A stretch of 64,000 nt of DNA from an uncultured Lachnospiraceae bacterium (GTDB lineage Bacteria; Bacillota; Clostridia; Lachnospirales; Lachnospiraceae): NCBI GenBank assembly GCA_947652735.1, contig CANTEG010000001.1:186001-250000 (forward strand), in the 5' to 3' direction. Of the stretch, positions 1 through 64,000 are shown in pieces (position 1 is the first letter of the stretch; each line of letters begins with the position of its first letter). The position numbers and the translations under genes are program-made. The notes below the pieces were generated by a model. That model ran no database searches. It had not been told where the DNA came from and was given only the letters and a program-made list of their open reading frames with translations.

Positions 1-113
1 AATTTTCCGTTAAGATAAACTGCTGCCAAAAATAAGCATTATTAAATTTTTGATGTTATAATGTCAAATGATTTCAGTGTTTCAATGGTTGGTTCTGTGA
101 AGCTATTGCTGCC

Positions 114-1352
114 TTATCTTCTGTCAAGCAGCACAATGATATCATCCTCCAACAGTCCTGTGTTGCCCTCTGGTTTAACCACCCGCTCCTTTCTTCTTAT
201 CATGATAATAAAAATCTGTCTGGAAATATCTAACTCTTTAATTTTCTTCCCTATCCACGGATGATTTGCATTCAGCTTAACCTCCTCAATATCGGAATGT
301 ACCTTTCGGTTACTTGTGCTCGCAAGCAACAGGCTGTCATATTGCCTGATTACAAGCTCAGGATATGGGGTAAGTGTATCCTCTCCTCTTAAAACAACCG
401 CCAAATATAAGCCCTCTGGCAGCGTCAGCTCATTTATTTTTTTATCAACAAAGCTGTGAGCATTTGAAATATCCAAAACAACAAACTCAGAATTTTTGTG
501 GGAATAATTTCCTGTCTTCACCTTTGTGTAGTGCTCCACGAAACCAGCGCTTATAATACCTGTAGGTATGGCAACGATTCCAACCCCCAAAAATGATATT
601 ATGATTGCCATAAACCGCCCACCGATGGTTACGGGATATATGTCGCCATAACCTACCGTAAGCATCGTTGAAACCGACCACCAAATTCCCGAAAATCCGT
701 TTTTGAAATTTTCGGGCTGTGCCTCATGCTCCAGACTGTACATACACATGGAAGATGCAAGCAGGAGTATTATAATAATGAATATAGAAGAAATAATCTG
801 ATCCTTTTTATCTTTCAGGACATCGGTAATAACATTAAATGCATCATATGTTGCATTTAATTTAAACAATCTCATAATTCTAACAACCCGAAGCATTCTA
901 AGTGCCACAAAGCCATTGGTAAAAATAACAGGAATGAAAAATGATATTATCGTAAGCAAATCTACAATTCCGTAAAATGATACCATATATTTCAACATAG
1001 CTTTTGCTGGCTTTACGTCCTCATATAAATAGCAGGACGTCCACAATCTCAACATATATTCAATCAAAAAAGTAATGATTGTGACAAGCTCTATTCCAAA
1101 TAAAACAGGATGCAGAAATTCAAGTTCATCAAATGTCTGCAAAAATGTTACTGCTATACTTATTACAATCAACACCGAAATGACATAATCAAATAATGTG
1201 CTAAGAAAATCTGTTTTATTTCCGATTTGAATGATATCAAAGATTCTTCTTTTTACCTTTTCAATCCCAGTCACCTGTCTTCCTCCATTTACTATGCTGC
1301 TTTGTATGATAGAAACTTGTTTTGCCATACTTCTAAGGAATGAATTACACAT
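114..1352 (-). CDS. Voltage-gated potassium channel with C-terminal regulatory domain
   Basis: Six-helix cation channel of the Kv type followed by a soluble TrkA-C-like region. Hydrophobic segments run from about residue 55 to 270. An S4-like helix carries spaced arginines (ALRMLRVVRIMRLFK), and the pore has the K+ selectivity motif TVGYGD. The last ~130 residues look like a TrkA-C/RCK regulatory domain. The start could be the first Met or Met9; neither has a strong SD. This is ordinary chromosomal content, so it probably represents host DNA flanking the mobile region. Confidence 0.88.
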   Translation of the reverse strand: MCNSFLRSMAKQVSIIQSSIVNGGRQVTGIEKVKRRIFDIIQIGNKTDFLSTLFDYVISVLIVISIAVTFLQTFDELEFLHPVLFGIELVTIITFLIEYMLRLWTSCYLYEDVKPAKAMLKYMVSFYGIVDLLTIISFFIPVIFTNGFVALRMLRVVRIMRLFKLNATYDAFNVITDVLKDKKDQIISSIFIIIILLLASSMCMYSLEHEAQPENFKNGFSGIWWSVSTMLTVGYGDIYPVTIGGRFMAIIISFLGVGIVAIPTGIISAGFVEHYTKVKTGNYSHKNSEFVVLDISNAHSFVDKKINELTLPEGLYLAVVLRGEDTLTPYPELVIRQYDSLLLASTSNRKVHSDIEEVKLNANHPWIGKKIKELDISRQIFIIMIRRKERVVKPEGNTGLLEDDIIVLLDRR

Positions 1353-1538
1353 TTACTTTGTCATATTCCTTTTAGATGGTTTAAAATTCTATTTATTAAA
1401 TTCTATTTTCATCTATTTTTATTGTTACTAATTCTATCTTACCATATTTCCTTGAATGTTTTAATAATCTGCTTTTCAATTTATTACATAGGAACTGTTT
1501 AAGCTTTAGATAATACGTTGAATCATCTGACTATATTG

Positions 1539-2003
1539 TTATGTTAAAAGAAACGTAAGCAAGCCTTTACAACCTGCCTCAATATCTCTATATGTAACAT
1601 CAAACTTCCCCGTGTACCACGGATCCGCCACATCCCTTTCACTTCCTGCAAACGAAAGCAGCTTATAAATCTTTCCTTTAGGGTCTCCACCCAAAATCCG
1701 TTCCATATTTCTTATATTAGCACTATCCATCCCTATTAGATAGTCATATTTATCATAATCTTCACTTTTTAACAAAACCGCATGCTTGTCCCCACAGGAA
1801 AGTCCATGTTTTGCAAGCTCCGCCTTGGCAGGCAGATAAACAGGATTGCCCACGCCATTCCAGATTTCCTCTGCGCTGGTTGCCGCAGAGGCGACATAAA
1901 ATTGGTCTGTAAGGTTTTGTTGTTGTATCATGTCCTTAAAGACAAATTCCGCCATTGGTGAACGACAGATGTTGCCGTGGCAGACGAATAATATTTTTAT
2001 CAT
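1539..2003 (-). CDS. Low-molecular-weight protein tyrosine phosphatase
   Basis: Cytosolic LMW-PTP of normal length (154 aa). The P-loop CHGNICRS starts at Cys8, the nucleophile, with Arg14 binding phosphate. The general-acid Asp is in the DPWYTG motif near the C-terminus. It removes phosphate from tyrosine residues. It lies between the channel gene and the integrase remnant, so it is probably the last chromosomal gene before the mobile DNA. Confidence 0.93.
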   Translation of the reverse strand: MIKILFVCHGNICRSPMAEFVFKDMIQQQNLTDQFYVASAATSAEEIWNGVGNPVYLPAKAELAKHGLSCGDKHAVLLKSEDYDKYDYLIGMDSANIRNMERILGGDPKGKIYKLLSFAGSERDVADPWYTGKFDVTYRDIEAGCKGLLTFLLT

Positions 2004-2142
2004 AATGCTAAAACCTCCGTAAATGCTTGATTTTACTGTATTTTCGGCATTTTAAACAATTTTAAAACATTCCTATGATAGTGTACTTGTTCACTTTTTC
2101 AAGTATAATTTGGAATAACTTTGCATAACTTTTTATTCATTT

Positions 2143-2179
2143 GGGCTAAATTATGGGCTAAATTCAAAATTTTTAGCCC
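2143..2179. repeat. GGGCTAAA direct and inverted repeats beside the integrase
   Basis: GGGCTAAA occurs at 2143-2150 and 2155-2162, with an inverted copy TTTAGCCC at 2172-2179, immediately downstream of the integrase reading frame. Short repeats at this place are where a tyrosine-recombinase attachment site is expected, so this is a candidate att region. The partner site was not found. Confidence 0.4.
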
Positions 2180-2180
2180 A

Positions 2181-2879
2181 CTACTTATTATAGACTTTCT
2201 TCATCTCTTCTTTGGCATCATCAAACTGTAAATGCGTATAAGTATTGAGTGTTACACCAATATCGGAATGACCCATAATATATTGTAGTGTTTTCGGATT
2301 CATACCAGATTTCGCCATGTTACTACAGAATGTATGTCGACATACATGAGGTGTGATAATTGGCATCTGTACTTTATATATACTGTTGTACTTCTCCCTG
2401 ATATGTTGAAAATATTTTTCCCAATGTAAAGCTACCATCGGCATATCATTCTTATCAAGAAATAGAAATCCTGACATGCCATCAATCATAGGTTCAATTT
2501 TAGGTTTTTTCCTGTTCTTAATGATACGCTTGAAGCATTCTGCAACATCTTCACTCATCGGAACATATCTCACACCTTTTTCTGTCTTAGGCGTTTCAAT
2601 CACATATTCCATATCCCGTTTTCGCTGTAATTGATGATCCACCTTAATTCTTTCATTATCAAATTCAATATCTGCTTTCGTTAAACCTACAAATTCAGAA
2701 ATGCGAAGCCCAGTCTTAAACAAAATATATATTCCATCATAATATTTGCAGAATTGCTTGAAACCCCTTGACTTATGTTTCTTAAATATGTAAAATACTC
2801 TTAACGCAATTCTGCGTGTCAAATTCATTCTTTTTATGAATTTGTGTGTATGTATAAGACCTGTCCGATGCTGCGCCAA
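2181..2879 (-). pseudogene. Truncated Tn916-type integrase (catalytic domain only)
   Basis: The C-terminal ~190 residues are a tyrosine-recombinase catalytic domain: Arg in TGLRISEF, HVCRHTF (H-x-x-R), GHSDIGVT and Tyr in NTYTHL. The family is normally ~380-400 aa with an N-terminal DNA-binding and core-binding region. Here the first ~40 residues are basic, unrelated-looking sequence and the core-binding domain is missing. It is therefore most likely a deletion or rearrangement product, with activity doubtful. It ends next to the GGGCTAAA repeats, as an integrase beside its att site would. Confidence 0.75.
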
Positions 2880-2927
2880 CAGCGTTTGAGGATGGGTCTT
2901 TGTATTTATTTATTATTGACAATAACA

Positions 2928-2956
2928 AGTATAGAACACTTGTTCATCTTTGTCAA
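2928..2956 (-). promoter_or_regulatory. Sigma-A promoter with LexA-like box
   Basis: On the minus strand the -35 is TTGACA (2951-2956) and the -10 is TATACT (2928-2933), with 17 bp between. The spacer begins at the -10 with GAACAAGTGTTC (2934-2945), which fits the Firmicutes LexA pattern GAAC-N4-GTTC. It points at the truncated integrase, which suggests an SOS-controlled promoter. Confidence 0.65.
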
Positions 2957-2984
2957 TAATCTTTTCGAACATTAGTTTGGTAAT

Positions 2985-3278
2985 TCATTCCAATTTTGAC
3001 AACATTATCGTTTTAACTATATTTTCTCTATGATATTCTGAAAAATCTTTAATTAATCTATTATGAAGATTTAATGTCGCAACTGGCTTACTATCTGTCA
3101 ATACTACAGTGACAGATTTATCAACAAGTTTTTTACTTTTCTTTTTTCTAATGTATTTTCCATGATCGGAAACACCTATTATTTGATTATAAGTTAAAAC
3201 CAACACCCCATCTCCTGGAGCATCATCAATAAGTTTATGTGCTTCTTCCTTGCTTACAAATCTAAGCTGCGTTTCCAT
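2985..3278 (-). CDS. Hypothetical protein co-transcribed with MazF-like toxin
   Basis: 97-aa protein of unknown function. The start is the second ATG, six bases behind AAGGAGG. It overlaps the end of the MazF-like gene, so the two are translationally coupled. It has a basic central stretch (YIRKKKSKK) and no recognised motif. Its position directly after the toxin could mean a partner or immunity function, but classical MazE antitoxins precede mazF. Confidence 0.6.
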   Translation of the reverse strand: METQLRFVSKEEAHKLIDDAPGDGVLVLTYNQIIGVSDHGKYIRKKKSKKLVDKSVTVVLTDSKPVATLNLHNRLIKDFSEYHRENIVKTIMLSKLE

Positions 3279-3699
3279 ATCCATCCTCCTTAACCAATTT
3301 AAAAATTACATTTATAAGTCTATATAAAATAGAATTTTTTCGATTTTTACCTGTCACATTTGCAATATATACATTTAAAATATCTTTTTGAGTTTTTTCA
3401 TCTGATATCGTTCCTATTTTATTTCTAATTCTCTCTTTACTTATTTGTGTTAATGTTTCACCTAATAACATTGAATCTTTTTTTAATCCATTTTCACTTG
3501 TTTTATGTATAACACAGTGAGTTGGCATATACTCTTTTTTAAGAACACTCGTTAAAGACATACCCAATATGGTTGGACAATATTTATTGCCAGTATTATT
3601 TTGAATAATAATATATGGGTGAATTCCTGATTGTTCTGATCCAATTTTATTATCCGAAAAATCAGCATATACAATATCAAACATTTTTAATTCATCCAT
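3262..3699 (-). CDS. MazF/PemK-family protein
   Basis: 145-aa type II toxin-like protein. The N-terminal pattern (DIVYADFSDNKIGSEQSG, then HPYIIIQN) is that of MazF/PemK endoribonucleases, where a loop plus Arg/Thr residues binds mRNA. The C-terminal third is longer than in compact MazF. The start was chosen at the ATG behind GGGAGG. No classical antitoxin precedes it; a divergent XRE gene shares the intergenic region and may control it. Toxin activity is inferred. Confidence 0.72.
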   Translation of the reverse strand: MDELKMFDIVYADFSDNKIGSEQSGIHPYIIIQNNTGNKYCPTILGMSLTSVLKKEYMPTHCVIHKTSENGLKKDSMLLGETLTQISKERIRNKIGTISDEKTQKDILNVYIANVTGKNRKNSILYRLINVIFKLVKEDGYGNAA

Positions 3700-3734
3700 G
3701 TTTAGTCCTCCCTTCCTCATCTGTGATATTTCAT

Positions 3735-3763
3735 ATTATATACCCTAAGAAGTATATTGTCAA
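3735..3763 (-). promoter_or_regulatory. Consensus sigma-A promoter for the MazF-like operon
   Basis: Minus-strand TTGACA (3758-3763), 17-bp spacer, TATAAT (3735-3740): a perfect-consensus promoter 36 bp before the MazF-like start. It overlaps AGTATATTGT repeats. Confidence 0.75.
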
Positions 3764-3838
3764 GAGTATATTGTATAAAATATATTTATTTTCTCAAAAA
3801 TATATGATAAACTATATATTATCAAGAATATATTCCAG
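3750..3838. repeat. Repeated operator-like element between mazF-like and XRE genes
   Basis: The pattern TATATTGTCAAGAGTATATT near 3753-3772 recurs as TATATTATCAAGAATATATT near 3818-3837. The copies flank the divergent promoters. They are likely binding sites for the adjacent XRE protein. Confidence 0.5.
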
Positions 3839-3850
3839 GAGTACAATACA

Positions 3851-4078
3851 ATGTTAAAAATTAACATACAAAATAAATTAGCTGAAAAAAAATTAAACAA
3901 AAATCAATTTTCAAAATTAATGCAAATAGGCTATCCAGCCGCATGTGCTTTATATGATGGTACTACCACTAGAATATCTTTTGAAACACTCGAAAATATA
4001 TGTAAGGTACTTGAATGTTCTCCAAATGATATTTTAGTTTCTGATGATCCCCAAATGCAACAATTACTTAATAATTGA
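3851..4078 (+). CDS. XRE-family (Cro/C1) regulator
   Basis: 75-aa single-domain helix-turn-helix protein of the short Cro/C1 type common in Firmicutes mobile DNA. The HTH is around residues 14-40 (KNQFSKLMQIGYPAACALYD), followed by the usual TLENICKVLECSPNDILV segment. It is preceded by GGAG nine bases upstream. It is divergent from the MazF-like gene and probably represses that promoter through the flanking repeats. Confidence 0.82.
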   Translation: MLKINIQNKLAEKKLNKNQFSKLMQIGYPAACALYDGTTTRISFETLENICKVLECSPNDILVSDDPQMQQLLNN

Positions 4079-4196
4079 ACATCTTGTAATATTATGTGTT
4101 AATTGTCTCTAAGCTATAACTGGTGGGATATTTAATAATATTACTTTATACCTTAAAATTTATAAAATCAATATTCATGTACAAAATGCTATACTT

Positions 4197-4925
4197 TTAT
4201 GTACAATTTGACATTTGAAATTCATATATTTTTTCGATAACTTTCTTTGCGTATTTTTTTGAATAAAACATTTTTTCTCCATCCTTATATTCTACGTGAT
4301 CTGAAGCAATAGTTGCTGCTTGTAAATAATTAATTAAATAACTTTTTCCTATTCTAATGAAATACTTATATTTTTCTTTAATTTCTTTCTCAAAATCATC
4401 TAATTTTTTATAAAAAGTATATTTTTTATTATCATGCATAACTATAACTAACTTTCTATGTTCAGAATAAATATATTTTATGTCTCTAATTCTAATAATT
4501 TGCATAACACGATTATATGTAAATGAATAATATGCTTCACTTGATATAATCCTTGAATATGCTGAAAGCAGTACTTCCTCCAAATCTCTTTCATTTATCG
4601 GTTTACTTATAAAACGAAATGGTTCATGATTAACTAATTCCTGATAGTAACAATTGTAAAATGAAACATATATCAGTAAACAATCAGGTAGTTTATTTTT
4701 TATTTTGTCAGCAATACTTAAGCTTGTTATTTTTTCTTGCTCCCAACGAATATCCAAAAAAATAATATTAAACTTCAAATTATCTATTTCATTTGATATA
4801 TCTTCTAAATTATAAAAGGTAAAAATATTAATTTCTACATCATTACAAGCATTACAAGATATTATTTTATTTTTTAAATCATCTACACATTCTTTTGTAT
4901 CATCACAAATTGCAATATTAATCAT
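4197..4925 (-). CDS. LytTR-family response regulator (AgrA-like), orphan
   Basis: 242 aa. The N-terminal receiver domain has acidic residues D8-D9, a phosphoacceptor Asp in IIFLDIRW (D58) and a conserved Lys in FISKPI. The C-terminal LytTR DNA-binding domain (~150-240) includes the typical FIRIGKSYLINY motif. No histidine kinase or peptide gene is adjacent, so its signal is unknown. LytTR regulators usually serve quorum or bacteriocin circuits. Confidence 0.88.
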   Translation of the reverse strand: MINIAICDDTKECVDDLKNKIISCNACNDVEINIFTFYNLEDISNEIDNLKFNIIFLDIRWEQEKITSLSIADKIKNKLPDCLLIYVSFYNCYYQELVNHEPFRFISKPINERDLEEVLLSAYSRIISSEAYYSFTYNRVMQIIRIRDIKYIYSEHRKLVIVMHDNKKYTFYKKLDDFEKEIKEKYKYFIRIGKSYLINYLQAATIASDHVEYKDGEKMFYSKKYAKKVIEKIYEFQMSNCT

Positions 4926-5052
4926 AATATTTTCTCCTTTAGATTTATACTACAATTGTAAATGATATAAAGAAGAATTTTTACAAGTAAGTTTTGGTAA
5001 TTATGAGGTAGTTACAAAATAACATAGTGCCTACAGTGCAAATTTCTAATAT

Positions 5053-5080
5053 ACAAAAAAGGACTGAAACCAGTCCTTTA
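5053..5080 (-). terminator. Rho-independent terminator
   Basis: Perfect 9-bp stem AAAGGACTG/CAGTCCTTT with a 4-nt loop, followed on the minus strand by a run of Ts. It closes the leftward operon ending at 5100. Confidence 0.85.
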
Positions 5081-5099
5081 AATAGTTATTTTATAGATA

Positions 5100-5882
5100 T
5101 TATAATAACCTAAACGCAATAGGATCGCATATTAATATTTCATTTTCCCAAGTTAATATTCCTATGGCTTCAATAGGATATTCTGATTCTTGCATAAGTT
5201 TCAATAAACCAAACTGTGTAACACTTCTTATATTTCCAATCTGTATAGGTATTTTCCCTTTTATAATATTTGTTTTTATCGTACTCAATACCCATAAATT
5301 GTTTTGTTTTTCATAGAAATCTTTATAGATATTTGTATTTTCACGAACAGATTCTTTAATACAATTATGCATTCTACTTTTATCAAATATACTTATATCA
5401 TGTGCTAATGATTCAAATGACTCAACAATTGGTGGGTAAACCCTTTTTGCAGAAAAAATACCACCAATCAACCCGATAGCACTATCTTCAAAATAGTTCC
5501 CCTTATTTACTTTTTTATTATTTATGTATTCATAATAATCTCCATATAACAAATCAAGACATGGAAAAGTTTTATTCTTTTTATAATATGCTATAAGCAT
5601 TTCCACTTTTGAATCAAAAGTAATTGAAGAAACAACTGATTTAACATTTTCTTGATCAAAATTACCACTAAGTTCCATCTCAATTTCAGGTAACCCAATA
5701 GAACTCAATAATTTATTTATTTTAGCTGAAGTTTTTCCTCTAATATTTTTTCCAATTTTATTTTGAATTTGTAATTCAGATATAACCGCACAATAAATTC
5801 TCCCAAGTAAATCATCTAACTTATTTTCATTTCCATATATATAAAGAGAATTGAAAACATCAAATTTATCTTTTCTTTTCAT
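5100..5882 (-). CDS. Hypothetical protein, possibly DUF6414-like
   Basis: 260-aa soluble protein with an N-terminal LYIYGNENKLDDLLGRIY segment and a C-terminal part ending in an ILTWENEILICDPIAF stretch. The overall layout vaguely resembles DUF6414 proteins, which is a weak guess. SD AGGAGACC precedes the ATG. It lies directly downstream of a truncated gene whose N-terminus looks cyclase-like, so both may be remnants or partners of one system. Confidence 0.5.
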   Translation of the reverse strand: MKRKDKFDVFNSLYIYGNENKLDDLLGRIYCAVISELQIQNKIGKNIRGKTSAKINKLLSSIGLPEIEMELSGNFDQENVKSVVSSITFDSKVEMLIAYYKKNKTFPCLDLLYGDYYEYINNKKVNKGNYFEDSAIGLIGGIFSAKRVYPPIVESFESLAHDISIFDKSRMHNCIKESVRENTNIYKDFYEKQNNLWVLSTIKTNIIKGKIPIQIGNIRSVTQFGLLKLMQESEYPIEAIGILTWENEILICDPIAFRLL

Positions 5883-5929
5883 AGCTGGTCTCCTATTTAA
5901 ATTATTGCTTACTTAAGTTGTATCTCATT

Positions 5930-6118
5930 TTAAAATCCTATAAAACTAATTTGAGATTCATTATTTATAAACTCAAATACATCCATTGAAGTTAATAATG
6001 TACTATACATTATTTGTAAAAAGTTATTTTGTCCTAATTCATTTATCTTTTGTTTATATCCTAAAACATCAAAAAAAATAATAAAATAATCCTTTACTTC
6101 TAACTGATCTGAACTCAT
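5930..6118 (-). pseudogene. Truncated cyclase-like N-terminal fragment
   Basis: About 62 residues. The pattern YFIIFFDVLGYKQ is typical of the first strand of nucleotide-cyclase/GGDEF-like folds found in phage and mobile-element proteins. Such proteins are normally over 200 aa, but this frame stops after SFIGF. The start was set at the Met behind GAGGT. Probably a broken gene; identity is uncertain. Confidence 0.4.
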
Positions 6119-6162
6119 ACACATTACCTCAAAAAAATTCAATAAAACTGAACATTCATCAG

Positions 6163-6444
6163 CTAATAGCCCATCTTATGCATCTGATTCACATTGAATT
6201 TCCAGAATGCTACTACATGGTTTCCATATTTATTAATTGCTGCTTGTCGCAATCCTTCGCTAGTAAATATTAATTCACATTTTTTTAAGTCATTAAACAA
6301 CTTTTTGCTCATTATTGGAATTGATTTGTCAAAGGCATAACCAACTTCTTTTGTAATTATCTGGTAACATGCACCATTATCCAAAATAAGATCGTTTTCA
6401 TCTATATCAAGTATGTTTCTTCCAACTTTTAATTTCACTACCAT
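6163..6444 (-). CDS. Hypothetical protein
   Basis: 93 aa, start at the ATG seven bases after GGAG. The sequence opens with a short beta-rich segment (VKLKVGRNILDIDENDLIL) and contains no motif I recognise. It is part of a leftward run of unknown accessory genes. Confidence 0.5.
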   Translation of the reverse strand: MVVKLKVGRNILDIDENDLILDNGACYQIITKEVGYAFDKSIPIMSKKLFNDLKKCELIFTSEGLRQAAINKYGNHVVAFWKFNVNQMHKMGY

Positions 6445-6487
6445 ATCATTTCTCCAATCCACACCTCAAAACCAGCCTTTCCTCGCA

Positions 6488-7060
6488 TTATTCTTCTGTC
6501 TCTTCCATGGGATGATTTGCAAAATAATCTTTATACCTTTCTTTTTTAATCAAGACCTTCTTTTTTCTATTTTTTTCATTTATGTATCTTAAATACACCC
6601 GTGTTGTACTCCAAATATGTTTAAGCGAGTCATCACTATCTGATAACCAATTTTGCAGTTCAATGTGTATTATAGATTTCGGCGGAATATTGATTGGTAA
6701 TACGTTATCATAATGTATAAATGGACTACTCATTCGTTTAGTTGCTTCATCTTTGGGAATACTACAATATAATTCTTTTTTACCATTAGAAAATACAATT
6801 TCAATATTTCTCATTATTTTTGTCTCTCTACTACTATTATATAAATCAAACGATACTCTATATAAATAATCCTGTGTTTGATCAATGTTTGAACTTAAAG
6901 TCATTCTTCCCATGTTATTATATTGAAATTTGTCTTCCCACGTAGAAATAAATATATTAAGTTTTCCATGTTGAGATAAATTATTTAAAATCCATCCTAA
7001 TATTGTACCTCCCAAAGTACCTAAAATTCCCAATAAAGCTATTTGCATTTCCGAATCCAT
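6488..7060 (-). CDS. Single-pass membrane protein, unknown
   Basis: 190 aa. The N-terminus is a glycine-rich membrane helix (ALLGILGTLGGTILGWIL), so the rest probably faces the cytoplasm and is anchored. The soluble part is beta-rich (RVSFDLYNSSRETKIMRNIEIVFSNG). This layout is common in small accessory proteins of mobile elements. SD GGAGG precedes the ATG. Function unknown. Confidence 0.55.
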   Translation of the reverse strand: MDSEMQIALLGILGTLGGTILGWILNNLSQHGKLNIFISTWEDKFQYNNMGRMTLSSNIDQTQDYLYRVSFDLYNSSRETKIMRNIEIVFSNGKKELYCSIPKDEATKRMSSPFIHYDNVLPINIPPKSIIHIELQNWLSDSDDSLKHIWSTTRVYLRYINEKNRKKKVLIKKERYKDYFANHPMEETEE

Positions 7061-7111
7061 AAATCCTCCATGTTACATAGACTACTATCTTATTTAAATA
7101 AAAACAGCATT

Positions 7112-7975
7112 TTATTCATTAAAATTGTACTCTTTATATATCTTGTTTTTATATATTTTATAATGAATTTTCCATAATGACTGTCGCATATTCTCCATTT
7201 GTTTTTCTAATCTATATAAATCAAATGTTATATATAACCAAAATACCAAAAGCAATACTGCTACTATAAGTAAAAAGATACACATAATATACATTGAATT
7301 CTTATTAATATTGTATTTTAAAGAAAATGAAATAAATATACTCACCAACATAAAAATTATCAATGTACCACAAAAACAAATTATTTGTAACTTCCTGAGA
7401 AAATTTATATCAAATCTATAAGATTTCATAATTGTTTCTAATTGTTCGACTCCAAAATTCAATTTATCATCTTTATCTTGAAATTCCGTTTCTGTATTTA
7501 ATGTACTAATTATACAATCTAAAGAATCTTTAATAGATTTATGTTGATTATGTATCATCTTCATCTGAAAGTTTCCTTGAGCATCTATAATAATGCTATT
7601 GATTGCCTTATTATGAAGATTAATACATCTGACTATTTTATCTCTATACTTATAATCAACATAATTCTCTGTGCTCTCTTTTTTAATAAAATCTGAAAAT
7701 GCCTCCCACAATTTTTCTTCTTGTTCTATTGTCAGATCCATTGGAGAATAAAATAATACTTCCTTAAATGCTGAATACATAATAAATTCTTCTACTAAAT
7801 TATATAAATCAGAACCTTTAATCGCACAGAAAATTCTCTCTATATTATCATTATCTTCTTTCAGAATTTTAGAAATTTTTCTTTTTGATTTCCATTTTTC
7901 AAAAATTTCATTTCCTGTTGTATCAACCAAAAAAGCAGCTATAAATTCTATAATTTCTTTTGTTTTTTCCTTCAT
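7112..7975 (-). CDS. Two-helix membrane protein, unknown
   Basis: 287 aa. The first ~190 residues are helical and charged. Two adjacent membrane helices follow at roughly 200-225 and 230-250, then a short charged tail. A long cytosolic domain joined to a TM hairpin resembles SLATT-like or other membrane effector proteins of conflict systems, but no specific family is recognised. Confidence 0.55.
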   Translation of the reverse strand: MKEKTKEIIEFIAAFLVDTTGNEIFEKWKSKRKISKILKEDNDNIERIFCAIKGSDLYNLVEEFIMYSAFKEVLFYSPMDLTIEQEEKLWEAFSDFIKKESTENYVDYKYRDKIVRCINLHNKAINSIIIDAQGNFQMKMIHNQHKSIKDSLDCIISTLNTETEFQDKDDKLNFGVEQLETIMKSYRFDINFLRKLQIICFCGTLIIFMLVSIFISFSLKYNINKNSMYIMCIFLLIVAVLLLVFWLYITFDLYRLEKQMENMRQSLWKIHYKIYKNKIYKEYNFNE

Positions 7976-8004
7976 TGTTCACCACTCCACTTAAAAGCAA
8001 CAAT

Positions 8005-8493
8005 TTATCGTTTTAAGCCATAAATATGCTTTAGTCCTTCATCCATTATACTTTGCAAAAGGTCTTCACAATCATGAACAAAAGATATATAAATCTCACT
8101 ATCATTCCAATTAAAAACCCATTCTTCAAACCTATTTTTTAATACAGTATGTTTTGATAATACATTTTTATTTGTTGATAAAACAATCTTATATGTATCA
8201 AAATAATAATATAATTCTCTAACTTGTGCCTTTAAATTTTGTAATGCAATATCTAAATTATTAAGTAATTCATTATTATTAACCGTTGCTTCTGCCTGAA
8301 CGGAATATAAATTATGACATGCAGAAATTGATTGAGTGATTTTTTCAAGATAAGTTTTAAATATTTCTTCCCTTAATGATCTAAATGTTGTGTGTTGCTC
8401 TATTTTCTTTTCAATTATATATTGAAATATCCAGATTAAAAAACCATCAAATAATATCGGAATAAAAAGCAACAGCCAATCCTTTAACTCCAT
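8005..8493 (-). CDS. Small membrane-anchored protein, unknown
   Basis: 162 aa with an N-terminal membrane helix (LLLFIPILFDGFLIWIFQY) followed by a helical, probably coiled-coil domain. The start is the Met seven bases behind GAGG. It is adjacent to two other membrane proteins in the same orientation, suggesting a joint membrane-associated function. Confidence 0.52.
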   Translation of the reverse strand: MELKDWLLLFIPILFDGFLIWIFQYIIEKKIEQHTTFRSLREEIFKTYLEKITQSISACHNLYSVQAEATVNNNELLNNLDIALQNLKAQVRELYYYFDTYKIVLSTNKNVLSKHTVLKNRFEEWVFNWNDSEIYISFVHDCEDLLQSIMDEGLKHIYGLKR

Positions 8494-8537
8494 AACCATA
8501 CCTCTTTCTCAATTTATAAATATATAAAAACCGAATT

Positions 8538-8813
8538 TCAACTCACATTATTCACAAACCAAAGAAATACTTCCTCAATATCTTTTATTGTTTGTTCTAT
8601 ATTATCACACTCTCCATTATGAAGATATGCTAGTGCCTCTGTTTGTGGTTCTTCATTATTCCATGAAGTATCACCCATAGCAATCAAATTTTCCACAGTA
8701 ACTCCATATTCCTCAATCATTTCATCTATTTCTCTTGCTAATCGTGATGCTTTAATTTGTACATTAGCATATTGCCTTAATTTTTGCTTTATTTTATATG
8801 GCATTTGTTTCAC
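8538..8813 (-). CDS. Hypothetical phage-type protein
   Basis: 91 aa, helical and charged, with no recognised domain. A GTG start is preferred because GAGGTGG lies just upstream; the ATG three codons later is possible. It follows directly on the 8840-9490 gene, so the two are probably co-translated. Confidence 0.5.
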   Translation of the reverse strand: MKQMPYKIKQKLRQYANVQIKASRLAREIDEMIEEYGVTVENLIAMGDTSWNNEEPQTEALAYLHNGECDNIEQTIKDIEEVFLWFVNNVS

Positions 8814-8839
8814 TCTGTCCACCACCTCACACCTTGAAA

Positions 8840-9490
8840 TCAATCATTTATCGCAATACTATTTTCTAAATTATCAATAATTTCTTGAATATATGCTTCA
8901 AAACTCATTGGTTTCATAATTGCATTTTCATCCCCATTATAGCACTTTTTAAGATTCTTCAAGTCTTGCAATATGCTCAAAATCTCCTCTTTCCCATGTG
9001 AATCAATCCATTTCCCATCGTATGTTCCATATCTGCCACCGCAAATCACCTTATACATTTCATCCTTACCATTATTCCATACTTCACGGCTACCCTTAAA
9101 TATACATACTGGATAAATAAATCCTTCATATCTACATACCCCTAAGTTGTTATTCTCTTTCTGATCAAACAGCCAAATATCTTCAATATCATTTGCCTTA
9201 TATATAATAGATGGTTCCAATGCTAAAGTAATTCGCTGACTGTTTATACCTATTACTCGCTGGAGTCCAAAAGCCAAAAGCATTTTTCCATTTCCAACAT
9301 CCTCATCATCACAATCATAACTGTTATATTCTGCTTTACCATTTATAGTATTAAGAATTTCTTTTGCGAGAGAATCCATTAATTTATAGTTGTTACACAA
9401 AATAATTGCATTTTCCGAAATTGGACTAAAAAGGTTATAATCCTCTTTAGCTCTGAATCTTTTATCTTTAAATTCTATTGCTCGTAACAT
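8840..9490 (-). CDS. Hypothetical protein
   Basis: 216-aa soluble alpha/beta protein with no family recognised. It contains an acidic cluster (YDCDDEDVG) and a Cys at CRYEG. SD AAGGA precedes the ATG. It is first in a two-gene unit with the 8538-8813 gene and sits just left of the complete recombinase. Confidence 0.5.
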   Translation of the reverse strand: MLRAIEFKDKRFRAKEDYNLFSPISENAIILCNNYKLMDSLAKEILNTINGKAEYNSYDCDDEDVGNGKMLLAFGLQRVIGINSQRITLALEPSIIYKANDIEDIWLFDQKENNNLGVCRYEGFIYPVCIFKGSREVWNNGKDEMYKVICGGRYGTYDGKWIDSHGKEEILSILQDLKNLKKCYNGDENAIMKPMSFEAYIQEIIDNLENSIAIND

Positions 9491-9548
9491 AATAAATCAT
9501 CCTTCCTTATTATACCATACACTTTTCAACCAATCCAATTAAATTCTT

Positions 9549-9580
9549 GAATCTCCCACGACTAAAGTCATAGGAGATTC
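9549..9580. repeat. Two-tier inverted repeat next to recombinase
   Basis: Arms GAATCTCC (9549-9556) and GGAGATTC (9573-9580) enclose a second hairpin, GACT-aa-AGTC. The gene-side tail is not T-rich, so this is not a typical terminator. It resembles subterminal hairpins of IS200/IS605 elements or a recombinase site, both only suggestions. Confidence 0.4.
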
Positions 9581-9590
9581 TTAACATAAC

Positions 9591-10583
9591 TTATAAAACA
9601 GCCATAGCATCCGCAATTTTTTCATCACTCATATGAACATAATACTTGGCTGCTGTTTCCAAACTTGAATGCCTTAATTGCTTTTGAACTAATACTATAT
9701 CATTTGTCTTTTCATACAGCTTTGTTCCTACCCAATGTCTAAGCATATGTGGGTAAATTTCCCCACCACTATATCGGTCAAATAAGTTTGTCATTACTGC
9801 CTTACTAATTCTTCTCTTCTCATTTGATAAAAATAGCGCATGATCACTAATATTATTTTCTTTAAGAAAAATTTCTCTACACTTTAAATAATCCTCAAGA
9901 TATGTTTTTGCCTCCTGAGAAATAAACACCTTATCATATTGCTCTATTTTCCCCTTTCCAAGTATCATAATATAAGGATTCTCTTCGTTTAAGTGTAAAT
10001 CTACCACATCAAGATTAATCAGTTCTTCTGATCTGATTCCGCTACCCATAATCAATTTGACAATTGCAAGATTACGGATAATATTAAACTCGTTGTTATT
10101 TCCATCATTCAGTCTATTAATAAATTTTTTCACCTGTTCATCCGTTGGGACTTTTACTTCTTTTTGGGTAATTTCTGATTTATATAAGTGTCCAGGAATA
10201 TGTCGAATAATATTATCATCCACAAATTTATTCAGAAACATATAGTTCCAAAATGCACTAAACACATTCTTTTTTGTACAAATAGAATCCAATGAATTCT
10301 TTCTAACACCGATTCCAGATTTTAAATCATTCAAATACTTTATAATCTGATTACTTGTAATCAAATTCATATCTTCAACCTTTATATCACAGATATTCTC
10401 TTTTCTTATGTATTCCTTATCTATCAGCCATTGTAATAAATCCCTGATATATCCCCAATTACAATTTTTTGTTGCCGCTGATTTATACCTGATAAAAAAA
10501 TCTGATATAAAGGCTGGAACACTTTGCATCTTCTCTTCGAGATTCATTGAAATCTTTCTGTGATTTTCCTGTTTATAACACAT
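9591..10583 (-). CDS. XerC/D-type tyrosine recombinase (integrase candidate)
   Basis: 330 aa, full length. The N-terminal SAM-like core-binding domain covers roughly residues 20-130. The catalytic domain has Arg in GSGIRSEEL (~180), HMLRHW (H-x-x-R), LRHSSLETA and the nucleophile Tyr in AAKYYVH near the C-terminus. SD GGAG is nine bases from the ATG. It is the best candidate for integration of the phage region or for resolution. The inverted repeat at 9549-9580 lies just past its stop. Confidence 0.88.
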   Translation of the reverse strand: MCYKQENHRKISMNLEEKMQSVPAFISDFFIRYKSAATKNCNWGYIRDLLQWLIDKEYIRKENICDIKVEDMNLITSNQIIKYLNDLKSGIGVRKNSLDSICTKKNVFSAFWNYMFLNKFVDDNIIRHIPGHLYKSEITQKEVKVPTDEQVKKFINRLNDGNNNEFNIIRNLAIVKLIMGSGIRSEELINLDVVDLHLNEENPYIMILGKGKIEQYDKVFISQEAKTYLEDYLKCREIFLKENNISDHALFLSNEKRRISKAVMTNLFDRYSGGEIYPHMLRHWVGTKLYEKTNDIVLVQKQLRHSSLETAAKYYVHMSDEKIADAMAVL

Positions 10584-10607
10584 AATTAATATCTCCTTCC
10601 TTCTCCT

Positions 10608-10796
10608 CTAATGAATCCATCCCATAAAATCCTCACACATTTTTCCATACTGATCTTCTATAAGTTCTAATAGTTTTTGAAGCTCTTGATATCCTTTATC
10701 TTCGATATTATTTCCTAAATCATTTTGAATACCAATTATGTGTGAAACAATAATATCACGCATATATGCAGCACCTTTATTAAATTCGCTTTGCAT
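10608..10796 (-). CDS. Small hypothetical protein
   Basis: 62-aa, helical, acidic protein preceded by GGAGG. It is located immediately upstream of the recombinase and in the same direction, so it could be an accessory factor, but nothing in the sequence shows DNA binding. Confidence 0.5.
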   Translation of the reverse strand: MQSEFNKGAAYMRDIIVSHIIGIQNDLGNNIEDKGYQELQKLLELIEDQYGKMCEDFMGWIH

Positions 10797-10960
10797 AAAA
10801 TACCTCCAATCATTTTAATAAACTACTTCTTTGACTATGAGGAAATATAGACTCATTTTCATCGCATATACAGCGTTGAATAACAAGCTACTAATCCGCC
10901 AAAATCAGCAACTACAATCTATAACAAATTGTGTGTATGTATTTTTTATTAAACATATGT

Positions 10961-11908
10961 TCATGCTGGCATATTAACTATTTTGCCATTTTCTTCAGTT
11001 TTATGCATCATATTGTCAGATTCATTGATGATATCCATCATTACCCGATAGATTCCGCCTCCATGTCCACAGTCAGGATATTCAATATTTCCAAGTGATT
11101 TTACTTCTTTCGGAGAACTCTTCTTAAAGAATTCAACTAGTTTTCTTTTAGCAGCAATAAGTTCATCCTGATTATTTCGCCATACATACCACAAGCTCTG
11201 CATCATATCAGCATTATATGTATCATTATAGCTTTCCCATCCACTCTGCTTGAAAATATCAAAAATCCAATCAACTATCTTAACATTCTCCCTCGCCTCA
11301 CTGGATTTTCCACCAGAATTAGTAACAGATGGTTTTATGATGTTTCTAACTACTGTTAAACTACCTAATACCTTTGGTGCCTTATCATGAGTCACGGATA
11401 TGCCGTATTTATCACAAATATCTTTTATCAGCGTATCAACTTCTTCACCTCTGATAATATTTGCTCTATAACTATCAATAGGATTTAGTTTAGTTGTTCC
11501 ATCATACTGACCAGCAAATAACTCAGCTTCCTCTTTAAGCGTTAATCCCACAAACACATCACATACTATCTGAGTTATACCTTTAATTTTCGCAGCTTCC
11601 GTTCTATGCTGACCATTAATAACATAATAGAATCCGTCACTTCTGTAGTTCACTGTAATTGGATCACACTTATTACTATCCCAATTATCTAATAAATGTT
11701 TAAAACTCTTTTGCAAAGGTCGTTGATACATCTCATGATCAATTCTTAGCAACTTAACAGGGATGCAGCAGAAAATCTTATTCCCAATTTCCACAGCAGT
11801 ATTAAGAAATGTTAGAGCATCTTCCTTTTGCTCTTTATTTTTCTTGCTCTGCTTGTTCATTTTCTCCATAGTTTTCAACAAATCTCTTTTAGTTCTTACT
11901 TCATTCAT
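10961..11908 (-). CDS. ParB-like nuclease-fold protein (DUF6551-like)
   Basis: 315 aa. After a basic helical N-terminus, a ParB/sulfiredoxin-type fold is recognisable: a ligand loop PITVNYRSDGFYYVINGQHR with the GQHR motif (G-x-H-R), followed by TEAAKIKGITQIVCDV. ParB folds bind CTP or cleave nucleic acid; in phages this subfamily is common but uncharacterised. The start was placed at the second ATG, nine bases behind GGAG. It is a standalone leftward gene with no ParA neighbour, so partitioning is not indicated. Confidence 0.75.
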   Translation of the reverse strand: MNEVRTKRDLLKTMEKMNKQSKKNKEQKEDALTFLNTAVEIGNKIFCCIPVKLLRIDHEMYQRPLQKSFKHLLDNWDSNKCDPITVNYRSDGFYYVINGQHRTEAAKIKGITQIVCDVFVGLTLKEEAELFAGQYDGTTKLNPIDSYRANIIRGEEVDTLIKDICDKYGISVTHDKAPKVLGSLTVVRNIIKPSVTNSGGKSSEARENVKIVDWIFDIFKQSGWESYNDTYNADMMQSLWYVWRNNQDELIAAKRKLVEFFKKSSPKEVKSLGNIEYPDCGHGGGIYRVMMDIINESDNMMHKTEENGKIVNMPA

Positions 11909-12002
11909 ATTCATCTTCTCCTTTTCTTTTTGTTCCCATCAACATTTCTTCCTCACGGCTTTGGACGTGCATCGGCAGGTTAAAACATAATTTTGAGTAT
12001 AA

Positions 12003-12038
12003 TAAAAAGCACCTGGAATTATATTTTCCAAATGCTTT
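12003..12038 (-). terminator. Rho-independent terminator
   Basis: Minus-strand hairpin with AAAGCA...TGCTTT outer and TGGAA...TTCCA inner pairs, followed by TTATTATA. It ends the 12062-12271 transcript. Confidence 0.7.
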
Positions 12039-12061
12039 ACACTACTGTTGTATTTATTTTC

Positions 12062-12271
12062 TTAATTACCTTTTTGCTCTTCTTCATTAATAAAGGCACT
12101 TAATGATATTCCCCAATCTTCACATCCATCAGGAAACATCTTTTCAGCTTCCTCAATTTTCATTCCATAAGTGTCTTTTCCATTATCGGTACGCTTCCCG
12201 TATCCCATGCAAGCAATACCAGCATTAAATTCACATGTTTCGCAACAATGTTTTGTTTCTTCTTTAAACAT
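12062..12271 (-). CDS. Small cysteine-rich protein
   Basis: 69 aa, start at the ATG eight bases behind GGAGG. Four to five cysteines (HCCETCEFN, then CMGYG, then GCEDWG) resemble a small metal-binding fold common in Clostridia prophages. Function unknown. It is followed by a clear terminator. Confidence 0.6.
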   Translation of the reverse strand: MFKEETKHCCETCEFNAGIACMGYGKRTDNGKDTYGMKIEEAEKMFPDGCEDWGISLSAFINEEEQKGN

Positions 12272-12300
12272 ATACATGTCCTCCACTTAAATATCTAATT

Positions 12301-13005
12301 TCATTGCGTTATGTACTTTCCAACCTTCCAGTTATCGCAAAACATTTTATATCGATAACTATAAAAATTTGAATACTCATTATTATTTTTATATTCCATT
12401 ATTCTAGTTGGATATTCTTTGATTCCTCTATGTATATCCCAAACCATATCATCCAAAATTAATATCTGATTTACAGAAAAATCAACTTCTTTGCATTCAA
12501 CTCCTAATTCTAAAAGTAAATGCAACAATTCTTCATAAACATTTCCTGCATGTCTATCAAAATGTTTATTTGTTGTAGAAATTCCAAATAAAACTCGTAT
12601 TTGTACTTGGTTTTTGATTGCTTGTTTCCAGAACTCAATATTATCCTTAAAAAGATATAGTGGACATCCATCTGTAGAAAAATAAATTATTCTTTGTGCA
12701 TGTTGAATTTTTTGAGGAAGCACTTTTTTCACATCTTCAGCAAAGAAAATGTCTAATAATCCAATGGTTTCTATATATTCATAAAAACGATTTTTACTAT
12801 CCTTATACAATAAAGATAACAATACTGTTAATCCCGTTGCAAAAATGGAACACCCTATACTTACTAATATTACACTTATAGGTTCTGTAATATTTCCCAC
12901 ACAAATCAGCGGGAAGACTATAAAATATAAACCTATGATTATAATAAAAATATTTGTATCTATTTCCTTTTTATGAAATTTATACAAAATTTTAATATAT
13001 TTCAT
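12301..13005 (-). CDS. Two-helix membrane protein with PLD-like cytosolic domain
   Basis: 234 aa. Two membrane helices (about residues 18-65) are followed by a soluble domain in which IQHAQRIIYFSTDGCPLY and IRVLFGISTT resemble the phospholipase-D-like fold. No clear HKD motif is seen, so any catalysis is uncertain. It stands next to DUF4062 genes and may be the membrane effector of a defence-like cassette. The PLD-like call is tentative. Confidence 0.5.
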   Translation of the reverse strand: MKYIKILYKFHKKEIDTNIFIIIIGLYFIVFPLICVGNITEPISVILVSIGCSIFATGLTVLLSLLYKDSKNRFYEYIETIGLLDIFFAEDVKKVLPQKIQHAQRIIYFSTDGCPLYLFKDNIEFWKQAIKNQVQIRVLFGISTTNKHFDRHAGNVYEELLHLLLELGVECKEVDFSVNQILILDDMVWDIHRGIKEYPTRIMEYKNNNEYSNFYSYRYKMFCDNWKVGKYITQ

Positions 13006-13059
13006 ATTTATAATCTCCTACCAAATCAAACTTAGATTTTATCTGGTTTGATATACATA

Positions 13060-14007
13060 CTACACTATATTTGAATATTCTTTCCCCATTACAGATAGAC
13101 CAAAGTACTCTTCACCATTATTCAATACCATTCTAACATACTCTGTATCACATAAAATATTTAGTAGTTTATTTATGTCTTCTTTGTTAATATAATCAAA
13201 ACACGATTCACATATCTTATTAATACCTTTTCTTAAAACAATCTTCATCTCACTCAAATTTTTAATAGTCTCAAGGTTCTTCCCTATTTCCATGAATAAT
13301 TTATCTACATCTACTAACACCTCGCCACCACTCTCTTTTTCTCTTATAGGATCAAAGCGAATACCATGTACAAATAATTTATTATCTATTTTATCAAAAT
13401 TAGAAGATGCACCTTTTCTTATATTCAAAACATCAATAATCTTTTCAATTTCTTCCTTCTTCTCCCTTAATTTATAAATTTCTTCAATCAAATAATACTG
13501 TTCATAAAAATCAGGTCTAATCCATCCAATTTGTGGATTACTTTGAACCTCTTCATTCAAACTTTCCATCACCGACGGAATTAATTCTAATGAGGAAGTC
13601 CACATTTTGCATAAACGATTAGTACTTAATATTCTATCTCTAAATTCAAAAAAAAGAGCTCTATTCTTTTTCTCTCTATTACTTAATTCTATATTTTCTA
13701 ATTGATCATAAACAAATGCTAATATAGGCATTTTTTTACTCATAGCATAGTTATATTCCATTTCTGTATAACTAATACCTGTACTACTACTTATTGAGCC
13801 ATAATTAGTTTTCAAAATCAATATGTAGTAATCACAATCATCTATAATCTTTTTAATATAATTAAATTGCTCATCACTAGATGCAGAAAAAGTTTCCATA
13901 CCTGCCGGAATGTATTTTGCATTCAATAAAGACTCGATAATTGCCTTTCTCTCTTCTTTTAAATCATAAAATGTAGAACTTATAAAAACCTGAAATCTTT
14001 TGTTCAT
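13060..14007 (-). CDS. DUF4062 domain protein (TIR-like sensor/effector)
   Basis: 315 aa. The N-terminal DUF4062 domain has the hallmarks RFQVFISSTFYDLKEERKA, CDYYILILKTNYGS, a GISYTEMEYNYA motif and a beta strand ILAFV, a Rossmann-like fold related to TIR/SEFIR. The C-terminal ~150 residues are helical. DUF4062 proteins occur in bacterial STAND/NLR-like defence systems; here the domain is fused to a small helical region rather than an NTPase. A second DUF4062 gene lies 1.5 kb upstream. Confidence 0.85.
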   Translation of the reverse strand: MNKRFQVFISSTFYDLKEERKAIIESLLNAKYIPAGMETFSASSDEQFNYIKKIIDDCDYYILILKTNYGSISSSTGISYTEMEYNYAMSKKMPILAFVYDQLENIELSNREKKNRALFFEFRDRILSTNRLCKMWTSSLELIPSVMESLNEEVQSNPQIGWIRPDFYEQYYLIEEIYKLREKKEEIEKIIDVLNIRKGASSNFDKIDNKLFVHGIRFDPIREKESGGEVLVDVDKLFMEIGKNLETIKNLSEMKIVLRKGINKICESCFDYINKEDINKLLNILCDTEYVRMVLNNGEEYFGLSVMGKEYSNIV

Positions 14008-14032
14008 CTTTTACCTCATTCCAATAAAACTA

Positions 14033-14731
14033 TTATTTTAAGTACTCTTTCTCTTTCAAAAAGCAAATCATTTTTTCTTTATATCTCGTATTATCAAAAC
14101 AATTGCCTTTGTCATACAACTTTTTAAAAATATCTTTGTTGTATTCATATATATCAACTAAGCTTTCATAAATATATTTATTGTTCTTAATCAAAGAAAA
14201 AGTAGTTTCAATATATTCCATTTTACCAATTGATATATATAATTCAATTGCCTTTGTTAGATATACACCATTAGACAATGAATTGCCAATAATTGCAAAA
14301 TATTCAGAATCCATAAAATTACGTTTAGATAATTCCTGTAACAATTTATATTTTTCGCTATCATTATCCATCTTTTCTATGCACTGCAAAATAAGATATT
14401 CCTGTTTATAATTTATTATGAGCTCTAAACACCATTTTCTAAGTGTTTCATTGTTTCCTTTTGCAATTATATCTTCAATTTTTGTGGCACTATAATGCGG
14501 GAAATTACGTATATCTAACTCATCGGGATTATTTAAAATAATCTTATCACCATAAATTTTATCGGCAGAAATATTTCCTTCGTTTTTTCCATCATTTTGA
14601 ATTTGGCTTGATTGCTTGCCTGCCCTTTGGGTTTGCCTATTTATAAAAAACTTACATCCTGTTACTCCTGTCATTATTCCTAAAATAAATGACAATATTT
14701 CAGTTCCAATTCCATTAAATATCCATTCCAT
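14033..14731 (-). CDS. Membrane-anchored helical-repeat protein
   Basis: 232 aa, start at the Met seven bases behind GGAG. An N-terminal membrane helix (ILSFILGIMTGVTG) leads to a linker and a short strand repeat (ISADKIYGDKIIL) like the linkers of effector-associated proteins. A C-terminal helical region resembles HEAT/TPR-type repeats. It is sandwiched between DUF4062 genes and so possibly a partner. Function unknown. Confidence 0.5.
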   Translation of the reverse strand: MEWIFNGIGTEILSFILGIMTGVTGCKFFINRQTQRAGKQSSQIQNDGKNEGNISADKIYGDKIILNNPDELDIRNFPHYSATKIEDIIAKGNNETLRKWCLELIINYKQEYLILQCIEKMDNDSEKYKLLQELSKRNFMDSEYFAIIGNSLSNGVYLTKAIELYISIGKMEYIETTFSLIKNNKYIYESLVDIYEYNKDIFKKLYDKGNCFDNTRYKEKMICFLKEKEYLK

Positions 14732-14772
14732 TTTATTTCTCCAAACCTCGCAATAAAATAATCCTTTTCTGT

Positions 14773-14946
14773 CTATGCTATCTTCTTCCATCTATTTTTC
14801 TTCCTAAATTTCCGCTCAGTCTCAATAATTCTATTATATTCCAACTCAGGCATAACACAAGCTGCTCTGCCCTTAATTATAACAGTTACTATAGTCTTTC
14901 CGCAACATTCAAATTTCCCAACCAATGTGTATGTATTCTTATCCAT
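14773..14946 (-). CDS. Small phage hypothetical protein
   Basis: 57 aa, start at the Met eight bases behind AAGGA. It has two cysteines (FECCGKT) and a basic tail (RKFRKKNRWKK). Small proteins of this style recur in Clostridia phage early regions. No known function. Confidence 0.5.
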   Translation of the reverse strand: MDKNTYTLVGKFECCGKTIVTVIIKGRAACVMPELEYNRIIETERKFRKKNRWKKIA

Positions 14947-14981
14947 TTTCTTCATCCTTCTTTCATAATTTTTCCCATTAT

Positions 14982-15010
14982 AAAAGCCACTAGATTATTT
15001 TCTAGTGACT
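14982..15010 (-). terminator. Rho-independent terminator
   Basis: Stem pairing GTCACTAGA with TCTAGTGGC around AAATAA, then CTTTTAT on the minus strand, downstream of the 15028-15231 gene. Confidence 0.75.
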
Positions 15011-15027
15011 CTTATACATTTCTATAT

Positions 15028-15231
15028 TTACTTTTTAACATCATAACCGCCTTGATTAGCTTTCCTCATAATATCCATCTTTGACTTACCCATTGCAAAA
15101 TCATGATTTATGGCTCCGTGGTCTACTCTGTATCCATCAGGCGGTATCCGATTATCAAACTTTGTGTTTGTAATAATCCTCGGCAAAAATAAAATTGCAC
15201 CAAAAATAATTAGTTCAATTAAAGTTTCCAT
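15028..15231 (-). CDS. Small single-pass membrane protein (paralog of next gene)
   Basis: 67 aa with a hydrophobic N-terminal helix, then a cytosolic tail with the DHGAINHDFAMGKSKMDIM and GGYDVKK pattern. The tail is paralogous to the 15256-15444 product (DHTAALSDYYKNGLSKKEF, GYYVNKK). This looks like a tandem duplication of a small membrane gene. Confidence 0.6.
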   Translation of the reverse strand: METLIELIIFGAILFLPRIITNTKFDNRIPPDGYRVDHGAINHDFAMGKSKMDIMRKANQGGYDVKK

Positions 15232-15255
15232 ATCCTACACCCTTTCATTAATTTC

Positions 15256-15444
15256 TTATTTCTTATTCACATAATATCCACTGTCGATGCGTCTATTAAA
15301 TTCTTTTTTACTCAGACCATTCTTATAATAATCAGAAAGTGCTGCTGTGTGATCATGTCCTGGAGGACACTGTTTAATTGATGCATCCTTAATAAACTGC
15401 CAAATTAACCATATTATTGCTAATACAATAATTATTCCTGTCAT
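15256..15444 (-). CDS. Small single-pass membrane protein (paralog of previous gene)
   Basis: 62 aa. The N-terminal helix GIIIVLAIIWLIWQFI is followed by a tail sharing the DH-x-A...Y/F-x-K-x-G-S/L-K...YVNKK layout with its neighbour. The two are co-oriented, 25 bp apart, and share a terminator. Function unknown; phage membrane microproteins of this kind can act in exclusion. Confidence 0.6.
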   Translation of the reverse strand: MTGIIIVLAIIWLIWQFIKDASIKQCPPGHDHTAALSDYYKNGLSKKEFNRRIDSGYYVNKK

Positions 15445-15523
15445 ATTATCCTTCCTTTCTGCCTACTATGTAGGACTTTGTTACTACTTTGTTTATGCCT
15501 AATAAAAGTAACTAATTTTATTT

Positions 15524-16546
15524 TTAAACAATAACAAGTTTATTAAAATATTCTTCTTTAGTTATAATTTCTACTATTTTTTTTATATTTTTCTCTTCAT
15601 TCAATAAATGAATTCCATTTTTTATCCGACCCAACTCCCTACTAGCTATTTGATTAAGATAATAACCATTTGCTTGACATTCAGAAAATACTATACCCAA
15701 AAAATCTTTATTTTCAATATCTTCTTCTTTAATTATACAATTTAATAATATTTTTACAAATTTTTCACGTTCATTTTCTGAAACTATTGGTTCAGTCGGT
15801 TGAAATTGGAAAACCTCTAATAAGCCATGACAAAACGACATAATTTCCTGTTGATTAATCACCTCATCATATTCTTTTGGATTCGCTAATACATTCTTTC
15901 CAACGCTATCTAGCATAATACTCATTTTTTGAATAAGTTCTTTCATCTCATTTACTGAATTTTCAATTTTCTTATCCTCACCATTTCTCTTTAAAGAACT
16001 TAAATAGTTTTTGAACATATCTGCCCACTGTTTACTAATAAATCCTTTTATATCTGACGAGCGTTCAAATTCTTGAATAGGAAAAGTTACAATTCCTTTT
16101 ATTTCTTTGATAAATCTAAAGACATTAATACTTTTAGTCGTTGGAAACATCATCACTATTTTCCCGTTCTCTATGGCTTCATGATTAACTTCATATACTC
16201 CATATTCAACCATAACCTTCTTATCAATCATCACAAAAATGGGAATACCCGATTCCACCGCCATTCTAAATTCATTCCTTGTAACCGACATATATTCCTT
16301 AAATTCATCTTTCTTTTCTCCACTAGCGGCACTTCCATATTCACATCCAATAATAAGAATAACCATATCCGAATTTCTCATCGATTCATAACATGAAGAA
16401 TCCAAAGTTTTTCCAGGTGTATAACCTATATCTCCATCCTCAAATAAAACTGGCTCATAGCCATATAAACGAACAAAATTTGCCAAATCTTCTCTAATAT
16501 ATTTCAAATCATAAAATGTTGAACTGATAAAAATTCTCGGTTTCAT
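15524..16546 (-). CDS. DUF4062 domain protein (second copy)
   Basis: 340 aa. Start at the ATG behind GGGGAG, giving MKPRIFISSTFYDLKYIRED at the N-terminus. The DUF4062 core has ISSTFYDL, MVILIIGCEYGS, SVTRNEFRMAVESGIPIFVM; a helical, probably regulatory C-terminus follows. It is not a recent duplicate of the 13060-14007 gene: the C-terminal regions differ. Likely part of an anti-phage or superinfection-exclusion function carried by the prophage (inference). Confidence 0.84.
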   Translation of the reverse strand: MKPRIFISSTFYDLKYIREDLANFVRLYGYEPVLFEDGDIGYTPGKTLDSSCYESMRNSDMVILIIGCEYGSAASGEKKDEFKEYMSVTRNEFRMAVESGIPIFVMIDKKVMVEYGVYEVNHEAIENGKIVMMFPTTKSINVFRFIKEIKGIVTFPIQEFERSSDIKGFISKQWADMFKNYLSSLKRNGEDKKIENSVNEMKELIQKMSIMLDSVGKNVLANPKEYDEVINQQEIMSFCHGLLEVFQFQPTEPIVSENEREKFVKILLNCIIKEEDIENKDFLGIVFSECQANGYYLNQIASRELGRIKNGIHLLNEEKNIKKIVEIITKEEYFNKLVIV

Positions 16547-16659
16547 ATATGTACTCCCCTTTGTGCAATTTCTTTTGATAATATTATACAATTTTCTACA
16601 CCTTTTCTCAATACTTTATAAAAATCAAATACGAGTTTCAAATAGATATATCCTTATGC

Positions 16660-17004
16660 TTATTCTAATATCTCCCATCCCATTAGTGAACCACAATGCG
16701 GACAATATCTGCTATCTGGCTCCACATAATCTTCACATACTGGACAATAATATGAATCATAATAAGGTGCTTTTTCTGTCACTTCTACTACTGTTTCTTC
16801 TCTATGTATAAGTTTAGAAACATTTAAGAATCTATATTCTTCAACACATCCTATCTTTTCAGTTTTATTTTCGTCAGAATAAACATCCACAAATGTTCTG
16901 AACTCTTTTTCTTTCTTTGAATTTTCATCAATCCAATAAAATTGTCCATCAACAAGGTTATTTACTTCTTCACCATTTATTTTCCTATACTTAACCAACT
17001 GCAT
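16660..17004 (-). CDS. Small protein with C-terminal zinc ribbon
   Basis: 114 aa. The last ~35 residues form a Cys4 zinc ribbon (YYCPVCEDYVEPDSRYCPHCG). The N-terminal part is beta-rich and charged. A similar ribbon is in the 55-aa product at 63175. Probably a nucleic-acid- or protein-binding phage adaptor. Confidence 0.65.
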   Translation of the reverse strand: MQLVKYRKINGEEVNNLVDGQFYWIDENSKKEKEFRTFVDVYSDENKTEKIGCVEEYRFLNVSKLIHREETVVEVTEKAPYYDSYYCPVCEDYVEPDSRYCPHCGSLMGWEILE

Positions 17005-17057
17005 ATTATTTTCCTCTCTTTCTTATATTTGGTTTTGAAATTCCGATATCATCGGAA

Positions 17058-17621
17058 TTAATTATGTCCCGCAAATTCTCCATAAAGTTCTTTTCTCTTT
17101 TCCTCAGCAAATTTAGCAGCTTCTTTTAACTGATCCTTCGGAAATTTTCCAAGAACTGTATTCTTTTTATTTACTTGCAACTGAACAATCCATTTATTAT
17201 CACTCCTGCTCCAACAAACATTACGATATCCAGACTTATTATTACTATTTCTGGACTTTCTGTTCATTGAATTGTTGCTATAAGAAATAACTCTTAAATT
17301 TCCCTTTGTATTATCCAGTGTATCATGGTTAATATGGTCTACAACTTTTCCGTCTTCAACATCCATAATAAATTTATGTAGTTTCTTTGATGTACTCCAC
17401 CTCTGGTTATTTTTCATTGTATGAACAGTAGCTTCAGCATAATATTGATCTAAATCTGGATCATACTTTGCTGACCATGTAAAAGGAAAATCCAACACTC
17501 TTTGTAAATCTTCCAAATCAATAATAGTCCATAAACTATCCTCATTTCTTCTTTGCAATTCTACTTTTGCTATTCCATTTTTCGTATCAACTATATAATT
17601 GTTGCCTTTCTTTTCAATCAA
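17058..17621 (-). CDS. HNH endonuclease with AP2 DNA-binding domain
   Basis: 187 aa, TTG start eight bases behind AAAGGAGG. The middle of the protein has a compact HNH core (VDHINHDTLDNTKGNLRVIS) and the C-terminus an AP2/ERF-like domain (SGYRNVCWSRSDNKWIVQLQ...GKFPKDQLKEAAKFAEEKR). HNH-AP2 proteins are free-standing homing endonucleases common in phages. No intron is evident here, so it is an intergenic insertion among the early genes. Confidence 0.87.
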   Translation of the reverse strand: MIEKKGNNYIVDTKNGIAKVELQRRNEDSLWTIIDLEDLQRVLDFPFTWSAKYDPDLDQYYAEATVHTMKNNQRWSTSKKLHKFIMDVEDGKVVDHINHDTLDNTKGNLRVISYSNNSMNRKSRNSNNKSGYRNVCWSRSDNKWIVQLQVNKKNTVLGKFPKDQLKEAAKFAEEKRKELYGEFAGHN

Positions 17622-17721
17622 AAAGTTAACCTCCTTTAAGATAAATATTGTTTCCAATATCTATTTCTCTTTTTGGTTAACTCTTTTTTCTAAAATTTAA
17701 GGCAACAAAATCCTGATTCTA

Positions 17722-18015
17722 TTACCTGTCTTTTCCCCAATAATTTTCAGGGGTATTTTTATCCCATTTCAAATCCGATTTTCCATTAAACTGTGACACA
17801 GCATATATTGAGAATGTCAATGCATCCTCAAAATCCTGTTCTGTCATATCAGGTTCAGCTTTAAGAATTTCATCTTTATTCTTTCCACAAAACAAAGCAC
17901 ACAAAATTCCTTCAACGTCCATCGGATTCTTTCTTGTGCCATCTTCTCTTTTCCCAATAGTTCCTAAAATTAACGGTTTGTTTCCACAACCCTGTCCTGT
18001 TTTAACAATAATCAT
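17722..18015 (-). CDS. Hypothetical phage protein
   Basis: 97 aa preceded by GGGGGAAGAAGT. Contains CGNKPLILG near the N-terminus and acidic helices after. No recognised family. Part of the block of small leftward early genes. Confidence 0.5.
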   Translation of the reverse strand: MIIVKTGQGCGNKPLILGTIGKREDGTRKNPMDVEGILCALFCGKNKDEILKAEPDMTEQDFEDALTFSIYAVSQFNGKSDLKWDKNTPENYWGKDR

Positions 18016-18039
18016 ACTTCTTCCCCCAATCCATAAATT

Positions 18040-18174
18040 TTAAACTTCTTCCATATCTTCTAATCCATTTGCATATTCTTCCGCATCATCATATGTATCA
18101 AACCAATCAACTACTTCGCTGTTTTCATCCAAAACTACATATCCTTGTTGTACAGTAAATTTTTGTCTACTCAT
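18040..18174 (-). CDS. Small acidic hypothetical protein (44 aa)
   Basis: Reads MSRQKFTVQQGYVVLDENS at the N-terminus and ends with acidic YDDAEEYANGLEDMEEV. It overlaps the upstream gene's stop in an ATGA arrangement, a sign of translational coupling and of being real despite its size. Function unknown. Confidence 0.55.
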   Translation of the reverse strand: MSRQKFTVQQGYVVLDENSEVVDWFDTYDDAEEYANGLEDMEEV

Positions 18175-18359
18175 AATTTTCCCCTCCTTAATTTTTCAAT
18201 ATGTCTTTTAGCTGTTTTTAAAGCAAACGGTTTAGCATATGTATAATCAGTAGTCCATGTATATTCTCCGTTATATACTTTTGACACATATAACCAAAAT
18301 TTACCATATAGTTTTCTTATTTTATAACCTTGAAATGTTGATACGAGTTCATAAGTCAT
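18171..18359 (-). CDS. Small basic hypothetical protein
   Basis: 62 aa preceded by GGAGGTG; aromatic- and lysine-rich, ending in KTAKRHIEKLRRGKL. It is coupled by an ATGA overlap to the downstream 44-aa gene. Such compact basic proteins can bind nucleic acid, but no motif proves it. Confidence 0.5.
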   Translation of the reverse strand: MTYELVSTFQGYKIRKLYGKFWLYVSKVYNGEYTWTTDYTYAKPFALKTAKRHIEKLRRGKL

Positions 18360-18432
18360 AATCTACACCTCCATATACTACATATATACTTTCTTAATTT
18401 CATTGTCAGTAAGTCCTATCGTTCCATCCCTG

Positions 18433-18762
18433 CTAATCAATATTTTCTAAAGTGCATCCATTATTTTTCATTTCTCTAGGTATGATTTCTTCAGGGTAAG
18501 CTCCTATAATCGCTCCATCTTCAAATTTGATATTCCACATTGGGAGTGTGCTTAAATCCTGTTTTTCCGTTGAGCATCTTTCCACTACTTCAAAACTTTG
18601 ACTTTCTCTATCCTTATAATCTCCAAACGGACTCCAAAACTTCTTTGCGAATCCTTCACTTTCATAACAAGAAAAGCAATCATTTACAAATTCTTTTTCT
18701 CTTTCCTTTGACATATCCCCTCTATCTTCTGGATATTTTACTTTCATATCTTCCCATGTCAT
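18433..18762 (-). CDS. Hypothetical phage protein
   Basis: 109 aa behind GGAG. Hydrophilic with a central FWSPFGDYKDRESQSFEVVE segment. No recognised domain. Confidence 0.48.
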   Translation of the reverse strand: MTWEDMKVKYPEDRGDMSKEREKEFVNDCFSCYESEGFAKKFWSPFGDYKDRESQSFEVVERCSTEKQDLSTLPMWNIKFEDGAIIGAYPEEIIPREMKNNGCTLENID

Positions 18763-18805
18763 ACTCTTTTCTCCTTTCTCTGTTCAAAATACTGATTCTA
18801 AATAC

Positions 18806-18943
18806 TTACTCTCCATCTATTTCACAAAAATCTACATATGAAAAACTACACTTTTCAACAGCTATCTCTTCTGCCTCTTCTATGCTTTCAGCTTCAATGA
18901 CTATTTCCTCACTTGCCCAACAAGTCACTTTATATTCTTTCAT
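18806..18943 (-). CDS. DpnD/PcfM-like small protein
   Basis: 45 aa: KEYKVTCWASEEIVIEAESI followed by EEAEEIAVEKC and an acidic end. The pattern of a strand, then an A-x-S-x-E-E-A helix, matches the DpnD/PcfM C-terminal family found in phages and conjugative plasmids, whose function is not established. Confidence 0.6.
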   Translation of the reverse strand: MKEYKVTCWASEEIVIEAESIEEAEEIAVEKCSFSYVDFCEIDGE

Positions 18944-18977
18944 GTTTTATCCTCTCCTTTAACTCAAAATTGTGTTT

Positions 18978-19220
18978 TCATTGGGTAACAATTTTAATAT
19001 AACCCACTCCATCTTCTACGAAAGTATTTAGTGAAGTAATTGTTATATCATAAAAATCATTTATTTTTTCAATACACTTTTCATATATTTCTATTCGATT
19101 ATCTTCAGTCACATCAATACCAGGAATCGCAAAGAAAACATCGCCTTCATCTGCAATACAATTAATGTTCATTTTAATTATATCTTTATAAAATTCTCCA
19201 TACTCTTTTATAATTTCCAT
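18978..19220 (-). CDS. Hypothetical protein
   Basis: 80 aa behind GGAGG. Mixed alpha/beta with a FFAIPGIDVTEDNRIEIYE middle and no known motif. Early-operon member. Confidence 0.48.
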   Translation of the reverse strand: MEIIKEYGEFYKDIIKMNINCIADEGDVFFAIPGIDVTEDNRIEIYEKCIEKINDFYDITITSLNTFVEDGVGYIKIVTQ

Positions 19221-19253
19221 GTTACTTTCCTCCGTTTCTTCTCAATAAAATCA

Positions 19254-19457
19254 TTATTTCAACTGCTCAATATACAATTTCAATTCAGACAATGAATCTT
19301 CCATTGTTTGAATATCCGTCAATGCTCTTATTCTATTATTATGTATCATACTTTCCGACTTATAAGATAATAAAGCTTTTAATTCCTGTGCCTGTTTTAT
19401 AATCCAGTCGCAATGTGTCTTATTGATTGTAAAATCATCAATTTCTGTTGCTCTCAT
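19254..19457 (-). CDS. Small helical protein
   Basis: 67 aa, SD GGAGGTG. It is almost entirely helical (DWIIKQAQELKALLSYK, then SLSELKLYIEQ) and may form a coiled coil. Function unknown. Confidence 0.5.
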   Translation of the reverse strand: MRATEIDDFTINKTHCDWIIKQAQELKALLSYKSESMIHNNRIRALTDIQTMEDSLSELKLYIEQLK

Positions 19458-19471
19458 ATACTACACCTCCA

Positions 19472-19945
19472 TCAACCAATTTTAGCAATTTCCATATAGC
19501 AACCGTCCATTGCCTTGTCATACTGCCTAATGTCATACAACCATTTAAAAGGAACTCTAACAGTCCCCTCAGTTTTTAATTTTTCCATTACTTTTCCTAC
19601 ACTAAAATAACCCTGCATCCATCCATATCCTGATAGATACTGTGTCCTGTTAAATTCACATAATCTGTCATAATACCTAATAGTATTCTTCTGTAAAAAT
19701 TTCACATATCTATCTGATAAATGATAATTTTCCTCTTTATTGCTCTCATCATATTCAGATATTACGAATGAATTCCCACGAAATAATTCAAGTTGCCACA
19801 TGACTTCACGCATATTGTATAACGTTCTAGTAATTCCGTTTATCGCAATCATGTAATCATTTCTTGTTCCTGGTTCCCAATTCTTCTTACTGCATCTTCC
19901 ACATTTATAACTGTCTGTATTGATTGTCATTTTGTATCTTGCCAT
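19472..19945 (-). CDS. Hypothetical protein with N-terminal Cys pair
   Basis: 157 aa, start at ATG behind AAAGGATGG. A CGRCSKKNWEPG segment near the N-terminus could bind metal with only two Cys visible. The rest is aromatic-rich. Unrecognised. Confidence 0.48.
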   Translation of the reverse strand: MARYKMTINTDSYKCGRCSKKNWEPGTRNDYMIAINGITRTLYNMREVMWQLELFRGNSFVISEYDESNKEENYHLSDRYVKFLQKNTIRYYDRLCEFNRTQYLSGYGWMQGYFSVGKVMEKLKTEGTVRVPFKWLYDIRQYDKAMDGCYMEIAKIG

Positions 19946-20000
19946 AATTTTTACCATCCTTTCTTTTTCTACTTAAAACCATTGTTTCAACAGTAAAAAT

Positions 20001-20366
20001 TTACTTTACGTTAATAGTCAACCATCCATATGATCTATCCCAATCTCTTCCGCCTGGTCTTTGTAAAAGTTCCGTTGGTATTTCGTCCTCATGCTTAAAT
20101 ACACCTATCTTTTCTCTGGTATTCGCATCACGCAAATAAATATGCGTTATTTGATGATTTGCTTTTCCATGCTGAATCCTTTCTGCTACTGTGATAATCT
20201 TTTCTTCTACTTTGTCAATCAACCACTCAACAGTCATTCCATTGTGAAGCTGCTCTAATTCATCAAAAAGTTTTACAGCCATTTCCAGCGATTCTTTTTC
20301 ACCATATCCTTTTTTCTGAATTAATTTTCCAGCTTTCAGGATATTGTTATAGGTTTTTCGTTTCAT
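20001..20366 (-). CDS. Hypothetical phage protein
   Basis: 121 aa, start at the ATG behind AAAGGATGG. N-terminal helices (AGKLIQKKGYGEKESLEMAV) precede a beta-rich C-terminus. No known family. Confidence 0.48.
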   Translation of the reverse strand: MKRKTYNNILKAGKLIQKKGYGEKESLEMAVKLFDELEQLHNGMTVEWLIDKVEEKIITVAERIQHGKANHQITHIYLRDANTREKIGVFKHEDEIPTELLQRPGGRDWDRSYGWLTINVK

Positions 20367-20422
20367 ATTATCAACCATCCTTTCCACTCTCTATTTCTCC
20401 ATTAGCTCAGCGTTTATAGCCA

Positions 20423-20461
20423 CTATAAAAGGCACTAACGAATATTTTCCGCTAATGCCTT
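20423..20461 (-). terminator. Rho-independent terminator
   Basis: 12-bp stem on the minus strand (AAGGCATTAGCG with CGTTAGTGCCTT, one GU pair) followed by TTTAT. It closes the unit ending with the 20488-20652 gene. Confidence 0.85.
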
Positions 20462-20487
20462 CTAACTGGTTATAAAACAAAATCCAT

Positions 20488-20652
20488 TTATTCTTCCACT
20501 ATTTCAATCTTATCTCCTAATCTCCCAAAAGTATTCCATTTTCCATCTTCATATAAAGCTTTTATGATTTCACTTTTTAAATCCTGTCTATTATCTGCTT
20601 CAATCATATCAACTTTCTTTTTCTCATAATACCAGTATGCTTTCAATCTCAT
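20488..20652 (-). CDS. Small hypothetical protein (54 aa)
   Basis: Starts MRLKAYWYYEKKKVDMIEAD and ends with an acidic strand (DKIEIVEE). SD GGAGG overlaps the upstream spacer, and a clear terminator follows the stop. The family was not recognised. Confidence 0.55.
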   Translation of the reverse strand: MRLKAYWYYEKKKVDMIEADNRQDLKSEIIKALYEDGKWNTFGRLGDKIEIVEE

Positions 20653-20695
20653 AAAATTTTCCTCCAATTAAACGATTCTTTCATTGTACTAAAAA

Positions 20696-20929
20696 CTATT
20701 TTTCAAACTCTATAACTTCTGAATGAATACCACGTTTAGCAATTCCACATCCGTTCCACCATCCAATATTGTATATTTTCTTTTCTCCAACTTTCATATT
20801 TTCCAGTACATTTATAATATCTATATTTTCCAGCCGAAAAGCTTCAATCATATTTAGTTTTCCATATCCTCTCCATTCTGCATCTACTTTGTATCCTTCT
20901 TCCAATTTCTCAAATTCTGCACAAATCAT
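20696..20929 (-). CDS. Hypothetical protein
   Basis: 77 aa, start at the internal ATG seven bases behind GGAGG. Beta-rich (GKLNMIEAFRLENID, then IYNIGWWNGCGIAK). No known domain. Confidence 0.48.
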   Translation of the reverse strand: MICAEFEKLEEGYKVDAEWRGYGKLNMIEAFRLENIDIINVLENMKVGEKKIYNIGWWNGCGIAKRGIHSEVIEFEK

Positions 20930-20966
20930 CAACTTTCCTCCATTTAAAATAATTCCCTCATTCAAT

Positions 20967-21767
20967 TTACACACTTCGCAAAATCTTTTCTTCTAACTCT
21001 TTTAAATAACCATAAAATACCGTACTGTCCCGACTACTTTTGTAATATGTATATGTAATTTCTCCATTACTAAATAATACTTTAGCAAGTGCATTATTTA
21101 TCCATCCTTGTGTTTTAATAGGAACATTCACACCATGTTTCTTAAGAAGATATAAAACTACCGTTTTCCCTTCAAGCTCTTTATTGCAAAGTGTTTTTTG
21201 CGTCCTAATAGCATTCTCTGCTTCTGATATAGTATTTTCTATTTCTGCAAGCCGTCTTTCTTCCTCTTCTCCATCTTTCTGCTTACGATTTTCAAGCTCC
21301 GCTTGCCTTTCTGCCTCTTGTGCCACGATTTTCTGTTCTCTATATTCTGAATATTGTTTAGCAAGGTCGAATTTTCCAAGCATTAAACAAATTTCAATGT
21401 CCACCTTGTTAATATAACAGCCATTCTGTTTGGATTTTTCCAATTTCTTATAAAATCCATTTATTCCCAAATATTGATAATTTGATATGCTATTGACAAC
21501 TTTATCTAGTTTACAACACCCATCTACATAGCTGAGCTTATAACAAATGATTCCGATATCTTCCCACAAATTAAAACAAAAATCATCTCTATATGATTCT
21601 TTTACAATTTCTAAATAAAGATTTCTATGTGCTATATCATGTGTAATATTTTCCAGACTATAAAGCGTTCTGTATGGCTTTACAACCGTGTTCCCATCTT
21701 TTGCAAAAGTAATACATTTCTTTCTTACTGATTCCATTGTATCAAAACTAACTTCTCTGATTTCCAT
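20967..21767 (-). CDS. Hypothetical coiled-coil protein
   Basis: 266 aa. The N-terminal half is globular. Residues ~145-200 form a strongly charged coiled coil (AQEAERQAELENRKQKDGEE), followed by a small C-terminal domain containing NNALAKVLFSNGEITYTYYK. SD GAGGATTAG precedes the ATG. Not recognised; the C-terminal segment could bind DNA or RNA. Confidence 0.5.
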   Translation of the reverse strand: MEIREVSFDTMESVRKKCITFAKDGNTVVKPYRTLYSLENITHDIAHRNLYLEIVKESYRDDFCFNLWEDIGIICYKLSYVDGCCKLDKVVNSISNYQYLGINGFYKKLEKSKQNGCYINKVDIEICLMLGKFDLAKQYSEYREQKIVAQEAERQAELENRKQKDGEEEERRLAEIENTISEAENAIRTQKTLCNKELEGKTVVLYLLKKHGVNVPIKTQGWINNALAKVLFSNGEITYTYYKSSRDSTVFYGYLKELEEKILRSV

Positions 21768-21790
21768 TGTCTAATCCTCCATTTTTTCCA

Positions 21791-21830
21791 ATAATAAAAG
21801 CAAGCAACAAACGGAAATGTTGCTTGCTTA
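21791..21830 (-). terminator. Rho-independent terminator
   Basis: Perfect 12-bp stem AAGCAAGCAACA/TGTTGCTTGCTT with an 8-nt loop, then TTTATTATT on the minus strand. Confidence 0.9.
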
Positions 21831-21865
21831 TTACTTCTCTTTCTCTATGCCGTTTATTTGCCTTA

Positions 21866-21926
21866 TTTAAAGCCTTAATGCAACGCACATGAAGATTTTC
21901 ATATGCGCTGTGTTTAAGGCTTTAAA
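21866..21926. repeat. Long near-palindromic hairpin
   Basis: 13-bp perfect arms TTTAAAGCCTTAA (21866-21878) and TTAAGGCTTTAAA (21914-21926). A second internal stem (ATGAA/TTCAT plus CGCA/TGCG) extends the hairpin. It has no T-tract and lies before a separate terminator. Confidence 0.7.
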
Positions 21927-21944
21927 TGGGTTTTGTATGTGTTT

Positions 21945-22136
21945 CTAAATATCAATTATCTTTTGATTGAATCCGAAAATCTTTATTAAGAAATCAATGT
22001 TGAAATTTATGTGAAGCCGGAAACCGCATTTGTTAAAATACTGTAAAGTTATTTCAAAAGGCTCTCCAGATGTTCCACCTATTTTAAAACGCCATCCGTT
22101 TTTCAATTTTTTATATCCATATTTTCCCATACTCAT
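21945..22136 (-). CDS. Small hypothetical protein
   Basis: 63 aa behind GGAG. Basic N-terminus (GKYGYKKLKNGWRFKIGG) and hydrophobic C-terminus. Followed by the 21866-21926 hairpin and a terminator. Function unknown. Confidence 0.48.
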   Translation of the reverse strand: MSMGKYGYKKLKNGWRFKIGGTSGEPFEITLQYFNKCGFRLHINFNIDFLIKIFGFNQKIIDI

Positions 22137-22227
22137 TTTTCTCCTTATAGTTGAAACAGTAGTTTCATTGGAAGATATTTATTCATCACCAGAATCTACA
22201 TTTAATTCACTTCCATAAAATATAAAA

Positions 22228-22419
22228 TTAATCAATCAAAAACTTTTTATAAAATTCTTTAAGTTCTTCTTCTGGCATCTGTTCATAAACTTCATCCATT
22301 GCATTATCAATTGTGTCCTTTTCCCAATTTGAATCAATTTCAAATCCAAGAAATTCTTCAATATAATCATTTCCCCAATTAAACAATTCGGTCTTTAATT
22401 CTTCAAATCTTTTATCCAT
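22228..22419 (-). CDS. Small acidic hypothetical protein
   Basis: 63 aa, SD GGAG. Acidic and helical (DTIDNAMDEVYEQMPEEELK). Small acidic phage proteins can be DNA mimics, but nothing here demonstrates that. Confidence 0.48.
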   Translation of the reverse strand: MDKRFEELKTELFNWGNDYIEEFLGFEIDSNWEKDTIDNAMDEVYEQMPEEELKEFYKKFLID

Positions 22420-22454
22420 AATTTTATTCTCCTTTTCTCTATGAAATACACGGT

Positions 22455-22712
22455 TTATCGTTCCAACACTGCTATATATTTCTTTAATAATCTTTCGCTT
22501 TTTATTGATTTATTTCCTTGTCGCAACGAGTATTTCTTCCTTGTTGCTCCCCTTAAAGTAATATCAAAAAGAATACTTCCATCATTGAATAACCATCCTC
22601 CACATGACTTTTCAATAATTTTCAATCCATTTTCCAAATAGTCTTTATAATTATCAGCGTCCTCTTTGTGTGTAAAATCTATATAACCATTTTTTGTATC
22701 TACCCTAAACAT
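22455..22712 (-). CDS. Hypothetical protein
   Basis: 85 aa, weak-spaced GGGAG. Beta-alpha start (FRVDTKNGYIDFTHKEDADN) then a basic C-terminus (RKKYSLRQGNKSIK). Not recognised. Confidence 0.48.
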   Translation of the reverse strand: MFRVDTKNGYIDFTHKEDADNYKDYLENGLKIIEKSCGGWLFNDGSILFDITLRGATRKKYSLRQGNKSIKSERLLKKYIAVLER

Positions 22713-22732
22713 AATGCTTTTCTTTCTCCCTT

Positions 22733-22975
22733 CTAAAACGTCATAACCTTTTCTTTTGTCAGTAACAAAAATGTTCCAAGCGGCAATAAGAGTAATGAAA
22801 CTGTTGCATCACCATCCAACAGAAACGGTATTATAATACCGATGGCTGCCATTATTGCACCTGATAACTTTTGCTTCATATAATATAGGCGTTCTGTTCT
22901 CTGTCTAATTCTCTGCTTTGTTTCTCCACTCTCAATGAGATAATTTTTAAGTGCTATATACTTTGCATTTAACAT
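22733..22975 (-). CDS. Small two-helix membrane protein
   Basis: 80 aa. A basic N-terminal segment (ETKQRIRQRTERLYYMKQK) precedes two membrane helices (AIMAAIGIIIPFLL and LLLLPLGTFLLL). The start was set at the Met behind GGTGG; an upstream ATG is possible. Topology suggests an inner-membrane microprotein; role unknown. Confidence 0.52.
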   Translation of the reverse strand: MLNAKYIALKNYLIESGETKQRIRQRTERLYYMKQKLSGAIMAAIGIIIPFLLDGDATVSLLLLPLGTFLLLTKEKVMTF

Positions 22976-23114
22976 AATTTCCACCATTTAACCTTTCTTT
23001 GATTGTGTATGTATTAATAACTATTTCTCCATTGTTTTCTTGTTACCATCTGCATTTTACAGGCTGTGGACTGTTTGAAAGTTGATCAGGCTTCCAGGCT
23101 GCATTATAACAAGT

Positions 23115-23146
23115 AAGGCAGACGGTTTTATTTTCCATCTGCCTTT
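23115..23146 (-). terminator. Hairpin terminator
   Basis: AAGGCAGATGG pairs with CCGTCTGCCTT (one GU) around AAAATAAAA, just past the stop of the 23166-23369 gene. The T-tract is short, so efficiency is uncertain. Confidence 0.6.
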
Positions 23147-23165
23147 AAATATCCCTTCTATTGGG

Positions 23166-23369
23166 TTAATGTTCCGTGTAAGTATATCCCATTGCAATTT
23201 TCCACGCTTCACAACTTGCATATTTTGTAATTCTGCTTGCTAAATTTGCTTTTATGTAATTTTCTGGACATCCCCAAAAAGAATCTACTATCAATAAGAC
23301 TCTTCTGTCATCTTTTGACATATTTTTGATGCCTTTTATTTTTTCTTTCAGTTCTACAATGCTAAACAT
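23166..23369 (-). CDS. Small hypothetical protein
   Basis: 67 aa behind GGGAG. Contains RRVLLIVDSFWGCPENYIKAN and ends in an aromatic tail. No family recognised. Confidence 0.48.
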   Translation of the reverse strand: MFSIVELKEKIKGIKNMSKDDRRVLLIVDSFWGCPENYIKANLASRITKYASCEAWKIAMGYTYTEH

Positions 23370-23381
23370 GGTTTTCTCCCT

Positions 23382-23498
23382 TCAAATAATTGTTTTGATA
23401 CTCAATATATTCAATAACAAACCCTTACTTTTGATATTCCAAAAAGTATTATAATGTTCTTTTAAGTTGCTACCTTTTATAAATACTTCTACAATTAT
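23382..23498 (-). CDS. Putative 38-aa protein with AUA start
   Basis: Minus-strand frame beginning ATA ATT GTA GAA, nine bases behind a perfect AGGAGG, with no ATG, and TTG only late in the frame. A 9-codon frame (MAKKKKIRR) ends within the SD just upstream and could act as a leader. Taken alone it is weak, but it matches the AUA starts seen in the rightward arm. Confidence 0.4.
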   Translation of the reverse strand: MIVEVFIKGSNLKEHYNTFWNIKSKGLLLNILSIKTII

Positions 23499-23664
23499 TT
23501 TTCCTTACCTCCTGATTTTCTTTTTCTTTGCCATTCTCAACCCATCAATCAAAATCCAGAGCTAATATACTATACTTCAACCGATATTAGTATTATTGAT
23601 ATGACAAAGTAACACCCATGTGGGACATTGCACCCACTAGACGCTTTTCGTTGGGTCTATGTAA

Positions 23665-23775
23665 TTATTTTGTAATAACTGTAAAGCCAGCCTTTTCGGC
23701 TTTTCTAATTTCTGCAAATGTCATTTCTGTTGTTGCTATGTAATTATTCTTTAATCTTATTTCTACCTTTACCAT
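23665..23775 (-). CDS. Small hypothetical protein (36 aa)
   Basis: Reads MVKVEIRLKNNYIATTEMT at the N-terminus, then FAEIRKAEKAGFTVITK. A strong AGGAGG lies before the ATG. It is the first gene after the structured non-coding region and could be controlled by the terminator-like hairpin at 23821-23885. Confidence 0.55.
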   Translation of the reverse strand: MVKVEIRLKNNYIATTEMTFAEIRKAEKAGFTVITK

Positions 23776-23820
23776 TGTTTTCTCCTCCTTTTGTTTTATT
23801 CTTTATTGTAAATTTGCAAT

Positions 23821-23885
23821 AAAAAATGTGATTCTAAGTCATGAGCTTATGTCGGACTGGTTCCCCGTCTACCGATGAATCACAT
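23821..23885 (-). terminator. Structured terminator at the end of the non-coding RNA region
   Basis: 9-bp stem ATGTGATTC/GAATCACAT (23877-23885 with 23826-23834) encloses a 42-nt internally folding loop and is followed on the minus strand by six Ts. It lies 46 bp before the 36-aa gene, so it could be a plain terminator for the ncRNA or an attenuator. Confidence 0.7.
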
Positions 23886-24172
23886 AAAGCAGTTTACAAG
23901 CAGTTTCTAATTTAGTGTTGCTATCAGATGTTACTTGCGTTCTGCTTTTAAGCTATAAGAAACATTCTTATAAAATGTGTACAATCTGTTTTAAATGGCA
24001 GGTGTACAAACTGCCAATGCCAGCACAATATTTAAAGTGCATTGCTAGTCTTGAGCACTTAGGAAGTATTAGCCGTTCCTTTGCCTTTTTTGCGTCTCCT
24101 AGTTTACATGTACTCTACGCTAATACCGTCATGGGTAATTATTTCGTATCGCTACTCTAACGATATAGAACA

Positions 24173-24213
24173 CTTGCAAGGATTTATCTTGTGGACGCTT
24201 GCAAGATTTTTTA
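24173..24213 (+). terminator. Possible plus-strand terminator
   Basis: CTTGCAAG/CTTGCAAG stem followed by ATTTTTTAA on the plus strand. It could end a rightward RNA or be a helix of the minus-strand RNA. Confidence 0.35.
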
Positions 24214-24220
24214 ATAAGAA

Positions 24221-24249
24221 AAGAGTGCCAAAAGGTTCTTGACACTCTT
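24221..24249 (-). terminator. Internal hairpin, possible terminator
   Basis: 11-bp stem AAGAGTGTCAA/TTGGCACTCTT (one GU) with a 7-nt loop, then TTCTTATT on the minus strand. Could end a ~500-nt RNA started at 24727. Confidence 0.5.
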
Positions 24250-24613
24250 TAAAAAATCATATTTGTTTGCTTCATTTATTTTTTAGAAAAAACATTTGCT
24301 GGATGTTTTTTCTCTTAATGACTTATGCATAACTTTGTTACTGTTCGCTTGTCATTTATAACTATTCTTTACATGTCTACTTTTCCAGGACTGGCTAACA
24401 GTGTCTAGGCTGTTTGTTTCTCTCACTCAACACAGCAACTAGAATATATTCAAGCTGCAATCACGTTTCGCATCATGTACAACCGGTTATAAGCAGTTGT
24501 TTGCAATGTGAAGTTGTAGACTGCCTATAACTGATTTAGGTTAGCGACTTGATACGTGTTAATTTCAAGTCGGTAATGATTGTTTGTTACTTTTAGTTTT
24601 GGGAAATTTACAC

Positions 24614-24642
24614 TTGAAAAGTGAATGTTGAAATGTTAGAAT
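24614..24642 (+). promoter_or_regulatory. Plus-strand promoter for a small RNA
   Basis: TTGAAA (24614-24619), 17-bp spacer, TAGAAT (24637-24642) with an extended TG. A near-identical promoter exists in inverted orientation at 25049-25077. Confidence 0.65.
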
Positions 24643-24648
24643 AATTAT

Positions 24649-24718
24649 GTAATCACTTTTAAGTGGTATGTGAGAAGCCGTTTCGTAGTTTGGTCGCTGT
24701 GAACGGCTTTTCGTATTT
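24649..24718 (+). ncRNA. Candidate ~70-nt antisense small RNA
   Basis: The region from the predicted start of the 24614-24642 promoter to a hairpin AAGCCGTT/AACGGCTT (24675-24682 with 24702-24709) followed by TTTCGTATTT, a good terminator. A second small stem CACTT/AAGTG sits near the 5' end. It is fully complementary to the first ~80 nt of the minus-strand transcript starting near 24727, the layout of a regulatory antisense RNA. Confidence 0.6.
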
Positions 24719-24733
24719 CCTTAACTTGTTTAT

Positions 24734-24762
24734 ATCTTATCATAATTCGAAACGATTGTCAA
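24734..24762 (-). promoter_or_regulatory. Minus-strand promoter for the structured RNA
   Basis: TTGACA (24757-24762), exactly 17 bp, TAAGAT (24734-24739) with an extended -10 TG. No start codon with an SD follows for ~900 bp, so it drives non-coding RNA. Confidence 0.7.
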
Positions 24763-24789
24763 CCTATTTTTATGAAATATTTCATATTT

Positions 24790-24996
24790 TTATGATTTAT
24801 CTTTCTTGTGTTCCATTATATCCCCTGGTTGGCAATTTAAGAAATCACATATTTTATCAATCGTTTTCATATTTACATACTCATTTTTAGATAATGCTGC
24901 TAATGTATTACTACCACAGCCAATAGCCTTTTTTAAGTCCATTTTACTTATACCTTTTCTATTAAGCATATCTAACAATTTATAATAAGTAATCAT
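24790..24996 (-). CDS. XRE-family regulator
   Basis: 68-aa Cro-like protein: YKLLDMLNRKGISKMDLKKA then IGCGSNTLAAL form the HTH, followed by KTIDKICDFLNCQPGDIMEH. This is the same compact type as the 3851 gene. SD GGTGGTGA. Two promoters lie upstream (25049-25077 and 25305-25333), the latter with an inverted repeat in its spacer. A likely lysogeny or early-gene regulator. Confidence 0.82.
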   Translation of the reverse strand: MITYYKLLDMLNRKGISKMDLKKAIGCGSNTLAALSKNEYVNMKTIDKICDFLNCQPGDIMEHKKDKS

Positions 24997-25048
24997 ATAT
25001 TCACCACCTTATATAATATAAGGAAATAATATCATATAGAAATAATTT

Positions 25049-25077
25049 TTTCTAGCATTTCAATATTCACTTTTCAA
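25049..25077 (-). promoter_or_regulatory. Promoter of the XRE gene
   Basis: TTGAAA (25072-25077), 17 bp, TAGAAA (25049-25054), extended TG. The sequence around it matches the plus-strand small-RNA promoter at 24611-24650. TTGTCA-aatc-TGACAA, an operator-like palindrome, lies just upstream. Confidence 0.6.
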
Positions 25078-25304
25078 GGTTCACAAAACTTTTTATTTTG
25101 GGAATTTTCATTGTCAGATTTGACAACTATCCAGAAATGATTTATACTTTACTTGTCTAGGGTAAAGCATTTTTTGCTTTTCTGAAATTTCCCTATTTCG
25201 TTAAGGAATGGGGATTTTTCTTTTTGTCTTAATTGTCGGAGTTTGCAGTGCCTTAGCCGTTTATCTTGACTTTTTGTTTTGTCCCTGTCTCTTAACTTGT
25301 ATTT

Positions 25305-25333
25305 ATGATAACACACTTTTAATGTGTTGTCAA
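25305..25333 (-). promoter_or_regulatory. Promoter with palindromic spacer (operator)
   Basis: TTGACA (25328-25333), 17 bp, TATCAT (25305-25310). The spacer is the palindrome ACACA...TGTGT, ideally placed for repression. The ~300-nt leader between this promoter and the XRE gene at 24996 has no convincing gene. Confidence 0.68.
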
Positions 25334-25344
25334 TCATTTTTTGT

Positions 25345-25566
25345 TTATTTTTTTAAATTATTTTCGATTACTATTTTTGCATCATAACCGATAATATTTA
25401 AAATACTGTTTGCGTCATCAATTGAAAAATTTTTTTTACCCATTAACCGATTAAAATTTTGATTACTTATTCCCAGCTTTTCAGCTATAAATATTTTTTT
25501 ATAACCTGATTCTTTTATAGCAGTATTTACCGCCTGAGCAAGCTCTTTATTTGTATGTATTACCAT
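25345..25566 (-). CDS. XRE/HTH-like regulator
   Basis: 73 aa. HTH region ELAQAVNTAIKESGYKKIFI then AEKLGISNQNFNRLMGKKNF, ending in a strand (DAKIVIENNL). SD AAGGAAGG. GTGTAAAG/CTTTACAC repeats lie just upstream and could be its own operator. A second repressor candidate of the phage control region. Confidence 0.78.
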   Translation of the reverse strand: MVIHTNKELAQAVNTAIKESGYKKIFIAEKLGISNQNFNRLMGKKNFSIDDANSILNIIGYDAKIVIENNLKK

Positions 25567-25597
25567 GTATCCACCTTCCTTTATTATATTAAAAAAG

Positions 25598-25641
25598 GTG
25601 TAAAGCCTTTATAATATTAATGATTCAATAAAGACTTTACA
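25598..25641. repeat. GTGTAAAG / CTTTACAC operator-like repeats
   Basis: GTGTAAAGCCTTTAT near 25598 and inverted CTTTACAC near 25634-25641; another direct copy, AGTGTAAAGCCTTTAT, starts near 25905 inside the next promoter. Suggests one regulator acts at both places. Confidence 0.5.
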
Positions 25642-25654
25642 CTACACTTATTGT

Positions 25655-25831
25655 TTAATTGCTTTTTTCGCTTGGTTCTGTAACTTCTAAAAGGATGCTA
25701 TCAAACTCATTCTCTAAGTCTTCCCTTTTATCCTGTGGCACAAGCCTTAGTAATTTTCTGACAAAAACTGTTAATCTATTAATATATCGCAACTGCTTAT
25801 CTGTCATGTTTTCAACCTCACTATTACTCAT
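25655..25831 (-). CDS. Small helical hypothetical protein (58 aa)
   Basis: MSNSEVENMTDKQLRYINRL then a helical segment FVRKLLRLVPQDKREDLENE and a polar tail. SD AGGAGTGG before the ATG and a promoter at 25895-25924. First gene of the leftward block; no family recognised. Confidence 0.58.
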   Translation of the reverse strand: MSNSEVENMTDKQLRYINRLTVFVRKLLRLVPQDKREDLENEFDSILLEVTEPSEKSN

Positions 25832-25894
25832 ATTATACCACTCCTTTAACTGGTTATGTCTTTTAATCTTTAAACAACTGTCTTTTTAAGTGGT

Positions 25895-25924
25895 ATTATA
25901 ACATAGTGTAAAGCCTTTATTCAA
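25895..25924 (-). promoter_or_regulatory. Promoter of the 58-aa gene with embedded operator
   Basis: TTGAAT (25919-25924), 18 bp, TATAAT (25895-25900). The spacer contains the GTGTAAAG repeat. Confidence 0.6.
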
Positions 25925-26015
25925 TTATCAATGTACTTTAGGTAAAAGGCTAATTTGCTTTGATGCTACGGTCTTATTACAACCGGTTAGCCTAAAGATA
26001 TTTTTATATATGTAA

Positions 26016-26096
26016 TTATACTAATGCATCATTTTCAATCGGAAACTTTATGTTACAATTTGGTATATACCAGTCACCATATTTTAAATATGGCAT
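26016..26096 (-). CDS. Microprotein (26 aa), TnpV-like start
   Basis: MPYLKYGDWYIPNCNIKFPI then ENDALV. A very strong SD (GGGAGGTG) precedes the ATG and a promoter lies at 26195-26223. The GD-W/Y-Y-x-P-N pattern recalls the N-terminus of transposon protein TnpV, so it could be a remnant or an independent microprotein. Confidence 0.45.
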   Translation of the reverse strand: MPYLKYGDWYIPNCNIKFPIENDALV

Positions 26097-26194
26097 TGCT
26101 AACACCTCCCATATGTAGTTATTTGTAGTTATTAGTTAAGGGTAAGTAATGTTTGCTTGGTAGGCTGTGCATTGCTTACCTTTAACTTGTATTA

Positions 26195-26223
26195 ATCTTA
26201 ACATAGGCTACGCTATAATACAA
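26195..26223 (-). promoter_or_regulatory. Leftward promoter containing an iteron
   Basis: TTGTAT (26218-26223), 17 bp, TAAGAT (26195-26200) with an extended TG. An ATAGGCTACGCTAT copy fills the spacer, so binding there would block RNA polymerase. Confidence 0.6.
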
Positions 26224-26292
26224 TAGGCTACGCTATATTTTTTCAAGTTTAGCACTATGCACAATTTACAACTATATAATAGGCTACGCTAT
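26203..26292. repeat. Three ATAGGCTACGCTAT iterons
   Basis: Exact 14-bp copies at 26203-26216, 26223-26236 and 26279-26292, the first two 20 bp apart (two helical turns). They lie between the leftward promoter and the rightward ribbon-helix-helix gene. Probably binding sites for that protein, or replication/partition iterons. Confidence 0.75.
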
Positions 26293-26429
26293 TGGTAATT
26301 ATACACAATATCAAATGGTTAGATTGCGTTTTTTGTGTTATTATAGTAAAATACAAGGCATATAAAAAATGGTATGCCAACATATAAAGAAAGAATACAT
26401 ATATAAATTTTGTTGGAGGTAATAAAAAT

Positions 26430-26627
26430 ATGGCATACAGTAAAGAAAGTCAAGCAAGATATAAGAAAAAGATAGTACAATATAGTATAAAGTATAGTTT
26501 ACAAGAACAATCGGAAAGTAGTCGTTTAAAAGCATATTTGGAGCAAACTGGACAAACAGCAAATAGCTATATCAAGGGATTAATCAAAGCAGATTTGGAT
26601 AGTAAAGGGATTAGGATACCTTGTTGA
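26430..26627 (+). CDS. Ribbon-helix-helix DNA-binding protein
   Basis: 65 aa, basic. The C-terminal half (SSRLKAYLEQTGQTANSYIK then GLIKADLD) fits the helix-helix part of Arc/CopG-type repressors; the strand region (IVQYSIKYSL) precedes it. SD GGAGG. First gene of the rightward arm and divergent from the leftward promoter. The three iterons upstream are its most plausible operators, giving autoregulation and a switch. Confidence 0.72.
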   Translation: MAYSKESQARYKKKIVQYSIKYSLQEQSESSRLKAYLEQTGQTANSYIKGLIKADLDSKGIRIPC

Positions 26628-27610
26628 GGATGGATAAAGGGTATAAGCAGCGTGTAAGGGCTATACCTGTAGCCGTTGATTAATAAAGCGTGATTTCGTG
26701 ATTTGAGATATGAGGTAAAAGTTATATATAATTATAAGTTATAGTTTATATATTGGTATGCTTTATAGTTATATCTAAAACTATTTTAGAAAGTACATTG
26801 CTGTACAAGTAATATAATATTGGGCGTATATATACTTATATACTAGATGGGATGGAAAATAAAGTATAATTATAAAGTTGGTAAGATGTAATTTTTGATG
26901 GATGTATATAATATAGGTTATGATGGTTATGTGTTGATATAACTTATTGTTATAGTAAAGTGTTTGCCATAACTTTTATCTATATTAAACCGAACAATCA
27001 GCCGCAAATAACATAATCTAAATCTATGTTATCATGTTAAATTAATAACCTAATCAAACTACATATTATAAAATAAAATAGTTTAATAGTGCAGTATTAA
27101 AATACTTTAACACCTATTTAGTGGGGGGGTATGTTTACATTTCAAAACAGGTCAGCCAGAGCTAGAAAGCCCCTATCTGTTCCATTCACGCATTTTGTTT
27201 AAATTTCTAAATTTCCGAGCCTAAATTAGTTCGATAATCAGTTCGGTAGACCCTTGATTTTTCTAGCTTTTCATTATTTTACCATCACTCAAAATCTTAA
27301 AAATCTAACCCAAAATCTTAAAATCCATTGAAAAAACAACACTTTCTCGAACTCACCGAAAAATCTCGAATTTAATAAAGAAACAACTCAATAAATTCAT
27401 CTAAAAACGCTATCTAAAAATCTTAAAATATTCAATAAAATCAACACTTTTTCGAACTCAAAATAACTTTAAACCCACCCTTCCACCGAACTCATTAATA
27501 ATTACATCAAAATTTTAACAATAATCATCTTCTGAAGGAGAATAAGTTTATATAATATCAAACTGCAATGTATGTCATATCTATATTAAACCAATAATAT
27601 TGTTACAATG
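26628..27610. other. Non-coding AT-rich kilobase
   Basis: About 1 kb with no credible gene on either strand. It holds short palindromes (AGTATT-aa-AATACT; GTACA-ttgc-TGTAC), a run of seven Gs near 27123-27129 and repeats further right. It could contain an origin of replication or partition site, not demonstrated. Confidence 0.4.
27291..27494. repeat. Repeat cluster (CGAACTCA and AAAATCTTAAAA)
   Basis: CAACACTTTCTCGAACTCA at 27337-27355 recurs with one change at 27442-27460; CGAACTCA occurs a third time at 27487-27494. AAAATCTTAAAA occurs three times near 27291, 27312 and 27417. Iteron-like. Confidence 0.55.
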
Positions 27611-27684
27611 GAGGAAATCTAATGAATTAAAAAGACATATATGATATAATCATAGAAAATGCAATTAAAGATTGGAAAAATTCT

Positions 27685-28725
27685 ATGAACACACAAAACC
27701 AAAGAGAAATCTGGGAAATTTCCAAATATTCAAAATCAGAGATAAATAAAGCTGGTTCTATAATTGCATATTCATCATCATCTAAAGAAGATCGTGACAA
27801 TGCACTTATGATACTTAATAACTGGAGAGCTGCACATGCATATCCTTTACAGGTAATATGCAGTAATCTTCGTTCAAGAAATCCAGATGCAATTGTGGTA
27901 CAAAGATTGAAAAGATTGGATTCCATCACTGGTAAAATAGAAAGATTTCCAGATATGAGTTTATACCGTATGCAAGATTTGGGAGGATGTAGAGTTATTG
28001 TAGATATAATTGACCAAGTATACGAAGCTGTAGAAAGATATAAAAAATCTCGTATTCGTCATATTCTAAAGCGTGAATATGATTATATACAAAACCCTAA
28101 AGAATCAGGATATCGTTCTTATCATATGGTATACCAGTTCCACAGTGATAAAAAAGAAACATATAATAAAAATATGTTTATAGAGATACAGTTCCGGACA
28201 AAACTTCAACACATATGGGCAACTGCTGTGGAAATGATGGGCATATATACAAAATCTCAATTAAAGGCAAGTAAAGGTGATAAAGATGTATTAAGATTTT
28301 TTGTATTAGTTTCTTCAGTATTTGCTAAGATGGAAAATATGTCAATATGTCCAAATACAGTAGATGATTATAATATATTAATATCAGAAATACGAAAAAT
28401 AGATAATAAATTAAATCTTGTATCAAGACTTAGTGCATTATCAGTTGCAATTAATCATACAAATGCCAGTAAAAAAATGAAAGGCAAAGGATACTATGTT
28501 TTGATTTTGAATTACAAAGATAAATTATTAAAGGTACGAGGCTTTTCACCTAACCAGATTGAACTGGCAACAAAAGTTTATAATGATATCGAAGCAACCA
28601 ATAACCCAGAAGTAGATGTTGTATTAGTATCAGCAACATCCTTCGACACATTAAAAGCAGCATACCCAAACTATTTTACGGATATTAGCCAGTTTGTGGA
28701 TATGATGAGAAGAATTCTATCTTAA
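27685..28725 (+). CDS. RelA/SpoT-type nucleotide synthetase (toxSAS/CapRel-like)
   Basis: 346 aa. The synthetase fold is clear: ALMILNNWRAAHAYPL near the N-terminus, RLKRLDSITGKIERFP, MQDLGGCRVIV, ESGYRSYHMVYQF and EIQFRTKLQHIWATAVE. Family enzymes transfer pyrophosphate to (p)ppGpp or, in toxSAS toxins, to tRNA or adenine nucleotides. The NWR-HAYPL form resembles prophage CapRel-like proteins. A better SD (GGAGG) precedes an in-frame ATG at 27622 followed by AAT TAA, so codon 3 is a stop; ATG 27685 has only a weak SD. A terminator follows the gene. Confidence 0.82.
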   Translation: MNTQNQREIWEISKYSKSEINKAGSIIAYSSSSKEDRDNALMILNNWRAAHAYPLQVICSNLRSRNPDAIVVQRLKRLDSITGKIERFPDMSLYRMQDLGGCRVIVDIIDQVYEAVERYKKSRIRHILKREYDYIQNPKESGYRSYHMVYQFHSDKKETYNKNMFIEIQFRTKLQHIWATAVEMMGIYTKSQLKASKGDKDVLRFFVLVSSVFAKMENMSICPNTVDDYNILISEIRKIDNKLNLVSRLSALSVAINHTNASKKMKGKGYYVLILNYKDKLLKVRGFSPNQIELATKVYNDIEATNNPEVDVVLVSATSFDTLKAAYPNYFTDISQFVDMMRRILS

Positions 28726-28748
28726 TTTTAACTGAAGAAAATATTATT

Positions 28749-28784
28749 TAGCAGATAGCAGAAATGTTATCTGCTATTTTTATG
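28749..28784 (+). terminator. Rho-independent terminator
   Basis: 9-bp perfect stem TAGCAGATA/TATCTGCTA with a 10-nt loop followed by TTTTTAT, directly after the RelA/SpoT-type gene. Confidence 0.88.
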
Positions 28785-29154
28785 TCCAAATTTAAAAATA
28801 TCTCCATCTAAATAGAGAATTATTAAATATTCATCCTAAACCAACCATTATAGATAGGGGGTATATTTTACATATTTTAGAATGTATCAGTTATCTGCTA
28901 CCCTACTCACTAAAAATACAGATTAAAATTTTCAAGAAATTATTAGATCGCAATGTAGAAATAATAACCAGAAATACTTAACAACACAAATCGTAAAGGA
29001 GATAAATAAATTATGAGAATGACAAAAACATCTAAAGCCAGATAACAGGCTCAATAACAAACTCAACAACAACTTTACCCGATTCTAATTCCAAAACAAA
29101 TACCTCATCACTGATACTAATAGGGATTGCTCTGAAAAAATCGATGAGAACGGA

Positions 29155-29435
29155 ATGACAACAGCCTCTAATTTATATGAATTTTTAGAATTACATCCAG
29201 CTCATTTCTCTGACTGATGTAGAAGAAATATTAAGAACAATAAATTTGCTATTAAATGAAGATTATATTCCGTTCACAGTAGAAGGTGAACGACACAATC
29301 CAAAACCCCAGATCAGATTATAAAATCACATCAGATTTTGCAAAGAAATTATCTATGACAGGATATACAGAACGGCATGAACAAGCAAGGCAATATTTCA
29401 TAGCCTGTGAGCAAGGATTAAAAATAGTTGCTTAA
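29155..29435 (+). pseudogene. Decayed AntA-type antirepressor
   Basis: Successive frames encode TASNLYEFLELHPAHFSD, then after a TGA at a usual Trp position CRRNIKNNKFAI, then EDYIPFTVEGERHNPKP, then DYKITSDFAKKLSMTGYTER and ARQYFIACEQGLK. Together these are the AntA/AntB antirepressor N-terminal domain interrupted by one nonsense codon and two frameshifts. It lies directly before the intact Rha gene, the usual antirepressor position. Confidence 0.78.
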
Positions 29436-29477
29436 AAAGTAGAAATATAAAATATTAGCTAAGAAAGGATGAATTAA

Positions 29478-30305
29478 ATGAACAATATTATAACTACACC
29501 AAAATCAGAAACAGTAACATCAATTGAAGTATCGAATATGATTGGGAAAGAACACAAGCAATTACTAAAAGATATTCGTAGATATATTAATCAATTGGAG
29601 AAAATTAATCTCGAATATCCTAACAAGGGCAAAATTTCCCCCGTTGATTTCTTTATTGGAACAACTTATTTAGATGTCAAAGGGGAAGAAAGACCATGTT
29701 TTAACGTAACTCGTAAAGGGTGTGAATTTATAGCAAATAAACTTACAGGACAAAAAGGAACTGAATTTACAGCCAGATATGTAAATAAGTTTCATGAGTT
29801 AGAAGAAAATAATGTTACTAATTCATTAATTACTGCTTTAAACACAATATCTGAATCCATGATTGAAATGAAAACAGACATCAATAACCGTCTCTCCAAG
29901 CTTGAGGAACAGTCCAATAAGAAGAAATTACCAGAAAAGAAGTATTCTCGTTGGAAAACTAATACATTCAAGAAACTTAACACTCTCCTATCCTATGTAA
30001 ATGAAAATTCAGATGAGAATCTAAAACTTTCAGAAATAATTCATCTAGTCATTGGAGAAACAGAAGATACATATAGTATTGAACTTAATGATTATGTAGA
30101 TGCTTACAAATCAGAATTTGATTTAGAGACTACTCCATATGTAATAGATGTGATTAATCATTATAAGGATATACGAGATATGTTTACATTAACATTAGAT
30201 TTTATTATGGAGAAATTACATATAGCTGAAGATACAGATTGTAATAGTTCAAGAAATATATTTGATGAATTGGCAACTAAGATTAAGGATGGTTTGGAGA
30301 AATAG
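29478..30305 (+). CDS. Rha-family phage regulatory protein
   Basis: 275 aa. N-terminal Rha domain: SIEVSNMIGKEHKQLLKDI, DFFIGTTYLDVKGEERPCFN, VTRKGCEFIANKLTGQKG and TARYVNKFHELEE. The middle is a coiled coil and the C-terminus a charged helical domain that replaces the usual Ant/KilA C-terminus. Rha proteins interfere with or regulate phage development. SD AAGGATG before the ATG. Confidence 0.87.
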   Translation: MNNIITTPKSETVTSIEVSNMIGKEHKQLLKDIRRYINQLEKINLEYPNKGKISPVDFFIGTTYLDVKGEERPCFNVTRKGCEFIANKLTGQKGTEFTARYVNKFHELEENNVTNSLITALNTISESMIEMKTDINNRLSKLEEQSNKKKLPEKKYSRWKTNTFKKLNTLLSYVNENSDENLKLSEIIHLVIGETEDTYSIELNDYVDAYKSEFDLETTPYVIDVINHYKDIRDMFTLTLDFIMEKLHIAEDTDCNSSRNIFDELATKIKDGLEK

Positions 30306-30328
30306 ATATAAAAGGAGATAAATACATT

Positions 30329-30517
30329 ATGGTGACATTAAAAATTATACCTCAGAAATTTTCATTCGAGAAACCAACTCTAACAAATGGAAAAGGAGAA
30401 ATTATATCACATGGAATCAATGTATCTATAGATATTGATTCATTCCAGGCAGATAAAAGGGAAATTAAAAAGGACTTAACAGCTATTTTTGCTGAAGTCC
30501 TTGAATGCTTTGATTAA
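30329..30517 (+). CDS. Small hypothetical protein
   Basis: 62 aa behind AAAGGAG. Beta strand (VTLKIIPQKFSFEKP) then an acidic amphipathic C-terminal helix. Immediately downstream of rha and probably co-transcribed. Unrecognised. Confidence 0.55.
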   Translation: MVTLKIIPQKFSFEKPTLTNGKGEIISHGINVSIDIDSFQADKREIKKDLTAIFAEVLECFD

Positions 30518-30623
30518 TTTTATCTAATGTACTTTTAATGGATTTTTAAAATTTAAAAATAGAAATAAATTACATACCACTGCTTTTACACTAATAACTA
30601 ACAATCAAAAAAATAATTATGGA

Positions 30624-30655
30624 GTTTTACTTGAAGCGATAGCGAAAAGTAAAAC
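30624..30655. repeat. Inverted repeat GTTTTACTT/AAGTAAAAC
   Basis: Perfect 9-bp arms (30624-30632 and 30647-30655) with a 14-nt centre. No T-tract follows, so an operator is more likely than a terminator. Confidence 0.5.
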
Positions 30656-30800
30656 GAAATATGTCTGTCTTTATTAAATAGGTTTTATTTTAATTCTGTT
30701 CAGTTGATGTGAATTTTGTCACATGAAAAATTGCTGTTTTATAAAAACCATGTGCTTTTTTACACGTTTACTGAACTCTCGTAGAAAAGGAGAAAGTATT

Positions 30801-31619
30801 ATTAGCACACAAAATAAAAAGAAGGAATACTTTACAAGATTCCCCAATGAATATATTCAAGGAAATATCAAAACAAAATTTGGAGTTAGTAGAAAGTTTT
30901 ACATTACTTATATATTGATAGACAAATATAGGTCTTATGAAGATTATAGTTGGATAATAATTCGTAAAGTGCTTGATTTTTATGGATATAAAACTCATCG
31001 AAACAAGCCAAAAGCATTTAAAGAAATATTAGATGTTTTGGAATATATGATAAATAACAAAATGATTGAAGTGAAACAAGACCTAGACTCTCTTTCTTAT
31101 GATACTGGTATTGAAATCAAAATAATTCCAGACAATTTTGATTTTCCTGATAAATTTGCAAAACTCACAGCTTCACAATTTGACACAATTATGATGGCTG
31201 ACAGTTCAGTCAACAGAGAAAGTATTTTGATGGCATTTTTATATATTAACTCATATATAGGTTGTCGTAAGAGAAATGATGACGGTTCTGAGTACGAAAA
31301 TGCAAAAGATAACCCAGAAGCATTTTATAGAAGTATTAAAAATATGGCTGAAGAATTATCTATGTCAAAAGATACTATTAACCAATGTATAGAATATTTA
31401 ACTACATCCTCAGATAACATACCTGCACTACTTATAAAAAAAGAAGTAGGTAGTATACAGCCAGATAAATCTAAACCACCACAGAATGTACCAAATATAT
31501 ATGTTTTAAACAAGGAGGGATATAAACAGGAAATTGAATGGGCTTTGAATAAAATGTTGGAATTATATAAAGTAAATAAATTTTATCCGCTTAAAAGTGG
31601 GAATTACAGATTTAAGTAG
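30801..31619 (+). CDS. Helix-turn-helix protein, possible replication initiator, AUU start
   Basis: About 272 aa. An AAAAGGAG SD ends eight bases before ATT AGC ACA CAA; an upstream in-frame ATG at 30723 has no SD, so AUU is preferred. The N-terminal half resembles a winged-helix Rep/DnaD-type module, with a second HTH at ELSMSKDTINQCIEYL near residue 195. Placement after Rha and before nucleotide-metabolism and transcription genes fits a replication or middle-gene regulator. No family is certain. Confidence 0.55.
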   Translation: MSTQNKKKEYFTRFPNEYIQGNIKTKFGVSRKFYITYILIDKYRSYEDYSWIIIRKVLDFYGYKTHRNKPKAFKEILDVLEYMINNKMIEVKQDLDSLSYDTGIEIKIIPDNFDFPDKFAKLTASQFDTIMMADSSVNRESILMAFLYINSYIGCRKRNDDGSEYENAKDNPEAFYRSIKNMAEELSMSKDTINQCIEYLTTSSDNIPALLIKKEVGSIQPDKSKPPQNVPNIYVLNKEGYKQEIEWALNKMLELYKVNKFYPLKSGNYRFK

Positions 31620-31744
31620 CAAAAAAAGGAGAAGATACTATTAGCTCAGGAATTTTAGAACAAAATCAAAAGCGAATATAGAAATATATATTACAACTAC
31701 CCCATTAATTACTATTCTCATCACCAAAAAAGGAGAATAAAACT

Positions 31745-31822
31745 ATGATGCGAAACACAAAACCAATAAACATAATATTATTAAAATGTAAAGGAGAAAA
31801 TTCAGTAACTGATGACAGATAA
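31745..31822 (+). CDS. Possible microprotein (25 aa)
   Basis: MMRNTKPINIILLKCKGENS then VTDDR, nine bases behind AAAAGGAG; its end overlaps the start of the next gene. Could simply be a leader that couples translation. Confidence 0.3.
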   Translation: MMRNTKPINIILLKCKGENSVTDDR

Positions 31823-32006
31823 TTTAAAAAATAGCACATTCGGAGGAGTTATTTATTTTTCGGATTTTTGCACAGATTATAAAAGAGAAAATAATAATGG
31901 TTCCACTATTGCACAACGTATTATTTCTGATAGAAAGTTTGACGTAGAGTGCATGAACAATATTAAACATAATTTATCAAGGAAAGGAATGAAAAATCAT
32001 GAATAG
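31812..32006 (+). CDS. Small hypothetical protein
   Basis: 64 aa overlapping the next gene by 8 bp. GGAG is 15 bases upstream of the ATG, so the start is uncertain. No recognised motif. Confidence 0.45.
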   Translation: MTDNLKNSTFGGVIYFSDFCTDYKRENNNGSTIAQRIISDRKFDVECMNNIKHNLSRKGMKNHE

Positions 32007-32340
32007 ACTTACATACAAAAAAATTGCTGATTCCATAATCGAAATTGACCTCTTAAATGGATATACAGTTATTGCAATTCATACATGGAATAAAAACACA
32101 CATGATTATACAGTCCAATTAAGATTGAAAGAAAATACAATTGATAGATGGGACATTATTGAAACAGCTCAGCATCTTAAAATTAACAGCAATTACAAGT
32201 TTATTAATTCTGCTATTTTAAAGCAGGTATCAAATTTGTTGTATGATGGATTTTTTGATTATTATATCGAAAGATACAAATATGAAATGAAATGTTTTGA
32301 AATGGGGGATGAAATAAATGGGAATGCATCTTATGCGTAA
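31999..32340 (+). CDS. Hypothetical protein
   Basis: 113 aa behind AAGGAATG. Beta-rich N-terminus (IIEIDLLNGYTVIAIHTW) and an aromatic C-terminal helix. Unknown; lies within the pre-polymerase block with the deaminase. Confidence 0.5.
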   Translation: MNRLTYKKIADSIIEIDLLNGYTVIAIHTWNKNTHDYTVQLRLKENTIDRWDIIETAQHLKINSNYKFINSAILKQVSNLLYDGFFDYYIERYKYEMKCFEMGDEINGNASYA

Positions 32341-32362
32341 AGGAAAGGTTGATGTTTACTAA

Positions 32363-32809
32363 ATGTTTAGTAATTCCGATTATAAATATTTTCATAAAGC
32401 AAGAAAAGCCGCTTGTATTTCTGATTACCACAAAACTCATATTGGATGTATAGCAGTTTATCAGGGACAAATTATTGGGACAGGATGTAATTGTAATAAA
32501 ACTCATCCGACACAAAAACAATATGATAAGTATAGAAATATTCATACTATTGGAGAAACTGAAGCCCTACCTAAATTACATGCTGAAATAAATTGTATAA
32601 ATTCCTTGAAACATTTAGATATTAACTTTTCAAAAGTTAAACTTTACATATATAGAATCAGAAAAGATCAACCTTTTGGATTATCTCGCCCATGCCCTTC
32701 TTGTATGGCTGCTATAAAGGATTTAGGGATTAGAGATATCTATTACACAACAAATAATGGTTATTCTTATGAAAGAATAGTCAGATGTGATATAGGTGGT
32801 GTTGCGTAG
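32363..32809 (+). CDS. Cytidine/dCMP deaminase-family enzyme
   Basis: 148 aa. Zinc-dependent deaminase fold: HAE at residues 73-75 (zinc ligand and catalytic Glu) and PCPSC with Cys111 and Cys114. Phage dCMP deaminases make dUMP for thymidylate synthesis. No thymidylate synthase is nearby, so the substrate (dCMP, cytidine or another base) is not fixed by context. Confidence 0.82.
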   Translation: MFSNSDYKYFHKARKAACISDYHKTHIGCIAVYQGQIIGTGCNCNKTHPTQKQYDKYRNIHTIGETEALPKLHAEINCINSLKHLDINFSKVKLYIYRIRKDQPFGLSRPCPSCMAAIKDLGIRDIYYTTNNGYSYERIVRCDIGGVA

Positions 32810-32881
32810 TGGATTAATATTATAACATGTAGAGAAGTATTAAAAAATCTAAATTAGAAATTTTATTGGAGAAAAATATAA

Positions 32882-33094
32882 ATGTTAAGTATAGAAGAAC
32901 GTGAATATCAAGAGGATATGATTAAAACATATGGTAGTATTCCAGATTGTGATTGTGAAAATTGTAATGGTTGTAGTGATAATCAGATTGAAGAATGTTA
33001 CTCCATTGCAAGTAGTGACTGTAATTCTGAATTTGCTGAATTGATTAATTACGGTGGATATGATTCTGAAAAAGAATTTTGGGATAATTTATAG
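32882..33094 (+). CDS. Small Cys/acid-rich protein
   Basis: 70 aa behind GGAG. Five or six cysteines (CDCENCNGCSDNQIEECYSI) suggest metal binding; net acidic. It ends 19 bp before the AUA start of the RNA polymerase gene and is likely co-translated. Confidence 0.58.
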   Translation: MLSIEEREYQEDMIKTYGSIPDCDCENCNGCSDNQIEECYSIASSDCNSEFAELINYGGYDSEKEFWDNL

Positions 33095-33113
33095 GAATGG
33101 TGGTGAATTAACT

Positions 33114-35882
33114 ATAGCAAAACAGCAATCGTGTCATAAATTTATTTACAAATTACCAAGCAAGCGATTAAAACAGGCAAGATGGAATCTTACTCTTCCC
33201 CTACAATTTGCCATAAAAAACAAAAATGATATTGTAGCACTTAACGATAGTCAGATTCTTCGTTGGATTTGTGAACTAAATGGTGTTGAGAATTTGGATT
33301 TTGAAGTATCTAAATTAAAGAAAGAAATAAAATTCATTAAAAAGCAACCCAAAAGCAAAGAAAACAAGAAAAAAATCAAAGAATTATATGAAAAACTATA
33401 TTCGTTGCAATATCAGAAAGATTACTTTTGTATGATTATGAATTCTGATAAAGACTATGATAGAGCAAATCAAGGATTTAAAATAAACGATTATAAATAT
33501 CATAGATTGCTTGGAACCAATGGTGGAATCAAAAAATCAACCATTACATATATAGGGGACAATATTTACAAAGAGATTGTGAGACGGATGGATAATGGTA
33601 GAGATAAAACGAAACCAATTATCCCTGCTAAATTAGAAGCATATCAGGCACTTATTTGCAGTGGGTCTATACCAGTTACGATGCCTAGAATATTAGTGGT
33701 TAATGATTGTAATGTAACTTTTAGAGAAAACGTTATTAGAATCAGCGATGAATGTGAGGGTGAACCACAACTTACATATGAAGAAAATTATAAAATAGAA
33801 TATTGTGACTCTGATGGATATGGATTTATGTCACCAGATTATTCTCGTATCATCAATAAAGATTTATATGGTGATGAGTTTGCAGGACAAACCATATCTG
33901 GGGTAAATACCCGATATGCATGGACTAAGGGGATGTTATTTACATTTGACTTTGTAGAATTTGCGAAAAGAGTAAATCATGAAATATATAAGGTTAAAGA
34001 TGCATGGGGCGAATGGAGAGATGTGAGGGATTACGATGTAATACTTACCACTTCTATGGTTAAGCTATGGGATTCTTATGAAAGTCTTGAGCATTTTATA
34101 AATTGCTGTAATGAAAATCATTATCAATTTTCTATCGCAAAAACTACACCTCATGAACTAGAGAATGTTAGGAATTCAAATTATCAATTTTTACAAACAT
34201 ATAATTTGAATGATGAAGAACTTTATGAATTGTGTAAACCAACGATTGATGAAATTACAGATGTATTAGGTTGTGATTGGAGAAAATCAATCGTGTTTGC
34301 AAAAGGAATGTATCTTAATGAAGATAATATAGATTGCATAGATGATGATTTCATTAAGGCAATTATGATAGATAAACGCCTATTGGATGATTCTTTTGTT
34401 TTAAGAAAAATTCATTCTATGATAAAAAAGAGGATTTCAGATGCAGCAAAAGGCTCTATTAAACTAAGTGGGAATTTTGCCATTGTATCTGGTGATTTAT
34501 ATTCTCTTGCACAGTCTATATTTGGTCTGACGGTTACAGGACTACTAAAATCAGGCGAGGTTTATCATAAATACTGGATTGATAAGAATATTGATGAAAT
34601 TGCCTTATTTCGTGCCCCTATGACTTGCCATAATAATATTAGATGTAGAAAAGTTGTACATAATGAGGAAATGGATTTTTGGTATCAATATAATATGACT
34701 GGGATTATTTTAAATTCGTGGGATACTACTTGTGATGCCCTTAACGGAGCTGATAAGGATTCTGATACTTTTTTTTCAACAGATAATAAAATAATAATTG
34801 AACACACTTTAAATTCGACAACAATTGAATGTATGCAAAGAAAAGTTGAAAAAATTATACCAACAGAAGATGATATGGTACAAGCAAATAAACTTGCATT
34901 TGGAGATGAAATTGGCACTACTACAAACAGAATTACGTCAATGATTGAAAGGCAAGCGGCTTTTGATAAGGATAGTGAAGAATATAAAGTTTTGGATTAT
35001 CGAATTATGTGTGGTCAACACTATCAGCAGACGGCTATCGACAAGGCAAAAGGCATTATTGCTAAGCCCATGCCAAAATATTGGTATGATAAATCAATTT
35101 GTAATAAATTACCTGAAGATACAGAAGATCAAAAACAATTCAAAGAGTTATGTTTAAGAATCGTAGCTGAAAACAAACCATACTTTATGAAGTATGTGTA
35201 TCCTGACTTGATGACAAAATATAATAAATATATTAAAAACACAAATAGTAAATGCATTAGAGAATTCAAAATGGCTATGTTTGATCTAATTAAAAAACCG
35301 AATAAGACTATTCGGGAAAAGGAATTTATTGAGTATTATAAAAAACTTATGCCAGTTGGTGATAACCCATGTACTATCAATCGTATCTCATGGTTGTTTG
35401 AAGATACTTTTAAATCATATATTTGTAAGTATGGTAAAACCAAAGAATTCGATTATTCTATTTTAAAATCTGGTGTTGAATACAGCAAATATGATTATCA
35501 GAGAATCTCAAAAATAAAATCTGAATATGAAGATTCTGTAAAATACTATCAACAATTAGCTAATAAGCAGCGTTTGGATAAAGATGAAGTAAGTGTGAAT
35601 AGAAATATGATGCTACTAAAGTTTAAGGCAAAATGCGGAGAAATCTGTTCAAATGAAAAAGAACTGTGTGATATTGTAATTGACCTTTGTTACTCTTCTT
35701 CTAAATCTAAACAGTTTGCATGGGATATTTGTGGAGAAGTTATCATTGAAAACTTATTAGAAAAGAATGGTCATATAATTAATTATCCTGTTTTAGTTAA
35801 GTCAAATGGTGAGTTTGAATTCGGTGGTGAACAATTTATTATGTGCCAGAAGAGATTTGAGGAGGATGAAGAACTATTATAA
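33114..35882 (+). CDS. Phage single-chain RNA polymerase, YonO/QDE-1-like, AUA start
   Basis: 922 aa. Two signatures of the double-psi beta-barrel RNA polymerase superfamily are visible: RAPMTCHNN near residue 500, equivalent to the R-x-P...P/N motif of cell-encoded RdRPs and YonO, and NGADKDSDTFF with Asp547, Asp549 and Asp551, equivalent to the metal-binding D-x-D-G-D, here with Ser replacing Gly. Length is close to SPbeta YonO (~900 aa), a phage DNA-dependent RNA polymerase. It probably transcribes the late genes. Start chosen at ATA, eight bases behind GGTGGTG; ATG at 33054/33060 would overlap the previous gene and lacks good spacing. Confidence 0.75.
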   Translation: MAKQQSCHKFIYKLPSKRLKQARWNLTLPLQFAIKNKNDIVALNDSQILRWICELNGVENLDFEVSKLKKEIKFIKKQPKSKENKKKIKELYEKLYSLQYQKDYFCMIMNSDKDYDRANQGFKINDYKYHRLLGTNGGIKKSTITYIGDNIYKEIVRRMDNGRDKTKPIIPAKLEAYQALICSGSIPVTMPRILVVNDCNVTFRENVIRISDECEGEPQLTYEENYKIEYCDSDGYGFMSPDYSRIINKDLYGDEFAGQTISGVNTRYAWTKGMLFTFDFVEFAKRVNHEIYKVKDAWGEWRDVRDYDVILTTSMVKLWDSYESLEHFINCCNENHYQFSIAKTTPHELENVRNSNYQFLQTYNLNDEELYELCKPTIDEITDVLGCDWRKSIVFAKGMYLNEDNIDCIDDDFIKAIMIDKRLLDDSFVLRKIHSMIKKRISDAAKGSIKLSGNFAIVSGDLYSLAQSIFGLTVTGLLKSGEVYHKYWIDKNIDEIALFRAPMTCHNNIRCRKVVHNEEMDFWYQYNMTGIILNSWDTTCDALNGADKDSDTFFSTDNKIIIEHTLNSTTIECMQRKVEKIIPTEDDMVQANKLAFGDEIGTTTNRITSMIERQAAFDKDSEEYKVLDYRIMCGQHYQQTAIDKAKGIIAKPMPKYWYDKSICNKLPEDTEDQKQFKELCLRIVAENKPYFMKYVYPDLMTKYNKYIKNTNSKCIREFKMAMFDLIKKPNKTIREKEFIEYYKKLMPVGDNPCTINRISWLFEDTFKSYICKYGKTKEFDYSILKSGVEYSKYDYQRISKIKSEYEDSVKYYQQLANKQRLDKDEVSVNRNMMLLKFKAKCGEICSNEKELCDIVIDLCYSSSKSKQFAWDICGEVIIENLLEKNGHIINYPVLVKSNGEFEFGGEQFIMCQKRFEEDEELL

Positions 35883-36631
35883 TTTTAAACGAAAAGGAGT
35901 ATGTTGACAACATACTCCAAGATAAAAATATTGAGCCGTCTAAAGCATATACATTTTTAAGTATGTATGCAAGATATTTATATCATGAAAAAGGGTTGCG
36001 AAAAGTAAGCATAATTAAAGAACTAAATAGCTTTATGGATAAAAATTATCCACATTACAATCCTGTTGATTGGAGTATAAGTTTAGAGAAATATGCCAAT
36101 AAAGCTGGAAAATATCCTTTGTGTGAATGTAGAGGGGTTTGGATTACGGAAAATGAATTAAAAACCATTGAAGAAATACATGATAAGGTACTTGAACGAC
36201 TTGCTTTTACTCTCCTATGTCTGGGTAAGTTTAGAAATTTCAGAAATCCTAATAACAATAGCTGGGTAACTTATAGTAATGGAGAAATATATTCTATGGC
36301 TTGTATCAATACTACTGCTTTTGAAAAGGATATTAAATTTAGCAAACTAAAAGAACTTGGACTTATTGAATATGCCAAGAAAGTTAATAACCTAAATATT
36401 CAGGTTTTATATATAGATGACACGAGTAAAAATAAACTTTTTATATCTGACTTTAGAAAACTTGGATATGAATGGCGATTGTATAAAGGTGAAAAATATA
36501 TCAGATGTTCCGATTGCGAGATTTTAATAAAAAAGAAAAATAATAATCAAAGATACTGCAAGGATTGCTCAAATATAGTCAGAAATGAACGACAAAAAAA
36601 CATTATGAGAGAAAGAAGAAAAAAATGTTAG
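35879..36631 (+). CDS. Zinc-finger protein downstream of the RNA polymerase, non-AUG start
   Basis: About 250 aa, with a basic C-terminal Cys4 finger (IRCSDCEILIKKKNNNQRYC then KDC). No ATG occurs before 35963, but GAGGAGG (35859-35865) precedes an ATT ATA pair at 35876-35881, where ATA overlaps the polymerase stop as ATAA. The protein may bind nucleic acid and assist the polymerase. The exact start (ATT, ATA, or a later ATA) is open. Confidence 0.6.
   Translation: MILNEKEYVDNILQDKNIEPSKAYTFLSMYARYLYHEKGLRKVSIIKELNSFMDKNYPHYNPVDWSISLEKYANKAGKYPLCECRGVWITENELKTIEEIHDKVLERLAFTLLCLGKFRNFRNPNNNSWVTYSNGEIYSMACINTTAFEKDIKFSKLKELGLIEYAKKVNNLNIQVLYIDDTSKNKLFISDFRKLGYEWRLYKGEKYIRCSDCEILIKKKNNNQRYCKDCSNIVRNERQKNIMRERRKKC
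35896..35918 (+). repeat. Perfect hairpin covering an AAGGAG
   Basis: GGAGTATGTT-gac-AACATACTCC: a 10-bp stem with a 3-nt loop at the start of the zinc-finger gene. Could sequester an internal ribosome-binding site. Confidence 0.65.
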
Positions 36632-37013
36632 CTTTCTGAATTTTTAAATAATGTTAAAAAATGCTTTATTTACAAGGGGTTTCGGACTTGCTTTTTCAAA
36701 TTGAGATTTTCGTAATATGGTAAGGATTATTTCCCATTGGAGTGAACTATAATGTCCTTAGGGCTTATAGTCTAAAAATATATAAAACAGAACAATGATT
36801 TATCGCTTTTATCATACTTAGCGAGAATGTACGTATTTGCGGTTCTGGAAGTAATTTGAAGTAGATTAGTAATCTATGAAGGCGTTTATAAAGAGTATTT
36901 TTTCAATAATTAATATTATCAATCTCTTTGTTCCTTAATTTTATCTTTTTCTTATACAGGTGGCGGTGCTGCTATTTCAGCGGTATCGTCATTTGTTCTT
37001 TTTAAAATAATAT
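36632..37013. other. Non-coding spacer before tRNA
   Basis: ~380 bp without a gene. Contains short stems (CGCT...AGCG near 36807; TAGATT-agt-AATCTA; GCTG-ctattt-CAGC near 36970) but no clear promoter or terminator. May hold a late promoter used by the phage polymerase or a structured leader. Confidence 0.4.
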
Positions 37014-37088
37014 CGCGGGGTGGAGCAGTCAGGTAGCTTGTCAGCCTCATAAGCTGAAGGTCGTGAGTTCAAATCTCACTCTCCGCGT
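37014..37088 (+). tRNA. tRNA with CAU anticodon, initiator-like body
   Basis: Cloverleaf with acceptor CGCGGGG/CTCCGCG, D-arm GAGC...GCTT, anticodon arm TCAGC-CTCATAA-GCTGA (CAT at 37048-37050) and T-arm GTGAG-TTCAAAT-CTCAC. The 5' half (CGCGGGGTGGAGCAG), A11:U24 and the CTCATAA loop match bacterial initiator tRNA. It has C1:G72 instead of the initiator mismatch, lacks the three G:C anticodon-stem pairs, and carries one extra T between the T-stem and the acceptor. CCA is not encoded. It could read AUG, or AUA if C34 becomes lysidine. Confidence 0.85.
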
Positions 37089-37202
37089 CTATTTTGTCTG
37101 TTTTGTAAAATAGACCTCCGTCACGAGGCTTGTCGTCAATAGCCCACAAATTGTAAATATATCACAGTTTAAATAAAATATATGGATGAAAGGAAAAATT
37201 CT

Positions 37203-37415
37203 ATGGCAAATCAATTAAAGAAAACAAGAACGATTACAGATAAAATTTCAGTAAAAGGAATGTTATCTGAAGATGGTACTACTATCACATATATGAATGA
37301 TAAAGTTGAGGAAAAGATTACTATTGCAGAATGTTTAAACATCTTTAAGGGAAAACCTGTAGATTTCAGTATTCAGCAGAAATCAGAAGATGAATTGCCT
37401 GAAGATGAAGAATAG
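37203..37415 (+). CDS. Small hypothetical protein
   Basis: 70 aa, start at the Met behind AAAGGA. Basic N-terminus (KKTRTITDKISVKGML) and very acidic C-terminus (DELPEDEE). It lies 17 bp before the phosphoesterase and is co-transcribed. Unknown. Confidence 0.55.
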   Translation: MANQLKKTRTITDKISVKGMLSEDGTTITYMNDKVEEKITIAECLNIFKGKPVDFSIQQKSEDELPEDEE

Positions 37416-37431
37416 AGAGTAGGTGTTTTAA

Positions 37432-38625
37432 ATAAATAGTCAGACACTAATACAACCTAATGAAACACCAAAGGCATATCGTATTCGTTTATATAAGAAC
37501 AAAGAATTATACGGATTAAACAACGAAGAAATCGGTAAGTTATGTAATGAAGCATTTGGGGTAGAGTGGACTGAATCTGCTCACAGAAAGAAAACACAGA
37601 ATTATCTTAAAGGATATAATGATGCAAAGGCGGAGTTAGGCAATGCAGATCAGCAGCTACAAAATATGATTGATGAAAATAAGAGGCTTATTAAAGAAGT
37701 AAAAAAAGAAAAACAAAAACTCTCGGATGAGCGTGTTGAGTTTAATAGGCAAATTCGTCAAGAGGCACGAAAAGAATCATATGCAGATATGGTTAAGAGA
37801 ATTATTTGTGAAAATGTTGAGCCTCTGAATATTCAAATGAATCATACGCTATTTAATAGTGAAACGGATTTATTGTGTCATTTGACAGATATTCATACTG
37901 GTATAGAGATTAATAATTGGAAGAACACTTTTAATGAAGAGGTTTTAAAACAGCGTATTGAAAAATATACATCAGATATCCTTGATATTTATAGATTGCA
38001 CCAATCACAAGATTGCTATTTAGTTATTGGTGAAATTCTATCAGGTCTTATACATAGTAATCTAAGATTACAAAATAATATGGATCTAATGGAGCAATTC
38101 AAATACGTTTCAGAATTAATTTCTATTATGTTAGTAAAATTAGCAAATAATTTTAATCATGTTTATGTATATACTACCCCCGGTAATCATAGTCGTATTG
38201 TTGCAAAGAAAGAAGATGCTTTAGATGGAGAAAATATGGATATATTACTTCCATTCTATCTTAAAGCAAGACTACAAAATGTTGAAAATATTAATATTTG
38301 TGATAATACTATTGAGCCAGAAATTGCCATGTTTAGCATTCGTGGTAAAACTATTATGTCCGCACATGGACATAAAGATAGTCCATCCAATGTTGTACAG
38401 AATTTTACTATGATGTTTTCAATAAAGCCAGATATAGTGTTGTTGGGACATCGTCATTTGAATGGTTTAACCACTGTATATGACACAAAAGTGATTGAAA
38501 GTGGCTGTGTATCAGGTTCAGACCAATTTGCTGTATCAATTAGAAAAACAAATAAACCAGAACAAACGGTATCAGTTATTGGTAAAAATGGTCTGATCTG
38601 TTTGTATGACATACAACTTGACTAG
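37432..38625 (+). CDS. Metallophosphoesterase, AUA start
   Basis: 397 aa. The C-terminal ~250 residues are a calcineurin-like fold: DIHTG (D153, H155), VIGEILSG, GNHSR (N252, H253), AHGH (312-314) and GHRHLN (H340, H342), enough ligands for a two-metal site. The N-terminus has a small HTH-like region (GLNNEEIGKLCNEAFG) and a coiled coil. An in-frame TAA lies directly before ATA, AGGTG is six bases upstream, and no ATG, GTG or TTG occurs until about codon 79, so AUA initiation is strongly implied. Comparable to SPbeta YonJ by position and type. Substrate unknown. Confidence 0.8.
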   Translation: MNSQTLIQPNETPKAYRIRLYKNKELYGLNNEEIGKLCNEAFGVEWTESAHRKKTQNYLKGYNDAKAELGNADQQLQNMIDENKRLIKEVKKEKQKLSDERVEFNRQIRQEARKESYADMVKRIICENVEPLNIQMNHTLFNSETDLLCHLTDIHTGIEINNWKNTFNEEVLKQRIEKYTSDILDIYRLHQSQDCYLVIGEILSGLIHSNLRLQNNMDLMEQFKYVSELISIMLVKLANNFNHVYVYTTPGNHSRIVAKKEDALDGENMDILLPFYLKARLQNVENINICDNTIEPEIAMFSIRGKTIMSAHGHKDSPSNVVQNFTMMFSIKPDIVLLGHRHLNGLTTVYDTKVIESGCVSGSDQFAVSIRKTNKPEQTVSVIGKNGLICLYDIQLD

Positions 38626-38659
38626 CAATTAAATACTATTTCATGCGGAGGAAAAGATA

Positions 38660-38809
38660 ATGGATAAACTTATATATTATATAAAACAATTATTGCCACT
38701 CAAATATCACTCAAAATACAGACTCCAAACTGGAGAAAAATATCTCATAATCTGGAGACAATGGTTTGGCAAGCCATTTGATATTGAACATTTTAAACTT
38801 GTAGACTAA
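38660..38809 (+). CDS. Small basic aromatic protein (49 aa)
   Basis: MDKLIYYIKQLLPLKYHSKY then RLQTGEKYLIIWRQWFGKPF, SD GGAGG. Short, basic and amphipathic. It stands between the phosphoesterase and HU. Unknown. Confidence 0.55.
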   Translation: MDKLIYYIKQLLPLKYHSKYRLQTGEKYLIIWRQWFGKPFDIEHFKLVD

Positions 38810-38854
38810 TGGTACTCTCCTATTTTAATTGAAAATGAAAGGAAATAAAAATAT

Positions 38855-39130
38855 ATGATAAAGACAGACATGATTAAAGCAGTTGCTTCTGAGGCAGAAG
38901 TAGCAAATAAAGTTGCTGAAGCAGTTATTAATGCGTATGGGAAGTTTGTACTTAGTGCACTTGACGAGAAGCGTGATGAGAAAGTTCCCCTCCCTGGGCT
39001 TGGTTTATTTTCTGTGAAACATGTTAAGGAAAAAAGTGGCATTGCAGCTTTAGCAGGTGGTAAGGCATGGACAAAACCTGCTCATGACGAAATTCAGTTT
39101 AAGCTCAGTAAATCCATCAAGGAACTGTAA
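38855..39130 (+). CDS. HU-family DNA-binding protein
   Basis: 91 aa, standard HU length. N-terminal helices MIKTDMIKAVASEAEVANKV, the dimer strand VPLPGLGLFSVKHV and the DNA-binding arm region. HU bends and packages DNA. SPbeta also carries an HU gene (YonN) beside its RNA polymerase gene. Confidence 0.88.
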   Translation: MIKTDMIKAVASEAEVANKVAEAVINAYGKFVLSALDEKRDEKVPLPGLGLFSVKHVKEKSGIAALAGGKAWTKPAHDEIQFKLSKSIKEL

Positions 39131-39152
39131 TCTGATTGGCAGGTGTTTTACA

Positions 39153-39296
39153 TTGTATGATGAAATCGTAAAATCTATAGACCTCACTAATGATGAGATA
39201 GAAATTCTCAAAGAACTTCTCTTCTATCGTTTGGATCAGTGTATTTCTGTTGGCGAAGAAATTACTGTAAAAGAATTACTTGAAAAATTGAATTAG
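39153..39296 (+). CDS. Small helical protein (47 aa), TTG start
   Basis: TTG start eight bases behind AGGTG: (M)YDEIVKSIDLTNDEIEILK then ELLFYRLDQCISVGEEI. The upstream in-frame ATG lies inside the HU gene and has no SD. Followed by a terminator. Unknown. Confidence 0.5.
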   Translation: MYDEIVKSIDLTNDEIEILKELLFYRLDQCISVGEEITVKELLEKLN

Positions 39297-39311
39297 TGAT
39301 ATTTTTGTGAT

Positions 39312-39353
39312 AAGGCTTGCGTTCAAAAAAATGAGCGCAGGTCTTATTTATTT
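39312..39353 (+). terminator. Rho-independent terminator
   Basis: 13-bp stem with three GU pairs (AAGGCTTGCGTTC with GAGCGCAGGTCTT), then TATTTATTT. Confidence 0.75.
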
Positions 39354-39368
39354 GGAGAAGTATGTAGT

Positions 39369-39520
39369 ATCCAATGTGATTTTTAGAAATCTGTAATGCT
39401 ACTTGGATTTGTGATGGCGTTATATGGATCATAACCTGCATTGGATTTTTGGAGAGGATAAGGAAGTCTAGCTAACTTCTGAAGGTGGTACTCCGTATCC
39501 CACTGCCCTCTTCTATTTTA
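39369..39520 (+). ncRNA. Candidate structured RNA between late gene blocks
   Basis: First domain: ATCCAATG/CATTGGAT (39369-39376 with 39439-39446) closing two hairpins, GATTT-ttag-AAATC and GTTAT-atggatc-ATAAC. Second domain: GAGAGG...CCTCTTC enclosing GAAGT-ctagcta-ACTTC, followed by a T-rich tail. No gene fits the interval. Could be a small RNA or a 5' leader of the HNH gene. Confidence 0.5.
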
Positions 39521-39551
39521 TTTTTGATACGGAGAGAACGGAGAAATATAA

Positions 39552-40583
39552 ATGGGTTTAATATTACCTCAAAAAATTAAAATCAAATGGGCAACTACAA
39601 GTAGACAACATTATATTGACTTAGGTTACAATTATACAAGCATAGGAGATTTATTTGAAGTAGATGTTGAAGATTTGAGTAAGGGTTCAACTAATGTTGT
39701 AAAGATTAAATGTGATTATTGTGAAAATATCGTTGACATGGAATGGAAACAATATTTAAATCTTCGAGGAAGTACATATTGTTGTCCAAAATGTATAAAA
39801 CATAAAAAGAAAACAAAAGATGAAAATGGAAATTTAATATATGTTGAAATACCATATCGAAATAGAGATTGGCTATATAATGAATATATTATAAAAAATC
39901 GTGAAGCAGCTGATATAGCAAAACAATGTGGAATACATCAAAGAACGCTTAGAGAGTGGATTTCTATGCTAGATTTACCAAATAAACCAACCAAAACAGA
40001 TAAACTTACGAAAGAAATTTTATATGATTTATATAGAGTACAACACAAATCATCTCTTGAAATTGCAAAAATGTTTGATATTACGGATGGAGCGGTTTTA
40101 TATTGGTTGAGAAAATATAATATTCCATCTTATTCAATATCGGAAGCAGTAAATTTTTACCTTTATGAAAAAGGTGGTATTGAAAAAGCAAGAGAAAATC
40201 AATCTACAATGGAAAATAGAATCAAATCATCTTGTAGGCAAAGAGGAATTTCATTTGAGGATTTTGATGGATTTGCTGTAACGGAACAACACATGGCACG
40301 AAATAATACATATTATAAAGAATGGAAAAATAAAGTTTTCAAACGTGATAATTACACTTGTCAATGTTGTGGCAAGCGTGGCGGAAATCTAAATGCTCAT
40401 CATTTGTATAATTTTTCTGAATATGAAGATTTGAGATATGATGTGGATAATGGTATTACTTTTTGTGAACATTGTCATTTGATAAATTATCCAAATAGTT
40501 TTCATTCTATATATGGTGAAAAAGGTAATACACCTGAACAGGTGTATGAATTTATAAAAATGAGACAAAAAGAGGCGGTTTAG
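39552..40583 (+). CDS. HNH homing-type endonuclease with zinc finger and HTH motifs
   Basis: 343 aa. The N-terminal region has a Cys4 finger (KCDYCENIVDMEWKQ ... CCPKCIKH). Two HTH-like repeats follow (REAADIAKQCGIHQRTLREW and KSSLEIAKMFDITDGAVLYW). A C-terminal HNH nuclease begins CQCCGKRGGNLNAHHLYNFS, with CEHCH later. This is the layout of phage homing endonucleases that recognise long sites. Free-standing, between HU and recombinase. Confidence 0.86.
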   Translation: MGLILPQKIKIKWATTSRQHYIDLGYNYTSIGDLFEVDVEDLSKGSTNVVKIKCDYCENIVDMEWKQYLNLRGSTYCCPKCIKHKKKTKDENGNLIYVEIPYRNRDWLYNEYIIKNREAADIAKQCGIHQRTLREWISMLDLPNKPTKTDKLTKEILYDLYRVQHKSSLEIAKMFDITDGAVLYWLRKYNIPSYSISEAVNFYLYEKGGIEKARENQSTMENRIKSSCRQRGISFEDFDGFAVTEQHMARNNTYYKEWKNKVFKRDNYTCQCCGKRGGNLNAHHLYNFSEYEDLRYDVDNGITFCEHCHLINYPNSFHSIYGEKGNTPEQVYEFIKMRQKEAV

Positions 40584-40626
40584 TATGTGCTATCGCTTCT
40601 TTTTTATTTGAAAGGAAGTGATAGGT

Positions 40627-41631
40627 TTGCGTGGGCGAATATATAACAACTTTTATACTCCTGAATTATGGGAACAGGTGAATAAAGAAAATAAAAGAAT
40701 TGTCGATGATTTTCTTGCAGAATATAAACAAAGGAAGAAATCTAAGGGAACGATTGATGGTTATTTTAATGATCTTCGTATTATAATGATATATATACTT
40801 AAAGAATTGGATAATCGTTGTGTTCTTGAGCTAAACAAAAAAGATTTTAGAGGTCTTAGTTTATATTTTACAGAAGAATGTGGTATGTCTCCAGCAAGAA
40901 CAAATAGACTCAAAAGTGCAATAAATAGTCTATTAACATTTTGTGAAGAAGATGATGATTATGACTATGAAATCAATATGGCAAAAAAGGTTAAGGGTAT
41001 TCCTCGTGAGCGTGTAAAAGACGATGAGGATAATTTCTTTTTCACATTTGAAGAATTCATTAAAGTCAGGGATATTCTTGTAGAAAAAGGTAGATTACAA
41101 GACGCTTGTTTATGGAGCCTAGGATTTGATTCTGCAGGACGAAGGAACGAATTATTCCAAGTTGAAAAGCATGGATTATTAGATGGTAATAAAACTAATA
41201 TTGTTATTGGTAAACGTGGGAAAAAATTCTATTTAGTTTATCTTGATGACACTAAAGAATTGATTAGACAATATCTTGAAGAACGTGGAGAAGATGATAT
41301 AGATTCTTTATGGATAAAAGGTACTGGCAAAAACAAACAACCGATTACTGGTGATGCTTTATATGATAGAGTGTGTTCAATATCTAAAATTTTATCAGAA
41401 GTTCGTGGAGAGCAGTGTAATATTTTTCCTCATACCATGCGTCATAGTAGACTTGAATGTTTAGCACAAGGAACTGATACCAGATTATTAGATAAAAATG
41501 GAAAACCCCAAAAATATCCTTTAGAACAAGTACAAGTTTTTGCACACCATAGTGACGTATCAACGACCCAGGGGTACTTAAAGGATCACAGTTCTGAATT
41601 GATTGATGAAATGTTTGGTTTTGGAAAATAA
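40627..41631 (+). CDS. Phage tyrosine recombinase-like protein
   Basis: 334 aa, TTG start: the sequence AAGGAAGTGAT is better explained as the SD than as a GTG start. Core-binding domain, then catalytic motifs: Arg in DSAGRRNELF, HTMRHS (H-x-x-R), FAHHSDVSTTQGYL with the candidate nucleophile Tyr. It lies in the structural arm far from the other recombinase. SPbeta also has integrase-like proteins (YopP, YopR) outside its real integrase, so this may be regulatory or act in resolution. Confidence 0.78.
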   Translation: MRGRIYNNFYTPELWEQVNKENKRIVDDFLAEYKQRKKSKGTIDGYFNDLRIIMIYILKELDNRCVLELNKKDFRGLSLYFTEECGMSPARTNRLKSAINSLLTFCEEDDDYDYEINMAKKVKGIPRERVKDDEDNFFFTFEEFIKVRDILVEKGRLQDACLWSLGFDSAGRRNELFQVEKHGLLDGNKTNIVIGKRGKKFYLVYLDDTKELIRQYLEERGEDDIDSLWIKGTGKNKQPITGDALYDRVCSISKILSEVRGEQCNIFPHTMRHSRLECLAQGTDTRLLDKNGKPQKYPLEQVQVFAHHSDVSTTQGYLKDHSSELIDEMFGFGK

Positions 41632-41784
41632 TCCCACGAATCTCCAATTTCAAGTCTCATCTATCATTAGAATATCTGATGTGGAATTCAACCCTACCAC
41701 CTTTCGGAGTACTGACCGTGACAGGCGGTAAATTAGCGAATGACTGCTGTGCGGTCTGACATTCTGGAAAGACAGAACACTTCA

Positions 41785-41809
41785 GGAGAGTTTTTACACT
41801 CTCCTTTTA
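41785..41809 (+). terminator. Hairpin directly 5' of tRNA-Asn
   Basis: GGAGAG-tttttaca-CTCTCC followed by TTTTA. Can act as a terminator or tRNA processing signal. The preceding 41640-41784 spacer also folds (GACTG/CGGTC, TCTG/CAGA) and has no gene. Confidence 0.6.
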
Positions 41810-41810
41810 T

Positions 41811-41884
41811 TGGCTAGTAGCTCAGTTGGTAGTAGCGTTTGATTGTTAATCAAAATGCCACAGGTTCGAACCCTGTCTAGCCAG
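41811..41884 (+). tRNA. tRNA-Asn(GUU)
   Basis: Acceptor TGGCTAG/CTAGCCA, anticodon stem TTTGA/TCAAA with loop TTGTTAA (GTT at 41845-41847), T-arm ACAGG-TTCGAAC-CCTGT. The D-stem has one mismatch. No encoded CCA. Phage-borne tRNA in the late region. Confidence 0.93.
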
Positions 41885-41928
41885 TTAATATAAAAACTGA
41901 AAATATAAAAAAGAAAGCAGGTGAAATA

Positions 41929-42201
41929 ATGCCAAAACTTAGTTTGGATGATTTTCAATTACAACCAGGACAGGTTCGTATGATAACCAAAGATTCGGGG
42001 CAAACAGTTCAATCTATAGAAATTTTATTAGGCGATCAAACTAAAGCTGAAATGATGATTAACGAAGAAGAAAATGTAATGAACTTAGTAGTCCGTGATA
42101 CTGTTTTAACAGATATTCCCCAATTACAATGTACTGTAGATAAAACTACTTTACGGGATTATATTTCTGGACTCACAAAATTATATAACACATTAAAATA
42201 G
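41929..42201 (+). CDS. Hypothetical phage protein
   Basis: 90 aa behind AGGTG. Beta-rich (FQLQPGQVRMITKDSG), likely a small structural or regulatory protein. First of three adjacent genes upstream of the accessory island. Unknown. Confidence 0.6.
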   Translation: MPKLSLDDFQLQPGQVRMITKDSGQTVQSIEILLGDQTKAEMMINEEENVMNLVVRDTVLTDIPQLQCTVDKTTLRDYISGLTKLYNTLK

Positions 42202-42219
42202 AAAAAGGAGAATGAAAAA

Positions 42220-42669
42220 ATGCAACTTACAACAAATATTGATATTGATGATGGTGTTGTTACCGCTAATATAACTTGTACTGATATCAGTGATGAAACA
42301 AAAGAAGCACTGCACGATTACACAAAAGTGCTCCAATATGGGGATATTGATTTTTCTGCAAAAATCAAAGTAACTAATAGTATGCCAGAAATTGTTGAGG
42401 ATGACGATCCTGATGGCGAAGAAGTATCTATTGAACTTGTAGATAAGTCTTTTATAGTAGACGAAAATTTAAATCTTGAACTGAAATTAGATAGTGAAAA
42501 GATATCTAAGAAAGAATTAACTACCTCTATTTCTAATGTGGAAATTTTAAGTAAAGCTAAAGCTATTATTTGGATTGATAAGGTAAAAACTGAAATTCAG
42601 AAACTTGTCGATGAAGCAAGGGAACAAAACGCTGCTAATATTGAAGGTACTATTGAAGAAGTAATTTAA
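42220..42669 (+). CDS. Hypothetical phage protein
   Basis: 149 aa behind AAAGGAG. Two strand-rich halves with an acidic linker (EDDDPDGEEVSIELVD) and a C-terminal helix. Operon member with the 41929 and 42690 genes. Confidence 0.6.
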   Translation: MQLTTNIDIDDGVVTANITCTDISDETKEALHDYTKVLQYGDIDFSAKIKVTNSMPEIVEDDDPDGEEVSIELVDKSFIVDENLNLELKLDSEKISKKELTTSISNVEILSKAKAIIWIDKVKTEIQKLVDEAREQNAANIEGTIEEVI

Positions 42670-42689
42670 CAAATTGGAGGTATTAATTT

Positions 42690-42992
42690 ATGTTTCGAAT
42701 TTTGATTCAAGATGAAAAAGATAAACAAAAGTGGAATTATTTAAAAATTAAGAAAGAAGACACTGAAACGAAAACAGAAGAAATTGAAGATCCTGATACA
42801 CATGAAATGAAGACAGTATCAACAGAAATCGGACTTGGAACCTATTCAAGTGTAATATATGAAGAATCCGATCCTGTTGAATACGAGAAGAAATGTGTAG
42901 AACTTTTGAAAACATACAATCTTTCACAATTAAATTTTGTTGATGTAAAAGAATATGGTGTTGATTTCTTATGGGACTTAGATGAGAATTAA
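42690..42992 (+). CDS. Hypothetical phage protein
   Basis: 100 aa behind GGAGG. Strand-rich N-terminus and charged middle (EDTETKTEEIEDPDTHEM). Its frame continues through TAA TCA TAA into the 36-codon frame at 43035, so read-through or re-initiation is possible. Confidence 0.6.
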   Translation: MFRILIQDEKDKQKWNYLKIKKEDTETKTEEIEDPDTHEMKTVSTEIGLGTYSSVIYEESDPVEYEKKCVELLKTYNLSQLNFVDVKEYGVDFLWDLDEN

Positions 42993-43034
42993 TCATAAGG
43001 AGTTCATCCACAAACAGGAGAACGATTAAACTGG

Positions 43035-43145
43035 ATGTATTATGAAGATTATAATAAAAATGTAATCAATAGAAAACAGATTGTTCCTATAGCGATTGAA
43101 GAATATGATTTGGATATGATTTTTGATTCTGATTCTAATGAGTAA
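43035..43145 (+). CDS. Small frame in phase with the preceding gene
   Basis: 36 codons: MYYEDYNKNVINRKQIVPIA then IEEYDLDMIFDSDSNE. The coding-like sequence extends upstream without an ATG (VHPQTGERLNW) to two stop codons after the previous gene. GGAG is 14 bases from this ATG. It could be a separate gene with an unusual start or a read-through extension. Confidence 0.45.
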   Translation: MYYEDYNKNVINRKQIVPIAIEEYDLDMIFDSDSNE

Positions 43146-43157
43146 TTTTAAATTTAA

Positions 43158-43183
43158 GGAGAGTAGAAATTACACTACTCTCC
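43158..43183 (+). repeat. Hairpin 5' of the tRNA-Ser-like element
   Basis: GGAGAGTAG-aaattaca-CTACTCTCC, a perfect 9-bp stem, no T-tract. Similar in sequence and place to the hairpin before tRNA-Asn. Confidence 0.65.
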
Positions 43184-43190
43184 TATCACT

Positions 43191-43275
43191 TGCAAAGTAA
43201 ACCTATGAGGTATAGGACTCCGCTGCTAACGGATGTGTTTTGAAAGGAATGTGGATCGTGTTCACTACTTTGCAT
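43191..43275 (+). tRNA. tRNA-Ser(GCU)-like element, degenerate
   Basis: Acceptor-like TGCAAAG/CTTTGCA (extendable to 9 bp), D-arm-like CCTAT-gaggt-ATAGG, anticodon arm with loop CTGCTAA (anticodon GCT) on a TCCG/CGGA stem, and a long variable region. The expected T-arm is not canonical: no TTCRA loop and poor pairing. A decayed tRNA-Ser or a tRNA-like RNA. Confidence 0.42.
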
Positions 43276-43282
43276 TTATACT

Positions 43283-43915
43283 TTAACCGTGCTTTTTCTG
43301 GTACATTTCATTTATAGATTCAGCAAAAATTGAACGAGAATGCTTATTTGGATTGTCATTAATGTTTTTCTTGTAAATGTAATAATCCTGCAACTCTCCC
43401 CAGTACTTGTTTTGTTTCAGCCATGTGATTTTATTATCTAAATTTTTGAATCCCTTACCTTGGAATTCCCAAGTATAATTTTGATTCTGTTTGTTAAATC
43501 GTATATACTGTTGTCTTCCATTACCACAGTTATAAACAAGCGCCAAATCACAACTATGCAAAATTTTGCTTGTATATGTATTTACTTTTTTAATAGTTAA
43601 TACCCTAGTAGAATCTTCGCAGTGTTTATAACCGTACCAAGGAGCAACTTGATCTATTGCATTTTTCATTATATGACGAATTTCTTCTGCACTATAATTT
43701 TCATCGTCATCATTTATTTCAAAATCAAAATCGAAGTCAAAACCTATATTAGATTTTCTATCATAGGTAATCATATTTCTGCTGGAACTACCAACGGGTC
43801 TGGGTTGAAATGTAAAATTAGGGCGAACTATATCTTGCACTTCATGAATGATTTGATATAACTCATTTTTTACAGGTTTTGTACTTGCTTTAGTAACATA
43901 AACAAAATCATGCAT
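43283..43915 (-). CDS. Nucleotidyltransferase-fold protein
   Basis: 210 aa, ATG behind GGAGG. The Pol-beta-type nucleotidyltransferase signature is visible: GSSSR at G42-S43 and, after a hydrophobic strand, DFDFDFE (D60, D62, D64) for metal binding. This is the fold of antitoxin NTases, CD-NTases and tRNA-modifying enzymes; the short size and mobile context suggest a conflict-type role. On the opposite strand to the late operon, so a separately expressed accessory gene. Confidence 0.68.
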   Translation of the reverse strand: MHDFVYVTKASTKPVKNELYQIIHEVQDIVRPNFTFQPRPVGSSSRNMITYDRKSNIGFDFDFDFEINDDDENYSAEEIRHIMKNAIDQVAPWYGYKHCEDSTRVLTIKKVNTYTSKILHSCDLALVYNCGNGRQQYIRFNKQNQNYTWEFQGKGFKNLDNKITWLKQNKYWGELQDYYIYKKNINDNPNKHSRSIFAESINEMYQKKHG

Positions 43916-44126
43916 ATAGCTTTCCTCCGACAATAGAATTAAAAATCTGTTATATAAATCATTACAGAATAACACAAATTTTAATTCTGTCAAGAGGAAA
44001 TAAGCATTTTATTAAAGATATAACAAGTATAGTTTTAATATTCATCTTTTATCTTAAACATTCTTTCGGAAAATATTAATATGAATTATAATCTAAGTAT
44101 TATTTGTAAAAGAGGTATTTATATAT

Positions 44127-44984
44127 ATGAATAATCAACAAAGATACAATTTTCATGACATGTATATACTTGATGATAATTCAAAATTAATTCAGATTAT
44201 ACAAACATTCCCATTAAGTTTAATAAAATTCTTTAATGATTCAACTTATAATTTAACTGCACTAGAACAACAAAAAATATGGTTTTCTTCACCATATTAT
44301 TTTAATGACCCTTTTGATTGTGCTATAAATATTGATTTTGAGGAAGCGGCATATAAAGATTTAGTTAAAATGAATAACAATTTGTTTGACAATAAAATTC
44401 CTAATACTTTATTTGACTTAAATGATGTTAATGTTAAATCTTTTTTAAAGATTCATGCAGCAAAAAAAAGCAAAATATATCGTAATAATGCAACAAGTGT
44501 TTTAAGCAATATTTTTATATCTTGTTTAACCGAAATAAGTAATTTAGGATCATTAGTAATGTGGAGTCATTATGCAAATTCACATAAAGGATTTTGTTTA
44601 GAGTATGATATGCGAGATTTTTTGATAAACTATGACAAATTTCATATTATACCAGTATATTATAGCAATAGCTATTCTTTTAATTGGCATATAGAAACAG
44701 AATATGATATGCGAAAAACTAAATTATCACTAGCATTTATAAAGGCATATGAGTGGTATTATGAACTTGAATGGAGATTGATGAATGAAAATATAGAACA
44801 ATCTGAAGATAGTGGTTTTCTTTTACCATTCCTAAAACCCAAAAGGATTTATTTAGGATGTAAAATGGATAAAGATTTTAAAAAAGACTTGATATTTATT
44901 TGTAAGCAAAAAAATATTATAATATATGAGGGTTTTTTAATTCCAAATACATATAATTTAGCATTTAAAAAAATTGATGTCTAA
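44127..44984 (+). CDS. DUF2971-family protein
   Basis: 285 aa. Typical motifs: QQKIWFSSPYYFNDPFDCAI, FISCLTEISNLGSLVMWSHY, ANSHKGFCLEYD and a C-terminal RIYLGCKMDKDF. DUF2971 proteins are often found in defence islands and mobile DNA; the role is not known. It sits between two minus-strand accessory genes and interrupts the late operon. Confidence 0.85.
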   Translation: MNNQQRYNFHDMYILDDNSKLIQIIQTFPLSLIKFFNDSTYNLTALEQQKIWFSSPYYFNDPFDCAINIDFEEAAYKDLVKMNNNLFDNKIPNTLFDLNDVNVKSFLKIHAAKKSKIYRNNATSVLSNIFISCLTEISNLGSLVMWSHYANSHKGFCLEYDMRDFLINYDKFHIIPVYYSNSYSFNWHIETEYDMRKTKLSLAFIKAYEWYYELEWRLMNENIEQSEDSGFLLPFLKPKRIYLGCKMDKDFKKDLIFICKQKNIIIYEGFLIPNTYNLAFKKIDV

Positions 44985-45002
44985 AGAAGTAATCCTTAAA
45001 CT

Positions 45003-45048
45003 CATTTAGCAAAACCGTTTCCATATATAACAACGGTTTTGCTAAATG
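45003..45048. terminator. Long convergent hairpin
   Basis: 17-bp perfect inverted repeat (CATTTAGCAAAACCGTT with AACGGTTTTGCTAAATG) between the convergent genes ending at 44984 and 45083. T-runs are weak, but position suggests a bidirectional terminator. Confidence 0.7.
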
Positions 45049-45082
45049 AAAGAATTGTTTCATTGTTATAATAATTAATTTC

Positions 45083-45895
45083 TTATTGCAATTCTACATC
45101 TGTTAAATACAGAAAACCATCTGGATAATCACCAGAATTATAAGCATTTATAGTTAATTTATTTACTTCGCTAACATCAATATTTCCTAATGAAATTGGC
45201 GCAGACATTGACGATTTAGAAATATTTTCTACTCTTTTTAAAAGTTCGTAATTATCTCCATATATTTCAACAATCATTAATGCATTATTTCCAGTATTTT
45301 TTGACAATGTTATATTTCCAGTTAATATACTATATTTTTGATTCAAACTAAATTTTGCAAATGCATTATTGGAAGCATCAAAGCGATATACTAAAGGATA
45401 CGTATTTCCAAAGTTATCTACAAATCTTTCTTGTTCTTTGTAATAATAAGAATCATCTTTTACTATATTTTTTATAAAAATTGGATTATTATTTATGTCC
45501 TCTTTTAAATCACTTGAATCTGACTCTGAAATTTGTGACATTAATTTTTCAATTTCTTCTGTTTTATGATTCAACTCTTCTTTTAATTCATTTTTATCTA
45601 CGTTTAACATTTCATTTGTCTGATTAAGAGAGTCATATTCATTTTTTAAATCAGTATATTCAACAAAAATATTATTATAGTCATTTTGCAATTTAACATA
45701 TTCATCCAGCAATCGATCTATTATTTCTGATGAACTTTCATCTTGATTAATAGTAATTATTCCACTTTTACTAATTGCAGCTTCAATTATATTGCCTTGT
45801 ACTTCTTTACCTTTAGAAAAACTTATAGTTCCTATAATTGCAGCAATTACTGTAAAAACACCTCCTATAATAGTATTTTTCGTAGATGTTTTCAT
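45083..45895 (-). CDS. Membrane-anchored coiled-coil protein
   Basis: 270 aa, start at the Met behind GGAGGTGAG. N-terminal membrane helix (IIGGVFTVIAAIIGTISF), a long coiled coil (residues ~60-125), and a C-terminal beta-sandwich-like domain (residues ~150-270), probably a carbohydrate-binding-like fold. It could be surface-exposed or cytosolic depending on orientation. Third member of the accessory insertion. Function unknown. Confidence 0.55.
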   Translation of the reverse strand: MKTSTKNTIIGGVFTVIAAIIGTISFSKGKEVQGNIIEAAISKSGIITINQDESSSEIIDRLLDEYVKLQNDYNNIFVEYTDLKNEYDSLNQTNEMLNVDKNELKEELNHKTEEIEKLMSQISESDSSDLKEDINNNPIFIKNIVKDDSYYYKEQERFVDNFGNTYPLVYRFDASNNAFAKFSLNQKYSILTGNITLSKNTGNNALMIVEIYGDNYELLKRVENISKSSMSAPISLGNIDVSEVNKLTINAYNSGDYPDGFLYLTDVELQ

Positions 45896-45971
45896 TCGTA
45901 GCTCACCTCCAAATATCATATATTTAATTTTACTATATAACTCATTTATTATCAATTACATTTTATATTTC

Positions 45972-46042
45972 TCACATATCGTCTAACGATAAGACATTCG
46001 ACTTCCACTCGAATAATGAGAGTTCGATTCTCCCTATGTGTT
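45972..46042 (+). tRNA. tRNA-Gly(UCC), divergent
   Basis: D-arm GTCT-aacgata-AGAC, anticodon arm TTCGA-CTTCCAC-TCGAA (anticodon TCC at 46004-46006), T-arm GAGAG-TTCGATT-CTCCC with one A-C mismatch, acceptor CACATA/TATGTG with a T-T at the first pair. Gly-like CGTCTAAC D-region. Functional status uncertain because of the mismatches; no CCA encoded. Confidence 0.7.
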
Positions 46043-46122
46043 TTCCGACAGTCATCTTCATGGCTGTCATTTTATATTTGCATTATAACATGAAACCATA
46101 AAAATTGAAAGAAGGTGTTTAT

Positions 46123-47226
46123 ATGGCGAGAAAAGCCAAAGTTGCCGATGCGTCTGATAATTTTGACGATTCTCACGAATATAGATGTCTTCGGTGTGGA
46201 AAGGTATGGGAGAATCCTGTTGGTCATTTCTTTAAATCTCCCTGGTCAGAATCTTTTGAAAAAAATTCTCGATTTGTGCCTTTATGTAAAGATTGTGTAG
46301 GGGATATGTTTTCATCCTATGAAAAGAAATATGGCACTAACACAGCATGTATTTTCATGTGTTATAAATTAGATATTCCATATTACTATTCCCTCTATGA
46401 TTCCATCATAAAAAATAACAATAACTTTAGTATGGGGCTGTATCTCCGGCAAATAAACGGAAGACAATACCAGTATCAGGATTTTACTCAGTCAATTCTG
46501 AATGGTGAAGTTGGAAAATCAAAAGATGATTATGAAAAAGAAAAGGAAATAAAATGGTCAAAGCAAGACACTCAAAACAGAGACTATGCCATTGAAATCA
46601 TTGGATACGACCCTTTTGAAGATTATCCTGAAGAAGACCGCAAATTTTTATTTAACCAATTAACTCCATATTTGGATGATGAAGACTCTGCCGAGGATGC
46701 TTACAAATTATCACAGATATTACAGATAGTAAATAATAATAAACAAATTCATGTTTGTGATAAAAGAATTGCCAATCTTGATCCTATTAAAGATGCAAAC
46801 GATATCAAGGCACTAAACACAATAAAAAAAGATTTGGTTGCAAGTAATGACAAGATTGCAAAAGAAAATGAGATTTCAGTAAAAAATCGTTCAAATAAAG
46901 ATGTTGGAAAATCCACTCTTACTTACCTTATGCGAGATTTAAGAGAAAAGAATTTCGATAAGGCTGAGGCAGATTATTATGACCAATTAAGAGGAGAAGG
47001 AACACAGTGGGCAATATCCGTATCGCAAAAAGCTTTATTAGATCATTGTTTGTTTGATGAAAATGACAAAAAAGAAGTTTATGAAAATCAATTAAAATTG
47101 ATTGATGATTTATACAGGGAGTTAGATGATAAAAAGGAACAGGTACGTCAATTATTAATTACTGTTGATACGTTAAATTCAGAACTTTCAAAAATAAAGG
47201 ATGGTGCTGAAGATGGCGTATTATAA
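46123..47226 (+). CDS. Zinc-finger protein upstream of terminase (small-subunit candidate)
   Basis: 367 aa, ATG behind GAAGGTG. N-terminal treble-clef-like finger (CLRCGKVWENPVGHFF ... PLCKDCVGDMFSSYEKKYG), then helical regions and a C-terminal coiled coil. Position directly before and overlapping the large terminase suggests a DNA-recognition/small terminase function, inferred from context only. Confidence 0.6.
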   Translation: MARKAKVADASDNFDDSHEYRCLRCGKVWENPVGHFFKSPWSESFEKNSRFVPLCKDCVGDMFSSYEKKYGTNTACIFMCYKLDIPYYYSLYDSIIKNNNNFSMGLYLRQINGRQYQYQDFTQSILNGEVGKSKDDYEKEKEIKWSKQDTQNRDYAIEIIGYDPFEDYPEEDRKFLFNQLTPYLDDEDSAEDAYKLSQILQIVNNNKQIHVCDKRIANLDPIKDANDIKALNTIKKDLVASNDKIAKENEISVKNRSNKDVGKSTLTYLMRDLREKNFDKAEADYYDQLRGEGTQWAISVSQKALLDHCLFDENDKKEVYENQLKLIDDLYRELDDKKEQVRQLLITVDTLNSELSKIKDGAEDGVL

Positions 47227-49048
47227 ATTAATGTCTGAAAGAAAAAAACGTATCTGTGAATTAGATTCTGAGAGCATTGCCTTCTACCGCAGGAATCCTT
47301 GTATCGCCTGTGAAGAACTGCTCGGAATTAAGCTTATAGATAGCCAAAAATACATATTACAGGCAAGTTGGAATAAACCACATGTTCTTTGGTGTTGCAG
47401 CAGAAACTTTGGCAAATCGTTTCTGGGTGCAATATTTATGATATTAAAAGCGATTCTGTATGAGAACCAAGCTATTTATATTGTATCTTCCGTAGGTGAT
47501 CAGTCTAAAGAAACTTTTTCTAAGATTGAAGAAATTGTATTGCGAATCGGTAAAACCGCAGCTTCTATTGATTCCTTAAAAGATATTGTAGAAAAAGAAA
47601 CAAAGAAATCTGGAAACAACAAAACGGGTTTTGGACATGCCCAATCTGGGTTCCATGTTGAATTTTATAATGGTAGCGAAATTTTTACGCTGAATGGAAA
47701 TCCTGATAACAACAGAAGTAGACGTGCAACTTTGGTCTTCTTTGATGAAGCCGCATTTTCATCTGATGAATTGATTGCAGTATGTGAAGCATTTGCTACT
47801 CAGAATACGGAATTTAAAACATCTGTTGCGAAAGATTTTAATCCAGAAACACTCAAAAGGAAATGCCCTACTCAGCTTGTATATGCGTCTTCACAGGATG
47901 ATATGAGCAAAATATTTTACCAGCATTATAAGAACTTTACCAAAAAAATGATTGCTGGTGATAGAGATTACATAGTTGTAGATATGATTTGTGACACTGC
48001 AATAAAAACTTTTATGGAAGGCAAACCTTATACCGCTCTACTCACACAAGACAAAGTTGATGCCGCAATGAAAGCGAATCGTGAAAAGGCCTTGCGTGAG
48101 TATTATAATCAGCCTACTCGTGATGGTGGAGTAAATCAGATTGTAAAATGGGGAACTATTCGTAGAAATGAGACGTTTTATCTTCCACAATTATGTTATA
48201 AGCCAAATACAAGAATTGCTTTGGCATTAGATCCTGCTCGTACACTTGATAATTCTATTTTAAGTGCTATGAATATAGTCAATGATAAAGATTATGGGTA
48301 TATGGGTGAAATTGTAAATTGTGTAAACTTTGTAGACCAGACAAGTAAAAAGGGATACAAGTTAGATTCAAACAGACAATTAGAGGAAATACGGAATTAT
48401 CTTGATGTATATAATGGTATGCATAATGATTACCAGAATATAGATATTCTCTTAATTGACCAAGGAGCTGGTGGTGGCGGAACATCAACTTATGCTGACG
48501 GTTTATTAAATGATTGGGTTGGACGTGACGGTAGAAAACACAGAGGTTTAATTGATAAATCACACGAAATATATAAAGGGTATGAACATCTTTACCCAAA
48601 CGCAATAGATAAACTGAGGCTGATTAATCCTAAAAAATATAGGACACAAATGGTTGACGAATTTATAGAGTTAATGAATTTAGGTGTAATAAAATTTCCG
48701 TATGAATTTAAACAGGAATTTATTGCTATGGCAAAAAAAGGCGAGGATGATACTGAAACTATCGAAAATTATCAATTGTCAGATGAAGAAATTTTAACAT
48801 TAGCAAATATAGACCTGATGAAAAGTGAAATTACATCAATCTATAAATACGAAAATGCTGAGAAAACTTCAAAAAGTTATGCTTTGGCAAAAGATAAAGA
48901 ATCAAAAATGCATGATGACCGTTTCTATACTGTCATTATGCTTGCTCATTACTTATATGATTTAAGACGTGGACAAACAGTTACAACAAATAAGCCCAAA
49001 GCAGATTACTCTTCTGCCCCAACATTTGCATCAAGTATAGATTTTTAG
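47213..49048 (+). CDS. terL: Terminase large subunit
   Basis: 611 aa. ATP-binding Walker A SRNFGKSF (residues 63-70), Walker B LVFFDEAAF (Asp178-Glu179), coupling region TQLVYASSQ, and a nuclease domain beginning ALALDPARTLD (Asp340) with a later IDILLIDQGAGGGGTS acidic site. It packages phage DNA into the prohead. It overlaps the upstream gene by 14 bp; ATG chosen behind AAAGGATGGTG. Resembles SPbeta YonF by position. Confidence 0.92.
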   Translation: MAYYKLMSERKKRICELDSESIAFYRRNPCIACEELLGIKLIDSQKYILQASWNKPHVLWCCSRNFGKSFLGAIFMILKAILYENQAIYIVSSVGDQSKETFSKIEEIVLRIGKTAASIDSLKDIVEKETKKSGNNKTGFGHAQSGFHVEFYNGSEIFTLNGNPDNNRSRRATLVFFDEAAFSSDELIAVCEAFATQNTEFKTSVAKDFNPETLKRKCPTQLVYASSQDDMSKIFYQHYKNFTKKMIAGDRDYIVVDMICDTAIKTFMEGKPYTALLTQDKVDAAMKANREKALREYYNQPTRDGGVNQIVKWGTIRRNETFYLPQLCYKPNTRIALALDPARTLDNSILSAMNIVNDKDYGYMGEIVNCVNFVDQTSKKGYKLDSNRQLEEIRNYLDVYNGMHNDYQNIDILLIDQGAGGGGTSTYADGLLNDWVGRDGRKHRGLIDKSHEIYKGYEHLYPNAIDKLRLINPKKYRTQMVDEFIELMNLGVIKFPYEFKQEFIAMAKKGEDDTETIENYQLSDEEILTLANIDLMKSEITSIYKYENAEKTSKSYALAKDKESKMHDDRFYTVIMLAHYLYDLRRGQTVTTNKPKADYSSAPTFASSIDF

Positions 49049-49069
49049 AAAGGATGGTGATAAATAAGA

Positions 49070-50716
49070 ATGTCAGAAGAAATGAAATCTGAGACAGATA
49101 ACATTCAAAAACAGACCAATGAAGATTTTGATGTTATCTTTGTTTCAAAAGCAGATGATGGCACAGTGATCGCTACTACACCATTATCTATTCGTGACCA
49201 AAAGCTTCAATTAGCATTAAGCCAGTATGATCCAGAAAACAAAAAATATTCTGTATATCTTAACGAAGGCATATCACCATCTAAATCAATATCAGTTGAA
49301 GAAATCGAAGAACTTTCCACCAATACTCAAAATGATTTAAATAAGGTTTTAAGAATCAATGCTTATAACAGAAAACTTATTAACAAAAATGATATTGTTG
49401 GAAAGACAGTAGAATCAATTGATACCAATATAAATACAGAAATCAAACTTACATATGGAAATGTTGACGATGGGAGAAATAAGAAAAAGAAATTAGAAGA
49501 ATGTAAGCGGTTTATCAAGGATTTTAATAATTCTATTAAAGTGCAGCAGTTGACAAGAAATGCTATCACTACTTCTTATGTTGAGGGAAACTGGATTTCA
49601 TATCTCCGGCATGAAGACCCCAATAATTATACTGTAGATATTTATCCATTGGGTGTTTGTGAAATTACAGAAACAATGGTAAATGGAGAGCCTATTATAT
49701 GGTTTAATATCAAGGAATTGCGTAAGAGACTTCAAAAGGTATATCGAAAAACAAAGAAAAGAAAGCCTTTGATGTTTGAAAATATGGAGGAAGAAGTAAA
49801 GAGCAGTTATCCAAAAGAGGTTTATGAGGCATTCATCAACAAAGAGGACTATGCTGTTTTAGACCATAAATATACGGGGATTATCCGTATCAATAATCTT
49901 AACCGCAAATATGGTGTCTCTCCCATTTTAAGGGCTTATACAGATTTGAGTATGCTTGATACTTTTGCAGACGCAGACAGGATAAATAGCAAGGCAAAGG
50001 CTAAAAAGATAATTCACCAGAAGATGCGCAAAGAGACTATGGGACAGGATTATAATAAAGATTTCTTTCCAGAGGTAAGTTATGCACATTCTAACTTTAT
50101 GGACGCATTTAAGCAGAATACGGTTGTTGTCACTTCTCCTCCTACTGTCGAGGAGATTTCTTATGTTGAACCAAAAGTAGAAATGACTTCCAAGGATACT
50201 TATAATATTTATCGTTCAAAGGTGTTATCTACTCTCGGTATTCAGTTTTTAATGGATAGCGGATCTCAGTCTGTATCTACTGCTTCTATATCGGTTACAC
50301 AGCTCATGCGTACTATAAACGCAATTTCTGAACAGTTAGAAGATATTCTGAGAAAATGGTATAGACAGATTATTTTGGATAATGGTTATCCTTTAGAATA
50401 TTCCCCTGATGTGAATGTTATTGACACAGAACAGTTAGAAGCAGAATTAAAACATTCTTTGGCTACTCTTCTATTCAGTACAATGAACTGTTCTTATTCT
50501 ACTGCTTTTGAAATTCTTGGTTTGGATATTAATGACGAAGTCCAGAAAAGAACAAGGGAAAATGAATTAAAATATGATGAAATATTTAAGCCTCATGATA
50601 GCCAATATACAAAATCAAGCAATATCAATAATGATGACCAAGGTGGTCGCCCTGCTGACTCAGATAATAAAACAAAACAGCAGTATGACAAAACAAGACA
50701 GGAGGCATTGAAGTAA
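49070..50716 (+). CDS. Portal protein
   Basis: 548 aa, the size and position of a portal. Features include the N-terminal wing/stem region, a TYGNVDDG segment, a crown/clip region with RINSKAKAKKIIHQKM and SQSVSTASISVTQLMRTINA, typical of siphophage portal helices. ATG chosen; an ATA two codons upstream, also behind the SD, is possible. It forms the dodecameric ring for DNA entry. Equivalent of SPbeta YonE. Confidence 0.82.
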   Translation: MSEEMKSETDNIQKQTNEDFDVIFVSKADDGTVIATTPLSIRDQKLQLALSQYDPENKKYSVYLNEGISPSKSISVEEIEELSTNTQNDLNKVLRINAYNRKLINKNDIVGKTVESIDTNINTEIKLTYGNVDDGRNKKKKLEECKRFIKDFNNSIKVQQLTRNAITTSYVEGNWISYLRHEDPNNYTVDIYPLGVCEITETMVNGEPIIWFNIKELRKRLQKVYRKTKKRKPLMFENMEEEVKSSYPKEVYEAFINKEDYAVLDHKYTGIIRINNLNRKYGVSPILRAYTDLSMLDTFADADRINSKAKAKKIIHQKMRKETMGQDYNKDFFPEVSYAHSNFMDAFKQNTVVVTSPPTVEEISYVEPKVEMTSKDTYNIYRSKVLSTLGIQFLMDSGSQSVSTASISVTQLMRTINAISEQLEDILRKWYRQIILDNGYPLEYSPDVNVIDTEQLEAELKHSLATLLFSTMNCSYSTAFEILGLDINDEVQKRTRENELKYDEIFKPHDSQYTKSSNINNDDQGGRPADSDNKTKQQYDKTRQEALK

Positions 50717-50886
50717 TGAATTATGAAATTATATGTCCCTGTTGTGGTAAACAAATAAAAATATCTGTTGATGGCAATGGTAATACCACTGCTTTTTTAT
50801 TGGATAAAAATAAGATTTCCCAGGATGAGTTATTTAATAAAACGGGAATCGAATTGGGAATCGTTGAAAGCGAGGAATGTAATTAA
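50716..50886 (+). CDS. Small Cys-containing protein (56 aa)
   Basis: MNYEIICPCCGKQIKISVDG then NGNTTAFLLDKNKISQDELF. Begins at a TAATG overlap with the portal gene and ends in one with the next gene, so it is tightly coupled. A single CPCC knuckle could bind zinc in a dimer. Unknown role. Confidence 0.65.
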   Translation: MNYEIICPCCGKQIKISVDGNGNTTAFLLDKNKISQDELFNKTGIELGIVESEECN

Positions 50887-52445
50887 TGGAATTTGAAAAA
50901 ATATGTTTTTCATCTAAAGCCATTGATATTGCTGAAAACGACTTATATTTGGAGATTACTAACAGACTTTGTTATTACGATGACAAAAATTTAAATAATG
51001 TAATGCTTCCATATAAGGGATTTGAGGAATCTGCATTGGAAAATGCTAAAACCTTAATTAACATGCCAGTGCAAGCCAAGTACAAGAAAATCAATAATAT
51101 GGATGATCTTGGCAGTCATGAAATGCATGTCCTGCCAACTGGCGAAGTAGAGTTTCTTACTGAGAGTATAGGTACACATATTTCTATTGAAATAAAGGAA
51201 GACATAGTAACTACTGTTTCTGGAGATACTAAAACTCTTCCGTGTTTATTTGCGAAATGTCGTATATGGAAAAGAAACTCAAATATGATTGCGGCTGTTA
51301 AAAGGTTATACGAATCTGATGGCGGCTTAAATTCAAGTTGGGAAATTTCTACTTCCGAATATGAGTATAAAGCAGGTGTGAAAATTCTTAAAGATTATGC
51401 TTTTCTTGCGAATACTTTCTTAGGCAGCACCACTACTCCAGCTTACAATGGCACATCTAAAGCAATATCATTATCTTCTCTTAGTGAAGAAGAATTATTG
51501 GTTGCAGAAGCTCTAAGTCTTGATTTGTCTGAAAATCAAACAGGAACTTTTGACATAAACAATGAACCCGAAAAGGAGGAAAATATTTTGAAGAAAGACA
51601 AAAATATTTTATCTTCTGAAAATAAAGCAGTAGAAACACCAACAAATACTGATGAAGTATCTGGTGTAACGGCTGATAAAACTAATGCTGAAAGCAATAC
51701 TGCTGAGGCGGAAGTCAAGGAAGATAAAAATGAAGTAACTAATGACAACACATCAACTGAAACATCTGCTCTTACTTCTTATGATTTAAGAGTGCGTATT
51801 TCAAAAGCATGTCGTGATAAATATGATGATTGGTGTTGGGTTGTATATTTGTTTCCAGAAGAACACGAAGTATGGTGTGAATATGATGGTGAGTCTGAAT
51901 TAGACTATCTGAAATTTACATATACAGTAGAAAATGATGTAGTAGCTGTTTCTGAACCAGTGAAAGTATCTTTAACTGTATCTGTTAAGGATATCAATGC
52001 TACTGTTGCCGAGTATGAAAAGACGATTGCAGAAAAAGATGATTTAATCGTAAAAGCAAGTTCTGAAATCACATCTCTCAAATCTGAAAATACGGAACTA
52101 TCTCAGTACAAAGAAAAATTCACACAGATGGAGCAGGAAAAGGTAGCTGCTGAATTAGCACAGAAAAAGGAAGATTTAATTGCTTCTGTTGTAAAATCTG
52201 GACAGATTACCAAAGAAGAAATTGAAAATTCTGAGGAACTTTCTGGATATGTTGATAATTTAGATAAGAAATCATTAATGGCTATTGTCGGAGAAAGGTT
52301 GTCCGCTTCTGTAGATAACAAGTCAGAAAATGAAGTGGAAACCTCTGAAACAAAAAATGATGATCATGTAACTTCAAATTTAAACAATGAAGATGATGAA
52401 GTCTTTGATAAGGCTTCTATTATGAGAAACTTTTTAAGGAAATAA
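50886..52445 (+). CDS. Prohead protease/scaffold-like protein
   Basis: 519 aa. The N-terminal ~190 residues look like a prohead-protease-type domain (INMPVQAKYKKIN, GSHEMHVLPTGEVEF, LNSSWEISTSEYEY); a low-complexity Glu/Ser/Thr linker and a coiled coil (IAEKDDLIVKASSEITSLKS) make a scaffold-like C-terminus. Located between portal and capsid genes, as protease-scaffold fusions usually are. No catalytic triad was assigned. Confidence 0.6.
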   Translation: MEFEKICFSSKAIDIAENDLYLEITNRLCYYDDKNLNNVMLPYKGFEESALENAKTLINMPVQAKYKKINNMDDLGSHEMHVLPTGEVEFLTESIGTHISIEIKEDIVTTVSGDTKTLPCLFAKCRIWKRNSNMIAAVKRLYESDGGLNSSWEISTSEYEYKAGVKILKDYAFLANTFLGSTTTPAYNGTSKAISLSSLSEEELLVAEALSLDLSENQTGTFDINNEPEKEENILKKDKNILSSENKAVETPTNTDEVSGVTADKTNAESNTAEAEVKEDKNEVTNDNTSTETSALTSYDLRVRISKACRDKYDDWCWVVYLFPEEHEVWCEYDGESELDYLKFTYTVENDVVAVSEPVKVSLTVSVKDINATVAEYEKTIAEKDDLIVKASSEITSLKSENTELSQYKEKFTQMEQEKVAAELAQKKEDLIASVVKSGQITKEEIENSEELSGYVDNLDKKSLMAIVGERLSASVDNKSENEVETSETKNDDHVTSNLNNEDDEVFDKASIMRNFLRK

Positions 52446-52459
52446 GGAGGATATTTTAT

Positions 52460-52927
52460 ATGCTTAGAGAATTACAGGTAACTAAGGACAAACCAGCAAA
52501 TTCAATGTATAAGGCTGGTGAAGAGAAAATTATTACTGGTATGGCAGTTGTAAAAAATGAAACCAATAAAACATTTGAATTTGCTACTGCTGATACTGTC
52601 GCTGATTTATTCTTTGTAGATAAGGAACGTGTACCTAGTGGTATTAATGCTGCAAGAGGTGATATGTCTGATTATGATGAAGATTTTGTAACTTTAAAGG
52701 AAAATGAATTCGGTAAACTAATTGCTTATTACGAAGGTGAAAGATTTGCAACTGACCAGTACGTTGAAGATGGTCTTACTTCTGGTATTCGTGTATCTGC
52801 TGGTGCAGATGGAAAACTAGCTAAGGCAACAAAGGCTTCTAAATATGTTTTCAAAGATTTTTGGACAGATAATGGTCATAAATTAGCAGTAATTGAAGTG
52901 TCTGATACTGCTGTTGCAAATGCGTAA
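52460..52927 (+). CDS. Capsid-associated protein, likely decoration
   Basis: 155 aa behind AAGGAGG. Mostly beta, starting LRELQVTKDKPANSMYKAGE. Placed immediately before the major capsid gene, a common place for head decoration proteins. Assignment by context. Confidence 0.55.
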   Translation: MLRELQVTKDKPANSMYKAGEEKIITGMAVVKNETNKTFEFATADTVADLFFVDKERVPSGINAARGDMSDYDEDFVTLKENEFGKLIAYYEGERFATDQYVEDGLTSGIRVSAGADGKLAKATKASKYVFKDFWTDNGHKLAVIEVSDTAVANA

Positions 52928-52956
52928 TTTTAAATTAACCCAAGGAGGAAATATAT

Positions 52957-53952
52957 ATGGCATTAAAAATTGAAGTAGCTGAACTGATGGAAACACCAGG
53001 CGTTATGTATGACGTAGCTGAAAAAGTTGAATATAAGAGAAATCTTAGCAACGAGGAAAAAGAAATTTATGAAATTTCTGATGCATGGTGCAAAGAGATT
53101 GGGAAAACGGGCTGCGATGAGAAGAAAGAAATCGCAGCCTTTATTAATAAGGTAGTTAATGAGGAAATTTACAATGCTCCTGATGAACTGCTTGATTCTA
53201 TGTTTGATAGAGGTTCTATTGGTGAATTTGACGATGAGGAATTTACAAAAACTCCACAGAACACTCTTGAGGCACATGAAGCTGCCAAGGGCGGTACGGT
53301 AGATAGAAGTTATATTGACTTTACTGCTATTAAACCAATTACTAGAAATCGTCAAATTGAAACTGACCTTTCTTATGTGGATTTAAGGAAGAATGGATTT
53401 AAGTCTGTAGCAACACTTACTACTTATGCAAAAGAAGCATTGCAGAACGCATTGTTTTATGATGTGTTTACTATGATTGATAATGCAATCGTAGGTGGCG
53501 ATCAGTTAGTGACCGCAGGTGGTAAGGTTCCTACGCAGGTTGCTGTTGATGCATTCAATCTATATCTGTTAGACCGTGATCCTTCTGCTGTTGCCGTTTG
53601 TCTTAGCAAATATGCACAGGCTTTAGGTCGTATGGATGGACGTTCACAATATATGAGCAATTCTATGAAGGATGAATTTAACCGCTATGGACTTGTGAAT
53701 TTCATTGATGGAGTGCGTATTGCATCTATCTCTGGCGCAAAGAGAACAGGACGTGGACAGTTAATGTTACCTGATCTTCGTATCTTCGGTGTGGCTGGTA
53801 AAATTGGCGGTCTTGATATGAAGGGTGAACTTCATACTTTTGAAGATTTGGATAACTCTAATGAAAAGGTGATTATCAGAGTTAAAGATTTTACTTACTC
53901 TGTTGGTATTACCAATATTGAAAATTGTAACAAGATGGTTCTTACAAACTAA
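52957..53952 (+). CDS. Major capsid protein
   Basis: 331 aa, HK97-fold candidate. Contains an N-terminal helical arm, an E-loop-like stretch, a spine helix region (LTTYAKEALQNALFYDVFTM) and a GVAGKIGGLDMKGELHTFED domain. Size and position after protease/scaffold and decoration genes support the call, and strong SDs suggest high expression. Confidence 0.72.
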   Translation: MALKIEVAELMETPGVMYDVAEKVEYKRNLSNEEKEIYEISDAWCKEIGKTGCDEKKEIAAFINKVVNEEIYNAPDELLDSMFDRGSIGEFDDEEFTKTPQNTLEAHEAAKGGTVDRSYIDFTAIKPITRNRQIETDLSYVDLRKNGFKSVATLTTYAKEALQNALFYDVFTMIDNAIVGGDQLVTAGGKVPTQVAVDAFNLYLLDRDPSAVAVCLSKYAQALGRMDGRSQYMSNSMKDEFNRYGLVNFIDGVRIASISGAKRTGRGQLMLPDLRIFGVAGKIGGLDMKGELHTFEDLDNSNEKVIIRVKDFTYSVGITNIENCNKMVLTN

Positions 53953-53994
53953 TCTTTTAGATTATCAAAAAGATACTATCTATTTTTATGCTTA

Positions 53995-54053
53995 AAATTG
54001 GGAAGATAGTGTCGCTCACGAAAAGCAGATACCCACTGCTTTCTTCCCAATTT
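53995..54053 (+). repeat. Structured hairpin after the capsid gene
   Basis: 12-bp perfect stem AAATTGGGAAGA/TCTTCCCAATTT closing a GTG-tcgct-CAC stem and an AAGCAG-ataccca-CTGCTT hairpin. No T-tract. Could be an mRNA-stabilising or processing element between head and connector genes. Confidence 0.65.
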
Positions 54054-54132
54054 AATAATAAATGGGATACCGTGGGTTGGTTTTGGGCATATGTCCAACT
54101 CGCACTATAAATCAAGAGGAGGTATCGGAAAT

Positions 54133-54828
54133 ATGTCTGAAATTGATACACAAAATATTAATGTTTTAAATTACAACGAAAATGAAGTATTTGTTGATAA
54201 TTATAAATTTAGTGCTTCCAGAGACGGAAAAACACCATCAATCGTCACTATGAGTCTAAGTGAACTGAAAAATATTTGCACAAACACAGATATTATCATT
54301 ACTGGATGGCTTACTTTTGATGATGATGTAAAAGAAGAAATATTTAAGGAACTTCGTATCACTAATTGGAGAAATATTCTTACAAATAGTGATATAGAAA
54401 ATATTTTAACGCATCCTACTATGGAAGGTTTGCAAAAAATCATCAATATTGAAAATCAGACTTATTTTGATAGGGTGCGTATTATCATGTTTAAACTCAT
54501 GAAACAGGGGATAGATATTACCACTAAAGTAAATCGGATTGTAGAACAAAGATATGATGAACTTCGTAGAAGACAGCGTGTAAGCTCTATCGTTCTTACA
54601 AAGAAAGATACCAAGACCTATGCTACTCCTGATGAGGTAAAAGAATTGTCTGCTCAGAATGCCGCTTTACAAAGTCAGTTAGATGAAATGAAGAAAATGA
54701 TGGAACAAATGATGTCTATGCAGAATACTTCTAATTCAATTCAAACTGAAAATGAAAATAAAGAAGATGCGGTAACTGATGCTCCTCCGAAGAAAAAGCC
54801 TGGTAGACCTAAAAAGACTACAACTTAG
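54133..54828 (+). CDS. Phage head-tail region protein with basic AT-hook-like tail
   Basis: 231 aa, ATG ten bases behind AGAGGAGG. Globular N-terminus, a coiled coil (SAQNAALQSQLDEMKKMMEQ), and a C-terminus ending KKKPGRPKKTTT, which resembles an AT-hook. Head-completion or DNA-binding role possible, from position. Confidence 0.55.
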   Translation: MSEIDTQNINVLNYNENEVFVDNYKFSASRDGKTPSIVTMSLSELKNICTNTDIIITGWLTFDDDVKEEIFKELRITNWRNILTNSDIENILTHPTMEGLQKIINIENQTYFDRVRIIMFKLMKQGIDITTKVNRIVEQRYDELRRRQRVSSIVLTKKDTKTYATPDEVKELSAQNAALQSQLDEMKKMMEQMMSMQNTSNSIQTENENKEDAVTDAPPKKKPGRPKKTTT

Positions 54829-54842
54829 GGGAGGAATTGTAA

Positions 54843-55334
54843 TTGGGACAGGCAACTTCTTTTGAAAAGGTAATATCTAGGTTACTGAGAAAAATTGAAA
54901 AAGATAAGGATTTCTTTTCATACTATAATGTGTCTGTTTCAGAAGTACAATCTCTTGTGATGGAACAGGCAACAGGCTATTTATACGATGCAATTGATTT
55001 ACTGGTTTCTAAATGTGAGCCGGATGTGGATTTTTATAACTATGATGAGTTACAGATGTTCCGGTTTGAACTGACACAGAGAGAAATTGGATTACTTGCC
55101 TCTCTTATGTACGAGGTATATTTTGAGAGAGACGAGGCATTACTGAAAGCATTTAAAATTCGCATGACCCCATCGGATCTAAACCAATTTTCTCCTGCCA
55201 ATGAACGTGCTTCATTTGAAAATATGTTGGCAAGAATCAAAGCGGAAAACCGAAACGATATATCAAGGTATATTTCTACAGATAGAAAAACTGGCAAAAG
55301 AAAAACGATCAATTACAGTCAATATGATGATTAG
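54843..55334 (+). CDS. Hypothetical connector-region protein, TTG start
   Basis: 163 aa. TTG GGA CAG start behind GGGGAGGAA. Helical. Lies between the 54133 and 55348 genes in the head-tail connector region, so perhaps a head-completion protein. No family recognised. Confidence 0.55.
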   Translation: MGQATSFEKVISRLLRKIEKDKDFFSYYNVSVSEVQSLVMEQATGYLYDAIDLLVSKCEPDVDFYNYDELQMFRFELTQREIGLLASLMYEVYFERDEALLKAFKIRMTPSDLNQFSPANERASFENMLARIKAENRNDISRYISTDRKTGKRKTINYSQYDD

Positions 55335-55347
55335 GGGGTAACTGGGT

Positions 55348-56382
55348 ATGGATATTAGTTACTTCCAAAAAATCAATAATACATATAAATCCAAAAGCAA
55401 ACAAGAAACTGACTTATATTTGTTAAATAGACATGTAGATGAGTGCTTTGCTGATACGATTGATTATCATATTGTAAAAAGAAATGGTGAACCATTTGAG
55501 TTGCTAATCATTAAAGATACAGATAACAATACATTTAAGAAAAAAATAAAATCAAGGACTTCTGAGCCGTTTAATCTTGGCGATTATATTGAGTGGAACA
55601 ATCAGGTATGGCTTGTAATGCTACTCAATCCGGATGATAAAACATATCATTCTGGTTATATGTATCTTTGTACTGTTCCGCTCCGCTGGCAGAATTCAAA
55701 AGGAAAAATTATTGAGCGATTTAGTTACGCAGAAGATTTTACCAAGTATTCTTCAGGAACTACAGGAAATAGTATTATGACTGTTGGCGATAACCAATAT
55801 GGTTTGACTATTCCAATAGATGAAGAAACAAAAAAACTTAATAGAGATATGCGTTTCTGTATTGATTTTGATGATTCTGATAAACCAGATATTTATCAAC
55901 TGACAAATCGAAAAACTCACCTAAGTAATAATACTTATTTTGGTCGTGGTGGAATTATGACTTTGACATTATCTTTTGATGCATTCAATCCAAATGATGA
56001 TAAAAAAGTTACCTTGGAAGATGGTCAGGAAGTATGGATCTGTGATTATATTGATCCTACCTCTCCTCTCCCACCTACTCCCCCAGTACCCGATGAAACG
56101 ACAGATTTATCCGCTGTGATTTCTGGAAGTAAGAATCTACGTAATTCATATAATCGCACTTATACTGTTTCATTTGCGGACAAAGAAGGTAATATCATTG
56201 ATTGGCAAGGAATTAATTATCAGTGGAATATTGTATCTGATTTCGACATCAAGCAGACTGTAAAAGATAATCAAATAATATTATTTGTTAATGATGAGAA
56301 CCTAATCGGTGGTTCTTTTTTATTGCAGATTGTCACAGGTACAATAACTGTTTCAGAACTTAAAATAGATATTACAGAGTGA
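55348..56382 (+). CDS. Head-tail connector/Ig-like protein
   Basis: 344 aa behind GGGGG. Beta-rich N-terminal two thirds (DYIEWNNQVWLVMLLNPDDK, PLRWQNSKGKIIERF), a proline hinge (PLPPTPPVPD) and a C-terminal Ig-like domain (ITVSELKIDIT). A connector or stopper with a decorative domain is the likely class, judged by location. Confidence 0.55.
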   Translation: MDISYFQKINNTYKSKSKQETDLYLLNRHVDECFADTIDYHIVKRNGEPFELLIIKDTDNNTFKKKIKSRTSEPFNLGDYIEWNNQVWLVMLLNPDDKTYHSGYMYLCTVPLRWQNSKGKIIERFSYAEDFTKYSSGTTGNSIMTVGDNQYGLTIPIDEETKKLNRDMRFCIDFDDSDKPDIYQLTNRKTHLSNNTYFGRGGIMTLTLSFDAFNPNDDKKVTLEDGQEVWICDYIDPTSPLPPTPPVPDETTDLSAVISGSKNLRNSYNRTYTVSFADKEGNIIDWQGINYQWNIVSDFDIKQTVKDNQIILFVNDENLIGGSFLLQIVTGTITVSELKIDITE

Positions 56383-56397
56383 TGGAGGTGAATATTT

Positions 56398-56889
56398 ATA
56401 GGAAAATCACGAAGTTATGAGATTATCGAATATCGAAAACTCATAGAAAAAGAAATCTGTAAATCCCCAGAACTTATAAAATTACTTGGCTGTGAAAACG
56501 AAGAATATCCAGAAGATATTATTCCATATAAATATTCATTTCCGCATGAATACATTCCAGGTACTCAACAAGAAACCGACAGGTTTATTAATTACGAAAT
56601 TAGTGCAGCCATTGATGCGAGGAATAATACCTTCAAGGATCTTACGATATATTTCTTTGTTGTATGCCACGAAGATATAATCAAGTACAAAGAAAAAGGA
56701 ATTACTTATCTTTGGTATGACAGGGCAACTTGCGCATTAGATAATATATTTTGTGAAAAGAATGTATTAGGTATAGGTAAAACATTATTGATCAGCAACA
56801 CTCCATACTGTCCGCAAAACAAATTCAAAGGAAGGTTATTAAAATTTATAGTTAAAGATTTTAATAATGGATTGAAATATGGGAAGTAG
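56398..56889 (+). CDS. Tail-region protein with AUA start and no methionine codon
   Basis: 163 aa starting ATA GGA AAA TCA, nine bases behind GGAGG, after an in-frame TGA. The whole frame has no ATG and only late TTG codons, yet it fills the interval exactly and overlaps the next gene by 11 bp. N-terminus GKSRSYEIIEYRKLIEKEI; later IYFFVVCHEDIIKYK and LLISNTPYCPQNKFKGR. By position a tail terminator/completion protein. Strong single case for AUA initiation. Confidence 0.72.
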   Translation: MGKSRSYEIIEYRKLIEKEICKSPELIKLLGCENEEYPEDIIPYKYSFPHEYIPGTQQETDRFINYEISAAIDARNNTFKDLTIYFFVVCHEDIIKYKEKGITYLWYDRATCALDNIFCEKNVLGIGKTLLISNTPYCPQNKFKGRLLKFIVKDFNNGLKYGK

Positions 56890-57748
56890 TAAAAGTTGGT
56901 TGAAGCTTAATAAGATACATATTACACCAGAAATTACGCTTAAAATTCCTACAGTTGGAGAAGTTTTAGATAATGAGCAGAGCTATTATAGTTTAACATA
57001 TGCACTTACCGCTTCACCTTTTTCCTACATGGTACAACTAGACGACATGGGGATTGATTATACATCTATAGATGACTGGCAATTATTTTGTTTACTTTTT
57101 TGCAGATATTCAAACCAAATTATTTCATATCAGAACAAAATTAAGGATCTAAAAAAAACACTTAATTATATAAAGGAAAATACAATTGAATATATAGATT
57201 GTACTTATCAAATAAAACTATTAGAACAAAATATATATGATATTGGCATAGATATGGTTTTTGATGAATTTGAGATGACAGCCGAAAAAGATGGTCAATT
57301 AATTGGATTTGGGATATATCAAGATAAAGACGGAGAAGAAATATTATATAATCCAGCAACCGATGTGAAAATTGATCGGTTGATACATATGGATATAGCA
57401 GATGCAATCAGAAAAATAAATTTATATGAAAAAATAAAATCCAAACCAGGTAATGAATCTGCCAGAAAATACTTACTTGAAAAAGAACGCAAAAAACAAA
57501 AACGATTTGCAAAGAAAAAGCAGGAACCATATTTAGAAAAATTAGTTATTGCATTAGTTAATACAAATGAATTTCCTTATGATTATGATTCTTGTATGGA
57601 TTTATCTATATATAGATTTAATCAGAGTTTTAAACAAATTCAGCATAAAATAGCCTTTGATAACACAATGATTGGTGTATATGCTGGAACAATTGATACA
57701 TCCAAACTAAGTAACAAAAATGCACTCTCTTGGGTGCCAATCAAATAA
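56879..57748 (+). CDS. Tail-region protein
   Basis: 289 aa. ATG overlaps the end of the AUA-start gene. Helical, with a C-terminal basic part (KERKKQKRFAKKKQEPYLEK). Terminator follows. Unknown; probably a tail assembly protein. Confidence 0.55.
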   Translation: MGSSKSWLKLNKIHITPEITLKIPTVGEVLDNEQSYYSLTYALTASPFSYMVQLDDMGIDYTSIDDWQLFCLLFCRYSNQIISYQNKIKDLKKTLNYIKENTIEYIDCTYQIKLLEQNIYDIGIDMVFDEFEMTAEKDGQLIGFGIYQDKDGEEILYNPATDVKIDRLIHMDIADAIRKINLYEKIKSKPGNESARKYLLEKERKKQKRFAKKKQEPYLEKLVIALVNTNEFPYDYDSCMDLSIYRFNQSFKQIQHKIAFDNTMIGVYAGTIDTSKLSNKNALSWVPIK

Positions 57749-57758
57749 TTATGAAAAT

Positions 57759-57785
57759 AAGACCGTAACTGGTCTTTTTATTTTG
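57759..57785 (+). terminator. Rho-independent terminator
   Basis: AAGACC-gtaact-GGTCTT then TTTATTTT, separating the connector genes from the tail tube gene. Confidence 0.85.
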
Positions 57786-57814
57786 CAAAAAATTAAAATA
57801 CAGGAGGACAATCA

Positions 57815-58600
57815 ATGAATATTGATAAGTTTACAATTACATCCTATGACCAGATTACGGGGTTTGATAGAACGAACGGAAGTCTGGATATGATTCTTGA
57901 TGAGCTGAGTGATTTTACTTTATCTCATGAAGAAGAAAAAACTGATATTACTGGCAAAGGTGGTAGGGTTATCAGTTCCCTAAAGAAAAATAAGAAAGTT
58001 ACTGGTAAGGGCACTAATGGTATGCTCTCTGGTGGCGCTTTGGCTGCTATGCTTGGTGCTGAAATTGAAGATGGTATGCATGTTATTAGATATACTGATA
58101 CTATCACGGTGACCGCAAATAAGGGAGTAACTACAGAAGTTGCTGTAGGTACGGTTGGTAATGAGATTGGTACAATCTATGTAAGAGATACAAATAATGC
58201 TTATATTTCTGGTGGTAAGAAATTAACCCAGACAAGTGCTGAACCAGCTACTGGAGAATTTTCTTATGACCCCACAACGAAGGAAATTTCATTCTTTGAA
58301 GGTGATGTAGCTGATGGCACAGAAGTAATCACTTTCTACGATGCAGAAGTTGAGGGTAAGAAAATTTCCAATAATGCGGATAATTATAGCAAGACACTTC
58401 AGTTATTTATTGATGTAACTTGTCAGGATGGATGTGATAACCTCTTCCATGGACAGTTCATTATTGATAGAGCAGACTTTAATGGCACATTTGACATTGC
58501 TGGTGGTTCTGATCCTGCCACACTTGGCTTTGAATTTACTTCTATGCCTAATTTGTGTACTGGGAAAAGTGATCTTTGGGACTTTGTGTTATTTGACTGA
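57815..58600 (+). CDS. Major tail (tube) protein candidate
   Basis: 261 aa behind AGGAGG. Beta-rich with a GGRVISSLKKNKKVTGKGTN segment and a small inserted domain. Follows the connector genes and its own terminator, as a highly expressed tail tube gene would. Confidence 0.62.
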   Translation: MNIDKFTITSYDQITGFDRTNGSLDMILDELSDFTLSHEEEKTDITGKGGRVISSLKKNKKVTGKGTNGMLSGGALAAMLGAEIEDGMHVIRYTDTITVTANKGVTTEVAVGTVGNEIGTIYVRDTNNAYISGGKKLTQTSAEPATGEFSYDPTTKEISFFEGDVADGTEVITFYDAEVEGKKISNNADNYSKTLQLFIDVTCQDGCDNLFHGQFIIDRADFNGTFDIAGGSDPATLGFEFTSMPNLCTGKSDLWDFVLFD

Positions 58601-58658
58601 AGATAATATATTTATGGGCAGTTTTATGCTGCCCACATATTAAAAATGGAGGTCAAAT

Positions 58659-58964
58659 ATGGCAGAAAAAAAGAAAATACCTTGTCGTGTTTGTGGTAAA
58701 CTTTTTGAACCGTGCTCAACTTGCCAATCTGATAATAGAATGTTCAGATGGCGAAATTTCGCATGTTCATTAAAATGCGCAGAAAAATACATAAGTGAAA
58801 CTATTGCATACCGTGAATCACAAACAAAAAAGGATATCTCTGTTACTGTAGATGTAGAAGCAGATTTAAACACGCATCAAGAAACACCAAAGAGAAAATA
58901 TACTAAGAAAAAAGCAACAAATAATATTGAAATAGAAAAAGAAGAAAGTGAGCAGATTGATTAG
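58659..58964 (+). CDS. Zinc-binding tail-region protein
   Basis: 101 aa behind GGAGG. N-terminal double CxxC finger (CRVCGKLFEPCSTC ... CSLKCAEKY) and a basic tail (PKRKYTKKKATNN). Position after the tube gene recalls tail assembly chaperones, but the finger is unusual there. Confidence 0.6.
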   Translation: MAEKKKIPCRVCGKLFEPCSTCQSDNRMFRWRNFACSLKCAEKYISETIAYRESQTKKDISVTVDVEADLNTHQETPKRKYTKKKATNNIEIEKEESEQID

Positions 58965-58966
58965 AG

Positions 58967-59033
58967 AAATGGGATATATTGAATTCTTTTCAATCTGTTA
59001 ATTGAATTGATTTTGATATATCCCATTTTTTTA
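58967..59033 (+). terminator. Strong Rho-independent terminator
   Basis: 13-bp perfect stem AAATGGGATATAT/ATATATCCCATTT closing a long loop, followed by seven Ts. Confidence 0.9.
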
Positions 59034-59049
59034 CGGTCTAATTAAATAT

Positions 59050-59247
59050 ATGGAAAAGAAAATCAAATGGGATAAAGAATATAATTGTTCCTTTTTAGAT
59101 GAATACTTATTTCTCAAAAAGAAGGGTATTAGATATGAATGGGTATGCACTAATGAAAATGGTGTGTCGGTTTGGAAGTATAAGAAAACCCGTGAATTAT
59201 GGTTAGCTTTGGCAGAGATGTATTCTAATACAAAATATGAAGTTTAA
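59050..59247 (+). CDS. Small protein, paralog of next gene
   Basis: 65 aa, no clear SD. KIKWDKEYNCSFLDEYLFLK ... WKYKKTRELWLALAEMYS. Same layout as the 59263 product (FNKEYQI ... VYDLWCKRELN), so a tandem pair. Function unknown. Confidence 0.55.
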   Translation: MEKKIKWDKEYNCSFLDEYLFLKKKGIRYEWVCTNENGVSVWKYKKTRELWLALAEMYSNTKYEV

Positions 59248-59262
59248 ATGGAGTGATATAAA

Positions 59263-59469
59263 ATAAAGGAATATAGCAAAATATTTAATAAAGAATATCA
59301 AATTGAAAATACTGTTAAAATTGTAAACACTCGTCAAGCAGGGCTTTATATTAAGCATAAAATTCCTCTTGTTGATTTATTTTGGTCAAAAAATTCATTA
59401 GTTTTTGTATTCAACAGAGAAGATAGTAAAGAAGTATACGACTTGTGGTGTAAACGAGAACTAAATTAA
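59263..59469 (+). CDS. Small protein with AUA start, paralog of previous gene
   Basis: 68 aa: ATA AAG GAA TAT, nine bases behind GGAG and after an in-frame TGA; the only alternative start codon in frame is a TTG near the end. Sequence KEYSKIFNKEYQIENTVKIV ... FNREDSKEVYDLWCKRE aligns with the preceding gene, showing the frame is real. Confidence 0.66.
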   Translation: MKEYSKIFNKEYQIENTVKIVNTRQAGLYIKHKIPLVDLFWSKNSLVFVFNREDSKEVYDLWCKRELN

Positions 59470-59491
59470 TAATTGTGATTAGGAGATTTTA

Positions 59492-61012
59492 ATGGAAAAT
59501 TGGATAGATTTAAGTAATGTACCGAAGAAAAATGGCATTGGTAAATATAAAGATAAATTAGTTACTGATTGGGGTAAGTGTTGTGGTTGCAAATGCAAAT
59601 TTCAATATAGAAATATTGAAGCTGAATTAGAACTATTAAAGTATGATAGAAAGAAAAATAGAATTTATTTTCTTTATAATAACCAAGAGTATAATTTGTC
59701 CTTTAAGGGATTTATGGATGTAAATTTTAAATCAATTTTAGGAATTCATGATATTACATATAAATATAATATAGGAGAAATTATTAATACTCAAAATGCT
59801 TCAATCATAATTTTACAACAAACATATGCAATAAGTTCAGTTGGACGTAGAAAATCTGTATATAAAGTAAAATGTTTAAAATGTGGTCATACTTATGTAT
59901 TAGATCAAGATAGAATACCCAAATTTGAATACTGTCCTGTATGTATAAATAGGATTATTGTAAAAGGTATAAATGATTTATGGACTACTAATCCAGAAAT
60001 AGCAAGTTTGTTTACTAATAAAGATGACGGATATAAATATTCAAAATGTAGTAATGCAAAAGTAAATTTTACTTGTAAATATTGTGGAGAATCAAGTAGA
60101 CATTTCGTTTCTGTAGTTGCAAACTCTGGTCGTGTTCCATGTACTTGTTCTAATTCATATTCATTGCCTAATAAAATTATGTTTTATATATTAAAAGAAT
60201 TGTCAATAAATTTTGAAAAAGAAAAAACTTTTAGTTGGTCTAATGGTAAAAGATATGATTTTTATATTGAAAATTTATCAACAATTATAGAAATGCATGG
60301 TGGGCAGCATTATAAGATGGTTCCCAAATTTGATAAAACCGAAAATGATTTTATTAAACGAGTTAAAAATGATAATTGGAAAAAAGAAATTGCATTAAAA
60401 AATAATATAAAAAATTATATTGTTATAGATTGTAGAGTTAATACTTTTGAAAGTATACTAAAAAATATCTTATCTTGTAATTTATCAAATATTATAGACA
60501 TTTCCAATATTAATATTGAAAATATTAAGAAAAATATTTATGCAAATATTTGTGAAACGATCTCAGAATATTGGAACAATGGCATATATGAAACAAATAA
60601 AATTGCAGATTATACAGGTTTAACTAGAGAATTTGTAGTCAACAAACTGCATTTATGTGATGAACTTGGATTAATTAATTATGATAAATCGTTATCAAAG
60701 AAAATTTCGCAAGAATATATAACTGCAAACAGATACCAACATTTTGCAAAACCATTGAAATGTAATGAACTTGATTTATATTTTGGAAACAATGCAATTG
60801 CAAGTAAAGAACTCAGTCAAATTTTAAAAAAAGATGTATTACCAAATAATATTTCAAGGGTACTTTTAGGTATAAGAAAATCATATAAAGGATATACATT
60901 TTCTTATATTTCCCGTTCGGAATTTAATAAAAAGAAAATAGAATTACAAAACAAGACATTTGGAGATTTATTTTTAGTAGAGGATGGATTATATAATGAA
61001 TGTGTATCTTGA
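59492..61012 (+). CDS. Zinc-ribbon and PDDEXK (Vsr-like) endonuclease-like protein
   Basis: 506 aa behind AGGAG. Several Cys fingers (CCGCKCKFQ; CLKCGHTY ... YCPVCINR; CKYCGESS ... CTCSN), then a restriction-endonuclease fold: GKRYDFYIENLSTIIEMHGG with Asp256, Glu267 and Gln272, typical of Vsr/very-short-patch-like phage nucleases. C-terminal HTH-like segments (NKIADYTGLTREFVVNKL). Overlaps the cysteine desulfurase gene by 17 bp, implying a joint function or at least coupled expression. Confidence 0.78.
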   Translation: MENWIDLSNVPKKNGIGKYKDKLVTDWGKCCGCKCKFQYRNIEAELELLKYDRKKNRIYFLYNNQEYNLSFKGFMDVNFKSILGIHDITYKYNIGEIINTQNASIIILQQTYAISSVGRRKSVYKVKCLKCGHTYVLDQDRIPKFEYCPVCINRIIVKGINDLWTTNPEIASLFTNKDDGYKYSKCSNAKVNFTCKYCGESSRHFVSVVANSGRVPCTCSNSYSLPNKIMFYILKELSINFEKEKTFSWSNGKRYDFYIENLSTIIEMHGGQHYKMVPKFDKTENDFIKRVKNDNWKKEIALKNNIKNYIVIDCRVNTFESILKNILSCNLSNIIDISNINIENIKKNIYANICETISEYWNNGIYETNKIADYTGLTREFVVNKLHLCDELGLINYDKSLSKKISQEYITANRYQHFAKPLKCNELDLYFGNNAIASKELSQILKKDVLPNNISRVLLGIRKSYKGYTFSYISRSEFNKKKIELQNKTFGDLFLVEDGLYNECVS

Positions 61013-62090
61013 TAATGCTGCATTAAAAAAACCTAATAATGATATTATAGAATGTGTATCAAATATATTGAAAAATAATTGGAATAATCCAAATTCAATA
61101 TATGATGTAGGTGTAAAATCAAAACAATTAATAGATAATGCAAAATCTATAATATCAAAAGAAATCAATTGCGACAAAAATGAATTGATATTTTGTAGTT
61201 GTGGTTCTGAGGCAAATGCTCTTGCAACTGTTGGATATATTCGTGCTAATAATAAAAAACATTTTATTACCAGCACAATAGAACACGCAAGCATATTAGA
61301 AAATCCATATGCAAAGAAAATTATTACTGTTGATAAAGATGGACATTTTAATATAGATGCTGTTAAAAATATTCATGATTCATTGGTTTCATTACAAATG
61401 GCGAATTCTGAAATTGGCACAATACAAGACATAAAAAATATTGTTAAAATTCTGCACAATAATAATTGTATTGTACATACTGATGCTGTTGCTGCTTTTG
61501 GAAAAATAAAGATTGATGTAAAAGAATTAGATATTGATATGCTTACTGCTACAGGACAAAAAATTGGCGGTATATTAGGTGGTGCATTTTTGTATAAAAA
61601 GAAAAATATAAAAATTGAACCTATAATATATGGACATAATACTTTGCGTGGAGGAACTCCAAATGTTGCTGCAATAGCTTCTATGGGCAAGGCTGTGGAG
61701 TTATTCAACTACTCTTCCATATCTTCATCTAATAGAGATTATGTATATGATTACATTTTGAATAACATTCCAGATAGTTATTTAATCGGTGCATCAATTG
61801 AATCTGGTAATAGATTACCACACAATTTATATATGGCTTTTAAAGGAATTGAAGGGGAAAGCTTAATGATACTTCTTGATATGTATGGAATATGTGTATC
61901 CGTTGGTAGTGCATGTTCTAGTGGGGAATTAACTCCTAGTTCAACTTTAGTCGCTATTGGTATGAATGAACAAGATATTCATTCATGTATACGCTTAAGT
62001 TTCGGTGCGGAAACCAAAGAAGAATTAGATTATGTATGCGGAAAATTAAAACAGTGCGTTGAAAATTTGAGAAAGTTGAACACACAATAG
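60996..62090 (+). CDS. Cysteine desulfurase (NifS/IscS/DndA family)
   Basis: 364 aa. PLP enzyme that takes sulfur from cysteine. Motifs: YLDNAALKKP start, PLP-stacking His97 in STIEHAS, Schiff-base Lys189 in ATGQKIGG, and the persulfide Cys307 in GSACSSGELTPSS. Length is typical. Phage copies are rare; sulfur could go to DNA phosphorothioation, tRNA thiolation or Fe-S assembly. ATG behind GAGGA; overlaps the nuclease gene. Confidence 0.88.
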   Translation: MNVYLDNAALKKPNNDIIECVSNILKNNWNNPNSIYDVGVKSKQLIDNAKSIISKEINCDKNELIFCSCGSEANALATVGYIRANNKKHFITSTIEHASILENPYAKKIITVDKDGHFNIDAVKNIHDSLVSLQMANSEIGTIQDIKNIVKILHNNNCIVHTDAVAAFGKIKIDVKELDIDMLTATGQKIGGILGGAFLYKKKNIKIEPIIYGHNTLRGGTPNVAAIASMGKAVELFNYSSISSSNRDYVYDYILNNIPDSYLIGASIESGNRLPHNLYMAFKGIEGESLMILLDMYGICVSVGSACSSGELTPSSTLVAIGMNEQDIHSCIRLSFGAETKEELDYVCGKLKQCVENLRKLNTQ

Positions 62091-62169
62091 AATGGCAATT
62101 TCAAAAGTAAAAGGTTGCTCAAGACAATGGGTGTAAAAGTAGATGACGTACTTGTGATGAAGTACTTAA

Positions 62170-62212
62170 TATAAGTGAAAAATAGTCAAGCAAGTCTGCT
62201 ATTTCCCTTATA
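62170..62212 (+). terminator. Hairpin after the desulfurase gene
   Basis: TATAAG...CTTATA with GAAA-AATAG/CTATTTC, followed by TAATTAAAAATTT; moderate terminator. Upstream, GTACTT-gtgatg-AAGTAC adds a second stem. Confidence 0.5.
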
Positions 62213-62254
62213 ATTAAAAATTTAAACAGTAACACATTTTAGGAGGAGTTTATT

Positions 62255-62638
62255 ATGGAAAATATAATAAAAAATATAGATTGGATGCAGGTAATATCTG
62301 TTATTTGGACGGCTGTGCTACTACCTATTATTACATATGTAGGAACGCAGATTAGTGCTTATATGAAGTCAAAAAGATTAGATAAATATACAGATATATT
62401 ATATGACAATGTAGTTAATGCTGTTAAAGATGTGTATGAAACTATAGTAAAAGATATTAAAGGCAGTGACGATTGGACAGAAGAAAAGAAAAATGAAGTA
62501 AAGGAAATTGCCAAAACAAAGGCAATACAAGCATTATCCAATTCTGCTTACGAAATCTTAAAAGCGGCAAATGGTGATTTTGATAAATATTTGGACGGAC
62601 TCATCGGCACTGCATTGTATGATTTAAAAAATTATTAA
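62255..62638 (+). CDS. Holin (LLH-like)
   Basis: 127 aa. One N-terminal membrane helix (VISVIWTAVLLPIITYVGTQ) followed by a charged amphipathic region with DDWTEEKKNEVKEIAKTKAI: the layout of LLH-family phage holins. It would release an endolysin, probably encoded beyond the window. Confidence 0.78.
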   Translation: MENIIKNIDWMQVISVIWTAVLLPIITYVGTQISAYMKSKRLDKYTDILYDNVVNAVKDVYETIVKDIKGSDDWTEEKKNEVKEIAKTKAIQALSNSAYEILKAANGDFDKYLDGLIGTALYDLKNY

Positions 62639-62657
62639 ATAAGGTGGAGCTGTATGG

Positions 62658-63167
62658 ATGGAGGCAATTAAAGAACTAACAACACTTAACTTTTCTTTAA
62701 TATTTATTTCGGTTTTCATTATTTTTACTGGGATTAAGGCAATTGTTTCGTTGGCTGAATGGTTTTTTAAAAAACTTGGTCTTGAAACAAAATGGATGAA
62801 AAGAAAACGTGAGGATCATGAATTATTGATTCAAACATCTCAAAATGTTTTAGAATTACAAAATAAACATATGGAAGATATGAAAGAGTCAGATAAACAT
62901 GATGAAGAAATGCGTAAAGATATTAAAAATCTTACAGATCTATTTGTAGAAAAGCAAATTAGTGATTTTCGTTGGGAAATTATTAATTTAGCAGATAAAA
63001 TTTCAAATGGTAAAGTAATAAGTAGAGAATGTTATAAACATGCTATTTCAACATATGAAAGGTATGAAAAAATAATTGAAGAAAAGGGTCTGACAAATGG
63101 TGAAGTTGAGATTTCTATTCAAATTATAAATGATTCTTATAAACAAAAATTAAAAGAAGGATTTTAG
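62658..63167 (+). CDS. Second membrane protein, possible holin partner
   Basis: 169 aa. N-terminal helix (FSLIFISVFIIFTGIKAIVS), then a long coiled coil (EDHELLIQTSQNVLELQNKH). Adjacent to the holin and in the same unit; may be a second holin or an antiholin-like protein. Confidence 0.58.
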   Translation: MEAIKELTTLNFSLIFISVFIIFTGIKAIVSLAEWFFKKLGLETKWMKRKREDHELLIQTSQNVLELQNKHMEDMKESDKHDEEMRKDIKNLTDLFVEKQISDFRWEIINLADKISNGKVISRECYKHAISTYERYEKIIEEKGLTNGEVEISIQIINDSYKQKLKEGF

Positions 63168-63174
63168 CAATAAT

Positions 63175-63342
63175 ATGGAAACACTTCAACCAGAAATTTG
63201 CGAAGATGGGTGGTATTGCTACTGCCCTCTTTGTGAATATTATGATTTGATTCCCAATATTCATAATAAATGTCCCAAATGTGGACAATTGATTAGCTGG
63301 GATTGGTTTAAAAAAGATAAAGATAAAATTGATACATTATAA
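63175..63342 (+). CDS. Small zinc ribbon protein (55 aa)
   Basis: Cys4 ribbon CYCPLCEYYDLIPN ... KCPKCGQLISW, like the C-terminal ribbon of the 16660-17004 protein. Starts 8 bp after the preceding stop. Phage adaptor of unknown partner. Confidence 0.66.
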   Translation: METLQPEICEDGWYCYCPLCEYYDLIPNIHNKCPKCGQLISWDWFKKDKDKIDTL

Positions 63343-63408
63343 TTGTTTTAAGAGCGATTTCATTTTTATTTGGAGTCGCTCTATTATTATGTACAGGGGA
63401 GTGATTGT

Positions 63409-63843
63409 ATAACAACTATATCATTAATTATAAATAATAATACTTTGTTTGAATATGAAAAATATTATTTCAAGTTACATCCACGAGCAAGAAAAAAACC
63501 AATAGAAAACCCATATCACCCTCTTATGAATCAATGGATGATAATGAAAAGACCAATGATGAATGCATTAAAACAAAAATGGAAAGATTTCATAAAATGG
63601 TTTATTGAAAATCAAGGTTATACTAACCTACACATAGAAAAATGTGAAATGACGTTTATTACATATTATAAAACAAATCGTAGACATGATGTGGATGCAG
63701 CATGTCCAAAATTTATTTTAGATGGCTTTGCGGAAAGTGGTTTTATTGTGGATGATGATAGTAAACATGTTACTTCTCTCTTGTTGAAATGCTATGTAGA
63801 CAAAGAGAATCCCAGAACTGAGGTCGAGGTGATTATTTATTAA
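63409..63843 (+). CDS. RusA-like Holliday junction resolvase, AUA start
   Basis: 144 aa from ATA ACA ACT ATA, just behind GGGGAGTGAT. The in-frame TTG at 63370 lacks an SD. RusA signature: SLIINNNT near the N-terminus, RPMMNALKQKW, and catalytic acidic cluster in RRHDVDAACPKFILDG with VDDDSKHV following. RusA cuts four-way junctions during replication and packaging. Overlaps the next gene as TAATG. Confidence 0.82.
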   Translation: MTTISLIINNNTLFEYEKYYFKLHPRARKKPIENPYHPLMNQWMIMKRPMMNALKQKWKDFIKWFIENQGYTNLHIEKCEMTFITYYKTNRRHDVDAACPKFILDGFAESGFIVDDDSKHVTSLLLKCYVDKENPRTEVEVIIY

Positions 63844-64000
63844 TGTACTCTTATGAAATAGACCAAATACTAAAATCTCAAAATTATATTATTAGTCCAG
63901 AAACATATATAGACATTTGTAATACGAGTCCACAAATTATCAAGAAGAACTACGAACCTTATGATGAATATTTCAATATATGGACTAATGATAATTATTA
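63843..64000 (+). CDS. Start of a hypothetical protein, runs off the window
   Basis: MYSYEIDQILKSQNYIISPE then TYIDICNTSPQIIKKNY..., no stop before the edge. TAATG overlap with rusA. Only 52 codons are visible; not identified. Confidence 0.55.
   Translation, partial: MYSYEIDQILKSQNYIISPETYIDICNTSPQIIKKNYEPYDEYFNIWTNDNY

Follow-up and report, generated by a model that had tools for sequence, protein, structure and literature searches.

Evidence for recurrent AUA, AUU and AUC start codons in a group of AT-rich SPbeta-like clostridial phages

The window (64,000 nucleotides of contig CANTEG010000001.1, positions 186,001 to 250,000 of the forward strand, from the uncultured Lachnospiraceae bacterium assembly GCA_947652735.1) contains an SPbeta-like prophage that encodes a YonO-type RNA polymerase. 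The first-pass annotation had proposed that several genes of this phage begin at ATA or ATT behind a good Shine-Dalgarno (SD) sequence, and comparison with homologues confirms these AUA and AUU starts as real, as far as starts can be read from sequence. Such an initiation habit, which also includes AUC, exists and is common to related phages, as judged from the start columns of aligned homologues and from a pooled excess of these codons at SD spacing. The reading that we favor, with a probability of about 0.6, is that AUA, AUU and AUC (AUH) are genuine starts in a group of AT-rich SPbeta-like clostridial phages, were swapped with AUG and UUG during evolution and are compensated by extension of the SD, with no special phage factor strictly needed.

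All proposed ATA and ATT codons are present in the window, each behind an SD-like sequence, of which that of 59263 is the weakest (-7.8). SD energies were scored with an assumed anti-SD sequence, which may differ from the tail of the host 16S rRNA. The candidate genes, together with an additional, ambiguous one at 49064, are:

30801..31619, plus strand: gene starting at ATT 30801; SD aaaaggag at 30785-30792
33114..35882, plus strand: YonO-like RNA polymerase gene (start column, Pfam, PHROG) starting at ATA 33114; SD-like ggtggtga at 33099-33106
35876..36631, plus strand: gene 3' of the polymerase gene, starting at ATT 35876 and overlapping the polymerase stop; SD gaggaggatga at 35859-35869
37432..38625, plus strand: exonuclease (calcineurin-like phosphoesterase) gene starting at ATA 37432; SD gtaggtg at 37419-37425
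49064..50716, plus strand: extra, ambiguous candidate starting at ATA 49064; agaaaggatggtgat at 49047-49061, SD energy -14.0, spacing 7
56398..56889, plus strand: putative virion protein gene starting at ATA 56398; SD ggaggtga at 56384-56391
59263..59469, plus strand: small gene starting at ATA 59263; weak SD ggagtgat at 59250-59257
63409..63843, plus strand: RusA-like resolvase gene starting at ATA 63409; SD aggggagtgat at 63395-63405

Isolated sites of this kind carry little proof, because 153 of the 3706 ATA, ATT and ATC triplets on the plus strand between 26031 and 63990 already lie downstream of an SD whose energy is at most -9 kcal/mol. Among the eight sites originally proposed, support from homologues is good for five (30801, 33114, 35876, 37432 and 63409), weak for two (56398 and 59263) and absent for ATA 23498 on the minus strand (23382..23498), which has a good SD but opens a frame of 38 codons with no PHROG match and is not supported as a gene. 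At the extra candidate, ATG 49070 (a frame of 548 amino acids) lies in frame two codons after ATA 49064 and is an alternative start.

The polymerase protein matched Pfam RdRP (3.2e-08, above the cut-off) and phrog_25339 (1.2e-187), as well as 35 phage records, including Bacillus SPbeta-group phages at approximately 25-30% identity. Its start column, comprising 32 sequences, holds ATA in 7, ATG in 13, TTG in 7 and other codons in 5. The window frame also has GTG 33054 and ATG 33060 upstream; the start was nevertheless placed at ATA 33114 because the homologues align there. In L003, L216, L220 and L241, four of the seven polymerases with ATA, there is no in-frame ATG, GTG or TTG from the preceding stop to codon 17. 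(Note that L244, with ATA in this column and ATG next to it, was left out of the AUA starts, although it is among the eight ATA rows of the polymerase tree.) It had been suggested that ATG at the homologous position of close relatives would betray a sequencing error. Relatives do show ATG or TTG in this column, but ATA occurs in seven sequences from different contigs, which indicates exchange of codons rather than error; exchange at one column across separate contigs argues against sequencing error and misplaced starts alike. Sequences with ATA show no clear grouping in the polymerase tree (as few changes were obtained in 96 of 500 shuffles). The ATG and TTG relatives have other gene neighborhoods and a higher GC content, so that descent, composition and habit are inseparable.

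In the gene downstream of the polymerase, the start column (32 sequences) contains 17 AUH codons (ATT 14, ATA 2, ATC 1), while 6 sequences have ATG, 6 have TTG and 3 have an ATG one codon upstream; the count excludes G207 and CB457P1, although both matched the protein. The protein itself has a weak C-terminal zinc-ribbon match below the Pfam cut-off. Given that the polymerase stop TAA lies inside ATT ATA ATT, that the SD lies within the polymerase 3' end and that AUH is retained even in a relative of 49% GC (L239), this start might work only through termination-reinitiation from the overlapping stop, as a special case that says little of other genes. We regard this as very unlikely, since the frames preceding 33114, 37432, 56398 and 59263 end 19, 16, 15 and 15 bases upstream, with no overlap.

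Regarding the remaining genes, the column of the exonuclease (phrog_284, 2.7e-51; Pfam Metallophos_2 below the cut-off) contains ATT in G204 and ATA in L216, and ATG stands one codon earlier in G207. ATT also occurs in L220 at the column of 30801, with ATT in L216 and ATG in G195 close by. The position matching 63409 (phrog_1682, 2.8e-18) is occupied by ATT in G200 and ATC in L223. At 56398, the aligned column is ATG in a G201 homologue of 24% identity, and the match to phrog_6123 is weak (0.0071). The proposed alignment of the 59263 frame with its ATG-started neighbor (the frame at 59050) proved weak (11 residues, E 0.2), the best match being to G200 (E 0.017); this gene is supported by its closed frame, its SD and a match to phrog_31036 (1.8e-06). 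In-frame stops do shut off upstream starts of 37432, 56398 and 59263, as had been claimed, the open frames beginning at 37432, 56392 and 59257, and the first ATG, GTG or TTG lies 78, 130 and 60 codons in. Outside the window, the DNA polymerase III alpha gene of G200 has an ATA start behind an SD, with a PHP domain match from residue 4; the gene of G198 starts at ATG there.

These data bear on whether the real starts are standard codons elsewhere (GTG within the GGTG of the SD, or ATG, GTG or TTG up- or downstream), the ATA and ATT codons being internal isoleucine codons or untranslated. Codons that could serve in this way are available: besides those upstream of the window polymerase, there is a GTG two codons upstream in L002, an ATG four codons upstream in L223, a GTG within the SD in G204, in-frame ATG at 30723 and 30750 upstream of 30801, and an in-frame TTG at 63370 upstream of 63409. 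However, ATG or TTG in relatives falls exactly on the ATA/ATT column, several frames lack a standard codon close to the start, and the SD spacing indicates the AUH codon; misplacement of the starts is thus highly improbable.

A pooled test covered eight related contigs with 716 genes and considered in-frame ATA, ATT or ATC at an SD spacing of 5-10. Of the 66 genes with no normal start behind an SD, 43 had an AUH codon in frame at SD spacing, whereas the +1 and +2 frames gave only 10 and 9. Homologous genes enter these counts repeatedly, so the counts are not independent of one another. The two-codon background in the coding sequence of these contigs is 0.145-0.177. Seven additional related loci, left out of the pooled test, gave 0/5 genes (L004), 2/16 (L006), 1/7 (L009), 0/9 (L010), 1/19 (L012), 1/11 (L013) and 0/16 (L048). 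The same count yielded 3 of 505 genes in the host and 5 of 396 in other AT-rich phage regions. The habit was absent from two AT-rich phages with YonO-like genes (CB457P1, 1/103 genes; 30 kb of PMBT24, 1/34) and from AT-rich Clostridioides (0/57) and Staphylococcus SPbeta-like (0/43) phage regions; AT content and a strong SD are therefore insufficient.

GGTG upstream of the start codon was clearly enriched before ATA in the related contigs (20/28) and little before ATT (7/26), the other values being 3/6 for ATC, 72/405 for ATG, 4/18 for GTG and 24/64 for TTG; in the host, GGTG preceded 42 of 301 ATG, 5 of 23 GTG and 9 of 22 TTG starts. Overall SD energy before AUH was barely stronger than before ATG (p = 0.04). 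Most likely, AUH codons would be weak starts, with an SD that reaches further towards the start making up for the weakness. To read AUH, the ordinary initiator tRNA (CAU) would accept a third-position mismatch, and pairing of an extended SD (GGAGGUGA and similar) with the 16S tail would retain the start codon in the P site for long enough to offset it. Such starts may be proofread by IF3, making protein output reduced and IF3-tunable. Where a phage encodes its own initiator tRNA, that tRNA may assist, a dedicated factor not being strictly needed.

The window does encode a tRNA of this kind:

37014-37089, plus strand: initiator-like tRNA(CAU) whose anticodon stem is altered; CCA is not encoded, and one additional base lies where the T arm joins the acceptor

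Its CAU anticodon and the D-stem pair A11:U24 (in what we take to be the position numbering of initiator tRNAs) are present. The three G:C pairs 29-31/39-41, GGG/CCC in the host copy, are absent and replaced by A29:U41, G30:C40 and C31:G39. Positions 1 and 72 can pair as C1:G72 after a one-base insertion, and are mismatched in the L002, L011 and L008 copies. A covariance model search of 47 sources detected this type of tRNA only in the window and in three related phages (G195, G204 and G201). In the four contigs of the pooled test with the tRNA (n = 28), the codons were ATA 13 (1.4 expected), ATT 6 (2.6) and ATC 3 (0.7), and in the other four (n = 38) ATT 12 (3.4) and ATA 10 (1.6).

A trans-acting phage factor, either this variant initiator tRNA, in which some of the anticodon-stem pairs inspected by the 30S subunit are altered, or a protein relaxing IF3 or the 30S P site, might make AUH efficient in infection, so that AUH genes form a translational switch. 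Such a factor is conceivable though doubtful, and would fit a habit unexplained by AT content alone as well as the somewhat higher rate of AUH genes in phages with the tRNA (22/223, versus 33/571 without; p = 0.06). Against it, G196 (a contig of 127.5 kb, perhaps incomplete) has AUA or AUU starts and no phage initiator tRNA, as does the L241 prophage, whose draft host genome holds a single initiator tRNA with a score like that of other hosts. Because relatives without such a tRNA use AUH starts, a causal role of the tRNA is not demonstrated. Viral contigs chosen for their initiator tRNAs had no AUH excess (7/77 in frame versus 7/77 in the +1 frame), a weak control, since the set (80 loci from at least 120 stretches, loci below 3 kb omitted) is mostly GC-rich and many of its tRNAs may be host-encoded and lie at the borders of prophages. 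A family comparison, limited by partial genomes, found no protein family present in all AUH users and absent elsewhere, Pfam scans found no translation factor among twenty window frames, and a search for the IF3 C-domain in the genome of the window found one copy only, on another contig. The idea that the habit requires a phage factor is thus unsupported so far. The more specific proposal that a phage-encoded initiation change (variant initiator tRNA or IF3 antagonist) makes AUH efficient only in infection, so that a lysogen expresses the AUH-started polymerase, exonuclease and virion genes weakly until induction raises them, seems rather unlikely.

Several genes having AUA at the start position could also reflect reassignment of AUA to methionine in this phage group. 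AUU and AUC starts are found as well, and where AUA occurs inside six polymerases that have an AUA start, the 1605 aligned cells of twelve relatives hold Ile in 60% and Met in 4% (in the same alignment, ATT gave 70% Ile and 4% Met, and ATG 69% Met). Reassignment was rejected, its probability being practically negligible.

The extended-SD reading resembles known cases. The gene infC, encoding IF3, starts at AUU, AUA or AUC behind a strong SD, and is a single, autoregulated cellular gene. Similarly, the phage AUH codon stands where homologues have AUG or UUG, preceded at proper spacing by an SD that is strong or extended, but several genes in related phages are concerned and IF3 control is only a candidate. 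In the host, infC seems to have an ATT start preceded by GGAGGTG, with an ATG five codons further on as a possible alternative. The available part of PMC13009471 reports four isolated Staphylococcus aureus sites, ccpN (AUA), cvfC1 (AUU), citZ (AUA) and infC (AUA); it gives approximately 10% of AUG expression for cvfC1, ccpN and citZ, up to 30% for ccpN, and names an extended SD for infC, cvfC1 and ccpN. As far as that text goes, these are likewise AUA/AUU starts in a Firmicute, whereas the phages display a recurrent habit with AUA/AUG/UUG exchange among homologues. Streptomyces sigR has an IF3-repressed GTC start (PMC5472188, available part); there too the real start lies downstream of a GTG embedded in the SD (AGGAGGTG) and was mis-annotated, although the codon is GTC rather than AUH and the gene a cellular regulator rather than a phage gene. 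SPbeta-like phages with a YonO single-chain RNA polymerase are described in the part of PMC5467207 available to us. In our comparison, YonO-like, HU-like and exonuclease families are common to the window phage and phi3T; unlike the window phage, phi3T gave no sign of the habit in the 50 kb examined (2 of 61 genes flagged, equal to its +1 frame count of 2).

This kind of start was already known from single genes (infC and a few staphylococcal genes); here it recurs across related phages. Standard start-codon rules miss such genes, as had been expected, or misplace their starts: they would put the polymerase start 20 codons early and the exonuclease start 78 codons late, at 37666, and reduce the 56398 gene to a short fragment or miss it. 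Lacrimispora algidixylanolytica SPL73, [Clostridium] aerotolerans DSM 5434 and Clostridium sp. 12(A) carry related prophages in which the polymerase starts at TTG and the next gene at ATT or ATA, so that the habit is testable in cultivated strains. The natural swaps among AUG, UUG, AUA, AUU and AUC form a comparative set for the strength of the SD versus that of the start codon in Firmicutes.

The host genome measures 2.77 Mb, and the prophage occupies the right part of the window (C1:186001-250000); the left 26 kb contain an integrase and a ParB-like gene. The prophage polymerase has matches in 35 phage records; those from Bacillus SPbeta-group phages, which are among them, share about 25-30% identity with it. 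The prophage is provisionally labelled SPbeta-like. Its features are:

27685-28725, RelA/SpoT-domain protein, left end of the rightward arm
30801, gene with ATT as candidate start
33114-35882, YonO-like RNA polymerase (phrog_25339, 1.2e-187; Pfam RdRP above cut-off), ATA
35876, next gene, ATT
37014-37089, tRNA(CAU) with initiator-like body (ARAGORN, Rfam)
37432, exonuclease family gene (phrog_284), ATA
38855, HU-like protein
47201, terminase
56398, gene with ATA
59263, gene with ATA
60984-62090, class V aminotransferase family gene, presumably cysteine desulfurase-like
63409, RusA-like resolvase, ATA

The ATA and ATT codons and their Shine-Dalgarno sequences (SDs) lie where the first-pass annotation had placed them. 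As it had also stated, in-frame stops upstream close the frames at 37432, 56398 and 59263; these open frames offer no standard start (ATG, GTG or TTG) for 78, 130 and 60 codons, respectively. Upstream standard codons are present in the polymerase, 30801 and 63409 frames. The supposed alignment of 59263 with its ATG-started neighbour dwindled to a weak similarity (11 residues, E 0.2); similarity to related contig G200 is also weak (E 0.017). On the plus strand, 26031-63990 contains 3706 ATA, ATT or ATC triplets, of which 153 follow an SD of -9 or better. One site by itself therefore proves little, and it is the homologues that decide whether such starts are real.

Starts were counted with a purpose-written gene finder and SD score in eight related contigs (the window phage, G195, G196, G198, G200, G201, G204 and G207; 716 genes), where 66 genes have a strong SD near the frame opening but no standard start placed behind an SD. 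An ATA, ATT or ATC (AUH start) at a spacing of 5-10 was found in frame in 43 of the 66, whereas the +1 frame gave 10 and the +2 frame 9; the homologue columns agree, and the claim that the clustering reflects a real initiation habit is thus borne out. The same script gave six such genes, three with AUH, among 505 host genes (600 kb; 43/716 vs 3/505, p = 1e-7). Seven other phage regions (phi3T, Clostridioides, MT835481, Staphylococcus SPbeta-like, PMBT24, CB457P1 and the window's left 26 kb) gave 20 among 396 genes, five with AUH (+1 frame 8, +2 frame 2; p = 8e-5 vs the related contigs); AUH starts were absent from the 44 genes of the left 26 kb. AUH genes are unevenly distributed (G195 9/54, window 5/54, G204 4/26, G207 4/31, G196 8/172, G200 5/141, G201 4/89, G198 4/149). 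Contigs with an initiator tRNA have ATA in 13/28 (expected 1.4), ATT in 6 (2.6) and ATC in 3 (0.7), and those without have ATT in 12/38 (3.4) and ATA in 10 (1.6); other listed sense codons show small-number excesses only (e.g., ACA 5 vs 1.35, CTG 2 vs 0.27 expected). A reading of AUA as other than isoleucine was ruled out, as internal AUA codons behave as isoleucine. Among the open-access matches listed, which cover neither most subscription papers nor any bioRxiv preprints, no description of recurrent AUA/AUU starts in a phage was found.

Start codons were compared in relatives from IMG/VR and GTDB genomes (29 loci from GTDB), with near copies among the sequences (L231/L247, L232/L242, L228/L229). 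Regarding the polymerase column, the 32 sequences have ATA in 7 (window, L002, L003, L216, L220, L223, L241), ATG in 13, TTG in 7 and other codons in 5 (L222, L237, L238, L240, L244), each of the latter with a standard codon at most two codons downstream. The polymerases of L003, L216, L220 and L241 have no in-frame standard codon from the preceding stop to codon 17; those of the window, L002 and L223 do. On a tree of 30 polymerases, which counts eight ATA rows including L244, the ATA label needs six changes, three forced by well-supported branches, and is not clearly clustered (96/500 shuffles as low), so start codon and polymerase descent are not closely coupled. The column of the 35876 gene has ATT in 14 (including L227, whose second codon is ATG), ATA in 2, ATC in 1, ATG in 6 and TTG in 6, with ATG one codon earlier in 3/32.

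The exonuclease starts with ATT in G204 (in-frame GTG inside its SD), ATA in L216 and ATG one codon earlier in G207; RusA has ATT in G200 and ATC in L223; 30801 homologues have, near the column, ATT in L220 and L216 and ATG in G195; the 56398 homologue in G201 (24% identity) has ATG. Outside the window, the DNA polymerase III alpha of G200 (Pfam DNA_pol3_alpha 1.7e-22; PHP domain match from residue 4) opens ATA AAT AAT TAT CAT AGA CAT, and that of G198 ATG AAG AGA TAT GAA AAT TAT CAT. In 25 of the 78 families from nine phage sets, the best SD of one or more members is aimed at ATA, ATT or ATC with no standard codon at that spacing; some of these cases are doubtful (adjacent ATG or internal SD). 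Over residues 1-60, the exonuclease of L014 (8001-9211) shares 82% identity with that of the window, and beyond them 27%, as if its N-terminal part had been swapped. In L011 (8001-10936) the exonuclease is interrupted by other DNA of about 1.7 kb, and Enterocloster phage CB457P1 has its YonO-like gene (OP172753.1:242-3772) in three pieces; an intron or a homing endonuclease may have been inserted in each case.

It is tempting to attribute the AUH starts to the phage initiator-like tRNA. Its anticodon stem reads A29:U41, G30:C40, C31:G39 (in what we take to be the position numbering) vs GGG/CCC in the host copy; CCA is not encoded and one extra base precedes the acceptor strand. Similar tRNAs occur in G195, G204 and G201 (83-91 bits; every other match at most 53.5 bits). 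According to a study of a variant initiator tRNA (PMC11497404), CUG is discriminated against less strongly when pair 30:40 is swapped; the window tRNA retains G:C there. However, G196 (127.5 kb) has AUH starts without such a tRNA, the AUH rates of phages with and without it do not differ significantly, and the draft genome of L241 has one initiator tRNA, scoring like other hosts' copies; the suggestion that a phage factor may be needed is so far unsupported. Other contigs with initiator tRNAs, among the matches listed, lack the habit, a weak control as most are GC-rich. The L220 genome has two equal initiator tRNA matches, on contigs without an established tie to the prophage. Within 2.5 kb downstream of the 35876 gene, a single tRNA occurs in 6/7 ATA-polymerase phages:

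37014-37089 (window), initiator Met
L002:12824-12900, initiator Met
L003:11897-11968, Asn
L216:8396-8467, Gln
L223:13791-13863, Gln
L241:13705-13780, Lys

Of the closer relatives with ATG or TTG, 16 have 2.1 kb or more available for this slot, and it holds no tRNA in any of them; the more distant L237, L238, L240 and L244 have two to three there. A phage-encoded tRNA-Ile of the elongator type, whose UAU anticodon would allow direct reading of AUA, lies upstream of the exonuclease gene in L005 (5391-5468) and L007 (7345-7420); a tRNA with CUA anticodon (ARAGORN) in related contig L010 (4768-4854) is a possible amber suppressor.

The habit was not seen in the AT-rich Enterocloster phages with YonO-like genes (CB457P1, PMBT24), and the explanation proposed below is therefore incomplete. 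ATG/TTG relatives differ from ATA users both in GC (0.349-0.54 where measured vs 0.30-0.324, except L223 with 0.40; from loci that may include host flanks) and in gene neighbourhood, which leaves the possible causes confounded with one another.

Under the same SD filters, GGTG precedes 20/28 ATA vs 72/405 ATG starts (p = 4e-9); TTG starts are intermediate (24/64; in the host 9/22 vs 42/301 for ATG) and ATT starts (7/26) fall outside the trend. Overall SD energy differs little between AUH and ATG starts (p = 0.04). At least for ATA and TTG, this gradient is consistent with an SD that reaches further towards the start and would thereby compensate for a weak start codon. A similar idea is reported (PMC13009471) for AUA/AUU starts behind extended SDs in Staphylococcus aureus (infC, cvfC1, ccpN), with expression from the cvfC1, ccpN and citZ starts at about 10% of AUG (ccpN up to 30%). 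In the host infC, too, the apparent start is an ATT preceded by GGAGGTG, although an ATG located five codons further on is a possible alternative. A parallel is Streptomyces sigR (PMC5472188), in which the SD contains the GTG annotated as start, and translation really begins beyond it, at an IF3-repressed GTC. The phage AUH starts may likewise be gated by IF3.
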